Source: Fasciolopsis buskii (Eukaryota; Platyhelminthes; Trematoda; Plagiorchiida; Fasciolidae). From it: 64,000 bases of DNA. The position numbers and the translations under genes are program-made. Every line of letters starts with the position of its first letter. Position 1 is the stretch's first letter. The stretch is from assembly GCA_008360955.1 (NCBI GenBank), contig LUCM01008411.1, positions 186,001 through 250,000 on the forward strand. The letters run 5' to 3'. Shown one piece after another: positions 1 through 64,000 of the stretch. The notes under the pieces were generated by a model. That model saw only the letters and a program-made list of their open reading frames with translations. It was not told the DNA's origin and ran no database searches.

Positions 1-3000
1 ATCATTTAGTGAATGTACCAGCAAACTAAAGTGAGCTGTCCGGTCTTCTCGACGAAACAACCTAACCCGGTGGAAGCTGAAAATTAATAGCCACGGCTGA
101 CTAACCAGTCCGACGGTAACTCAGACTGGAACTGTGTGTTCTTGCTGGAGCCGGTAAGAGCGGGCGATCGCTAATCAGTATTAGATGCGTCCGATGACTG
201 TCGATTTGAGCTAGAATTAGGTGGCGAATACGGAGTATAAACCTCAAAATTGTTTCCTATTGGTGTGCTGGATTACTACGTCTATGCTTGACTGACTATC
301 TTTCGAACTGGAACTACCAAGCACAAAACTCAAGTCATTCGGTCAACATCACACTCGGTGAGCACCAACTCGAGTTTCACTCTCCCTCGTACTTATCACA
401 ATTGCACAGTCTCCACCGCATCCAATATTTGAACCCGGGCTTTCCAAAAGGAAGGTGTATGTTTCCACTGTGTCCCCAGCACCATTGCAGCCCAAACAAA
501 AATACCGAGAAGATCTAGCTTGGTGGCCGGGTGATTTGGCTGAAGCCGGCAGGATAGCCATTGTGATGGGCACTGCTGGGGTTCGTTGAGGAAGATATCT
601 GAACAGACTCGGTTCGGTGATCTTGCCTAGCTAATACAGAAGCTGGTAGTGCATTGGGAGCACACACGCTTCCAGTTAGGAAGCCCTGCGTGCGATGAAG
701 GCAGGACATGCGTCACTGGTGAGCGCGAATGAGAGTGAAACATGAGTTTGATGCTTCCGGAGCGTCAAATGGATCGGATAAGTTGAGGTTTTTTGCATGA
801 AATTTGTAGTCCGAAGAGTAACCTGCCAAGCGCAGATTTTTAAGTAGTCAATCGATAGCTAGGTTTGGGTTTTAAGATGAGTACCTCAAACAGAATAAGT
901 GCTGGTTGCATCTGATTTTCTCTAGTTCAAACTTCTAAAGATTGCAGTCTCAGCCGTTATGTTTTCCATTACTCTGCTGCCTTGCAGTCAAACCGGAAGT
1001 TCGTGTGACTCCACGCACACACACACACACACACACATATGCGCACATACAGGGCATTGTGATCTTTCGGAAAGTTGGTCATTTTTATAAATTATGTGAA
1101 ATGCTGCCTACACATGTGTAATTCTCGTTTACAAGAATCCGGTTTGATACCGAATGCTTGGGCTCGAGAAACACGAGCTAGGTCAGGCATAGGTGGATAG
1201 CTATTAATTTTTCCTAGGCTAGATATTTGTTTTGGACAAAAGTTGACGGTTTCACGGACCGAACAAAGTTATTCCTCTATTTCATTGTTGACTTTTCGCT
1301 GAGAAGAAAATGCTCACGAAAAAATTCGCAACGTTTTGTTTCACGTGATGTAGTACCGGGGACCAAAACGCATCGTCTTAATTACTATTGATACCATTAG
1401 AACCTTTTGAATAATATAAACCGGTTTGTTCCGGTTACCTTTCATAGGGCTATGAGCAACATAGTCCACATGGATCTCTTGTCATTTGAGTGTTAACGTA
1501 AACTACTTTTCCGCTGAATCTACCGTACAGTACAGCGAGACATCTAAGCTGCGCACACGGAACCCTTATCATCTTGTGGTGGTATCCATGGTCTGATCGA
1601 TAGTGTGTTCGAAATCATGGTTACTTTCGTCGCCGTCCTAGTTTGTCCCGACTGGCAACGAACTGAGGGTAGTGGGAACGATAACTTTCTGCTGCATCGT
1701 CTGTTTTGGGCTCCGGCAAGCACTACAATTCTCTTCATAATTTGAGCAGCACACTACTAAAACGTGCTGGGATTTCATGCAAGTGGATGAAACGTAGGTG
1801 ACGATGAGAGAGAGGACCATTCCGTAGCAGGAAGGACGCTGTTAAACTTCCGTGAATGGCTCAGAAAGCAAGCCAATTTTTTCGGAACTTGATCTGGAAC
1901 TAGCTTGTCATCACGCTTCTTTAGTCACAAAAATTGATCAGAAAACCGGAATCAGAGCACCGGTTTGCTCGCATGAATTTCATTCATTTCGCCCTGGCTA
2001 GATATTCTTTGCCTAAACTTCCCGGCTTCATGGACCAGATGTATGTCCGTCTCTTTTCTTTCGGACACACTGGCAACATTCTAGCGGCAAGCAAACCGGG
2101 AGAGTTTTGCGTCGCATTTTTACGAACTTCCAAAAGTGGAGCCCCAGCATCACTGTGTTTGAGTGCACCCTTGATATTGGACTCAGAGAATTTTCCCAAT
2201 CTTTGTATCGGCAGGCGGATAAACTTGACTTCTACAGAGCATGATCAGTATTGTCTGTGATTACCTATGACCAGAATTTTTCACGAATCTCCGTCATCTT
2301 TTGGGTGCTATCAGTTATTATTAATAATTCAGCCCTAACTGTCCAGTGACCTTGTAACTACTCATGCATCACTATGCCTTTCAAAATGATCTCACTCAGG
2401 ACAATATTTACTCCCATGGTGATTGCCTCTGAAAATAATTCACAACTACCCAATAAGTCCCTTCATTTGTTTCTTGAGATTATCAACCCCAACGCATTTG
2501 TTCTACATCTGAAAACCGTTAAAGCTGACAGCTGATGGATAAATGCTGCAACGGTTCCATGAACTGATCGATTACGCAACTGACATTTGAACTGGAACCA
2601 TGATCCTGAGTACTGAATGAGAACAATGTGATTGGGGACCAATCAAAACAAAGTACTGATTGGTACCAGTAATTTGTCATACAGCTTCCCCAACACGAGG
2701 TTAACACAAAACTCTGCCACTTCCCAGATTATTTCACCATCATATCCAAATTGTCTGGAATTATGTCAAGACTACTTGGAAATGTCGTTCAGCTGACCTA
2801 TGGGATCTTGCTAGAATAAAGCAAAACGTTATTCAGTTTGCACGGGCACACTTGATCGTGCGTAGTGTAGAATCAATTAGTTATCCATGTATTGTTTTAC
2901 TATCTGAGAAAGAATGTACTCTTGAGAAGTCTTGTGAAACAAAGGCATATTCTTATGCAATTTCCAATATTTTCGATACGAATGTGAATAATTTTGACTT

Positions 3001-5947
3001 ACCTCTGAAACTGAGTAGAAGCAGTGCGGTGGAAAAGAGAACTCACATGTAATACTTTCTATGCAGCTTTATATTTAACTTCTGAAGCGCCAAGTATGAT
3101 TTTCTTAAACATCTGATCACTGAAACTGACATTTTTTCAGTTCCAGGATTTCCAATGCTTTGTTGTGATAGTGAATATTTGCCTGGTAGAAAGTTTTGTG
3201 GCAGTTCGTGTCACTCGAAACGATCAGTTCTCAATGCAGCCGATTACTAAAGATGATTCGCATGCCTTGTGCACACGTCATTCACCTCAGAAAGATCTAC
3301 AAAGCAGTGTCTGGTTTTAGAAGAGCATACCAGAAAATAATACGTGTTTTCAAGTTGGGATTTGTTGCCATTCTTTCCAGACCTTTGCCACATAATTTTA
3401 CTGCACGATGGTCACTATAACTAACTTAGTACTGACCGAGTGGTAGACCATGTGAACTTTTATTATTATCCTCGCAAATGCTCATCCTCTAGGGTAGACT
3501 TACCAAACTGACACAGAACCCTATTTTTCCCCGAGGGCTCAGTATTCGATAACGTGTACCACCGACCTTTCAGAATCTGGTGTCTGAAGTGTTTCCGGTG
3601 GCAATCAAATGGATTAAGTGTCTGTCATCAAAAAGATCAGAGGGTCGACTCCCAGATCCTCCACCGCCACTATGGTGGCAGACGGGAATTCCGTCTCTCC
3701 CGGTTCGTTACCACATTCGACCTAATATGATCTTATGTGGCTCTATGCCACTCCAGGTTTCAGGATAACATTTGCCTGCTCGAACTCACTTATATAGCGA
3801 ACCCCTGTGCTTATGAGATACACCCCTTTCACTACACTCATGTACGATACGTGTAGTGAGAAACGATCAACCCTCATCTCATTATCAAGACCCATTCTTG
3901 GAAGCAGGACTGTAGAACTTATTAGCTTTTCATTCCATCAAGTCAATCTATCCATATGCAAGGGTGGAATTATTACACAGCGTGCACCGATTTTTATGCT
4001 CTACAGTTCTCGGCCCGTCCGTACCGTCGAGTGCTGAGTATCCCTGCTTCCTTGTTACCCTACTGATCGAATCCCATAACTTTTCGAAGCCCCGTAAGCG
4101 CAATCGATCGCTTAGGTACTTGTAAGCTTTGACTTTAAACATATCGAAGATAAGCACATACCGCTGCAAATCCTCGAATTTCACTACAGTCGGAATCTCA
4201 AATAGCAATGTAAACGATCATCAGCTGCAGGTATTTCAATCACCGGTACACACAGGAGTGATTCCAAACCCGAACTGCTCCACTTAATGCAGCCAGAACA
4301 TCACAACGCTCGAGTTTATTCGCAACTCACTAGTACTCAATAATTAGACAAAGAAGCCGTTGGCCAAACACCTTAGATGCAGTTGAAACTGTGCAATGTT
4401 CGTTCTTCTTGTTCGTGGGTTGCCACAACTCGGACTGACTGGTTTGTGTTTGCAAACGGCCACGAAGCCTCATCACACAAAGTCAAGTGACTTGCACGTG
4501 CACTCACCCCAAAAATTTAAGTATTTTACAGGTCGTTTGTGGTCATTCATGAGGTTTTCTAAAGCTTCCGACCAAAGAAAATCACAACAACCCCCTAGTT
4601 CACTTCAATTTAAACCGGGATTCCATTTCATATAAAAGTGAACAGAATGATACCAGGAGTACATTTTATGCTTAGCAAACTAATTCTGCGGTCATCAATT
4701 AAATGGCAACTACAATCGGTTTGTGCTGTCAAGCAGGCCCTCAATCGAACGACTAGCAGCTACCAGATAAACTTATTCTCCTTGTAGCTTTATGTAGGTA
4801 TTGCCCACCACCTATCTCAGCCAGCTCGTAAGAGTTAGATTGCGGATGCTGTTACGGTCGACCGAATAGGCCTGATATGTGTTGCATGAGCAAGACATGT
4901 ATCCGATGATCTGAAAACTGAGCCATAGAGTAGTTAAATCATACCAAATTCTCCAACATCTTATTTAGTCATGCTGCTAGAAAAGGAGGTTAATGAGGAA
5001 ACTTTGGGCATTTCAGAATGAGGGAATCGAAGTGTGGATAAGATGTTGTGAAACGTAATGTGATTACAAGCTAATCAGTCTGACGAATATTTACTTCGTC
5101 GACACGTGGTTATTTGAAAATGCGACCGGAATAAACCAGGTTTCCCTGTACTTTTTAAGGCCCCTTAATATTGATACGAATAAGGAAGAGATTCGAGGTT
5201 AGTTTGAGTTTGCAAAACGGGGAAGTTAGCCAGTATTGGTGGGGGGATCCGAATCCACGACCAACGAAGTAAAATGCCTTATGTTGACTGTAGGAATAAA
5301 AAAGATCATCGAGATTACTTTGTATTATCATCTTCGGATTGCATAAGTTTTCCACCCTGTCACAAAGCGGATCACGCAACAACTGATCACCGTCGAACCG
5401 TTCATGCGGTCTACTTTTCTTGCATCGTCATGCCTGTTTACTTGGGCCAGCAAAGTTTTACAACCGGCCGTGGTCAGGGGAGTATCACCAGTTCGAATGA
5501 TTCCATCACCAATGACTTCATCATCTGCCTGGCATTAGGTGACCGGATATGGTAAACTTATTATAAATTTATATGAGAGTAAATGCTATCTATATTATTA
5601 TTATTGTTACTATTATGTCAGGTCAGTTGATATATCATACCAAAGATGTGGCTACTTGAAAGGTGACGGAAGCTAAAAATTACTATTAAAACCGTTGTAA
5701 AATGATATCGTGCGATCGAGCGGTATATTCATACTGCATAGGGTACACCGATCAAGGTTACATGCTTTCATTTGCTTTAATCAGTATCGATAGAAAGAAC
5801 CTGAGCATATTACGGAATTACCCGCGATCAGATGATCTTCAAGCTATTCAAGTAGATAAGTTTGGGGCTGATTATATTAACCAAGATTACTTTCATTGTC
5901 CAGCTTTCACAGCGTCGTACATCATACGTCCTCCTTTGACTTGATTT
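1..5947. other. No recognised gene; ordinary non-coding sequence
   Basis: Only short ORFs with stops in all frames and one CA microsatellite near 1.0 kb. I looked here for the missing last exon of gene A (C-x2-C-x2-C-x6-C-x12-C on the minus strand) and did not find it by eye. Confidence 0.5.
1011..1038. repeat. (CA)n microsatellite
   Basis: Uninterrupted alternation of a and c, followed by atatgcgcacata. Confidence 0.9.
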
Positions 5948-6057
5948 TCAAGGGGATCCCAGTGAAAAATCTCCAAATACTTGCACTAGCAGTACTGACG
6001 TGGTGGCCGCAAGCAAATTTGCATGTTCCATGAATGCACACTCATCAACGGACTTAC

Positions 6058-6223
6058 CACAATCTTTCTTCTTCAAAGCAGATTTGTAACACTTGAACAG
6101 AACTTCATCGATAAGGAAATTACACTCTTTGGTGGTCAAAATTTTCTTCGACTTCTTTGATTTGTCACATCCGTAAGCCAGATCGACCAGGAGAACCAGA
6201 CATAGCAAACACAATATCGGAAT
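6058..6223 (-). CDS. Gene A: signal-peptide/Cys exon of the secreted 8-Cys family (partial gene)
   Basis: Internal coding exon of 166 nt (55 codons plus one base). A TAG acceptor follows ggtatttc, and the exon ends TGTG before the donor GTAAGTC. It encodes IPILCLLCLVLLVDLAYG, a hydrophobic leader with a likely cleavage site after AYG. A free Cys, a Lys-rich stretch (KSKKSKK) and then C-x10-C-x9-C follow. The segments VLFKCYK and ALKKKDC closely match genes B and C. There is no in-frame ATG, so an upstream exon must supply the start; I could not place it confidently. The partner exon with C-x2-C-x2-C was not found between 1 and 6057, so it may lie beyond the left edge or be lost. Function is unknown; secretion is inferred from the leader. 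An orphaned or pseudogenic exon is possible, but the reading frame and donor are intact. Confidence 0.7.
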
Positions 6224-6299
6224 CTAGAAATACCATCAATACAAATGGAATACGTGAATTCTTCTAATGCTCAGATTTACGAATCCGGGTGAGTACCCG

Positions 6300-9200
6300 A
6301 GCAACTAAGTTCTATCCCCTAGAAAGTTCACAATTACTCAGTGCAGTCCACAAGTGGGAGTTCGTAAAGTTTGACAAACACTAGATGTCTGCAATGCTGA
6401 CGATAATACACAATAGCAACTGCCAAACTCGCGATGAAGGATTTTGTACTGGGACGGCACCCTCATTGGTTTGGCTGATTCTATCCGCTTACCTCAGGGT
6501 CACAGTGACCTCCGGCTGAGGGTAATACAATTTCCTGAGGAGACGCTTGCATGGATAGACACCTGGTCTCGGAACCTCCCACAGTGATTGTTTTTGTCGT
6601 GGCACGGATTATTTATCTGAACGCTTTTGGCAGATTTGTAACTCACTGTCGCGAACCCTACTCACCGCCTCAAATGGGTTATCTTCTATCCGGCATCATT
6701 CGTGTGCCAAGACCTTATTGGTTGTGGTTCTGTTCAGTTATTTGGTTAACTAGCTATGGCAATGATCTTGTGTACAGTCAGCCATGCATATGGCTAACTC
6801 TTCCCGTGTCTCGCTTTCACAGGAACAGAACTAGCGGAGCATACAAAATGAAGCCAAATGATTAGGAAGCGTGTCTATGCCAATGTTAAATGTTTCCACA
6901 AATTAGCGCTGGATGAGATTACTAGCTTAAATGTAATAAACACCTTACTGCTGAATATCAAGCACAACAAATCTTCAGTGAATTGCATCCCAACTTAAAA
7001 CTGGCATTAAAGTTCGATCCGAACGAATCACTTACTCCTCAAAATATAATCTCACAGAGGAATTAACATGAACGGGTATTGCCTGCTGCACACCAATACG
7101 GTGTGTTCAATATAATAATTTCAACGCTTCCTGCCAAGCCATCGGGAATAGTGCCATATCCACTGCATGCATGCGTTAAAGCCTACTCCCTGGGACGATA
7201 AATGCGACTTTGATGAAAAGCGGGAAATTCCGCAAGCGGACCGCTTCTCTAGACGATTTGCGAACTTGGCTAACGGAGTTACTCCCGTCCGTAGTATAAT
7301 CGGATACAAGGAAAATGAGCACTGGAAGCAAAACCACGGCTTATTCCATGCATTTGCGCAGACGTTCCGTGCGGCCAGGGTTTAGAACTCATTCAGCACT
7401 TGCTCGAGGTTGTACCCGACATTCCACAAAAAATTCCCAAGTCATTCAATCTTATTTTCTATTCGCATATAAATCTGTTCCCGTGGAGTCCGAAGATATG
7501 CAAGTGACTGAAAAAAACCACATCGAATCAGGGAGATCATTTAGAGGGTTGTATATGGCAGCCATTTATTATCCCGACTAATAGTCGCTAATTTGGATTC
7601 CTGTGCATACTGAAAAATTTATTATAGCTTATCAGTTATCGCGAATGTCCGCAACTGTGTTATCCTGGACCATTTAAAGGCATCGGGAAGACACGGGTAG
7701 GTAAGCGATGTTTCCATGCAATTCTAGTAGTCGAAATCAACTTAAAGAGGAGTGCCAAAACAGTACAACATTCGCTTATTTCGGTCGACTTACTAGTGCG
7801 TTAGCTCGCATAATTCGAAATTGTCATTCGGTGAATGTGACTCCGAGCGCATTTTATGCATTTCCGTTGTCCGCCTCCATCAGATATCCGTCTTGTGGCT
7901 AATTCGTCAATTCATACGAAGTACTCTTCTATCGCACACTGAATGCATGACTGATTGTGAAGATGGAGGGGTAACATCTGTCCGACAATTGGGTCATGCT
8001 TAAATGTTTTCACTTACACGTCATAAACCATTTTCACAATCGCAATTCCACGCATGATAAGTAAAGTCACCTGGAAACACCAACACACCAACTAAAAATC
8101 GATACCTTTTTGCTGAATTTTGTCCGATTTAAACTTTCGTCGAGTCATTTTTTCTATCCCGCAAGGGAGGTACATTTTCACGGCCGGGTGGGAGGCATGT
8201 TGAGGGCCATCACTGATTTCACAAACAATTCACCACCCATACTACTGAAAGTCATTTAGTAGCTAGGCGTTGCGAATTGATTATAGCAACCCAGTACTGA
8301 CTGATCGGCCATTGTGGACGGGATGAGTTACCTCGTTTGTGGCTATTATTTGATAACCAAGTTATCATTTAGTGTTGAGGCAAGGCCTACTAACAACAGG
8401 GCACTAGCGTCATGTTGAACCAAATAAACCTGGAACCAAACGAGAATCACTCAGTTTTATGGGCACGCAAATGCATCGCACGATGAAAATTTCTTACTCC
8501 CTTCGGCTTTCCAGTTATCTTCAGTTTTTTGAAAGAGTAAAAAAACCCCTTTTTCGTGATCATTACAATATCCATGTGAAAAGTCAAAACACAAAATTTT
8601 CGCTACTCAGCGGCAATAGGAAGAAATTCCGAACAAGAATGGAGTATAATTGCACAACAAAAGTGGGCAAAATCTCTTGGTTTCTATGCGAACGAAGCAA
8701 GGTAAGTATGAGTGTGGTAAGCACTTCATAATTTCATTTTAAGGCTTCTTTTGGGCATGTTATCAATAAGATTATCGAATCACCGTTTGAGTGTCTTCCT
8801 TTCGCAGACTCAAATTCTCACGCGGTTGACGAGTTATCATATTGGAATCCATTCGAATAACACAACTGATCATTGGCGTATTCATTGTTTGCTTACTTTC
8901 ATGTATATTGGATTGATTTTTTAATTTCACCTGCTTAAAATGGAGATTATTTTTTAGCTGCTCAGCCAAAATGGAGTTCCTCCTTCAACTTCCTAGTTCT
9001 AAATGGCATAAAAAGCACAGTTTCTAGTTCGATCTATTGAGTGGACCCTCATACACATTGAAATACCAAAGTATTGTGGTCATTTTGCCAATGTCTTTCT
9101 GTCAACAATGACGAACACCAGAATCTTCAAAGTTTGTCCAAGTAGAGAAATGAAGTAGCTGCTATAGATGCCCCATTCGCACAGAAACCAGGGATGGAGC

Positions 9201-11509
9201 GTGGCATTTTTGTCGCGATTTCATTTCCCACATCCCATTAAAACGCCAATGGAATATTGGTTTTAATAGCCAACTATTGCTTCCATTAAATATTGCACAT
9301 GAAATATGTAATGTTTCTATACGGTAGCCCCGCGGCTACCTAAGAGCTCCCAAATGGCGGAGTGATCGACGATGTGAGGAGTCAAACCCGCTATCCTAAC
9401 ATTCGAATGCCTACAAGGCTGACCGCTTCATCACCGTCGACCAAAAAGTAGCGTCAACTTCCCTCATTCACAGGCGGTAACCTAGGCCCTGGTGTTACAT
9501 TGATTCACTGATCGGAAAAGAGGTGTTTCCAACATAGTGCAATGTTACCAAAAATTACTTTCCTCTGACTCGCCGTTAGAAATTGAGGGTGAACGGAAAT
9601 TTCTTCGCTGTATGCCCTAGAGACGGATTAGGCAATCAGTAAAAGAACTCACAACTTGCGATTTGCAAATCACTTGCTCAGGCAAAGGTTAATAAACTGG
9701 CATGCAATAGAAGTGTGGTGTACGGATCGTAGTCTGAGGGAGAGAGAGAGACAGAAACGCATATAAAAACATTCGGCGTTGACGATGCTGCTGGCTAGGG
9801 CGACTGCTTTGCTCGTTCATGTGGACCGTGTGGTTAGGCGGACGATATTGTTCCAATCGGGCCTAAGTGTTATCAAGTGGATTCACACAGCAACCGCTCA
9901 CTTCCCTACTCCATGGCATTTCAAGGCCCTCGATTCTCTTCTGGAACTATTGTGGACTTTCTGTGCAACAAATGTCTTCTTTCTTCTATGTTTCTCATTC
10001 TTTAGAGAACAGCGGTCTATATTTTCTTGAAAGAATTCATGACTAGCTGAGGGATTTCATCTTGGGAGATTCAAACTCTCTAACTTCAGCTTGAAGTACT
10101 GTGATGCTGATCGCTTGACTAGCCTTCGTAAGGAGAATTATATCTTTAATAATATTACTTCCATTGAAACTATTGTCCTTAGTAGTAGTACCGAAACCTG
10201 CACACTCCGTCAGCCTATTTTTGCTTAGGTACAAGGCAGCTAAAGGTTAATCATTTTTGCATTGGACTTTGTTGCGTGGGTTAGGTTTACTGGAAATCAC
10301 CAGAAGGCTTTATGATCTAAAAATTAATGAATTGTGATGCAAATGACTCCTTGTCCCGTTACTGTCCGGAAAGCTTTCTTGTTACCGAACATAGACCCTT
10401 AATACTTGGTTCAAAGGCCATAGAAACATCTGTATTTCTATCTTACTGCTACCATAAAAATACATGCCTCTCGAACAACCCAAGCAAGTGACATACTTTG
10501 GAAGAAATTCTTTTCGTATGCTCTCATCGATCGCGTACGTATAACATCCAGAAAAAATTTCGCAGTAATGTAGCTAACCGAGAAATCCCCTTCAAGTTTG
10601 ATGAAACTTGAAGTGCTGTATGTTTTTTCTTGTCAGGAGAAGGTATGTCTGCCTGTGCATGAGCGGCGGGAGCCAAGATGTTGACCACGGCTGAAGTTCA
10701 TACGGTTCCGGAAACAAAAGGTAGGTCCATTAGTGGAAGCGATCGATCAAAGGCTTAGATGGAACGGAAATTAGAATCTAATTGGTGGAAAGTTTCCAAA
10801 AACAAGTGCGGGAAAGCCTCATGTGCCTGAATGAATATGTAACGCATTGTGTAATAGGAAGTAGTGGTAGACGGCAATTCTTTATGACCGTCCCGCTACC
10901 TCAGATGCCCCTTTGGGACCGTTCGTATTCGCATGGTAGTTCAGATCTCGTGATTGTGTTTGCGCCTCCATCTCCCTTTCACCTCGTTTGTGTATCAAAC
11001 GTTAAAGGCTATGAAACATTCTAATTCCAGTTCAAGTCAAAGATGAGGAGGACGTAGAAAGCAATTGGTAGCTGACCCGCATGTATGCCTCCTATCCGAT
11101 TTTGAAATAACAGTTGACGCGGTTCACGCAGTTGATACAATAGAGTAGATTCAAGTCGACGGCCAGAAGTGGTAAATGTATTGCTTCTATCGGATACCGT
11201 TACACATTCGAAAGCAACAACAACAACAACAGTAGCAGTCGAGTGGCATGCGACAGTCAAAACCGAAAACTCTCGAAAGTCCCGCACGAGTGAAACTGCA
11301 CAAATAGCCGAGAAAATGTCGCCCAATATCGATGCCAGTGCAAATCTTCTGGTCCTTTATCGTCAAGACATCTGATTTACTGCTCGCCATCTCCTGTCCT
11401 CACTAACTTTGACGTGACAGCGTATGCCAGACAAAAACAAACTGTTTTTATTGATCTTATACTATCAAAATTTCTTGATCTACTAGTCTGCCGACTAATT
11501 CTGTCCATT
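6300..11509. other. No recognised gene
   Basis: It should contain the 5' end of gene A close to 6.3-6.6 kb. Otherwise there are short unsupported ORFs, a short ag-rich run near 9.74 kb and one possible SINE fragment near 9.4 kb. Confidence 0.5.
9340..9450 (-). repeat. Possible tRNA-like SINE fragment
   Basis: On the minus strand ggtgatgaagcggtcagcct is followed about 30 bases later by gcgggtttgactcctcacat, an A-box/B-box-like arrangement. Only one copy was noticed and no cloverleaf is convincing. Confidence 0.25.
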
Positions 11510-11592
11510 GTGAATGCTATAATGTTAATAACACAGCGTTGTTGGTAGATGTAATGCGCCAACGTTTCGACTACCGTGGGTAGCCTTTCTCA
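11510..11592 (+). repeat. Single copy of the hairpin-arm repeat
   Basis: It shares gtgaat-ctataatgttaataac, gttggtagatgtaatgcgcc, aacgtttcgactaccgtggg and tagcctttctcaa with the arms of the inverted repeat at 38788-38973. No partner arm was seen nearby. Confidence 0.55.
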
Positions 11593-14500
11593 ATTAAAAC
11601 CAATACATAGCGCATCGATTTCTCGATACACTCCTTACATCATTTGGTCCTGATAATTCTGCGGTTTTTTCCGCTCACCTAATCGACTGACACAATCAAT
11701 CAGACACTATGGCATTTTTGTTGATCATTGACCAGGGTAAAGGAAACGATAAATCCTTATCCACTTCCACTATGTCCGACGCTTAGTAAAAGTATCGCAT
11801 GTCTAAGTCTCCTTGTGCATACACTTTACACCGGCAGTCACAGCGACAATGCATAGACACAAACAAAACTGCTCAGAAATCAGGTGATCTAAGGACAAAA
11901 ATAAATAATAAGAAAATGAAAGTGTATTTTCTGTGTATTTTTGCTGTACACAGTTGGATGTTATACTTTTTCGGCTCATGTCCTACATGAAGACCAAACA
12001 ATATTTCGCACCAGAAGCTTCGTTTCTGAGTCACACATTTGGGCGGCCTTAACAAAATATAATTCTAATGTTTTGGGTCCCGACCAGGCAATCACAAAAG
12101 TTCTATTTTGGTAAACAAAAAGTGAATACGAAGAGTTAGACGAATGGAAGGAATAGAAAGAAATGGCAGTCACCTTAGGCATTGTAGAATGATCATCTCT
12201 CTCAGATGACACATATTTCAACAACTAATAATAGAAACCTTGACCCCACTGACGCCCCGACTGAGACCGTATGTTTTATACACGTGTATGCAGGCGTTCA
12301 AAATTTGCCAACAGACTGGGTAGGTACCAAAAATACCCACAAATTTGTTCCGGTTTCGATTGGTATGGTGATTTGTACGTAGGCCGTTGGTGTTTCGTCG
12401 ATTACAAACCTATGTTTCGTCTGAATCTAGTCATATCGTTGCAAAGCTATTGCGCACTCGTTTCAGTTTGGGCTTTATTGTGCACTCGTTGCGAGGCCAT
12501 CTCGTGCTACACGTTTTTCCGTCCCTTAGTGCCCTCTGGCTCTGATTAAGTGGCTCCATCCTGCAGTGGGATAAACTCGCATCTTTGGACCACGTATACT
12601 GATAACGGCATACCACACGTGAATTGTGTGACCCGGTGATGTTCCTTGTTAGTCCAGGTTGAACTTTCGTAATTAACTTTGTATGGCGAGAAAATATTTG
12701 TGTTCATTCCAACCCAGGTCACGACCGATTAAAACATCATGGGCTCCCTAGCCTACCGACAGGTTACTAAATAACGGGAAAACCTGTATTTCGAGTTTAC
12801 TCAAAACGGCACACAATAATACTCAGTGCTAGTAACGATTATTTAAAAATGAAATTATCTGCTGTTTACTAAGATGCCTCCTAATAAAACCATTTATTTG
12901 CAACACGTTACAGAACGTTGGGATATCCTAAGAATGTTTGAACAATAAATGCGTTCAGATGATATCAGCAAAAAAAATGGGCATTTCAATGATCTACCTT
13001 AGATATCATCAACTGCTAGAGGGATGAAATCAGATAGCAACTGATCGTCGGAGAAGAACATACGGGTACATGCACACAAAAAGCCCACTTGTTTCTTTGT
13101 GTACCAGCTTTCTAGTTAAAAAGTCACACTGATTTGACGGGAACGAATAATTTCGAGCAAAAAACTGCACTGCATTTACGACCAAAAAGCAGTCGAGTTT
13201 CCCTTCAACATCAATCGATTTCGACAGAAGTCATCCCCTTCTTGAAAACTGTGTATATGAATTTGTTTATTTGCTGATTAAAAACCTGAAATACAAAATA
13301 TAAAAAAATGTTTATTTTTGTCATTATTGCGGTGCGGAAAAGTGTTGTTGCTTGGGTTAGGGGACGATGATTTTACTGCAGAGTTTCTCCCTGGTAGTCG
13401 TGGTAAGGTAATCTCACCTTGTGTGAGCGGACTAGGTGCGTTGCTTTTCAATGGGTCATCGAGAGGAAGCTCAGTAAAATCGTTTATTGGTGGGCTCGTT
13501 TTCCTATTGAAAGAACACTGGCGTGCTAGATGGATCAATAAAGATCAGCTGGTAAAACAGTGGACATTTTTCACGTGACGAACTGTTGGACAACAAGCCC
13601 CATGGCGTGGACCGGAGCACCATGCACGTTTCTTAGGACGAGAGAACTAAGTACTCAATCATGGTTTTTTATCTAACCAACTCGTGATTGATTTCGCGGT
13701 TGTGTTTAACCACTAACTTGGCTCCGAATTCCTCGAGAATAATGCCATATCATCTGCGCTACCTGGCATCTGATTGAACATTCATGAGCGTCAAGCAGGG
13801 TCGTTGAGGTAAGGAATAATCAATTCAGTCACCCGTGCAATACAACTGGTCTACAATTAGACGAAGCTAGCAACACGATGAATAGAACTAGAGTAATCCA
13901 TTCTCTAAAAAGAGCCCAAAATCGTCTGTCCAGACATGAGAGGTGTCGTCTTCTGTCTATAGCGGAAGCGGCTTTACTTGTCCGCACAAGGCCTACCCTC
14001 GGATGGTCCTTACAAACGTTTCGTGATTCACATTAGACATCACATACAGTTACCGCATAGATTTTAGTCACACTGGATGTGAATAGTGCTTTCATTTCTT
14101 GTAGAGCTGCTTTACCAAGCCAAATTTTTTGTGCCACTTCGGTGTGATTTTAAGGCAACGAATACGCGCCCGCGGTCCGACAGCATGCATATTTATTGGA
14201 ACATGACTCAAGGGGCATACAAAAACCCTATAATACCCCTTTACGCGTTAAAGTATATAACTGTGGTATTATTTATGTACATAGTAACAGCACGCGTAAT
14301 GATCGGTTATAATAACATAAGCAAACGAATTTGCGACAGGTTTTCCAATGGCTTCCCCCATGACCTTCCCAGATGAAGGCAGCGAAAGGACCCTCATAAC
14401 TGAAAATCACGCAAAGCTTTGTTAACAAGTGATTCTGATACAAAACAACTGGGAAGTTGTATCATTAGTGGGATACCTTTGGGATAGTGACAGGCGCGGA

Positions 14501-15027
14501 ATGTTCGCTCTTCTCGTTCGTAGGTCATCAAGATTCCAATTGACCGGTGGTAATTACAGGCCACAGGATAGCTACACCGTATTGGGTGACGGGGTTTGTG
14601 TGCAAATACATAATAGCAACACTATTCTAAACAGGTATAAATACGAGTTGCACTGAATATCTTGTCCTTTACACTTTGCGCGTTCTTCCAGAGTGACCTT
14701 GATAAAGCAATTCACGGACACATGAGACAAACAAACATTGGACAGATACGTTTCACACAGTGTTTCTCTTGTATTGTGTTAACCATGGAACACAATCATC
14801 CCTATAAGTGCCACTTCGTAATTACAGGGGTTACACACAACAGTCGGCTGTCCTTTCCCGTGTAAAGATACCGAACTGTTGTATACATCATGAGAAGTTT
14901 TCCAATGAAATAAAACAGGTTATACCTCTTACGCATAGTGGTATAACACGCTGTTAATTCCGCCATTTAATAAAACCTCCAGAGTTATTGTTATTCTGAA
15001 AATAATCATTGTCATCAGTCGAATTCC
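11593..15027. other. No recognised gene
   Basis: ORFs here are under 100 codons and overlap on both strands (for example 13278-13578) without recognisable motifs. Confidence 0.5.
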
Positions 15028-15210
15028 CTAATCATCATTCGAATCATCATCGTAATCATTATCGTCGTCATCACCCGAATCACCGTAATCATCATCATCA
15101 TCATCGTTATCGTCAACCGACTTATCGGCATCGTTTCGCGAATCATCATCCCCATCAATGGTGACGAAGAGTAATTCGTCTAAAGGGTTTTTGGCATAAT
15201 AAAGAAAACA
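15028..15210 (-). repeat. Imperfect GAT-rich tract with an Asp-rich open frame
   Basis: The plus strand is an imperfect atc/att/gtc repeat. On the minus strand it reads as an uninterrupted acidic frame (LLFVTIDGDDDSRNDADKSV, then runs of D with N, S, G and Y) ending in TAG at 15028-15030. A decayed trinucleotide microsatellite would explain it; a short acidic exon is the alternative. It lies just 3' of gene B. Confidence 0.4.
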
Positions 15211-15340
15211 GACTCACGAAGAATCATGCAATCTCATTCACAAATAATATCATTTTCTCACAGGTACGTGTATTCAATTGACTACCAGGCCTTTTTTACA
15301 GTTCCAGAAGAACAAGTGGATAATTTTGCAATGAAAAGAT

Positions 15341-15346
15341 TTTATT
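15341..15346 (-). terminator. Polyadenylation signal overlapping the gene B stop codon
   Basis: On the minus strand the last codons read gac acc aaa taa aat, so AATAAA starts inside the final Lys codon and contains the whole TAA stop. If used, cleavage 10-30 bases downstream would leave almost no 3' UTR. No better signal was noticed close by. Confidence 0.4.
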
Positions 15347-18300
15347 TGGTGTCCAGTATACGCTTCAGCGAAATGACTGATTGTTGTGCTTGTGAACATT
15401 TGGCTACGGTACCTTTCTGAAGATCGGACACCATGCAACTTTGTGCTATGGGAACACAATCCGTGCAGGTTTGACAAGCGTTCGAGTAGACCGTACTAGT
15501 TTTGGTGGATGGGGTTCCTGAAATGAGACGAAACAGGTAGAACCAATTTGAGATGGCGAATGTCCGCGGCTTTTGTAAACCAGAAGAGTCGGGAACCTTG
15601 TTCGGTTGAATTAACAGACAACGGGGCAAGCTAACAGGTTTCCAAAATCAAATTAAAACTATCTGTGGAGGGGGTAAGTAGTGTTGTTTCGTTCATACTG
15701 CCGGTCTTGTGCTATTGCACGGATCCTCGTAGAGGTCACGTGATTCGTGCAACAAAATTCCCAAGAAAAAAAAGACGAAAAGGAGCTAGATATCTGATTA
15801 GTCATATTTGTCAGCCAATGCTTTTGTCAACTTTGGTATTGCTATTTTAGTGTTATCCAGGCAGATTGGACACATTTCACACGAAGCATAAACCGCCATA
15901 GAATGGTAGTAGCAATTGCATGACTCTTATGCGGCGTAACAATGGATCATAGTTTAGCAATGACTTTCCTCAATTGATTTCTTTTCCCATTTTTTTTTAA
16001 CTTTTAACTTCATTTTGTCCTATGGTAACCGATTTGAAGACAACAAGTTCGCTTACCGATGCATTCATCAAGAGGTGAACCATGTAGTCATTCCGACCAT
16101 TGTCCGAATTGACTGTTTCTTTGATTTGTCCATTCGAACTAGAAATGATTAACACACCTGTCGACCAAAGTCATTTCCGATCAAGGCCATGCTAACCAGC
16201 TGCTCATTCGTATCAGTTGACACTTCAGCACACAGACCACATAGAACTGGTCCTACCTGATCCTAGGGGTAAACCAACAGAACATCGGGATGGTAACCCT
16301 TGATGTTTGGCTATTCTAATTTTCGTGTTACTCTCGTCGATCACATTGTACTGCTGTTTCATTCTTATAAGGTCGGTCGAGCCTTGATACCACGTGGTGA
16401 ATGATTTTATAAGACCGCATGAACTACTACTAACACAGACAAAGTAGCAAAGCCCTATAAGTTATGTTCAGATCCTTCTTTATACTAAGGGTGCCTGCAC
16501 AGAAGTCACCTATCGGCGGGAGTTGATTACTGTTCATTGTGGAACTCGGCAAGACATAAGTGCAATATCATCACTTGGTAAAGTTCAGGAAACGGTTGAC
16601 AGCATGCATGGAAGCCTACTTAATAAGGAATTGGACCCACAATCTTTCGTCCGGAATTTACATCTCAGTTAGAACGCGATGCTTCCTGACAAAAATCCAA
16701 TAGCTGCACTGTGTTTTCTGGTTTCTTAATGATCGGCTAGGCTTTGATATCAGGTGGTGAGTAATTTCGTGAATCTGACATTTATATGACGTACTCTTAA
16801 TAAAATTAAATTGATGAAATGACATTCACGCAATTGGGCCCCACTAAGAGGATGATGATTTTACCTTTTCAGTATTTTGTGCGCGCATAAAAGTGGATAA
16901 AAGGTAGATAACATGATAAGTAAAGGCATTTGTCTCGAGCCCCGATTACCTAATAGTGGCTTGAAATACGTTTCTTCGTTAACCTCATATTTGCTCCGCT
17001 TTATGTGCCTCGCCAATGACCAGTTAGAATTCCGGTTTTTCTGACTATCGCAAAAGTCTTGCGTCATCGCTCTTATCAGCCACTTCCATATGTGTTCAGG
17101 TATTCGTTGTGAAAGCCATCGGATCGCTAGGCAACTGCTGCTATTTTCACGAGTATCCATTTTCATCTCCCAATTGTCCACTAAATGTGCAATTTTTAGG
17201 AGATAACCAACAATTATTTCCTAAAATTCCGTTGTTTTGCATATAAAATCAGGTACAACCGTCAAACGTTCTCCCACGCTGGAGCTCAGTAATTTTCCTA
17301 AGACCTATTAAAATATGCCACGTGGTGGTATTGTCGATGTTTCGATGAGCCGTTGGGAATCAGCTCGGCTAACGAAATGGCTAAGGCTTTCGACTCCCAG
17401 TCGTTCGTCTCAGGTTTGCGTCCTACTTAAGGCGTGATAGGTAGGTACTGCTGATGCTTCCTAACAAAGATAAAATATCGGTACAGTGCTTTCTTGATTT
17501 CCAGTGGCAATTTGGACGTTGACACTGCATGACGAATAATTTGGAAAAGAAACTTATTGATCACTCTATCCAGCAGAAAATGAGATGATGCATTTTGAAT
17601 TTTATCTACACATTTCAGAGAAACTTCTCCAAAACAATAAGTAAGAAAAAGAGAAAACCAGTTGTACTTTCCTGACACACACCTCTTATCCCATGGCATC
17701 AGCAAGAAAGTGAATTCTGTAACGCCTTATCTGCATGGTTCTGGTAACTCAATTAGTCTGATAACAAAATTCACCACAATATTTAGGAATTTTTCAATGT
17801 TGTTTGGAATCGTGTAAAAGCCTTTGGGACTTCCTATCCAAATGACTTATTGGAATCCCTTCTCCGCTGGTCTAAAATATGATCAATCTTAAATGGTCAC
17901 ATTTACAGGAACGGATTGATTGCCCTGGCATTGCCCTATCATTCGCTTGGGAATGTACACTTGACCGAACTTGCGGAAAACAGATGGGTTCCATTCCAAG
18001 CCGAATATGTTGGACGTGAATTCCAATAATCATGGCATCCTTAGGAAATATTATGGGTAATGGAGCAGAGCATTCCGTTTACCCGTGTCGTCTGATGCTC
18101 AGGAAACGATTCGAACTTCCTGGGGGGAGGGGATTGTAATTATTCGCAAGCATCAAACTCATGCTTACATCCGAAAGATGTTTGTAACTTAACTTCACTC
18201 GACAACTTGGGTGTCGGAAACCTTCTGACTTTTAACTCTGTCTAATTTCTTTCAATCGGTTCGGTCGCAGAACATAACAAATAACTTTATTTCACACATC

Positions 18301-19260
18301 GGTTTCACTCTTTTTCCGATTATCAATAAAACAGCAACTGTACCAAATCCCATGTTCCTTGGCATTTCTTAAAAGGTAATAAACACTTCTGTCAATCTGA
18401 CAGATAACCAAGCATGATTATATTTCATTATTATATTTGACGATCATCGGTTGCGCTTTTTCTACAGAGGTGTATGTTCAGAATTGCATATGTTAGCAAG
18501 ATGAGCTTTCTATGAAATTGGAGTCTTTGTGATTATAAGTCCATATTGGAAAGTCAAAACCGATTGCACACGGTCCCGATTTTAATCCAATAAGAAATCT
18601 ATCAATATGACTCTGAAAGAACGTGGTTCGTAATGAAAAGCACTTTCCAACAATGATGAACCACGAATGATCCTTTTTCATGACTGACAAGAATTCATTA
18701 ACAACATCCAAATATCAACGGTGAAAGGCAAGCAAACAAGGTGTGTTTCACTTTTCCATCCAAATGTGAAACAAGCCCTATACTAATCCTAGGAACATGC
18801 CTAGGTGTTCTCCAATGGCGTTGTAATCGAATTTACAATTATTTCGAATCCGTAGTCACCCTAGGTCTTATTGGAGTGTAAATCTGACTTGAAGATTTCG
18901 GATAATGTATCAAAAAAGGAATGTCGTTTATCGATAATCTTCAAGTAGATCTACTATCTCTTAGCTATCTAGAGCTATGTAATTTTACACTTTACGGCAA
19001 CGGTACTTTTGAACATTGTTTTCTATCGCCATTCATCTGGTACAGTTTTGTGAAGCAATTTAGCACAAACATATCACCCAGACATTTAACTTACCACACT
19101 TTTTTTTATTCAGCCCCTTTTTATAGCATTCAAATAGGACATTGTTAATCAGGGAATTGCATTCTGACACACTGGGCGGATTCGTCGATTTGGACCAGAA
19201 ACAACCCGAGACTGATCCGATCACAATAGCACCAAGGACGAAGAGAAACAGCCACATTCC
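15342..19260 (-). CDS. Gene B: small secreted 8-Cys protein, two coding exons recognised
   Basis: Exons at 19095-19260 (166 nt) and 15342-15517 (176 nt) are separated by a 3577-nt intron. The donor is TGTG then GTAAGTT and the acceptor is TCATTTCAG; the join is phase 1 and forms a Gly codon. An ATG lies four bases into the first exon and gives the leader MWLFLFVLGAIVIGSVSG. Next come a Cys, then C-x10-C-x9-C (VLFECYK, NKKKC), and in the last exon C-x2-C-x2-C-x6-C-x12-C followed by SQAQQSVISLKR. From that ATG the product is 112 residues. A clear acceptor (acattcgtag) sits just before the ATG, so a 5' exon or spliced leader may precede it. The intron carries two decayed hammerhead-SINE copies. 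I do not recognise the family; an extracellular disulfide-stabilised protein is inferred. Confidence 0.75.
16345..16785 (+). mobile_element. Degenerate hammerhead-SINE copy (copy E), in the gene B intron
   Basis: It matches the hammerhead/tRNA-derived repeat at 28.9-29.4 kb in order: a tail (taccacgtggtgaatgattt), a spacer (gtgcctgcacagaagtcacc, then gcaatatcatcacttgg), a tRNA-like part too decayed to fold, ribozyme remnants (gatgcttcctgacaaaaatc) and a second tail (tatcaggtggtgagtaattt). The ribozyme core is lost. It lies inside the long intron of gene B, antisense to that gene. Confidence 0.55.
17305..17540 (+). mobile_element. Degenerate hammerhead-SINE copy (copy D), in the gene B intron
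   Basis: It contains a recognisable tRNA-like segment (aatggctaaggctttcgact) and a ribozyme remnant beginning gtactgctgatgcttcctaa. The hammerhead core is damaged: CTGATGA has become CTGATGC and GAAA has become AAAA, so no cleavage is expected. It sits in the gene B intron, about 0.5 kb from copy E and in the same orientation. Confidence 0.6.
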
Positions 19261-19834
19261 CTACGAATGTACAGCGAATGACAATGAGTGGCATTCACGA
19301 ATTGAGCAATCCATACTCGGATGTGGTTTTTCATTCGGAAATTTGTCCGGGACTTTGAAAATCACTCACATCTTCTTGGACTAGGATAATCAGCCCCCTT
19401 CCGGGCCGAGGTCTTTTCTGTGTTATCTTATGTATTTCTCACAATCTGTTTACTGGGCATATCAAAAAAGAGTGAAAATGCTAACATCGTCACGTATAAA
19501 CGAGTTCTCTGACTCGAATAATTCGGTCTGACGATGCCCACGACTAACACAGGAAAAAAGATTAGGACTGAGCGATATTAATGACTTGAATATGAGACGC
19601 TATTTTCTCCGCATCGAAGTTAACTACTGAAAACGGATATGCATTAGCTCTCGCTGAAAATTGCCGGCGTAATGCTCACATTACAGTTTTTATGATTTCG
19701 GGCGACAAGAACAGAAGGAAAAACTATTACAACAACAAAATGTAGAAAACAACAAGGGAAAAACAATGTGTTGACAATTTGGACATTATCCAAATAAATA
19801 TCGTACCCGGTCATATGACCTTGATTACAGGTCA

Positions 19835-20609
19835 GTGTGGATAGACAAAAGGAAATTTATTATTAAAACATACGGCGATATACTAGATGATCGTGGAAGT
19901 AATCGGTCTTCGTGCACACAGAAGGCTCGAGTACTATTCACTAATTTGAACCATCCGCGGTGTCGGCGTGACATTCGATTATTCATCAAAGGTCTAGTAA
20001 ACAAATCACCAATGAGTTCACTATTGCTCCACCACTCCAAACACATGGCCACTGACACCCGAAGATGAGCGGAAATTTCCGGTGTTTGAATACCGTTGAC
20101 TTCGTAGTATTGGTATAATATGATGGGAAATTTTTACGAGTAACCAACAAGTTAGGCATAGGTACTGGGTTCTCGGGTACAGTCTTAAGGACAATCACCG
20201 AATGTGAATAGACTGAGGTAATTGGGACATGATTCACTTATGCGCACAGAACGAATGCTCGGTTATCTGTTGTTCTTCGAGACAAGTGATGGTTGGAAGA
20301 TGGTTTGGGTTGGACAATCGATAATATGTTAAATTATGAAAATTTTAACCATTGGACTGGCTCGTATGTGGGCAGTTAGACTACCGAGTTGGAGTCTACG
20401 AGATTTCCCGAAACGATGATTGGAGAGGATTCGATGTGGATCAGTTATGCATTTCGTGGCATTCTTTCTTCTTCGACACCGTTCCTGGGCTTACTATTTT
20501 AACGTCGTAATTTATTGATCCACGTTTATTTTACTGTTTGTCCTAATGCTGATTGAGATGCGAACAGAACCGGAGTGTTTTTGTGCATTTTTAGCGATTG
20601 TACAAACTG
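19835..20609 (+). pseudogene. RTE-like non-LTR retrotransposon, 3' end (copy 1)
   Basis: The translation includes KARVLFTNLNHPRCRRDIRL, the conserved stretch after the reverse transcriptase domain of flatworm RTE elements, which are non-LTR retrotransposons that copy by target-primed reverse transcription. Further on, stop-interrupted frames give VNRLR.LGHDSLMRTERMLG and SWSLRDFPKR, the usual C-terminal motifs. Stops and frameshifts make it inactive. From 19925 to 20609 it is almost identical to 25770-26454, while upstream the two diverge sharply. Confidence 0.65.
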
Positions 20610-22109
20610 GAAATCTGAACGGGACTTGGTACGGATAACACTTTCATCAGTTTAGTTGCGAGGTCATCGGAACCAAACTGACCGTCCCACCCGGAACTAT
20701 TGTAGTTTAGTCAAATACTTAACTGAAATATCATTCGAGTTCATATTGCAATGTTCAGCCTGTGGCATGAAGCCTGTGAGTATTATTACTGTGAAAAGAG
20801 ATGAGTGGCTATATTGTACTTTCACACCACTCAAGTTCGCTTTGCAGAATCAGTCAAAATCTTTAGAAACACAGTCAACTAAAAGAGTCACACAAAAGAT
20901 ATCGTAGGACTCACTTGCACGGAAATCCACATTACTGCTCCACCCAATCCGTTTTGGGGCCTGATTTTTCACATCTTTTATATTGTGGTTTTTCATGACT
21001 TTCCAAGAGCAACGTCGTGTCATTCGCAAACAGGTTGACCATTTTTTTTTCAATCTGTCTGACGAGGTGTGTTAGCAAAATAGATCAAGAGACCAAAAAA
21101 TACAACAAAAAGCGGACAACTCAAACCAGTCGATTATCCAACTGTGAGATGGTGATTTCGCTCGACCATCCGTTCTGGCTTTGCCTGAGTACATGACTCA
21201 ACCCTTAGATGCTTGTACACCCGATGACTTCACCAATGACACAAGTTTGACATTGAAGGTGGGAACATAAGACCGCGTTCGTTGACCATTTTGTGACTAC
21301 AAGCCGACGTCATTCAAGCGTTTAAGCATTAGGTTTTAGACAGCTTACGGTCAACAAGACATGTTCAAACATCACGAATGTGTGCTTCATGTAGAAAGAA
21401 TACTCACTTCGCCTAAGGTTTGATTCATGTCACGGTACACCTTCCGATTGCAAAATGGTTGCGATCAAACGCGACAGGCGTACGACGATCAAAGACATCC
21501 AAACCTGGACAACTGAGCAGTCCAAGCTGGTTACCTACGGAAAGTCTTCAGTCATGCTTGTTTGACTCCAAGTCACTGAATCACTGATTTATTCATCTGT
21601 TAAGCTATCGTTTCACTTAGGCAATTAGTGGAATGGTTCTTTTTAGTAATACGCCAATTTGAAACGGAAATCATTCATGAATTCATTCTAACAATGAGAC
21701 AATACAACGGAAAGCGGAAAGGCGGCAACCAGAAAGACCAAGGCGATGGGGGGAACTACGCAGACAAAACCATTGGGTGTTCGAACAGACTTCCTTTCTA
21801 ATATCACAGGGAGCAAAATTTCAAAGACGCCACTTTAAAATCACGCTATACTCAAGCCACGACCTGTTTAACAAAACTAACTTGTATGTAGTTCACCAAA
21901 GTTCACCAAATTTCTTGGCAATTTTTACCAACGCTTTTTGGCAACAGCACTTTTAACGATGAAATAAAGGCTTTCCTTTTTGTTTGCACCGAGGCCAAAA
22001 AGTTTTTGCTTGAGTGCAGACACGAAGCGCAACGCAAGCACTTCATGTGGCTCCGGTAAGTCAAAACCCCCAGCACGTGTTGACAACAGGACGGTAATTA
22101 GCACACGAA

Positions 22110-22530
22110 AACACAATCATGGAACCGCTCCTGTCGGAGACCGCCGATGTCTACGTAGTATCGCTTGGATTGGATGGAGTGACGGGGTGAGTAATGTGAA
22201 GATGAGGAATCTAGTACTAGGTGCCAATTCCTAGAATACCTTGTTTCAGCGTATGAAACTTAGTAGACTATGCTGGTCGGGTCACGTGTTGCGTATGTCG
22301 AACACTCGTCTACCAGATCGTGCCCTATTTTGCGTTTCTCTCACGAAGTGGAAGAAGCCATATGGCAACGTGGAATGAGAAAATGTACAGCGAACTTGGG
22401 TAAAGTAGGTGTCTCACGTCTTCGTGGTCAGTGTCCGAAAGACTCGTCAACCAGCTGGCTAGAGTCACTGAAGGATATGGCAATGAATCGCGGACAGCGG
22501 CCATCGCGTTGTCATTTTTAATCGAATCAG
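22110..22530 (+). pseudogene. RTE-like retrotransposon 3' fragment
   Basis: Broken frames give RRCLRSIAWIGWSDGVSNVK, then NLVLGANS, and finally KVGVSRLRGQCPKDSSTSWL with ESLKDMA. These match, in order, the C-terminal motifs RCLRSIARI-W, VSN-EVR-VLG and RLRGWGPKDS-WLETLKDMA of flatworm RTE polyproteins. Frameshifts near 22235 and 22400 show it is dead. No upstream part of the element is attached. Confidence 0.6.
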
Positions 22531-23371
22531 AATGATTGAAAGGGTTCGTTTGTACAGTTCGATTGTGTTCCGTATATTGGCTGCAACAGCGTCGTATATT
22601 TTCCCGCCTGCGTAGGTCCACGCCCTGTTCCTTTGGATATTCACTCTTTTCATAGAAACGCGTAACTCTGGGGAAAGGCAGCGGTCAGTGAGGCTTGCTC
22701 TGCTGTTTAACGCTGAACGATGAAGATGATCCCGTCGGACATACAACAATCACATGGTCACAGACATCCAGTAATTCTGGCAAAAGAGTTCATCAATCTG
22801 TTCGGTCTCATGATTTAGTCCACTGACCTTAGTGGGTTTCATATTTCATTCTCCTCTTCTTACAGAAAGTTTTTCTTTCAAACGGCAAAATTTGCATTTG
22901 TCCACCTCACTTTAGGTTCTTCTCTAAGGCGTGGGATAGTTGGAAGGTGAACTAAAGTGGTGAGTCTGTCATATAGCAAAATCGTATGTAAGAATTATCT
23001 AGTGAACTGACTCTTATCGGCCCAGTTAGAATCCCGGGTTAGGGTTAACGAGATCGCCAAGCGACGGTTACAGGCAACAGATAATACAATCCAGTGTTAT
23101 AGTCAGGGGCAATCATGCACTGGAAATCTTTCTTCTGCTACATTCTACTTCGTATTACTTACCTCTGCTTCATCTTTCACCAGCTCTCGTTTTCAGCTGC
23201 TTTAAATGGATTGCGTATTCGGGTGGTGATAAGCCAGAACGAGGTGGTATCTTTGTCATGAGGGCTTAATATGAAGTGACATGATGCATATACATATTTC
23301 AGGAACTCATCATACATCCATGAAGAACACCCTTTGACTGACCGCGCTACAATTCTGTCATCGTTATTTCG

Positions 23372-23990
23372 TTGTATTCTTGCCGGATATTTGGTTCCAT
23401 TATCGTCTCCGTTCGCCGCTATAATCGATCAGAATTACTGTTGTTTAAAAACCATATTGTTTTTCAACGTGGACTGGGTTCACGAATTGTTGCACCTCAA
23501 AGATCTTCTTATCCATCTAGGATAGGAGCTCGGGCTAGCTGGCATGCAGCTCTTAAATGCACCCTTTCGGCCAAGATTTCCATTTCAAAAATGTTGAGTG
23601 CCAAAATCAGCTCTCTGATTACGAAAATATCGCATCTATCCATCGCAGTTCGATCACCGATCCATGTTCACACGTGTATCATTTGCATACAAGAAACTTG
23701 GCTGGACTCGGATATCGCTGATTTACTCGCTTCGATAGACAACTCCATACTCAATCGGCAGGACAGAGTTTCGGACAAGAAGATTGGAGTCAGTGTGGCA
23801 ACATACGTAAACTCTTTCTGGACTGGCATGTCCGGAGTTCTTTGTACGTACACTCTAAACGGAAATGACTGTCTCTTTCAGATCACACGCATCCTCCGCA
23901 CAACGATCTATCACAGTGCCGCTCTCAAATTTCAACGCAATCCGCTTTTCGTTCCAAACCCTCTGGAATAAACGTCTGCAGGAACTCCAC
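23372..23990 (+). pseudogene. Internally deleted CR1/Jockey-like non-LTR element
   Basis: Residues near 23677-23820 (CIQETWLDSDIADLLASIDN, then RQDRVSDKK and ATYVNSFW) fit the start of a non-LTR endonuclease domain, with the ETW motif that carries the catalytic Glu. By 23880 the frame reads ITRILRTTIYHSAALKFQRN with PLFVPNPLE, the C-terminal end of the same family (compare FQHDPLFNPYPLES at 62.2 kb). The reverse transcriptase is therefore missing, removed by a deletion of more than 2 kb relative to a full element. Confidence 0.55.
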
Positions 23991-24229
23991 TGTCCTATAT
24001 TTAGCACGCATTTTGAAAAACCGTGACCAATTTTTATCTTAATACCTGAACAACCTGTCATAATGTGCTTTGATTATTCCTCGATCAGTCTTTTTTCATA
24101 TTTTACAAGGTGATGAATGTAATTTTTTTCATATTTTTCTACCCCATGTTTTTTCGACTGAAATGTGACATTACTTCTTGTACGCAAAAGTCTGTACACT
24201 ACAATACAAAGAAATACAACTTTATGTCT

Positions 24230-24770
24230 CAAAAGCTGCAGGAAGAGCCGCTTGTTTCCCGGTGCATTTTAGCGAGCGGTTTGGGTGCACTAGTTACCAA
24301 ACCAATTCACAAATAGTTTTCACATCAGGATTTATTAGATTACTTATAAATAGGCACAAGCACCGATCCACGCCACTCCTTAGGAATTTCCTCTCGTGCT
24401 CAGATTGACCCAGAGGGTTTTGTTAACTACAATGTCAACACGTCGACACCATCTTTGAAGAAGAACGCGGCAACGGTCTGTCGGATGCAATTGCTCCATA
24501 CCTTTAAAGAAATCCTACGTCCCTGATCACATCCATTGTGGTTAGAGGACTGGTAGACGCCAGCACCAGTTTACTTTCTCGCATTAAACGTTCCACTGGG
24601 GTCATGAGCCAATTAAACTGCTCCCTAAATTGTTCTGCACAAAACCTCAGGCTACGTTTTTGGGAGTGAATCACTGTGCCGTCGGATTCCTTACTCACCT
24701 TGATTACGCTGGCAAAGTTCGCAACTATGGACAATGGCTGCAGCCTTTTCTCCCTCCTCACATTTCCTTA
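24230..24770 (-). pseudogene. RTE-like retrotransposon fragment, fingers region of the reverse transcriptase
   Basis: The minus-strand frames read SDGTVIHSQKRSLRFCAEQF, REQFNW, SPLTTMDVIRDVGFL, then after frameshifts EIPKEWRGSVLVPIYKK and CENYLWIGLVTSAPKPLAKM. This is the order of the linker and N-terminal reverse transcriptase motifs (EIP-W-S-VPIYKKGD--CENYRGISL) in flatworm RTE elements. It is opposite in orientation to the neighbouring fragment starting at 25.2 kb, so they are separate insertions or a rearranged copy. Confidence 0.6.
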
Positions 24771-25214
24771 TCATTCAATGCTTACGATCATTTCTCATGC
24801 TCTTGGTCAGTTGACGTATCAGGGCTTTGCGTGTTTCCTCGACTGTTTCATCCGGGGAAGGAATTTGCAAGCATTCAACAAAATAATTAAAATCCAAGTT
24901 ACCCATCGTTTCTGATGGTAATGTATCAAGGAGTCCATCGTGACCGTTGTAGGGCTTCTTTTGTCTTCCATTCCTTGGCGTGATATGACGGCTTGCTTGC
25001 CTCCACTACTCAACGATCTATGCACCACTGATTTTGTTATTCATTAAAGTTTTTTGGACGAAGACTGTTAGGGAGTTCAAACACTAAGCAGAAGAACGAT
25101 TAGGGTTCCCAACCAAAACCTCTGGTTCCAGTGGCCCTCGCGTAAATGTATGCTTAAAAAATCTGGCCGCTTCCATTCCTGTAGCGGTTTCATTTACCTT
25201 TTTTTTCCTTTTGT

Positions 25215-26454
25215 CAATGATCTGAGAACGCAGGCGCTTGATTCATGGACTCATTATTTTTTGATTTGGAAGCGGCGTTTGACTCAGTAAATCGTGCTGT
25301 CCTGTGGCACTGGTTCTCTTAAAAGGGTATGCTGGAGAAATCTATTTCACTCATCCAGTACCTCTATGTTACAAACTGAAATCAAGTTGCACATATGGGG
25401 ACGATTCTGTTGAGTTCATTACGAGAGGTGGTGTTCTTCAGGGTTGACCTCCTTCAATGTTTGGTTTCACTTTGTCATTGATGTCTGACTGACAACGTTA
25501 TCTTCATGTGGGAATAGGGTAACTGGTATTTTTCCAAGCAGGAACTTGTCAGACTTAGAATATGAAGACGATATTGCGCTACTAAGTAAAATTTACGTAA
25601 GCTACGATAGCGTCGGTATGATTGGTATGAATCTTGCCCCTTCGAAATGTGAAATTCCATCACTGGACTGGATCTGGCTAGGGAGCAACTGGATGAGGTG
25701 GACAGACTCAGTTACTTGCACCACATCTGGTGGCCATTCGTCGGAAGAAGGCCTTTGCGCACATATAAGGCTCGAGTACTATTCACTAATTTGAACCATC
25801 CGCGGTGTCGGCGTGACATTCGATTATTCATCAAAGGTCTAGTAAACAAATCACCAATGAGTTCACTATTGCTCCACCACTCCAAACACATGGCCACTGA
25901 CACCCGAAGATGAGCGGAAATTTCCGGTGTTTGAATACCGTTGACTTCGTAGTATTGGTATAATATGATGGGAAATTTTTACGAGTAACCAACAAGTTAG
26001 GCATAGGTACTGGGTTCTCGGGTACAGTCTTAAGGACAATCACCGAATGTGAATAGACTGAGGTAATTGGGACATGATTCACTTATGCGCACAGAACGAA
26101 TGCTCGGTTATCTGTTGTTCTTCGAGACAAGTGATGGTTGGAAGATGGTTTGGGTTGGACAATCGATAATATGTTAAATTATGAAAATTTTAACCATTGG
26201 ACTGGCTCGTATGTGGGCAGTTAGACTACCGAGTTGGAGTCTACGAGATTTCCCGAAACGATGATTGGAGAGGATTCGATGTGGATCAGTTATGCATTTC
26301 GTGGCATTCTTTCTTCTTCGACACCGTTCCTGGGCTTACTATTTTAACGTCGTAATTTATTGATCCACGTTTATTTTACTGTTTGTCCTAATGCTGATTG
26401 AGATGCGAACAGAACCGGAGTGTTTTTGTGCATTTTTAGCGACTGTACAAACTG
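25215..26454 (+). pseudogene. RTE-like retrotransposon, reverse transcriptase to 3' end (copy 2)
   Basis: Decayed frames give DLEAAFDSVNRAVLWHWFS, then GGVLQG.PPSMF (the RQGCPLSP motif with a stop), then LEYEDDIALLSK (the catalytic Y-x-DD box with Glu replacing the usual Ala), APSKCEI, and KARVLFTNLNHPRCRRDIRL. The last part, 25770-26454, is nearly identical to copy 1. Several stops make it non-functional, and the upstream endonuclease domain was not recognised. Confidence 0.65.
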
Positions 26455-28861
26455 TGAAGTTGAATTCGGTAGCGGTTAGATGCAGATCACATGGACGTAA
26501 TGTTATTGGTTTTAGAATGCTGGATCTTCAGCGAAATCACTGTTCGGTTTCCAGCATTTCATGCAATTAGTGCGTGTATGAACCGGAATCCTAACACTGC
26601 CTTTTGCACAGCCTATAATACTGAATTAAGATTTGAATGGTAAATTTTGGATGGGATCAGAGAACCGGGCAACATTATCGTTTAATTTCAGTTGCAATTG
26701 TCAGTATTTTATGCCCATGATTTGCTTGTGTGTATGTGTGTGTGTGTGTGTGTCTAATGGCGTATGCTTATGTGCTCTGATGGGTTTGCTGAGTCTTAGT
26801 TTTATGTTTTTAAAGCAGCCGCTGGATCGTTCCATAATGCGTTAGTATATATTCCACTATTAGTTTCCTTGATATGTTTGTTGGCCAACCGCTAGAACTC
26901 CGTCCTTATAGGAATCGGTAGGCTATCCATCCACGCTGATTTCCGCCATCGTTTAGTTCACGGCTAAAACATGTCACGAATTCTTCCTAACGCTAGTTCC
27001 AATTTTGCATCTACACAAAGACTTTTAGTTATTCTATCCATCAGAGAGCACAACAACTAGTGTTTATCACTTCACGTTTATAGATCGTCTGACACAAAAC
27101 ATCCGCTAACCTTCAGGCGACGTCTTCATCCAGTAAACAGGCACATTTTGACGCATTCGAAAATCCTACCAGATGGCAGTGCATCGAATTAACGTGTTCC
27201 ATTTTGTTCGAAATCCAGAAATCAGTGCCAAACCCACCTGGCTTTTTAGACCAAAACTGCTTTCCCAAGCGTGGACGAATCACTGAATCCGTACATTGCT
27301 AGGGTGTTCAAAGTGAAATCCCCATAGATCCCTCAGGCAACGAATTCAAAGGGACTATTTAGGAATAAGCGGTGATGATTTGTACACCTTACTGTTAACA
27401 GTTATGAATGTGCTTTACTGAGATGTGTCGTACTTCAAGCCTATGGGGAAGTGATCGAGATAGGTCAATCTTAGAACAGCGCTTAAGAGCTTCCACATAC
27501 TTTGCAATCAGTGTGAAGTGGTACTTCCCTCACTTTTACATCAACGACACTGTATTTTGATGCTGCCAATGAGATTTGCTCTCATTATTCATTTGGTCAC
27601 ATTTTTTCTGCCCCATTTGACCGTTCTGTCATTGGGGCTACCTATCCCACATCCTTAGTCCTAATCGTCGTACATCATAAAGACTACTATCGTTCCATTA
27701 AGTAGTTGAGTGAAGAATCCATGGTATTTTCGTCGATTAAAAGAGAGATGTCACTGACTGTCCGTGAAACTTCGTTGCTCTCCTTTTTCGCGAAGTGGCT
27801 ACTTTCCGTCAGTTCCTTCTACATACTTTGTTTAAAAAGTCCCGTCAGCTCAGTTCGATCCAATTAAAACTATCCTATTTCTGTTCCAAGAAATAAATTG
27901 CCGCACAAGAATGAGCAAAGAAATTCTCAAAGGAAAAAGGTTTGGCAGAAAACTTTTCCGACTGTGAGTCACAAGCAAATGGCTAGAAGGACGTACGACA
28001 CTCCAAGGCAGGTTCTGACAGATATTCGGTGTATTGTTGTACACGATCGAAATGTTCTGTATGTAAATCTACAAAATGACAGCGACGCACATTAACCCTG
28101 CAACGAACAGTTTAGTTCTAAATGAACCAGCTAATCTATCCAAATTGTTTAAGTGAGCCAAAATCGACTGCATTTTTTAAATCTGTTTCAGGTTCGCATT
28201 AATGACAAAAAGAGATGTCCGTCTTTTGTTTGCTCAACGTATTCATACAATCGGACAGCTGTGCCAATTAATTCGAATCTTGTAACACGCAGGGTGAGAA
28301 CAAGGAGGTTGACTATACCGGTACTACAAAAACGACGATGTTGAACACCATGTTTTTAGATTTTAACCCCGGTGAGTTTCAGGGTTTTTAATAAGCAAGA
28401 AAAAGTTAGTTTCAAATGTAAAATACATTTCCCCAGAGGAAATAAACTTCATGCATGGCTGAAAGTAATGGAGAGAGGGGCATAATTCATATTCTCTAGG
28501 ATCGTTTGAACCAGAAGATCAGGAAGCGGCGATCATGTCACTGAAACTTGGAGTGGCACATAGTCGTATAAGATCCCAGGAGGTCAGCTTCTTAGAAGGA
28601 AACTATTTGTCATCAACCACCAAAGTGATCGGCTGTACAGGTCTACTGTACCAAGAGCAAACGCTATGACAAATTGCTGTTATTTTTTTCGATTCTGGAT
28701 TATTTTTCATCTTGAACGCGGAAATTCAACAAAAAAATTCTTACCGGAACTGGAATCCTCTGTCTTTTCGAAAGAGCTTGTCTTCGTTTTCAAGTACACA
28801 GTAGTGAACACCATCACATGTATCGAAATGGTCCCGGATAAAAAAAGTAACTAGTCATTCG
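26455..28861. other. No recognised gene
   Basis: TG microsatellite near 26.7 kb; otherwise short unsupported ORFs. Confidence 0.5.
26729..26754. repeat. (TG)n microsatellite
   Basis: tgtgtatgtgtgtgtgtgtg run with one interruption. Confidence 0.85.
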
Positions 28862-28887
28862 CGTCCCAGTTCGGGTGCGGTGGATAT

Positions 28888-28932
28888 GCACTGCTGATGA
28901 CTCCTAACAAGGATGAGACAGCTGTACAGTGG
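28888..28932 (+). ncRNA. Hammerhead ribozyme copy A, core mutated
   Basis: Stem I (GCACTG with CAGTG), CTGATGA, CTCC-TAACAA-GGAT and the ACAGCTGT-type stem III are present. The invariant GAAA reads GAGA, changing core position A14 to G. Such a change is expected to abolish or strongly reduce self-cleavage. Confidence 0.7.
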
Positions 28933-29201
28933 TTCCATGGTTTCTTTATGCTCAGTTGACCGATCATATCACATGGTGAATTATTTCATGAAAACACTCA
29001 ATCTCCTACTACTAACATGTACCAAATAATCAAGCTCCGTAGGTCATATCCAAAGCGTTCGTCGTACTTAGGCTACCTGCAGAGAAGTCATCTATCAGTA
29101 GGGGTCGATCGCTCTGAGTTAGCGGACAGTAGCCGTGCAAATCAGTGACGGATATGTGCAATATTATCATGTGGTGAAGTTGAACAAATCGTTCAGAGCC
29201 T

Positions 29202-29272
29202 GCCCGGTAGCGTAACGGCTAAGGCGTTCGACTCAGAATCGTTCGTTCTGGGTTCGAGTCCCAGCTCGGGCG
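29202..29272 (+). repeat. tRNA-like segment of the hammerhead SINE
   Basis: A 71-nt tRNA-like sequence starts gcccggtagcgtaacggcta and ends ccagctcgggcg. GCCCG at the 5' end pairs with CGGGC at the 3' end. The D-arm/A-box region is tagcgtaacggctaagg and the B-box/T-arm is ggttcgagtcc. The anticodon position reads CAG within gactcagaatc. Several copies sit directly beside a ribozyme, so this is a SINE head rather than a working tRNA gene. Confidence 0.7.
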
Positions 29273-29282
29273 CGGTGGATGT

Positions 29283-29327
29283 GCACTGCTGATGATTCCT
29301 AACAAGGATGAAACAGCTGTACAGTGC
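29283..29327 (+). ncRNA. Type I hammerhead ribozyme copy B, all core residues intact
   Basis: In order: stem I 5' strand GCACTG (29283-29288), CTGATGA (29289-29295), stem II TTCC/GGA(T) around loop TAACAA, GAAA (29310-29313), stem III as the palindrome ACAGCTGT (29313-29320), cleavage nucleotide A17 at 29321, and stem I 3' strand CAGTGC (29322-29327), a perfect complement of GCACTG. The core matches CUGANGA...GAAA...UH. A stem III that is a bare palindrome cannot form a normal closed hairpin loop, a known feature of animal hammerheads that act best as dimers. Predicted cleavage is after 29321. Confidence 0.8.
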
Positions 29328-31066
29328 TTCCATGGTTTCTCTATGGTGAGTTTAGCGATAATATCACGTGGTGAGTTATTTCATGAATACACCTATTCTC
29401 CTATTACTAAAATGTATTTAATACTTTGTAATGCTGTCGCCTGATGAAATAAAATGAAGGTGGCATATACTAGCAAATCACAATACATGTACGCATGGAC
29501 CGTATAAATTGTGTATGAGTACTACGCATCCAACAGTCCGAGCCACGAGATGTAATCAAACAATCCATCTTCCTTTGCCGGACAGATGATTTACCCCAAA
29601 AGTAATCGTGAGCACGGTTGTGGAACAATTACTGTGCAAATGGATGCCTCCACTAGCGAGTAGACTGAGATAGATATGGGGCCATTTTGAGATGGACTTC
29701 CTATTCTAGGTTAACCTTCGCTCATATTTCATCCAAAAAGATACCTGAATATCTCTGCGTATGTGTTAACTACATCCATGATCGCAGTGGAGGTATACAC
29801 CTCAGTCTTAGGTGGACGCTAACTCCTATTCTCTGGTCTTGTGTGTAGGTACTTACTCTGGTGTTTTCTTTTCCCGAACAGCGGTGAAAAGATTCGATAT
29901 GCCTGTATTCATATCCTTATGAAACTATCCACAGCATCTCCACAGCTGAATTACCGTAGGCATCAGTTCAGTAGGCCGAAGATTACCGGTTAGATTGAAT
30001 TGATAGTTTTGCAGAATTGGTGTAGTCATCTGTCGCTTCGACGGATGGTAAATGGACAAAATTTTCCTCAGTTCGTATCACCTTGCTCCGATCTTACAAG
30101 TGGGCTGCGGTGCAGCGAAACAACCGGTCAGACAATGAACATATAATACACCCAGCTCGCAAGTAGCTTCGAAATATTTATATGAATGTCATATGACTAG
30201 TAGGTCAAAATAAAAGCATTTACCCAGTCCTTTGGAGAAGACTTGCTTTGGTGGGAGACACTAGGTTAAAGCCAACAGGACAGTCATGATGTCTGCCTTT
30301 AAAGCGATCAAGAACTACCCGCTATGATTGCGGACGTCATCTGAACCGACATAACTCTGATCGGCATTGACGAGCTTTTGGAAAGTGCAGTGGTAAAAAA
30401 ACACGTCACGAAAATAAACTCCTCAAGTTTAAACCTTAGGTGCGACGGTGGTTATACATGACTGAAGGACTGTTGCAAGAGCAGGACTCGAGTTTTGGTG
30501 CTTTCCGATTGAAAGAATGAAGCATTTGCACGGAATATGTTTACCGAGGTGCACCCAGTCAAACAAAGGTGCGCTGATTGTCATGAGTATCTCAGATGCA
30601 GTCCACCGGACTGAAAACCGCTTATCAAAATCACAATTTTTCTGTAACCACCAAAAATAGGAGAAAGATTTCTCCATAACTAAACTAATCATTTGCATTT
30701 TATTTAATTTTAGTAATCGTTTATTGATATTTTCTCATTCTAGAATGCGTGATTTTATCTCTGGAGTAGTAAGAATAGTTTTAATATAATTATACAACCA
30801 CTATCGAACAGTCCAAATCTAACAATAAGTAAAGTCTTAGTCTCGATGTAAAGATAACTTTCTAGACATTAGTGCTGAGACTCGAACGTCAGAAATGCAC
30901 AAAACGATTAAGGACTTCGTTAATTTATTCATCGTCTACTTAACTGCAGAATATTCTATCATCCCCTTATCTCAGAAGTATAGAAAGACTTTCATCTTTC
31001 GTAAGCTACAGGCTACCAAAGGGCTTCCAATAAACATCACCTTATTTGATCAGCGTTAGCTCCGAA

Positions 31067-31444
31067 TTAGTCAACAAAAACATGTTGAGCCTTTCGTTCT
31101 AATTGATATGTTTCGTATGCTGGAGGGCCCTTATCGATCAAGCTTCCATGAGATACCTGGATTCCAATTAATCTAAACAGGTGTTTAAAAATTTGCTCCC
31201 ATCGGCAACGTACAGTAAAGCCTGCGTCATTCATTAACTTTAGACGATCCACGTCTACCGAACGGTGAATGCTTCCGGGAGCAGCCCCTCCTAAACGAGG
31301 GCCTTGTTTTGCTGATAACGAACAGTTCTGAGTTGATTGAGCGATATTAATGAACGTAAACATGTATTGTACTTGAACACTCCGCTTCTGGAATGAAATA
31401 CTCTTTTGACCTGGAATTCCCTTATTTGGCATAATTAAGCACAA
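31067..31444 (-). CDS. Unrecognised 125-codon ORF
   Basis: An open minus-strand frame longer than most in this region, with residues such as QGPRLGGAAPGSIHRSVDVD and GSLIDKGPPAYETYQLERKA. The composition is not obviously repeat-like. No domain, signal peptide or membrane segment is recognised. It could be a chance ORF, a relic of a mobile element or an exon of an unknown gene; no clear flanking splice sites were identified. Confidence 0.2.
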   Translation of the reverse strand: MCLIMPNKGIPGQKSISFQKRSVQVQYMFTFINIAQSTQNCSLSAKQGPRLGGAAPGSIHRSVDVDRLKLMNDAGFTVRCRWEQIFKHLFRLIGIQVSHGSLIDKGPPAYETYQLERKAQHVFVD

Positions 31445-32791
31445 AATTCACACACTGTCAAATTATCGACGAATAATAGGTAACCAGTGTCTTCCTATGA
31501 ATGATTTCAGTTTAGTCGCGGTTATGTCCTGATTGATCAAAGTCTTTCTTTCCGGTTAACTAACCGTCAGCACCCGAGTAGTCAAGGAATTCAGATCAAG
31601 TGTCAGAATTGACCCGATTCAAGGAATATGTCAGTTTTCAGAATTCCTAAAGGCTATTGTATGCAGGTAGCGTAACTCAAGGGCCGTGAACCAAGTTCGT
31701 TTGGTTTTGACAAAGGTTTATCTAATTTTTCACGTGTTTCTGGTTCAACTCGTTTTCATCATTATTTTCTCGTACCTGGGTAAAGAGATCATTGCTTAAG
31801 TTGTTTATTATTCATACAAACGATCCGATCTGTCCGAATGGGAGTAATGGAATTCGAAACGAATTTGATAGTGAATGGAAACAGAAGATGGGTTAACAAT
31901 TTTTCATATTGAGCTCTACAAATAATTTGGTCTCGAAAGACTTATTTTTGCAAGGAAACCAATACTAGAGATGGGCACTGTGGCCATCGATTGATTTATC
32001 TTCTCCTATACTATTTCGGGTTTGCATCTAAAGTTATTGGACTTAGGGATAAAAATATTTGGAATTACGCAAAAGTGTGTCGTTGTTTCACAGAATCCTC
32101 CAAGTTCACCACTGCTGACAAATGATAGACTGGTTCACAGACATTTATGAGCATGTGCAAGCAAATGTTTTCGTGTTAGATGGATCTCGTTTTTTGGACA
32201 CATGTGCAGAAGGGGTAGCAACAATCAAAATGGGTTAGAGTTTGTGACTGGTCAGGATGTCATTCCGAATAATTTCGGCCTAACTCCAGATTAGTGTGAG
32301 AATGCTTTGTTGACATATGCATGCCGCCTAATTCTTACACAAATAACACCCAGAACAAAAATCACGCAAGTGGCTTCTTGCTTGACCACACTTGAATCAG
32401 GTTGTTGGATAGTTGTGGAAGACGGTACGAATGGGATAAATTGTACAGCGATTTGTTTCGCACCTCAAGAAGACCCTGTTTTGTACCGAATCAGTTCTCA
32501 TGGCAACAGTCTGACCACCCGTTAAAATTTCTTGGTGTGTGGGCATTTGTTCAAAGTGCTCCACTAATCATTATCAGAACCATTTGTTTCCCATAAAACG
32601 GTCAGAATTTGTTTGCATCTTTACTAAGTAGATGGCTTTATCACAAAAATTCCAATATTTTTTTCCAATCTCCCCCGGTCCGCTCTCCTACTTCAAAACA
32701 GAACGAATCAATCATAATAGAAATAGCAATTCGTTGGTCGGAAAGCAATTGTATTTGGTATCACTAACTGGTCATTGTGGGAACAAATTAT

Positions 32792-33469
32792 TTACTTTTG
32801 TTTTACTTCCCGCTGTAGAGAAATAACACTTTGTTGCGCTTGTGCACATTTGGACACGTCACCCTTCTTCAGACCTTTGAGCATGCATTCTTGAGCAATG
32901 GAAACACATCCGTTACAGCTTTGACAGCTTGAGGAATAGACGGTGCTGGTTTTTGATGTCGGTAGTCCTAAAATGCAAAATGGTTGTGACCAAGCGAAGA
33001 TTGCGTTCGAGTCGAAAAATTATTGCGTCATTTTGTGTTTCACATGAAAGCTCGTATCCACCAAGAAAGCATTTGTGATAAAAAATAATGATGAGTGGAA
33101 ATTTCGTTCATCGCTAGTAACTTTGGCGAATAGAGTTTTAGTGCACTGGGAATTTTGTGAAGATAACCAACCCCGGGAACCACAAGATAAGCTCGTTAAT
33201 CACTTCACTGACGCAGTGTGTTTTAATTAAACATATGCTCCCGTCTGAGCGAAATTCGCATTTATGGTGCACTCTCTAATAAGAACGTGGTAACCTAAAT
33301 CTGAAAACACTTTGGAATTAATGGAATCAAAGTTAAGGTTTACATGTGAAACTGACTGCATTTAGGCAAGTAAACGCGTGAAATATCGGCCCTGTTAACC
33401 CGCATCTCCCTGGCAATCAAAAGTTGGACATTAGAAGTGATTTTATAGCGAAAACAGTCTATCGCTCTT

Positions 33470-33507
<38 letters not shown>

Positions 33508-34138
33508 CGTTTGTCTATAATAGCATTCAGCAATATCAAAAATTTATTCAAATATGGCACCGACCATTAAATCGTCCAGAACCAGAATGGATTATTCGAA
33601 ATGTATTAAATCGTATGATCATTGCCAGAATTCCGGTAGAAATTTAGTACGTGTGCTCATAACTTTCATAAACCTCTTTTATCATTTCCGCTATGTTCGT
33701 TTCTTTCACGTTGGGACATTACACGCACCACAGCTAACGTGGTGATCCACCGAGCGCAATTTTCCGAGTGGTATTATTTGCAGAAACTACCACTACCATT
33801 GTCAGTAGTTAAAATGAAAATGCATAAGCTGAATAAGCAATGACAAAGGCAGTTCACAAAAGAACTTACCACACTTTCGTTTCTTCAGCGCCTTTTCATA
33901 ACACTTCAGTACAACTTCGGATATTTTTTTATTGCACTGAGCTTGGGTGAGGGTCTTCTTTTTGGAAGAGAAGAAGAATCCCTCTGATAATCCCACAATG
34001 AGCAGGCTGACCAGTACAAACTGCAAAAAAGAGAAATAGTGCAGACAAAAAATCAGTATCATGCATCAATTTTACGGCATTGATACCAGCGAACGCGTTC
34101 TTCTGCTCTATGTAACTCACTATGACAAAGTGTCTCAT
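32792..34138 (-). CDS. Gene C: small secreted 8-Cys protein, complete three-exon model
   Basis: Exon 1 is 34121-34138 (18 nt, MRHFVI, donor GTGAGT). Exon 2 is 33870-34020 (151 nt, acceptor tctcttttttgcag, donor GTAAGTT). Exon 3 is 32792-32967 (176 nt, acceptor gcattttag, ending in TAA). Intron phases are 0 and 1. The predicted protein has 114 residues. Residues 1-20 (MRHFVIFVLVSLLIVGLSEG) form a signal peptide, then FFFSSKKK, then C-x10-C-x9-C, a Gly-Leu-Pro linker, C-x2-C-x2-C-x6-C-x12-C, AQAQQSVISL and a basic tail. The mature chain has exactly eight cysteines, enough for four disulfides. A TATA-like box lies about 45 bases upstream of the ATG. The 902-nt second intron carries a TATC microsatellite. 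The family is unrecognised. Secretion is a strong inference; the biological role is unknown. Confidence 0.82.
33471..33507. repeat. (CTAT)n microsatellite in the second intron of gene C
   Basis: About nine ctat units, located between exons 2 and 3 of gene C. Confidence 0.95.
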
Positions 34139-34181
34139 TGTCCCAAACCCAAGTTACACAACGACTTTAGACTGCAGCCCT

Positions 34182-34189
34182 CTTATATA
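34182..34189 (-). promoter_or_regulatory. TATA-like box of gene C
   Basis: On the minus strand this reads TATATAAG, within ctatataagaggg. It lies 43 bases upstream of the gene C start codon, which allows transcription to start shortly before the 18-nt first exon and leaves a short 5' UTR. Position and sequence fit a core promoter. It is inferred from sequence only. Confidence 0.5.
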
Positions 34190-34604
34190 GATGATCCAGA
34201 AATCGCTAAGCAAGAGTCGACTGGTCTAAGATTCCTGTTACCATTCTATACGCTTCTGAACCCAGATTCTGACCGTGTGGTTTTATGGTGTGCATTTTTT
34301 TAGCCTGGCTGACTAGCCTATTGAACATGTATCAGGTCCGTCAAAACCGAAAAAGTGCTCCACTGTTTCAGACGATCATTCATTGTCATATCTGATTCAT
34401 TATATTGATGAACAGTTTGATGTGCAGAGTCGAAAAAGGGAAAGTCATTTTGCTACCAAATGACTAACGTGGCCTGATGAGTAATACACCAAACAGAATC
34501 TGGAGTCCATCCAAATAACGAGGGCAACAGAAAATGATACCAAATTGTGTCAACGGTGAATAATTATTCACTGAAACTGCTGACAAACCGTTACATCAGA
34601 CTAA

Positions 34605-34791
34605 TTAGTAAAAAATGAGTATGGGAAAGTCATGATCGTTGTCTTGAACAGACTCGTCATCATCCTCATCCAGTGATTCATTATCCAAATGATCGTCATC
34701 ATGTTTGACATTGGCACCATCAACACCATCCGAATCATCCTTATTGGAATCATTATCATCGTTCAGATGAAAGGCGCCGTTTCATTTTCGC
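34605..34791 (-). repeat. Second GAT-rich tract with an Asp-rich open frame
   Basis: The minus-strand frame NGAFHLNDDNDSNKDDSDGV continues with clusters of D and E to DNDHDFPILIFY and a TAA at 34605-34607. The plus strand is again atc-rich. It lies about 0.4 kb upstream of the gene C promoter. A microsatellite origin is likely. Confidence 0.35.
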
Positions 34792-35629
34792 CTGTTCATT
34801 GCGCTGTGCAATATTATTTTGAAACCTCATCGGTTGTTATCGTAATTGAAGTCGTCTTTTGTGATGCTTTGTGAGGGATGGCAAATTCTGAATTTTAAAT
34901 GTAGAAAGTGAGTAATATGGGGGCGGAGAAATAGGGAATTTCCGTGACGTCGATAGACAAGCAGGTTATGTGTCCACAAGTAGCGACCGGAAACGATTAG
35001 TTGTAACCAATCCCGTGTACGCTTGCGTTTCATAAAGTGGACAGAGATATTCTGTTAACGTTGTAAGACTCTGAATGGTAGAAATGGACTAGCAATCTTA
35101 AAGATGTCTCGAGTAATCCTAAATCAAGTTGGATTTCGTCATCAAAAGCAGCTGATAGTAACAAGAAATGAAATAGCCTGATATTGGGTGATCGCTGATT
35201 GGTAGCAAGGATAGGCCCTATGAATTCCAGTTGTATGAGGAGTCTGCGAACAGTTGTGTGAGACCTTTTAAGCGTTCGGCCAGTAGGTTTTTGTGACTGA
35301 TTCCAATCTGCATTCATTGGTAAACTGTTTGCTGAAATGAACTGTGAAGTGTCCATGATTGGCGGATACCGGTATTTCATTTCTAGTATATTTCTTCCCT
35401 TAGTAAATTGTTAGCCGATTCACTCTTCTTCTACTGCAGAATACGATAAATTCAAACCAACAGTGTAATCATACCCTTACTGAGAACTGAGAGACAACAT
35501 GGTGTGACGAACAGGCTCGTTTTCAGTTATTCGTAATCACGCCAATGCATAATGTTCAATGCGATTTTTAATAGATGAGAGGGAGGGATGATAGGTTACA
35601 GTTCTAATAATCAGAAAATGTCCACTATT

Positions 35630-35674
35630 GTTTGTTTGTTTGTTTGTTTGTTTGTTTGTTTGTTTGTTTGTTTG
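35630..35674. repeat. (TTTG)n microsatellite
   Basis: About eleven gttt units followed by tgtatgtgtgtatgtgtg. On the minus strand this is (CAAA)n, about 170 bases beyond the 3' end of hammerhead-SINE copy C, and may be a retroelement tail. Confidence 0.95.
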
Positions 35675-35837
35675 TGTATGTGTGTATGTGTGGGAAAAGG
35701 ACGGCGGTCGAGGTTAGGAGTTGCGAGGATGCGATTCAGAACCCTTACAGATTTGGGTCACGGATGTGAAAGTCATCCCCGCAACTCATAATTTCGACCA
35801 GTTCGTTTCTGAAAGTGGTTCAGCCGAGAAATCCCTT

Positions 35838-36200
35838 TCTCATGAAATAATTCACCATGTGGTATCATCGCTCAACTCACCATAGAGAAACCATGGAAGC
35901 ACTGCACAGCTGTTTCATCCTTGTTAGGAATCATCAGCAGTGCATATCCACCGCACCCGAACTGGGACGCGAACCCGGAACGAACGATTCTGAGTCGAAC
36001 GCCTTAGCCATTACGCTACCGGGCAGACTCTGAACGGTTTGTTCAACCTCACCACATGATAATATTGCACATATCCGTCACTGATTTGCACGGTTACTGT
36101 CCGCTAACTCAGAGCGATCGACCCCTACTGATAGATGACTTCTCTGCAGGTAGCCTAAGTACGACGAACGCTTTGGATATGACCAACAGAGTTTGGCTAC
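35838..36200 (-). mobile_element. Hammerhead-SINE copy C
   Basis: Read on the minus strand: spacer (ggtcatatccaaagcgttcg), tRNA-like segment 35954-36024, ribozyme 35899-35943 and tail ending tatttcatga. It is very similar to the 28.9-29.4 kb pair. A TTTG microsatellite (CAAA on this strand) lies about 170 bases past its 3' end. Only one ribozyme is present, so it cannot release a unit-length RNA by itself. Confidence 0.72.
35899..35943 (-). ncRNA. Hammerhead ribozyme copy C with G at the cleavage position
   Basis: On the minus strand GCACTG, CTGATGA, TTCC-TAACAA-GGAT, GAAA, ACAGCTGT and CAGTGC are all intact. The nucleotide between stem III and stem I 3' (plus-strand C at 35905) is G, where hammerheads require A, C or U (H17). 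The ribozyme should fold but not cleave. Confidence 0.7.
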
Positions 36201-37670
36201 TTGATATGTGTTTCTGATGCAATTCTGAGCTTCCATCCACCACCTGGGAGCGAGCTGGAAGTAAAAACAAGGACCCTTATAGGTTTGTAGAAGACTTTCT
36301 AAGTTTCCTTCATCTGACTCCGATATCGCGATTGAATAAACCAGTCAGCTATCAGAATAGAGAAGACCTGAGCCAACAATCGGATGGGAGAATTGTATTG
36401 TCTACATCGTGGCGCTGACGCAGCACCGATACGACAATAGGCGTGTTTGCAAACCACACCAAAAAAGTGCCGAGTGGTCGAATCGATTCAAGGTGAGTCA
36501 AAGAAGATCTTAGAGAAAATGATGTCCGAAAATAATCGATTTTCTCGGAACGATCAGTGGCACTGCAGTGTTCATATGAACGACTTTGATATCCGAAGTA
36601 ATCGTCTGCTCAAGCAAGGCGTGACTCCTTCCGATACCTGAACAATCTTCAAACAACTCAATGCTGCCTCTAAACTTTTTACTGCCAGGTCACCTCCAGT
36701 CAGGTGTACGCTCCATGTTTCCTTAGATGAGCGTTCAGCAGGCGTACAACCAACAATGCAGGATAAAACAGTACAACGTGTTACGATACACTGGAGTGTG
36801 TTCATTAGAGCATGTTGCAGAGGTCCGTGGTTGCAGTCTAACTGACTTCCTATGACTATCAATATGTGCAAACAAACGTCTGTGACTGTGTTGAAAGTTG
36901 GATGACTACACGCATTCGCTAAATTCATTCCCTAACAGCACATGATCCTAGCCAGTCTTTCTTAAAGAAAGCTAACATCTTGGTACTTCAAACAATGACA
37001 CGAGTTGTGTTCGATCGTCATTGCACACTGATACCAATTCCGAGCACTTGCCGGAATAATTCCGAGTCCGGAGCATCCAACTAAAGACAACGAGAAGGCC
37101 GCGGGAACGGTATCTCACGTTAGAGTTTATTCACAGTTCGTTCGTTCATTCGTTAACTAGACAGGAACGACATTGGAGAGACGCTTTTGGGCCGATAACA
37201 GTTGTAACATATAGGCTCTGCTGGTTCAGAATGGCTGCTTACATTTGGAGGTGAGAACGAGGCTACATCAACCTGTTTCATGTGAATTTCATGTTGACTC
37301 ATCGCAAAAATTTTGCACTTACGGTCTGATCCCAATTAGTGATGAGTTCCTTGCCGATCCTTGGGGGACGATTAAGAACCCAAATAATAATTAGAAAACC
37401 ATCCACTAGTTTGAGAATGCAACGGAGACATCATAGATCCCCCTTTGTAGGATACACACGTGCACAAAATGTTTAATCTGTTTAGTTGTCGTAGACAATA
37501 AAAAACCAGAGTCGAGGTTTAGAGTTGTACGCACCCACTTCGGTATGCCCATTAAGATCACAACTGGTTTCCAGGACATAGTCGATATCAATGTTCTTTA
37601 TTGGAGATTCGATTTGGATTGGATCCTGTGCAGCAGGAGAGTAACTACTTTATGAAGGCAGTGAGACTAT

Positions 37671-37727
37671 GTACATATATATACACATATATACATATAT
37701 ACACATATATATACATATATGTATATC
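37671..37727. repeat. AT/AC-rich microsatellite
   Basis: Mixed tatatacacatatat units over about 57 bases. Confidence 0.9.
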
Positions 37728-38374
37728 AGCCAGTATTGTGTAGGTAAATGAGCAAAAATCCCCGAATTCATACGATCTGTGTCGCGGTTAATGCCATACA
37801 CCAGGTATGACCGACACGTGCGCTTGAATTTTACTGGATTACAATATGAGTTGACCGCATATACGGATGAACTGTAAATAAAGCTAAACATGAATTCCAG
37901 CTGATATGGTCTCCCCGCTGCCATCGGCTGCTTAGTCCTGGGTCGGATCATTTGCATTTTGGAGTGCTCTTTCATGGCTCTCCGCAAATGATTGCGCGAC
38001 TGCTTACTCCATTATTTGGTGTCTATTTCGGTAAATGCCAGCGTAGCGCAACCACGTGAATCTGTTCACTCCAATAAGGCTGAGTAGTTTCTCGACCGAA
38101 AATAAAAGTGTCAACATTATGCTTGGTTTAACACCCGTTATGGTGACCAAATCTCCAATCTGCGGCAAATCACAGGACATCGGTACAATTTTTGCAAGCC
38201 CATATAGCAACAGTAAGGTCGATCGTACTAAACGGATCAGAAACACGGAAGATTTGACAATACTCTCGGTGTTTCAAAATCATTTTGTTCACATTACTGG
38301 TAAAGTATGACTGGAAAATTTTTTAGTATTTGCCTCACTGCAAGCTGTTCTTCGAACAAGATATTGTTTAGAAA

Positions 38375-38560
38375 ATGGACTGCAGTAGTCAGTCGATGCC
38401 ATATCAAAGTGGCATGAAAATTTTAACCAGTGTACTAGCTGCTATATTTTCGATTAGAATGTCAGGTTGGGATTCACGAGATCTTGTCTTCACTATGGCT
38501 AGGACGTACCAAATACAGCTCGTGCATTGGAAATATTTCCCCTTCCACACTTCTTCACCT
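38375..38560 (+). pseudogene. RTE-like retrotransposon 3' fragment beside an inverted repeat
   Basis: The frame reads SMPYQSGMKILTSVLAAIFS, then IRMSGWDSRDLVFTMAR. It aligns with QSI-MKILTIGLARMWAVRLPSWSLRDF of the 3' end at 20.3 kb. The 5' part is absent. The ORF continues past the homology to 38785 but shows no further recognised motif. A hairpin-forming repeat follows at 38788. Confidence 0.5.
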
Positions 38561-38787
38561 TATTTCCTTGCATTCGATCTTCCACTATTTCGCGTTCTCT
38601 TTTTTCTTCGGACCCAGCGGTGTTGCGAGGCAGTAGACGTAAGCAGAGCATGTTCGTACAAGGTCATTAGTAGTAAAACTGAAACTGAACTGTTCGACGA
38701 CACGGAATCACAGTCAAATAGAATGAACAATTCTTTTGATGTAGGGAGTGTATCGAAAAATCGATGCACCTTGTATTGGTTTTAATT

Positions 38788-38973
38788 GTGAATGATATAA
38801 TGTCAATAACTGTTGGTAAATGTAATGCACCAGCGTTTCGACTATCATGGGTAGTCTTTCTCAAGGCAAGTCTGGTTGTAAAACTTATCTTGAGAAAGGC
38901 TACCCACAGTAGTCGAAACGTTGGCGCATGACATCTACCTACAACACTGTATTATTAACATTATATCATTCAC
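38788..38973. repeat. Inverted repeat (hairpin) with Penelope-like terminal motif
   Basis: Left arm 38788-38865 and right arm 38889-38973 are imperfect reverse complements around a loop of about 23 bases. Both contain the block gtttcgactatcatgggtag or its complement and end in gtgaatgatataatg or its complement. A related single arm occurs at 11510-11592. The block resembles the GTTTCG...TTTCTCAAG ends of Penelope-type repeats, but the assignment is uncertain. Confidence 0.6.
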
Positions 38974-38999
38974 GAATAATTCTTTTGTTTCACTGCAAT

Positions 39000-41900
39000 T
39001 TTTTCGAATTTTGACGCTTTTCTTTCTGATAAGTTCCGCGTATTTTGCACCGAATGCAGTTGTGAACTGAGAATTATTTCTCCAACCAGATTAGCGAGGT
39101 GTTTATGGATTCAAACAAAAATAGGTTGAAAAACTGATTTGATGATGTTCTCGTGATCTTGGTGTAGTTTCTCCCAGTGACTCCGAGTCAGCATGGCGGA
39201 ATGAGCAATAGTTGAGTACCCTTGCGCAGGATCCAACACTAGGGGTGTGATTGAAGCTTCCACTAGCAAATCCAATCAGGTGCATGAATTAGACTATTCT
39301 TTTTCCACTAGAATCACATCTGAATTGTTAGGAGCGTGAATGGATGGCGATTCGTCGAAAGATTTTGGTTGGTCATACAAGGCTGAGGTTGAGAAAGGGG
39401 ACACAAGGTCCGAAAGTATTGGTTTTTCTTCTCAGTGGTTTGTTTCGCATACGGATGGATGAACAAAATTTCTCCGGAAGTACACGGCCGTTCTTGCAGC
39501 TATTGCCGCTCATCAGTTATGCGTACCTTGTATCTCCTTTCTAAAGGCTAGTTTTGCCTCATCAACGAAAATCCTCCGACGAATCACCGTGCGATTCTTA
39601 AATGGACCTGTCATCCATTAGACGCTCATGAGGATTCAAATGTGATCCTAGTGAGAAACTAAGGAACGAGCGCAGCGCACTGGTATAGGGATGGTTGAAC
39701 AGAAGAAAACCAAGTACGCATACCTGAATAACGGTAATAACCGCCAAATCGGTTGGGTGCGTTCGGGGGAATTTCGTTCATCCATCCATATGCGAAACAT
39801 ATTGCCAAGAAGATTAACTATACTTTTCCCATTGGAAAACAGCCAGCACAGTCAACAATTAGGGCAATCCATTGCATGTCGAAAATGCCATCAAAATTTG
39901 ACATCGAATTATGAATATTAGTTGAACCAAATGATGCTCACCCTAGGTGGCTATATGTGAGATTCATTTTAGCGATGCAAGTCATGGATACAGTTTAATC
40001 AAGAACTTCAGCTTGGAGCCGATCAGCGGTTTAGCAAAAAAAAAGCCTTAATCTTAATTGACATCTAAATCAGCGCAACGTGTAACCTTGTATGGAAGGT
40101 GGCTGAACTTTTTCAAAGGTTCACTCATTATTCTGACTCATGTACAAGGGAAATTTTTATTGTTTCTGTTTGCATAATCCTCGATGATCGTAAGATTAGG
40201 CGATGCGGGACACCAGGACCTGAGTTACTGAATCCATCTACGTACTGAACAAAATGTGTTAATCTGTCTGGTAAAGGACAACTAATCATCTTTACCACAA
40301 TCAAAATTGTCGTTGGTAAAAGATATGTGGTGTCGTTAGGGTTATCTTATTCCGAGCTTAGGAATGTCATCAAACAGACTTTTGTAAGATCGTCCATTCG
40401 GAAATAATGCGAGAGACGCATACGGACATCCGGTCGTTTTGTCCACGTGATAAGACGGAGATGTTCGGACAAAACCATTGGGACGCGATTATCTTCTAAT
40501 GAAACTCCGATGCGTCTGCCGTTTACATACTTTGAGTTGTTATAAATTTATCGCATTTAAATTAATGCAGAAATTGCCAAGCTACTTTTGTATCATTTTC
40601 TCTTCAGTCCAGAGTGATAACTTAACCAATCATCCGTTCACTGTTTTATAAAATTGGGTTCTGATCACTGCGAGGCTGAGGCGATCGATATTTTACTAGT
40701 TTAGTACAACTAGTAAGGTTCCCTAGTGCAAGTTCAGGGCTATTAATTGTGCCCTAGGGGTTCTTGATAACCACTCGTAAACGTCAGCGGACCCTGTCAC
40801 TATTGCTATCCCTAGTATTATTTCTTTTGATACTGCTACTGTTACTGCTATTGCTACTATTATTATTAACAATGATGATGCAGATATAATTGGTTACGTG
40901 TTCCATACGGCTTCAGTGAAGACGGCTGCCTTATGACAGTCCATGCCACTCTAGTCATGTTCGCCGGTTTCCAATCGATTTTTCTACCTACCAGCAAAAA
41001 CATGTTTTTCGCTCGCATTCGGACATGAAAATTGGAGCCAAACGTCATAGTTGCAGCGAAAACGGGTCGGAAAATTGGAGCCTCGTGCCTAGCTGGATGA
41101 CTAATTTTCGATGCTGCAGTTAAAGTCATATATTTTCTCCCGAGACATGACGATACATGAAATTGGCGATTCATACCAGCCGGACTACTGCATTACGGTC
41201 CACTTTTTGACACATGTGTGGCAATGTATATTCACCTTATACAAAGTTGATACAGTTTTTTTCTATTTATCTGGCCTGTTCAGTCTTGTTTGTCGGAAGG
41301 GTCACACGCGAAAACCGATAGTCGCGTGCAACTTCACTCACCAACCGTGTTCATTCGTGTTTTGTTTTTTTTTTTACGATCGGGACGAGAGATTGACTGA
41401 ATCATGAAATCGAAGCAAATGCACTCCAAATAACTCTGCCGATTAACCGATTGGCCCACAATGTCAGCAAAATTGTTGTCTTGATCGGAACCGTATGCAT
41501 CACGTGTGGGTGATTAGCTGATTTGCAAAGTGCATCAGACCATTGAACATCTCGTAAATGTGTTGCTCGATTGTATGATACATTTTTGGGCTCCAGGTCC
41601 CTCCTCACCGTGGTGCACTCAATTGTGTTGATACGAGGCGACGGTTGTCATCGTACATAAAGAAACTTGCACTCATTTATTCATTCGTTGACAAGGGACG
41701 ATTTTTACACCAGAATCCAGTTTGTCTCACTTCCCCGTGTAATCTCTAGTTCACTCAATATCTATGGCAGGGAGCTTGAAGACATTACTTTGTCTCTTTT
41801 CCTGGTTTCATTTTAGAATTGTAACCCGATCAAAGTGTCTGATAAAATAGAGAGAAAACATGTTTATGATATCGTGGCTGGAACTTAGTACGATGGAGAC

Positions 41901-42458
41901 TGCCAATTTCCTAACCTGACTAGTTCCTTATCTTCAATCATTCATTGTTCCTCTTCCCCGAACTTGTCGTTTAATGTATTCACATGTAATGACATACTCT
42001 TTTCATTTGTAAAAAATAGGGTCTTCCAAGTATGGAAAATAACTGCCCAGTTTTACACAGTGGCAAAAAGCTGGTTCCTAAATTTACATCGATAAAGTAA
42101 CTTGTCATGACTATGATAGTCTAACTGTTGTCCCCTACACATTCATAATATATTTATAATAATGGGGTGTCTTTCTCTTCATTTTTGTGGCTTCAGGTCT
42201 TTGCGATTTTCCAACATTTGCCGAAGCGATCTGTCCATCCTTATATGATACCTATTATTCTTCATTGTTACCCAGCCGTTAGTGTTGGCGTAAGATAAAA
42301 ACGTAACGTCAAAACCGACCGGTACAATTCATCTTACTTTAAACCGTCTTCTAACTGACTAACAACTATAACTCGTGTGACAAGCTGCTTTGTTACGTTG
42401 ACCAGCGTGCTTTATCCCTTGTGCACTACTCTAATCCCATGTGAGCCATCCTCATCTC
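39000..42458. other. No recognised gene
   Basis: Short ORFs only, with no transposon motif recognised. A short act/att-rich stretch lies near 40.83-40.87 kb. Confidence 0.5.
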
Positions 42459-42610
42459 TTATCTTTTACTTCCTTTATTGATGAAACAATGGAGGCCGCG
42501 GCCAGCAGAGAGCTGCCAAGTGGGGAAGTTGACCGGTGGTGGGCGGATTCGAATTCGCGAGCTTCATGTCCAAACGCCACCACCGTATCCGGTTGGCCAC
42601 CGCCGGCCAG
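42459..42610 (-). mobile_element. Second tRNA-like SINE family, copy 1
   Basis: Read on the minus strand it begins gccggcggtggccaaccgga. It has an A-box-like segment (tggccaaccggatacgg) and a B-box (gaattcgaatcc), then gcccaccaccggtcaacttc and a unique tail ending near tctttt. It is strongly similar to 56488-56673. It differs from the hammerhead SINE and contains no ribozyme core. Confidence 0.6.
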
Positions 42611-44039
42611 TCACGTGACGAATGTCAGTTCCCCTCTGTCTCGTACGGTACGGTACCCTAGTAAAACCACTCACTGGTAAAATGTGCCCGTGGAGAAGCT
42701 TTGTCTTTTTAGGTCTTTACTTTGATTCTGCTGAAATTCTGGGACGTAGGTTTCCTTTTTGGCGAAATTTGTCAACGTATGTGTGCCACCAAGTTCCTCG
42801 TTCAGAATCCATACATCGGGATGAATAAGGTACTTTGATTTGAACTGAAGCCAAATGCAATGGATTCAGGGAAAACGGAGAAAATATCAACCTGGCCAGA
42901 AGAAGTACATTCGAGAATCAGTTTTCCGGTTCACAGGTCATTCTTTTCTTGTGTTGTCGTGTACAATGAGTACCGTGGTAAGCCTTGTGCTCTTCGGACA
43001 TGCCCACTAGCAGACATTAACATGGCTTACACTCGGCTGAAGTGAAGACGATTCGACGAACTACGAATGCCGGCAATAAAGCCAGCAATGGATTCAAACA
43101 ATACAACTCATTGCACTGAATCTGAACTCTTTACACTAGCACGGTGGTGACTGAATCAATGACCACTAACAAACTCAAAATAAAAAAAAACGGCATAAAG
43201 TTCAAGTGGTCACACTATTTACAGGGAAAATCGATTCTCTAGATGGAAGTAATGTTATTACAGGTCTGGTGGGGAAGCAAATGTCCTGTGTCGGGGAGAG
43301 ATGGCATACGAGGTCTAAATTCAAAAAGGAGAGAGACCTACGGTTTCTAACAACTGTGAACAAGCACTGGCAATGTCATCTTGATTGGTGACGAAACATT
43401 TGCAATCCAAAAGCGAAACCCAGCCATCAGAACCTTCCCGGCAGGTACCCAGTGTCATGAAACAGGATTAAGAACAAGTTTCAAATTCCACACCAGTCCG
43501 CTTAGGGATCGCAATATGTGGCAGTCATCATCAGCATGAGAAAAGGAAGGTGATGCGTCATGAGAAATTATGCTAAGCCATTTCACCCCAGTCGAGCTAG
43601 CCGTCAGAGTGGTCTAAATGTCACCGAAACGACCTGAAGAGCTGACAGTCCGCTCATTCGCGATCCCAAATGATAACTAGTAATCCTGGTTTTACACTCT
43701 AAAACATTGTTTGACTGCCATGTAAAACGGGCCTCTTCCACAACTGCATCAACACATGTCTCGTGGTTTTGTTGGCAGATTTGAAATTAGCACGAACTTT
43801 GACCGCATTGATGAGTTTGGACTATGACATTTTTGGTAAGGAATAAAATAACTAAGAAACATGCGTCAGTCCTCAGAAAAGTTTTCCCAGTATACATTAA
43901 GTCATCTTTGGGTTCATGATCATCTTTTGGTCCTCTTCAATTGCTTCGGTGATAGAATCAACAAGAACACCTACGTCGGCCTTTATCTTCTACTTTTTCA
44001 CAGACACCATTCAGTAGAAAGTTTTATTCACTTCAACCA

Positions 44040-44216
44040 AAAGCGATGTTTCATTCCTGTCTTAATGTATTTCGATGATATCTATTTGATCAGAGGTAGC
44101 ACTCAAACATTCCAAAAAGCGTTGGATTTCTTGATGATCAGAGTATCTAAATGCTGCATGTTATTTATACGTTACAGTTCCAAGGTACTTTTCAGAGACT
44201 GGCACGAACTTCTGTG
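44040..44216 (+). pseudogene. Non-LTR reverse transcriptase fragment (DD box)
   Basis: The frame PVLMYFDDIYLIRGSTQTFQ, KALDFLMIRVSKCCMLF and KVLFRDWHELL fits the catalytic Y/F-x-DD box and the following APSKCKVLF-DW segment of RTE-type reverse transcriptases. The open frame starts at 43861, but its first 60 residues are not recognisable. It is separate from the Penelope-like element that starts about 0.4 kb downstream. Confidence 0.5.
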
Positions 44217-44588
44217 ATCAATCCCTCTCCTTAATGGCAAGTTAGAAGTAGCTGATATGTGCAAATATACCGAGAAAACATAATTTGACGAACAAGTTCG
44301 TTTTCATTGATTTATACCCATGCCGTTACAACACCGAAAACGTCAGTTTGTCTTTTTCTCACTGTACTCAGTGAGCATTTTTATACAACTGAAATAAGTC
44401 AAGGAGCCAGCTGTACTGAAACATCTTAACATGTACATCAAGTTTCGCACGAAATTGGCGTTCAGTTCTTGGATGACTTTATAACTAAATCCTAGTTTCA
44501 AAAGAAATATCATACTCGGTTTAACAGAAACCGGATATATAGTACTAAAAAGTCACTTGAAAGGTAGGCTCTTTACGATCGTGATGCC

Positions 44589-46696
44589 ATGTGCAATCAT
44601 ACTGCAGAATTAGAACGGACATTTCTGACATCAACCCATGTGCTGGGCCAATTGAATGAGGAAGAAGAACGATCTTTCGAGGAATACGTTCAATCCATTT
44701 TACACAAACACGTGACTCGGAAGGGCCAAGTGTTGATCAAACGACTGGAAGGATCAGAACCATCGATTTTATTTTACAGTTTATCGGACTTCATGCTAGA
44801 CAAGACATTGTCATAAGTTTTATCCCTGGGGCCCAAATTTTACTGTCCAAATTGCCAAAGTGCACCAGTGGAATTCGAATTTTTCCCCTCAGTTGTCTAG
44901 TTTATCCCCGTCAACACAAATGAAAATACAAACATTTAAGTCAACTTTGGTGAACCTCTGCTATTGGTCTCATGGCGCTTAACACTCGACGAGTGATTTG
45001 TTGATGCCAGAACATAAGAGACAGTTGAGAGAACTGCAGAAAAGTGCAGACATCATGTTACCAAGAGCAAACAAGGATGTATGCACAGTTCGCCTTACAA
45101 GTCTGACGACGTAGCAAAAATGAGCACCATTCTAAATGACGAATCGAAGTTTGCAAAAATGATGAAGGGGAATGATAAAACACATCAGATTGAAAAAAAT
45201 TTTTGTTCAGCATCCTGAGACGGTCGAGGGAAACGGATATGATAGGTTCGACCAAATTTGAACCGATTCGGCCTACGAGTACCCTTATTCCCAGAATATA
45301 AGGATAACCCAAAATACATAAAAATGGAGTTTCTTTGAGGCCCACTTTCGACATGTACAATTCGCCTGATAACGTGACAGCAAAATGGATGGCTAAGGTT
45401 GCTGGAACCCGTTGGACAGAAGATGACAAAACACGGCTTTATCCGGAGAACGACAAAGAATGTTTTCTTTAGACGTCACCTCTATTTTTATCAACGTTTC
45501 GACCATGGAAACAGTGGAATACCTCTGTGACCAGATCAAGAACAGTGGGTTGGCGACAAGTCTTTCGATAGCAGACTTGAAACTAATGATGTTCTGTTGT
45601 GCATTCAATATCCAGTTTAAAATTGACAATCAAATTTACCGCCAAAATGACAACGTGGGAATGAGGTTCCCAGTAGGAACATCACTATCCAAAATTTTCA
45701 TGATGAAGCAGGGAAGAGGGCCACGCGAATCTTCAATTCAAATCCACTACTTATATAAGCGTTATGTGGATGACATCTTCTGTGTACTCAACCCATTGAC
45801 GAGAACTAACCAACTGCTGGATATTTTCAACTCGGCTCACGCAAATGGAAAATTCACAACAGAGATGGGGTTGGACAGTGAAATAGCATTCTTAGATATA
45901 CAACTACGTCATAGAGAAGACGGCTCATTTCGGCATTCCGTACACAAGAAAGCTACGTAGAATGGATAATACACCAACTTTCACAGTTCTGTATCTTTTG
46001 ATGTGAAGAGGAACCTAATAGCCAAAACAAGAAGAATATGCAAAGAAGATAATCTTGAAGCTGGATTGCAGAAGAGTATTGACAGAAAATGGCTTCCCAA
46101 GTAAATTAATCGATAAGATCTTGGAGATAATAAAGGAAGTTCCAGGGAGGACAACGGTGGAGAGAAAGCCAATATACATATTTCTGCCATTCAAAGGTGA
46201 TAAGCTAGCAGAGATAGCACGACGAAGACCGACTAGCTCTATCAATAAGACATTCTACACAGCTAAGCTTCGAATCTTGTTCAAATCCCGTCCCGTAGTG
46301 TCATTATGGTTGGAAGACGAAGTTCCTGATTCTGCAGCCTCGTTTTGTATCTATTCATTCACATGTTCCTGTGGCACAATTTACACTGGCCGCACGACCA
46401 GGCGCTTGTCTGAACGCATCCGTGAGCACCACCCGACATGGTTAGGCACTGGAACAATTAAGTCACTTAATAGCGCAGTTGTTTCACATTTAGCACAGAC
46501 TAACCACACCGTGAATGTGACGCAAGCTTTCCTGACCCTGTATAAGGTCAGAGGTCAACAATCCAGGTTGGCAAAGTGTCGCCTCTTGTACACTGCAGCA
46601 GCTGTCGCGATCCGTCTTCACAATCCTCCACTTTGTTCTCAAAGACAATTTGTGGTTGCGCTTCAACTCGCCTGTCCCACCCACTTCCCAGTGTAA
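44589..46696 (+). pseudogene. Penelope-like retroelement, decayed (reverse transcriptase plus GIY-YIG endonuclease)
   Basis: In order: an N-terminal stretch (44589-44816), a frame with LSLGPKFYCP near 44823, NDESKFAKMMKGNDKTHQIE near 45140, then an open frame at 45460-45960 with MFSLDVTSIFINVSTMETVE and the catalytic box YVDDIFCVLN, and a last frame to 46696. The last frame has FTCSCGTIYTGRTTRRLSER and IREHHPTWL, the GIY-YIG nuclease region typical of Penelope-like elements (terminal-transcribing retroelements distinct from LINEs). The conserved G(S)PLGP segment is altered, and stops and frameshifts at about 44820, 45030-45440 and 45960 make it inactive. Confidence 0.8.
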
Positions 46697-47274
46697 ACCC
46701 TAGACAACAAAACAATTAACACAAGTTCTTGTGTATTCAGGTTCTGTAGGTAACACCACAAATCCCTTCCCCACCCTTATTTTTATCTGACTAATCCAAT
46801 CCTTCCTATAGTAAAAATTCTTCCTAATATATTTCGATGCGATGACAGGAGTACGAATCACTGAAAACGACCTTGTTCGCCAAATCGTTTTCTCAATATG
46901 CTCATTGGGAATTTTCAAGAAATTTAGTTAACTCGAATACTTCACTACACATGGGGCGTGATTGTAAGAACGTGATCACGTCACGAATGATGAGGGCGGG
47001 AACAACTTTCGTGAACTTGTGAAACCTTTAGCAACTTCAAACATATCCGATCTTCAGTCCAGAATGAGGTGTTCAGTGCCACGGTTGCTTTTTTTTCTTC
47101 GTAATCGCGCGGCCTCGACTCTACTCTCGTAAGATATTCGGTGACTGTTTGATTGGGGAAATTCTTCGTGGATTAGGTGTGGACATTCGTCGCAACGTTC
47201 CTTGGATGATCGATCGCTTTGGGTTTTTTTTAACACAAATCAATTTATGTGCATGAATCCAAGCATGCGTCCCG

Positions 47275-47772
47275 TTGAATAAATTGATGGTATCGGATTC
47301 CATTCCTTATTACCGGTTCAATCCGTACTCTTCCTGTCCAAAATACTTTAACATACATAAAAATTTGCACTACGTACTCTTGATTCTAAGGAAATCGTCT
47401 GTGACACTTGTGTACTCATTACGGGCTGCACCCGATTCCAGGAACACAATCAAGAAAGTGTGCTATCCAGAAGGCAGACTATATTTGTCTTTTATTAAAT
47501 TACAGGATTTATTTGCCGGTATTATCACAATGAAACCTGTTCATTTGTCTCCTCGTAGCCTTTTTCCGATGGACATAAGCGACTCATCCTTGGAAATATT
47601 CCGGAAAGTTTGTGCAAGTTTTATGCTCGGACTTCGGGAACCCATGATTCAAAGCCACGAATATGAACTCGCAGGGAACCGTTTATTTCTTCTTGGTATC
47701 TTGTATATCGCTTTGCTATTCGCACCATCCCCGTCGTTTCCATCGTTGAGGAGGATAGCCGGGAAGCCATAG
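47275..47772 (+). CDS. Unrecognised 165-codon ORF, possible exon
   Basis: The longest uninterrupted plus-strand frame not explained by a transposon fragment (apart from the 199-codon frame at 23.4 kb). It includes YPEGRLYLSFIKLQDLFAGI, MKPVHLSPRSLFPMDISDSS and a hydrophobic stretch RLFLLGILYIALLF near residues 142-156, which could be a membrane segment. I recognise no family. It lies about 0.6 kb downstream of the Penelope-like element. A chance ORF is possible, but its length and composition make it worth checking as part of a host gene. Confidence 0.3.
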   Translation: MNKLMVSDSIPYYRFNPYSSCPKYFNIHKNLHYVLLILRKSSVTLVYSLRAAPDSRNTIKKVCYPEGRLYLSFIKLQDLFAGIITMKPVHLSPRSLFPMDISDSSLEIFRKVCASFMLGLREPMIQSHEYELAGNRLFLLGILYIALLFAPSPSFPSLRRIAGKP

Positions 47773-48811
47773 ACCGGCTTATTATGGAATTCACTGGCTA
47801 CGGTTGGTTTAATTTGCCTAGAAAGTTCTAATCCACTTTGGACATCTGGACTAATTAGATTTATAAAATGTCACACAAGAATCGTGCAAGGTAATCTTTA
47901 TAGCCAAATAAAGTCCATAAACTGTGATTCATCCTCGAATGCTATGTCCAACTTACTAGTCTACATTGTCCCCCTAGTTAAGCGCAGAAGTGACCACCTG
48001 AATGCAATTTCGTGAACCACAACGGCACCTCGTGTGTCTGAAATATTCTGCCGCTAGTCCGAGTGAACATCGTGAATGATGCTCCCGTCAGCCGAACCCA
48101 CTGGAACGTATTGATAATGTGCATATACCTTTAGTCAGATATAAACTATCATTTGGTGCCATGAACAAACGGTCTCCCGTTAACTCCTGATGACTTTCGT
48201 TTATAAATCACGTGGCTAAAATTAACATAATATTCAGGTTACATGACTGTATACAACTTTGAAAAGTGGTTAACTTAATTTGCCCCACATATTCCAGAGA
48301 AATTCGCTGGCTTTCGTTAGTTTGTTTACTTTCTCATTACTTAATTTCTATTTTTCCTCGCTATTGACGTTGGACTTCAATTCCTACGGTCGATTTGTTT
48401 CTGAATGAAGCGAACATAGTCCTCTGTGATTATCCATTTCATCCAATTATGGGTTACTTTTGCTCATGAATTTTCTAGGGTTTTCATCAGTCTTCGACCT
48501 ATGGCAAACTCAAGGTAGGCCTTGGTGTTCTTCCCAAATGTACATTTAAAACACATTTGCTTGTCTGTGACTTATGTGACCCCAAACTGAAGATCGCTTT
48601 GGATTTGCATTCTACTGTACCAAGAACGATAACGAAATGCAGATAGTCGTATAACTGAGATGAACGTGGCGATTTACTATACTCGCATTTTCACCCCTAC
48701 TAACTCGTTCTAAGCTATTCACATTCAGAGCTCTACATATTGTCAAATATGACTAGCAACACACGGATGCGAATGACAGCTTGCAGGGCCAAAGACTGTA
48801 CTGGGCCAGTG

Positions 48812-48836
48812 ATATAAATATATATATATATATATT
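48812..48836. repeat. (AT)n microsatellite
   Basis: atataaatatatatatatatatatt run. The sequence just after it includes tgacgtttcgatccaaac, which loosely resembles Penelope-type ends. Confidence 0.9.
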
Positions 48837-51634
48837 AAAGGTTAGAGGAGGTACACTGTTATGACGTTTATTGTGACGTTTCGATCCAAACTAGAACATG
48901 CTGTCAGATGTACCTGTGAAAAAATTCACAGTTCGAGATTCAGACCACAGAAAGCTAATCACATCGGAAGCCCGAACCTTGAGACAGGCCCCGGGTTAAA
49001 AAACGATCTAACCATATTGTCATGATACAGCGACAGTTGTGTTTCTCTAAGTAGCGCAAGCCAATCCTAGAAAATTTCCAAAACACTAGCTGCCCCATAG
49101 AACATGTTGGAGACTTGTCGTCCAAGTTAATTTCAACAATTTAATCTGTTGATCATCATTGCTTCTCAATATTACTTTCGACTGACTGTCAGTTCTGGTT
49201 CATGCATGTGAATCAAGATCTTCCAATTGAAATTTCCACATCGTGAACCATCTCACGCGCACACCAGAGGATAGATGATGACCTTTAGTCCCACGTCCAT
49301 CATTTCCCACCTATGTACTTTAAGTAGTACTTTATTTATGTGGCTTATAGACTTTAGACAGTCAACCAACTCGTCTCTCTTGAAGTGCTAATAGCGGTTG
49401 AACTTCATCACACGTTGGTTTTCATTTCTTCTTTTGAAGATCAAATACTTGAACCTCTTCAAACGATCGTTGTTTCCGTGCTGATCCACAACTGTGGGGA
49501 TCAAGAGTAACCAGAAACGAGGTTATTCACCACCTGCTATTGCTTCTCAATGCATTCTACAAAACTGCTACTACCATTATTATTGTTATTAATATTATTA
49601 TTATTAATTTGCCGAATGTTTCCAGTGAATTAGGTGAATGGTTATCTTCCCGTTGTAGCCGTGTTAAATGAAACGATTCTCGTTAGTTGAGAGAAGCTCT
49701 CACCGCGTCTGAGTATTCAAGCGAGTTGACGACAGTAGATTTGTACTTCTTACGGCTTATTTATAGTGTAAGAGACACTTTGTTGTAAAACGCAAAAGAG
49801 TATTGTGGTGTCTGCTCCGATATCAACCGGTAAATCGTTGATGCGTCCAATCTCCGATTGTTTATCATCAACGCACATTTACTCTAAGAGATAAAAAAGA
49901 CCAAGTCGAGCCAGTACTTAAGTTTGCTTTCCAGGTCAAAATAAATCACTTACGTTGTTTTTTTTTCTGGTCTGTAATAAATGATCAATCGGTCAACTGG
50001 CTAATTCGGCCCATCATTATAAACTGATCTTATAATGAGACTTGTTTTCATTCAGTTGATCGATCGAAATAACAAGCGCGATGTCACTGCACACTGGCTG
50101 ACCATTCGATCAGGATAATGAACTTGACGACGCATGATCCATCAGCAGGTTGATTTCATACCTGTCAGAGTAGTCCAAGTTACCAGAATTCTCAATCGGA
50201 TTTGGAAATTAAGAAGTCGAGGAGTTTTCAACTTAATTTTATGGATAAGTATCTATGCAAAACATATTTACTTTCCCAGAAACTGTACATCGAACAAGCC
50301 ATCTCATTGGTAGTTGACAAAATTCCAATCATCTGAAGACTAAACTTTGTCCTTTAGGCTTGGTGCTTCACGGAATAAATATAGAACTCAGTTTTCTAAC
50401 AGTGGACCAAGGATGTTGTATATTGGTATCGGGTAATTAAACCATTCAGAATGCTCTTAAGTTTGTCTTAACAGATTCCAATTTCCAAGTGAGTGCCTTA
50501 TCGTTATCTATCTAATAATACGGAAATGAACGACACAGTCATTGCAAAATAAATGAAAGCTTCTCGTGACTGCCATGCAGGCCTACTTTCACCGATCAAA
50601 AATAATCCACTGGTGACCGGCTAGCCAGACACGGATATCAAACGCCACGTGTCTTTTTTTTTGACAAAGGACCGATTCCATCGAGCGATCGTATTCGCGG
50701 TTCTCCATTATTTCTAGTTCATATATATACCGTATCGTTTCGAAGTGATCACGGGAACTATTCATTCTCGCTATTTGAATGGTCTTTTCCCCCATCAGGT
50801 TTACGTAATATTACTAAACGCTTGACAAAATGTAAATAAATTGATGTTGATATTGACTTTTTGTACTTGTTCGAGTCTTCACTATCCTCTTTCTCGTTTC
50901 CAATTTCACAAATGGGGAAGGACTGATTACAAATTGGATTTCATCAAGCCACGGGAGGTCATTCATTACTATCAGAAAAGTAGCATCATTAAATCACGTC
51001 ATGTTTCTCCCGTTCTTCTGTGATTTCTCCCCCATAGACCCGGTTTTGCTTAAAAAATGAAGGTTTTGAAAAATATTTCCTCCTGGAATGAGTGGTAGTC
51101 AGTGGTTTCTTTATCCTATCACGGATGAAATTGCTTACATAATTGTGTTATCTGGAACTGCCTCCATAAAACATTTACACAGAAGACTCTTTCGAACTTT
51201 AATCATTTCCCACATTCTTCGCAAGGTAGCGTCTGCCGTTCTACATTGTTTGGAAGGAATAAATTCTACGAACTTGATTATTTATTACGTGATCTGCATT
51301 CACTCCATGCGGGACCGAATCTCAGCCAAATTTCTAATAGATTTCAAGTGATTAATTATTTTTGCATACGGTTTCTTGCATCCCAAAATCTCGTGATGCA
51401 ACATTGAAGATGAATTTTCTGACCGGAAAGACTGATGCCCGTCTGGACAAAACACAAACTAGGAGGCATAAAAGAAACACCAAAATTCATTATTCCATTG
51501 CCTTCGCTGAAGAAATTGTCCCATGTCCCCAAAGCTCCCTTTGCAGGAATGTAAAATGAAGGTAATCGGGCAAAATAGCTGGCAACTTATCGAACACACC
51601 TGTCCACGATGGACTTTCAGACACACAACCACCC

Positions 51635-51692
51635 ATGCATGCACGCACGCATGCACACACACACACATATATATATGTATATATATATACAA
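51635..51692. repeat. Mixed CA/TA microsatellite downstream of gene D
   Basis: Runs of gcatgcac, acacac and atatatat lie just beyond the AATAAA of gene D. Confidence 0.9.
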
Positions 51693-51712
51693 AGAAAATA
51701 AATTCTATAATT

Positions 51713-51718
51713 TTTATT
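51713..51718 (-). terminator. Polyadenylation signal of gene D
   Basis: AATAAA on the minus strand (context aacaataataaaaatt) lies 61-66 bases beyond the gene D TAA at 51779-51781. This is a normal distance for a short 3' UTR. The mixed CA/TA microsatellite begins just past the expected cleavage site. Confidence 0.4.
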
Positions 51719-51778
51719 ATTGTTAATGAAATAGTTGTTCTGTTTTCTGTCACAATGCACACAAACACACTAGAATCG

Positions 51779-54160
51779 TTACCATTTGTACATTCTTTTC
51801 AATTGACGGTTCATTTGTTGCGCCGCGGCGCACTGATTGGCAGGGGCTAAGGAATAGTTTTTGTATAAACATTTGTGTGCATAACGTTGACAATTTCCAC
51901 ATTTCTTACAAACTGCTGTCATCTCTTCGGGGCTTCCATTTTTCGGTACTTCTGAAAAATGGAATAGAAAAATAGTGAATAAGTCAGAGAATGGAAAATA
52001 GTTAGAATATGTTACAGTGATGACGATAAGATAGAAGGAGCTTTCTGGTAACACATGACAATTTCTGATAGTTCGAACCCGATGGTTAGTCTTCTTCTAA
52101 TTCGAATTGGGATATAATCATCATTCCGGAAACAGTCAAGGTTTTGTGACTGCTAAAGTTCAGCTTTTGTTTCTGCTATGATTAGCAAGGTTTTGCGCTG
52201 ATCCACTCCAATCTCGTTTACTACTTCATATCACAGTCTACTTGAATGCAGAAATATGAGAGAGTAGTGGAGAGTTTGAAAAATGTGATTAAATTGAGAA
52301 AGCTCTAAAAAGGAGAAAAATTTTCAATACAACTACAGCATTCGGTTATTTCCATCCGGTTCGTGTAATTGTGCAGCGATGAAAGATCTTGCCAGTCACA
52401 ATCTGAGAGTCTAGTTTGTCCTTCTCGGACTACGTTACCGGGTGGTATTTCTGTGCTAGTTTTCCTGACATCGATTGCTTCTCAGTCAGCAGCTAGCACA
52501 AACTTTATTGGATGTCGTTCATCCCGGAGGCCTAGATCACTTGTTTGAAGCTGGTAAAATCAGGTCCACAATCACCGATTCACCTATTAGGAACGATCAA
52601 TATTAAGAACATGCTCGTCTTACTGTATAAACGTGCAACTAGTTTTTTCATTTGACTGTACACCGAGGTGGTTTACAAAGACGTTCAGTTCACAGTATTT
52701 TTGAATTATATTTCCACCAGTGATTCAGTTGGCCCATTGATATCGGATTATCATAGATCCGATAGGGATGTGTCCATTTAGCCTATATTTACCTGTGCAT
52801 ACGACAAGGTTGGTTGATTGTCGGTTTCCTAGACAGCAATTTTCTAGCAGATTTATACTTAGCAAATCTTGTGAAACAGATGTGCGCGAGTAGCATTACC
52901 ACAATCTCAGCGTTTTGAAGTAGCAAATCAAAACCTAAGTGAATGTAATGTGTCGGAAAAACTGTATGAGTTTTCAAAATAACAGACCATGGTTTTTGAA
53001 GTCGGTTTTATTCACAGCTCAGGTGGTTATCAAACGCTATCGATCGATCATTGTTACTGGCGTACAGTTGGCAACCTAAGATCAACCACCAATGTCTTAA
53101 GGTAACAGACGGTATTCAGATAATCCTAGCGGCAAAAGCCAGTCATACAGCAATGATCAATAAACTGTCATCCATCCACATGGGATTGCTCTCTACCGGT
53201 CAAGGTGATCAGTGAGAGGAGATTGACATGTACACGTGCTGTCTCGCTAGCCGAATCTACCGAGTGGTGGCCGCAGCAAATGAACTTTTGCACGTAGAGT
53301 TCGTGAGACGGTTTCGCGGAGCAAACCGTTTTTTCTCTGTATCAAGATTCGTTCTCTACGGTTCATACAAGTCCTTTTGGGCAAACGCACTGAAGAGTTG
53401 TTGCGGTTAAAATACCAGTTTTTATGTATCTTGCAATTTACTCAGGCAGGTTGGCACCTGAACAGCTACTAAATTCACCAAGGTCACGAATCGGTATACA
53501 TATCTCATAATCGAAATACAATTCACGGTTTCTGGTTTGTAAGACTTTGTGATGACTGAAATTGGCATTTGAATCGCAAACGTTTCAACACCACCTGAAC
53601 CAGCCTTATCAACAGGTTAGCAGTGGACTCTGAGGTTGCCTACATTTACGCTGGTTCTATCCAAAAACATGACCTTGACCAGGGTAAAGAATCTAACCTT
53701 GAACCTCTTCCAACATGTTAAGTAAGGAAACTTTCAAAATAATAGCAACTGAAAACTTATAGATATCACCTTCTGAAGCTGGCCTTAAATGTGATCGAGG
53801 CAAGTTCACAATGGTTTCACATTTTCATGGAGTAGACCTTACAAAAATATCACATGAAATTCTTAAAAATACCTGTTCTAGTCACAATAGAGTTTTGTTA
53901 TTCGGTACCAAAAGATGGGACAAATTTTCTGTCAACTGATAGTCAAGTACACCAGGACTACTGTCCCATTTTTCATCCTTCCCAGAATGTAAGATTAAAA
54001 TACGGAACTCACTGCACTTCTGGTGTCCTGTGGCCCAGTCATAGCAGACGGTGACAATTTTTTTCATGGCATAGTTACAATCCGCATTGAATAGATGCTG
54101 TTCGGATGCACTGTGACAAGCGCCGATAGTCAACAAAACCAGGAGCAACACGAATCCCGG
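51779..54160 (-). CDS. Gene D: divergent secreted 8-Cys protein, two coding exons recognised
   Basis: Exons at 54013-54160 (148 nt; acceptor cactatag, donor GTGAGTT) and 51779-51951 (173 nt; acceptor ccatttttcag, stop TAA) are separated by a 2061-nt intron. The phase-1 join forms a Lys codon. The leader is PGFVLLLVLLTIGACHSA. The Cys framework is the same as in genes A to C: C-x10-C-x9-C, then C-x2-C-x2-C-x6-C-x12-C, ending in AAAQQMNRQLKRMYKW. Most residues between cysteines differ from A, B and C, and the Lys-rich stretches are reduced. No ATG lies in the leader exon. A possible 24-nt start exon, MLRENLFV at 54246-54269 before gtattt, would join in frame but has a weak donor. An AATAAA signal lies 61-66 bases past the stop. 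This is a diverged paralogue of unknown function. Confidence 0.72.
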
Positions 54161-54816
54161 CTATAGTGGAGGTAGACAACAGAATGAACGAATAAATTCC
54201 GCACAGCTACTCCAGTACAACTGAGGATGAAAAGAAAAAAAATACCACGAACAAGTTTTCACGCAGCATGAACCGTGGGGAATGCTGCGCCTGACAGTTA
54301 GGTTGTCATGTTTCCCGTGATCGTTCTGTTTCAGCTATGATGTGTGCACATGTGATTGTGTAAAGCTTATTTTTATTGACAATCGACCCTGATCACTGGT
54401 CAGCGAAATGGCTATAAGAATTTGCATCAAAATTCTAAACCAATTGGTTAAAAACGTTAGGCGACCGGGTACGGTTTTATATCCGAATTCACTCGCATTG
54501 TGTGTGGTAACTGCAACCTAGTTTTGAAAAAAAAACCTACCGCACATCCGAATGCCATTTAAAAAGAAGTAAGCGAGCGAAAAGAACACTCATGTCTGGG
54601 ACACCGAATGCTCACATTCATTATGCCGCAACTGGAATCAAGCATGAATCAGACTAACCTTAACAAACTTATATATAAACAGGAGTGCATATTCTTGCAT
54701 CACCCCTTCAAACAGTCTTGTTCGCGAACAAAATAAATTCCACCAATGAATGAGAATCGTGAGTAAGTGAGTGCGCACGTGTTTAGCATGCAAGCAGTGA
54801 CAGGTACACTGGGTGC

Positions 54817-54820
<4 letters not shown>

Positions 54821-54845
<25 letters not shown>
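54821..54845. repeat. (AG)n microsatellite
   Basis: Twelve and a half ag units, about 0.65 kb upstream of gene D exon 2. Confidence 0.95.
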
Positions 54846-54849
<4 letters not shown>

Positions 54850-56487
54850 CGGTCCTAAAGTGGAGCACGATGAAAATCCTTAATCTCTTACCCCAGCATA
54901 CACATGCACATTCACTCACTTTCGACTGCCTGCATCAAACAAAAGGTCGGCAACGAAATCCACGGCTTTTCAGGGTTACATCATCATGTGCAAACTCAGT
55001 TAGGTCCAGTCGAATCTGAAATTCCCGAATAAGATTTGATCGAGTCTCGGTACGATGATTGCAACTTTCACTTGGCCAGATAAAAGAGCTGGGCTGAAAT
55101 GCGCTTCGTAGTGACGTCTTTACATCGCAATATATTGAGAAGAATTTTTAAGAGGGATTGTATTGCACAGGGACGCGATTTGTGCTGTTACACGCATATC
55201 TTTTTGAGTTTGACTTTTTGAATCACTTAAGAGGCGACTAAATTTGTGTGATGATATAGTTCCAGACGAAAATGTATTTCGTTTTCATGGTGGAGAAAAT
55301 CATAAAGTCAATTTTACTGGGCGCTTATTGGATATGCATCAATTTTTCAACCATAAAATGATCATTTGGCTCGGCACGCATAACACGACCTCTGCTGGAC
55401 CACACCTCTCTGGCACTGCCAATGCTTTGACCTATTGGCAGCAGTTACCGTAATTGTCTACATTAGAAGATAATAAACTCATTCGTACCTTTTCCCAAGA
55501 GGATGGAGCACCGGGTCATTTTACAAAGCCTGTTCTATTGTGCTTTTAGGAACGGTTTCCTCGTCAGCGGATTGGAAACAGCGAGCAGATCACGCGACTA
55601 GAGAGGTCTCCTGATCCTGCCCTTTTAGACGTTCTTTGTGAAACCTACCGAAAGCTATGGTCTACACTCCACAGTCGAGAACAATGGAGCAGAGTAAAGG
55701 AAAAAATCAAATAGTTTCAGTATGCATACAAATGCGGGATGTCAAGAATACTCTCACTAGTCTAATCTAACGATCCAGGGTCCAGAAGTATATAGAATTT
55801 GACGGAATACATTATAGGACTTAGTTTAAACTCGCATGGGTTGTTTCGTTCATTACTAAAATGAGAATTTCCCTGTCACTTCCTTTTCAACGATCTAGTT
55901 TTTTGTGTTATGCCGAAAAGCACCATGACTAGGTTACTCTTGATGGACGAGTAATAATGATGATAATATTAACTTTTTCCTTATGGATAAATGGTAGATT
56001 TGTGTGGAGGGTTACGAATAACAAACCGAAAGACCGTGGTATAAGGATAAGTGAGAATTGAAACAGTGATGCGTCTCGGTCAATTAAGGCTTACTAATGA
56101 CACACTTCAAATAGTCACTTGCCTCTTAATGCCTATTCTTGGTGATCATTTTGATAGCGAACGCCATTCAAGTCTCTGCATGACTGGAAGCGTGCGTTCT
56201 ATCGTGATTGCATAAGGTCAAACAAAAGGGTCAGGCACTTCATGATTGATGTGCCTGCGTATTAAACTTCTTGGAGCATTAAAACTACGGGGTACCTAGC
56301 AAGCTGGAAGCAGACATCCGACGCTTCCTCGACTCTGCATCAAATTTCTTTTGATACTGAAGCAATGGCTAATCCATCCTAGGATTAGATGTCTTATCGG
56401 TTTCTGTTTTGGTTATGCCACGTTGGTGCCATTTTCCTGACTATCCTGGGATGTTTTCTCTGCGTATAAATGGAAAGAAGCTATGTC

Positions 56488-56673
56488 TGGTAAGATATCT
56501 TTTATCCTTAACTTCCTTGATTAATGAAACAACGATGTACATTAATTTTCAGGAAGGGGGCCGCGGCCAGCAGAGGGCTGCCAAGTGGGGAAGTTGACCG
56601 GGGGTGGGCGGATTCGAATTCGCGGGCTTCACGTCCAAACGCCACCATCTTATCCGTTTTGCCTCCGCCGGCC
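56488..56673 (-). mobile_element. Second tRNA-like SINE family, copy 2
   Basis: It shares with 42459-42610 the blocks ccgcggccagcagag, ctgccaagtggggaag, tgggcggattcgaattcgcg and gtccaaacgccacca (plus-strand reading) as well as the cttcctt.att.atgaaaca flank. An extra stretch of about 20 bases lies between flank and head in this copy. On the minus strand it has an RNA polymerase III-type A/B-box layout. Confidence 0.6.
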
Positions 56674-59600
56674 TAAGTTGATCGTGCTAGACTAATTCGG
56701 CAAGCCAAACGCAAAAACTTTGCCTCATTCAAACTAATACCGTGATTAAAGTCCAAAGCAAGAAAAGAATAGGCTACAAAAACAAACTGCGACCAAGCGC
56801 GTTCAACGGGACCAACTCAACTTTGTCATTCAACTTTAGGTTCATAGCAGAGATTGTCTAAAACGAAATGACCGACCCGAATTCCATAACAAACACTGAT
56901 CAATGCGCAGTTGAACACTACTTACATTCCATTCGCTTATTGTTCTTATCATCACTTGAATTTGAGATGCGCTCAGTTCATCTTACATCGTCCGTATGTA
57001 CCTCATTTTCCCGGGCATCTTCATTCACGAGCCCATGAATAGCGCGATGAGCACAGTTCAGTCTGGCTCATTTGTTTGACCAAGTGAATACTGACATAAT
57101 CGTGTTTGAGACCCGACCAAATCTCCGATCACTCGTTTTCTTCGGACTCAAGTAGGCTTCGTTAATTTGGACAGATTATACAGTCCTGAATGAGCCATGG
57201 ATTTCATTGTGCAGCGCGTGCAGTGTAGGCAAGCAAAGTCAGAGTGTGTGCATGTTTATGCTGGGTTAAGAGATTGAGGATTTTCGTTTTGCTCCAGTAT
57301 CACACCGTTTCCTATCCTTTGACACACCCCGTGAAGAGCGCATATCGAAGCAGAATCACGAAGTTGTGAGTTAGAAAACTCCGAAATCCGTGTTCTAGCT
57401 AAACCATACCATTCGAAGATCCTAGTAGTAATCTGTCCTTCCACATTTCTTGTTTGTGCCTGTCTTTATTTTTTGTTTGCTAAAGTTGCACATCTTAAAA
57501 GAGAGCAGTGAAGAGGTAGATTTGGTTGTGATGGCGACGATGACATAAGTGAGCTGTTGATTCATATTAACTCCGCAATTTCTGAAACTTATATAGCTTT
57601 TCTTCTGGTAGTGTCCGCGCAAGTGGTGAAATTTCTTTCTCATAATTGATTCACTGTATGTACATTTACCTATAAATTCACGTTTTCTAACATAATTAAA
57701 TGCTTTTTGGATGCTTTCAGACAACCACTCTGAAACTGTATGAATTAGTAAATCATTAAAAATATTAGATTGTGAAAATAATTTCGGTATGTGGTTTACG
57801 AATACCACAGTCATCATAGTCCGGCTGCGAAGAAAGCCGTCACATGACGCTGACGAACATATCGTGGTCTCATAGTTGGTCTACTTTTGTTGATTTCTTC
57901 GACTGAGAAGTTGTGAGATCGATTTTTCAGCTTTAACACAATGGAAAAGTAGTCCGAGTGAGTTGACAATAACGGATGGATAGAATTTCCGTTTTTCTCA
58001 ACCATCACCTGTTCTGATCAGCCCGAAACCTTACAAGGTGAATCACCCTTAAAACACCGTGGTTCAGCGTTGCTCCAAAACTATAGATACCGTCAGTCGT
58101 GAGATATTTATGCCTCAAACGATCGTTAATCGAGTCCACTATCGTTTAACGGCCTTTATCATCCAGGCCTTTTGTCATCGCCATCACTCCGAAAGTGAAC
58201 ATCCTGTCAGCACATACCAAGTGATGGTTGACCTCATTTCTGGACAGGGATATGCTTGCCGCTCATGGTAAACCAGGTGTTGGCGTAAACACAGAAATAA
58301 CATGGAACGCATATCGTCCAAGATGTAAATGTGAACAAGAAACCAACCAATGCAAATGCTTCACATTAGTTGTGACTTCTTTACCGGTTCGCGTCTTTTC
58401 TCGTTTTCGTGGAATCCCATCAACTGGCTCGTTCCACTGGTCCCAAGCAGTCCCCGAAAGATTTTGACTCCGTCCATTCTGATCCCCTGAAACGCGTTAT
58501 ATGCAAACATTTCATATTGCATCTTGACAGTTTTGATCGTTTAACGTCCGTTGGTGTCTAGAGAGAATCAGTGTTGCTTATCCGCGTGACAATCTTTGTA
58601 ACCACGACATGGGTAACGAAACTGTTCTACCCCTGACCATCATCGTCATCGGCCATAAACTACATCTAATTCCATTCGTTTTTGGCACGTTTTCACTTAT
58701 TCATGCAAATGTAAATTTTCATTGTATTACTTTCCACCCTGACTTCTGTCTCTCCCTTAAACATGCATTCTTCGAAAGTTGTTCAAGCTTTATAGAATGG
58801 AACTACTGTGATAAATTCAGATTACCCGGTAGTATTTACCTTTTGCGGATATCATTTTGTCTGTTTTGCTTTGACGTCAAATTTTGCTTGTGTGACGTCA
58901 GTTTGGATGCATTTATCTCATTGAACATAGTATTTCTAAGGTTGCGTTTCATCGGGCACATTCGACTGCTTTCGTTCAAAAGCCCCATTGATTGTGGTTT
59001 GGTATTTTGTTAACTGACATATTTCTAATACTTTCTTCCTGTTGCTTGTATACGGTGGAAACTTCCAATGATATCATTATATGTCCAAATTCATACTTGC
59101 TCTGCCCACAAACTGACTATAGGCACCGGAAATCTCGTCCCATTGACTGAGACAAACACGACTCACACGCACATCCACATATACAAGCATGAGCACACAG
59201 ACAAAACGGTCGAGAAAAAGACCCGGGAATTCTAACGGAATATCGTTCGGGTTAATCCAACTTCGCTGTAGAGCTTCGACCTTTAATTTGTCTGGTTACG
59301 TTAAATGCCAGTAACGATGGTCAGATCTGACAACCTGTGAAAGCGAAATTAAAGTCCAAAAATAACCCGTTTCTCTCATCCTGTTATCTCCGTTTTTCCT
59401 AGCGTATAGACACATGTACAATTATACTTATTGATGACGTGATGAAAAGTGCTGTCGAAGTCACCGGGCATTGCAGACAAGACCAAGGATAAATTACCGT
59501 TACTGACCTCATCAGTGTTATTATATATGCAATGTTACTCAAAACGGTGGTACGACAAGACACCTTTCTAGCCCTATTGGGAAACTCCAACTACGGCGGT

Positions 59601-62094
59601 TTTTGTACGGAGACGGAGTCATCTCAGGTGCCAATGTGTCACAATAAGTGGAAACTCTTCACGCTGTGGGAGTTAGTCCAACGCTTTCTGTCGTGTAGTG
59701 TCTCAAGAGCCGGTCATGAGCGTTCAAATTAACGATTCTGGCAATCAAATAAGCGATAACCAGCCTACTTCTAATACCAAATCTGCGTTCTCAATGTAAA
59801 CTCCTACACTCGATTAATTTGTCATAACTAAAGACTGAAAATATGCTGGAACACGATGGGTGCAAGAATCTAAAGTCGGTTAAGTAACCAACATCTACCA
59901 TCTGAAGACACTGATCGCGCCCAAAACACCATCATGTATCCCCTTCTCCAACACTGTCTCTCTTGGTGAGTAGAACCCATATCCGTCTCGTCAAGTAACC
60001 ATTCTGCAATCAAGAAGCCAAACTGTTTGAGCGAGGTGCACAGAACTGAAGCAAGTTTGAGTCTACTTGATATTTCTCTGAAGTTGAAAGATCCGGTGTA
60101 TCGTGACGCAGTTAGTTCATTTCCGTTTTACGGATGAAAGTGCGATAGTTCAAGTAAAAGTTACTTAACAGTCAGGTATACCTTCGCGCTAGCTTGCCTA
60201 GACGACTGACCAATAAGAACCGTGTCGACAAGCAGTCGTGAAGTTCGAACATTCCTCGAATGTCAATGAATGAAATGTATTCCCCCAGTCGGGATATCCT
60301 CGATTTTGCATATAAACGCATGAGCTGTGAGTAAAAGTCGAACGTGTTTCGCAGCTCTTGCGGACTTCTTGTTGTCTCCGCTTGGTCATAAACAATTCAC
60401 TGCCTGCTGGTAATTCCTACTGATATACTGATATAGGTCCCAATACTGTAGCTATGCATAAAGTTTGCCTACTGAGCGAGTCACAAGATCACATGGTACA
60501 GTCCTGTACAGCTCGCTATAGTCTGTGGACACAATCGACTAATCAAAACCGTGGCTGCCCGAAAGTATTCCATCAATCAGGAAGCTTCGTATTTCGTATG
60601 TAAACAAATGATTTGTAAATAAACTCCCAGCCATCCGGTCTGCTTAAAGTCTTTAATTGCATAGTATGGGTCAGGGTCATTCTAGGGCGCATGGGCAGTC
60701 CCTAATCGTGCCCTGATGGTTTCGGTAGAATCCCATATTACAATTTCCAGTACCAGTAATACCGGGAACTTCTGTCAGTTCACCTAGATTGTCTTCCACA
60801 AAGATGACGACGTACATGGGTAATTTGTCTTTATGCATAAATTAAGTGTTTATTCATTTATGAATTCGTGATACACAGTCAGAATATTTCGTTTAGACTG
60901 GATTTTTGTCCATATCAAAAGTTATCGCTGATTTTCCTTGGCGCTTCCAGAGGCAATAGTCGAAAGACGTTTCATCGAACGATCGTTCGGTCGAAGGATA
61001 TTGTTCAGTTTAGTGGACTATCCAACAGATAAATATCAGTAGCTAGTGTTTTTCAAGGGTTGGTAAGTTCATGTGCTTGATCGCCCACTCACAATAGGGC
61101 CACCTTGGTTTTGTCTCACTCAGGTGCACTGTTTTCAACTTTGCTCTATTATGTTTCATATACGCTTATGTATTCAAGACAGCGTGCAAATGATTAATTC
61201 GTGTACTACCAAAACAATATGTTATATGTAATGTATATGGCGACATAAATGCAGCCATTACTTAGAAAAAAATAGAAGGAGTTGTGTATTCAATGTTGCA
61301 CTAGAATATACGGGATTGTGCGCTGATGTATGCTTGGTTCTCAAGGCTTCAATACTTGATTTATAGTGGTAAGCGACTATAAAATCATCACTTGCACATA
61401 TCAAACACTCCCTGCAAAGAACACAGAAAGCAACTTGTCCTGCTTTGCAGTATGACATCACTTTCATGTCGATTCTAAACAAGCGTGATAACCGGATTCT
61501 GTAGACGAAGGAGGAGTGAGAGCACAAATCACTGGGTGATCTACAGCTAGGCTTGTGTACAACTGGACTAAAACGTCCTTTGGCCCTGATTAGGTTCTTT
61601 TCAAGAAGAGCGGTTTTAAGACTTTTAGACTCCGTACAATTCTATCAGCATGAGACATGGTGATAAAATAGAACCTGATACAAGCACAGACGTCAACAGC
61701 GTTCATGATAATGATGATGAAGATGATAATAATGATGATATATTTGAGTTAAATTCAGTTTTACCAATATCAACTTTGAATCAATGTGTTCTGGTTGTGG
61801 TTGCTACCTCACAGCACCAAATAATCAAAACAGAAAAAGAAAACGCGATGCAGCGGAATATCGAGTGTGGGGTATAATACGTTGAGGGATTATAAAAAAA
61901 AGTGCTGGAATTTCCAGTGCAAGAACACCGCGAACTGCGATACACAGCCATATCACAAGCTGGCTCCAACCATCATTTTGAGGGATCCGAGGACCCCAAC
62001 TCCGTAGTTTGTTGTATTGTGTAGACTTTCGCATACAAATTATGTCGCGTTTTAGTCGAAAAGTGGGGGGAAAACAGGAAAGAAGTTATACTCA
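56674..62094. other. No recognised gene
   Basis: Several ORFs of 60-134 codons (for example 58609-59013 plus and 57422-57817 minus) with no recognisable domain. They are probably chance frames, though an undetected multi-exon gene cannot be excluded. Confidence 0.45.
61700..61745 (+). repeat. GAT-rich microsatellite-like tract
   Basis: Imperfect gat/aat repeat (gataatgatgatgaagatg...). It gives an acidic stretch in a 75-codon plus-strand ORF that shows no other recognisable feature. Confidence 0.5.
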
Positions 62095-63600
62095 TCAGCT
62101 GGCAAAAACGTGAAAAAATCTTATCGAGAAATGATCAGAGCACATTATGATGGACTGCTCAGGAGTTCTTGTAGATATTGATTCCAGAGGGTATGGATTG
62201 AAAAGCGGATCGTGTTGAAATACGAAAGCGGAACTTTGAAAGATTGTTGTGCAGAGGATGCGTGGGATCAGGAAGAATGTTGTGAGCAAATTTCTCACAA
62301 CAACTCAGTTAGTGGTACGAAAGATAAACGGCTAATAGTTGGTAGCCTTCGACGAGAAATTTTAGTCTCTTTTAAGTAAACCTGGAAAAATAACAGGAGA
62401 ACAGTAAGGAAGGCTTGGAAAAGCACATTGGTACACAAATCGGGAGATGGTGTTTTGTTTCACGTTTTAGTGTCGAAGCTTCCTGATTTGAAACGACAGC
62501 CGTCGGCGATCCTTTACACAAGTAGAAAAATGAGAAGTCCACTTCAGACTTTTATTAACAGTAAGTCCTGGATATTTCACAGAATCAATCCTGGTAAGTG
62601 TGCTTGAGTTGATGGAAGACGTTTCGGATGGGTAGGCTGACTGAGACAGAGTGAGAACAGACATTCGAAGCATTTACATTTGTTGAGAGCTAAACTAGCT
62701 CGTGCAGAGAACTCATAAATAGGATGTAGGTCACTGGAAAAACTTTGAAAATCATCGTTGTTTGAAACGGCTTGAGAGTGCAACATCATCAGTATAGTTA
62801 NNNNNNNNNNNNNNNNNNNNNNNNNNNNNNNNNNNNNNNNNNNNNNNNNNNNNNNNNNNNNNNNNNNNNNNNNNNNNNNNNNNNNNNNNNNNNNNNNNNN
62901 NNNNNNNNNNNNNNNNNNNNNNNNNNNNNNNNNNNNNNNNNNNNNNNNNNNNNNNNNNNNNNNNNNNNNNNNNNNNNNNNNNNNNNNNNNNNNNNNNNNN
63001 NNNNNNNNNNNNNNNNNNNNNNNNNNNNNNNNNNNNNNNNNNNNNNNNNNNNNNNNNNNNNNNNNNNNNNNNNNNNNNNNNNNNNNNNNNNNNNNNNNNN
63101 NNNNNNNNNNNNNNNNNNNNNNNNNNNNNNNNNNNNNNNNNNNNNNNNNNNNNNNNNNNNNNNNNNNNNNNNNNNNNNNNNNNNNNNNNNNNNNNNNNNN
63201 NNNNNNNNNNNNNNNNNNNNNNNNNNNNNNNNNNNNNNNNNNNNNNNNNNNNNNNNNNNNNNNNNNNNNNNNNNNNNNNNNNNNNNNNNNNNNNNNNNNN
63301 NNNNNNNNNNNNNNNNNNNNNNNNNNNNNNNNNNNNNNNNNNNNNNNNNNNNNNNNNNNNNNNNNNNNNNNNNNNNNNNNCAAGCGTAATGTTGTGTTAA
63401 TCAGAGAATTGAATTCATCCTTCAGAGCCATAACGCCATGTCTTAAAAGAGCTGAGGGCAGATTGTCAGCACCAACCCCTGTGGTAATTTTATTGGTGCG
63501 GAGAACGTCGAGCAACTCCTCCCTAGAACAACTTGTAACTGTCGTATCATCATCCTGTCCAAATATGGTCGGAGTATAAGTGAAAGGATGGATAAAAGCA
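62095..63600 (-). pseudogene. CR1/Jockey-like non-LTR retrotransposon, interrupted by the assembly gap
   Basis: On the minus strand, before the gap: SCSREELLDVLRTNKITTGV, GADNLPSALLRHGVMALKDE and FNSLINTTLRL, the fingers part of a LINE reverse transcriptase. After the gap: NYTDDVALSS, the catalytic x-x-DD box with Thr replacing the usual Ala, then ASLALNKCKCFECL, DSVKYPGLTVNKSLKWTSHF and the C-terminal FQHDPLFNPYPLES. A stop shortly after the DD box and later frame changes show decay. The middle of the reverse transcriptase falls in the unsequenced 580 bases. It is probably the same family as 23372-23990. Confidence 0.65.
62801..63380. other. Assembly gap (580 N)
   Basis: A run of 580 unresolved bases inside the non-LTR element. 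The reading frame on either side belongs to the same protein, so the gap probably hides the palm region of its reverse transcriptase. The true gap length may differ. Confidence 0.95.
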
Positions 63601-64000
63601 CGATTGTTGTTGTCGACATCCGCAGAACATTTCACATGTTTCTTCTTCCCACACAACAATCGAATACCTTGCCATGGGAATCGGTTATTATTAGCACTCT
63701 AGAGTTGGCTGGCGAATGTAGTGTGGATGCGTTTGATTTCAACTTTTATTAGGGTAGAAGTTTACCCCACACTTGTTATTGCGAGATTTTTAGAAGTGAT
63801 CCTTGCATCTTCTTAGAAATTTCAGTTTCTGGGTAGATATACGGCTATTTGAGACGAATTGCGTTTCTGAGGGGCGGCAAATATCAAAGAGTGCGTTGGC
63901 CGTCTCTGTGAAAAGTTTAACATTGTCTTCGAGCAGGGGTTCGAAACAAAAACGGGCAGAGGATAGTGAAAGTATTTCTGACGGAGAGTAATGTTGTTGT

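Follow-up and report, generated by a model that had tools for sequence, protein, structure and literature searches.

Gene organisation at the locus

The window analysed here, a stretch of 64,000 nucleotides from the giant intestinal fluke Fasciolopsis buskii, holds four minus-strand loci (genes A to D). Judging from their sequence, these are probably paralogues, intact and spliced, arranged in tandem as one cluster. Each has an exon, referred to as exon 2, which encodes a hydrophobic leader followed by C-x10-C-x9-C, and a last exon in which C-x2-C-x2-C-x6-C-x12-C precedes the stop codon is seen within the window for three of them (Table 1). Every exon 2 of A to D has a GT donor in phase 1 and an AG acceptor in phase 0, and therefore at least one further exon is likely to lie upstream. 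A sequence-only reading of this DNA had located the four leader exons and their donors correctly, and had assigned the last exon to three loci; gene A, however, does not lack it, since an intact copy with the same cysteine spacing lies 3.2 kb outside the window, on the far side of its start, after an intron of 9.3 kb, and all four genes therefore carry eight cysteines. The same reading had described the family as dispersed, whereas the arrangement is rather a same-strand tandem cluster with one copy elsewhere.

Table 1. Exons of genes A to D and candidate first coding exons (window positions, unless a contig is given)
Feature	Position	Strand	Content
Gene A exon 2	6058-6223	minus	leader and C-x10-C-x9-C; phase-0 acceptor, phase-1 donor
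Gene A last exon	C4958:182597-182769 (the window's own contig, beyond the window)	minus	
Gene B exon 2	19095-19260	minus	leader and C-x10-C-x9-C
Gene B last exon	15345-15517	minus	C-x2-C-x2-C-x6-C-x12-C, then TAA
Gene C exon 2	33870-34020	minus	leader and C-x10-C-x9-C
Gene C last exon	32795-32967	minus	C-x2-C-x2-C-x6-C-x12-C, then TAA
Gene D exon 2	54013-54160	minus	leader and C-x10-C-x9-C; D-type
Gene D last exon	51782-51951	minus	C-x2-C-x2-C-x6-C-x12-C, then TAA
Gene A candidate first coding exon	7794-7811	minus	six codons, GTAAGT donor
Gene B candidate first coding exon	20915-20932	minus	six codons, GTGAGT donor
Gene C candidate first coding exon	34121-34138	minus	six codons, GTGAGT donor, phase 0

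By itself C-x10-C-x9-C is weak evidence, with 1.7 matches expected per random window; two extra, unrelated matches lie at 14727-14792 and 1716-1781. The last-exon pattern gave no match in 60 random windows. Profile hidden Markov models (HMMs) built from each exon match family exons alone within the window; the next-best match has E=0.15 with the exon 2 model and E=0.17 with the last-exon model. A Pfam scan of 10 of the window's 124 open reading frames (at least 75 residues) gave no match at E<=0.01.

Beyond the cluster, a fifth gene (E) was found on a different contig, bringing the F. buskii count to at least five in own-genome searches that used two relatives, P0001 and P0002, as queries. P0001 gave 11 matches at E<=10. 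Eight of them are family exons (of A, B, C and E), and the other three (on C5718, C1561 and C3955) were rejected; C-x10-C-x9-C does occur in the match on C1561 (E 0.34), but 30 kb of sequence around it (9.4 kb of this downstream, to the contig end) yielded no match to the last-exon HMM. With P0002, five of six matches are family exons (of B, C, D and E), and the sixth lies on C1784 (E 1.76). Across 70 kb of flanking sequence on C4958 (146001-186000 and 250001-280000), the exon HMMs match the last exon of gene A alone. Over the five genes, lengths range from 148 to 199 bases for exon 2 and from 152 to 173 bases for the last exon.

Six-codon candidates for the first coding exon are present for A, B and C, and none was seen for D or E within the 7 kb scanned. 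The candidate of gene C resembles the start of P0006, a Fasciola hepatica relative, in length and first residues by eye. Gene B has an alternative six-codon candidate, which begins 200 bases upstream of exon 2, as well as an in-frame ATG within exon 2. Amongst public F. buskii proteins, FBUS_01819 matches gene A and FBUS_01821 matches gene D. The former includes residues identical to those of gene A exon 2, but its model runs through the donor and has another first exon (20 codons, start 6552); the latter agrees with our junction between exon 2 and the last exon of gene D. Both public models look faulty, and for B and C no public protein was returned by the profile searches.

Cysteine framework and constraint

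In eight of nine aligned proteins the cysteines are spaced 10-9-14-2-2-6-12; the ninth, gene E, has 10-9-8-2-2-6-12, its middle loop being x8 as against x14 in A to D. The identical spacing proposed for every member holds for A to D and breaks at E. A QQ motif proposed for the last exon occurs in B, C and D, and A carries ER at the equivalent place. The alignment omits P0003 and P0005, which repeat D and A. All eight cysteine columns are invariant, compared with 4 of 65 others, and mean identity outside the cysteines is 37%. The corresponding hypergeometric P of 4e-8 overstates the case, because it takes related sequences to be independent of one another and because the cysteine pattern had served to choose the first exons. 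For the pair B and C, dN is 0.35 and dS 1.50 (dN/dS about 0.23). By these comparisons, constraint on the family is strong, in line with the purifying selection on the cysteine framework that had been suggested earlier.

The mature forms are basic, with charges of +5 to +15. Six of the nine contain nine cysteines (cleavage sites set by eye), and therefore the pairing would not be a simple four-bridge arrangement in every member.

Relatives within the Fasciolidae

A profile built from the window exons alone detected P0001 (6.5e-37) and P0004 (1.8e-28) of Fasciola gigantica and P0002 (1.3e-32) of F. hepatica; with these relatives added, it detected F. hepatica P0006, which is D915_000758, at 7.7e-36. 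A single-sequence protein search gave no scored match, whereas the alignment-based searches found these relatives. No relative outside the Fasciolidae was found at E<=10 in profile searches of public proteins, a method that needs shared five-residue words and may let distant relatives escape. The full-length relatives cross the predicted exon junction of A to D without a gap. The common exon phases, the eight-cysteine framework, the constraint and these relatives in F. hepatica and F. gigantica together bear out the proposal of a multigene family.

In print, D915_000758 is the 'uncharacterized tegumental protein Fhteg1' of F. hepatica, of unknown function and explored as a vaccine; the identification rests on the gene number that PMC11484910 gives. 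The protein is full-length, has a leader and shares the eight-cysteine spacing of A to D, E differing in the middle loop alone. Identity over the domain is 47% for A, 52% for B, 63% for C (the closest of the five), 33% for D and 42% for E. On homology along the mature domain and on cysteine spacing, we assign genes A to E to the Fhteg1 family. The earlier statement that no known family has this pattern fails: one member, D915_000758, has both a name in print and a vaccine trial. The match to a described family that had been set as grounds for refutation is therefore present in part, although no convincing Pfam family or PDB chain was found. No description of the eight-cysteine framework was found in the literature searched, whose coverage stops short of the original FhTeg1 paper (McCusker 2020, doi 10.1016/j.vetpar.2020.109244). 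Two full-length annotated relatives, F. gigantica FGIG_12185 and FGIG_12187, each on a 24,476-base contig, are named hypothetical proteins, and a literature search by their gene tags returned no paper. FGIG_12187 groups with A (support 100/99), and FGIG_12185 shares 67-70% of its residues with B and C.

Gene D pairs with F. hepatica D915_000757 (support 100/100), and the two carry a sequon at matching positions. They show 22-33% identity to the other seven proteins, from which they are split with full support. D915_000757 and D915_000758 bear consecutive gene tags, on contigs of equal size. Such divergence could mean that the subtypes differ by tissue, C-like members being expressed in the tegument and D-type members and E elsewhere, for example in gland or reproductive tissue. 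D915_000758 alone was found to be named as tegumental, D915_000757 having no mention in the main text of PMC11484910, whereas exon phases, cysteine spacing and the cluster itself are common to the subtypes; we regard a split by tissue as possible, though the less favoured option.

Predicted fold and comparison with other systems

The AlphaFold model of P0001 predicts a bundle of five helices, with block pLDDT values of 92-97 from residue 41 onward, and that of P0002 has the same helix order at lower confidence (blocks of 81-92 from residue 31 onward). Comparison of the P0001 model with PDB structures gave no clear match, and PDB sequence searches with the window proteins and with the relatives returned one chance match each (E 0.61 and E 1.8). 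In Pfam, three relatives and the proteins of A to D, with exon 2 alone standing for A, drew only unrelated names below their cut-offs, the best at E 0.008.

Twin CX9C (CHCH) proteins carry paired CX9C motifs on a two-helix hairpin, and the spacings C2-x9-C3 and C5-x9-C7 also occur in the present framework and would permit such a hairpin. Their setting is, however, mitochondrial, as against the secretory-type leader and five predicted helices here, and no CHCH model was listed for the same seven proteins. Flatworm micro-exon genes (MEG) consist of chains of very short symmetric internal exons; here only the first exon may be very short.

Proposed function

The genes probably belong to a Fasciolidae family, with Fhteg1 as its named member, of small, basic, disulfide-held proteins secreted to the fluke surface. 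The leader is hydrophobic and no later anchor is seen (signal peptides, cleavage sites and anchors were judged by eye), which agrees with the small secreted nature proposed earlier. The product would enter the secretory pathway by means of the leader, which would then be removed, and the mature protein would fold into a basic, disulfide-held helical bundle of about 10.5 kDa. It may then reach the surface of the tegument and there contribute to the outer coat that faces the host, where its charge could, as a guess, favour binding to or sitting on anionic glycans or membranes. In the literature consulted, tegument expression was found for one relative only, D915_000758, and vaccine use likewise for this F. 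hepatica protein, whereas the F. buskii genes are read from sequence. The step from a secreted family to the host interface, which the sequence-only reading had offered as inference, gains support because this relative is published as a tegumental protein. The flatworm parasite source implied by that reading is likewise borne out; overall, the reading is partly supported.

In a stronger version of the host-interface proposal, the products would mainly be released instead and would modulate immunity by acting on the cells or fluids of the host. Small size, basic charge, abundant cysteines and a leader with no anchor by eye would suit such a role, and so would tegument expression of one relative. 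We nevertheless consider it rather unlikely, as the literature passages yielded neither a host target nor an activity, and describe the relative as a protein of the tegument whose function is unknown. A cattle trial of rFhTeg1 with rFhTeg5, non-significant according to a review table, does not decide the matter.

A lipid-binding or membrane-active role, as saposin-like or antimicrobial proteins, appears improbable. Fluke saposin-like proteins are likewise small, secreted, helical and cysteine-rich, and small basic cysteine-rich helical bundles would fit such a class. The saposin cysteine framework, however, differs from the eight-cysteine pattern of A to E, and none of the seven proteins searched (one being A exon 2 alone) matched the Pfam saposin model up to E 10, with filters that remove most matches above about 0.1. 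An expansion of saposin-like proteins is reported for one fluke, the rumen fluke Calicophoron daubneyi.

That the loci are chance patterns or decayed copies can practically be dismissed: the leader motif is expected by chance and the genes are truncated or missed by public annotation, but the frames are open, the splice sites agree in phase, B and C show the low dN/dS given above, and full-length relatives span the junction.

Returning to secretion to the fluke surface, a more specific and speculative version, which we hold to be doubtful as it stands, is a surface coat particular to the Fasciolidae: disulfide-stapled helical bundles without outside relatives, duplicated within fasciolids and kept as a conserved tandem block.

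Implications

For two of the genes the public F. buskii models look wrong, and two others did not turn up among public proteins. Disulfide mapping and tests of binding can start directly from the structure model and the cysteine framework. Fhteg1, an explored cattle vaccine antigen, is now placed in a family that is clustered in a related fluke, with at least five genes there, and F. hepatica likewise has two subtypes, whose gene tags are consecutive. Such redundancy bears on vaccine design, and if the coat reading is true, it could help explain the non-significant protection by the FhTeg1-containing vaccine.

Exon structure and size of the family

Matching of the cysteine patterns across the window identified four leader exons (exon 2; C-x10-C-x9-C) and three last exons (C-x2-C-x2-C-x6-C-x12-C) of the tandem genes A to D, all on the minus strand, and the exon patterns described in the sequence-only reading are thus real. 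The leader exons share an AG acceptor in phase 0 and a GT donor in phase 1 (4/4), and the last exons start in phase 1 with TAA directly after (3/3). For C-x10-C-x9-C, 1.7 matches are expected by chance per random window and two unrelated ones are present here; taken by itself, this pattern would be weak evidence. The last-exon pattern occurred in none of 60 random windows, and HMMs of each exon gave no further copies of either in the window. A last exon had been assigned to three of the four loci, which is correct for the window; gene A, however, does not lack one, since an own-genome search, which puts the window at C4958:186001-250000, located its copy outside the window, with the frame intact and the Cys spacing of the other members. 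Including gene E, a copy on another contig (C4167), the family in F. buskii has at least five genes; the D-type query P0002, from F. hepatica, revealed no extra gene in the own-genome search.

Upstream of A, B and C there are six-codon candidates for a first exon, each with a strong donor, and for D and E no such candidate was found in the 7 kb scanned. Among such short start-to-donor frames in the window, six codons were counted in 4 of 12 on the minus strand and 0 of 10 on the plus strand. The public model of gene A uses another first exon.

Two public F. buskii models correspond to these genes, FBUS_01821 matching gene D exactly from an internal Met onward and FBUS_01819 holding exon 2 of gene A unchanged. 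Both look faulty, because FBUS_01819 reads past the donor of A into the intron and FBUS_01821 begins within exon 2. No public protein for gene B or gene C came back from two alignment searches of 5.8 billion proteins.

Coordinates of exons and other features (window positions unless a contig is named)
Feature	Position	Strand	Source
Gene A last exon	C4958:182597-182769	minus	own-genome search
Gene E exon 2	C4167:44976-45174		
Gene E last exon	C4167:47624-47775		
FBUS_01819, resembling read-through of gene A	6058-6223		
FBUS_01821, resembling truncation of gene D	51782-54160		
Direct repeat, copy 1	19905-20609		
Direct repeat, copy 2	25750-26454		
tRNA call, Leu (CAG)	29202-29273		
Open frame	45427-46693		
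Open frame	25489-25791		
Open frame	21968-22231		
Run of N	about 62800-63400		
C1561 frame	L029:449-514		

Other features of the window and genome

Between genes B and C lies a direct repeat of 705 bases (99.1 % identical), whose ends look unlike LTR ends and which may be read as a recent duplication or a mobile-element fragment. The sole tRNA call of the window sits in a repeat with further copies near 16.4-17.5 kb and 35.8-36.2 kb, which favours a tRNA-derived SINE over a true tRNA gene. Three open frames resemble, by eye, reverse-transcriptase or retroelement remains; none had a Pfam match at E<=0.01. The window holds 580 N, and its final 2 kb are low in GC (0.29, N counted in). The C1561 frame has C-x10-C-x9-C spacing (E 0.34) and was set down to chance, there being no last exon in 30 kb of C1561.

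Relatives and probable age of the cluster

The alignment searches recovered six proteins in total, all from Fasciolidae and two of them from F. buskii itself. A profile of the window exons alone detected P0001 and P0004 of F. gigantica (6.5e-37 and 1.8e-28) and P0002 (1.3e-32), and P0006 (D915_000758 of F. hepatica) followed at 7.7e-36 after these three had joined the profile. In the tree, gene D groups with D915_000757 of F. hepatica (support 100/100; 75 % identity over the domain) and gene A with FGIG_12187 of F. gigantica (support 100/99; 63 % identity), A being likewise 63 % identical to FGIG_12185; the tree does not settle the branching order among B, C, FGIG_12185 and D915_000758. D915_000757 and D915_000758 carry consecutive tags, and matching contig sizes are listed within each Fasciola pair (457,361 bases for these two, 24,476 for FGIG_12185 and FGIG_12187), from which we infer that the cluster predates the divergence of these genera.

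Constraint on the cysteine framework

An alignment of the five F. buskii gene models with four Fasciola proteins has 73 gapless columns across its nine rows; among these, 8/8 Cys columns are invariant as against 4/65 others and identity outside Cys averages 37 % pairwise (lowest 12 %). The hypergeometric P of 4e-8 makes the case look stronger than it is, as relatives are treated as independent and the first exons were picked by their Cys. The proposed constraint on the framework holds, the spacing differing only in gene E, by the length of the middle loop; judging from this gene, the loop, at the exon junction, tolerates length change. The purifying selection argued for earlier agrees with dN 0.35 against dS 1.50 for B-C, while A-B and A-C (dN 0.41 and 0.47) are saturated at synonymous sites.

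Link to Fhteg1 and possible role

The claim that no known family is involved does not stand, as D915_000758 is already named Fhteg1 in print, where it is described as tegumental, uncharacterised, without a known function and lately explored as a vaccine candidate, with McCusker 2020 cited (PMC11484910). A review table gives rFhTeg1 with rFhTeg5 in cattle as non-significant (PMC10750376), and FhTeg1 is named as marking the cell bodies of the tegument (PMC9143473). The interpretation given in the sequence-only reading is right in part. The window genes are new members of a family with one protein already named, and tegument expression is in the literature for that one relative.

By eye, the leader is hydrophobic and no hydrophobic anchor follows. 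The predicted mature proteins are basic (about 10.2-10.7 kDa, net charge +5 to +15); with cleavage sites assigned by us, 6/9 have a ninth Cys near the N-terminus, which might allow dimers. The proteins would be secreted into or onto the tegument, where they may form a disulfide-stapled, possibly protease-resistant component of the surface coat, perhaps kept on anionic glycans by their positive charge.
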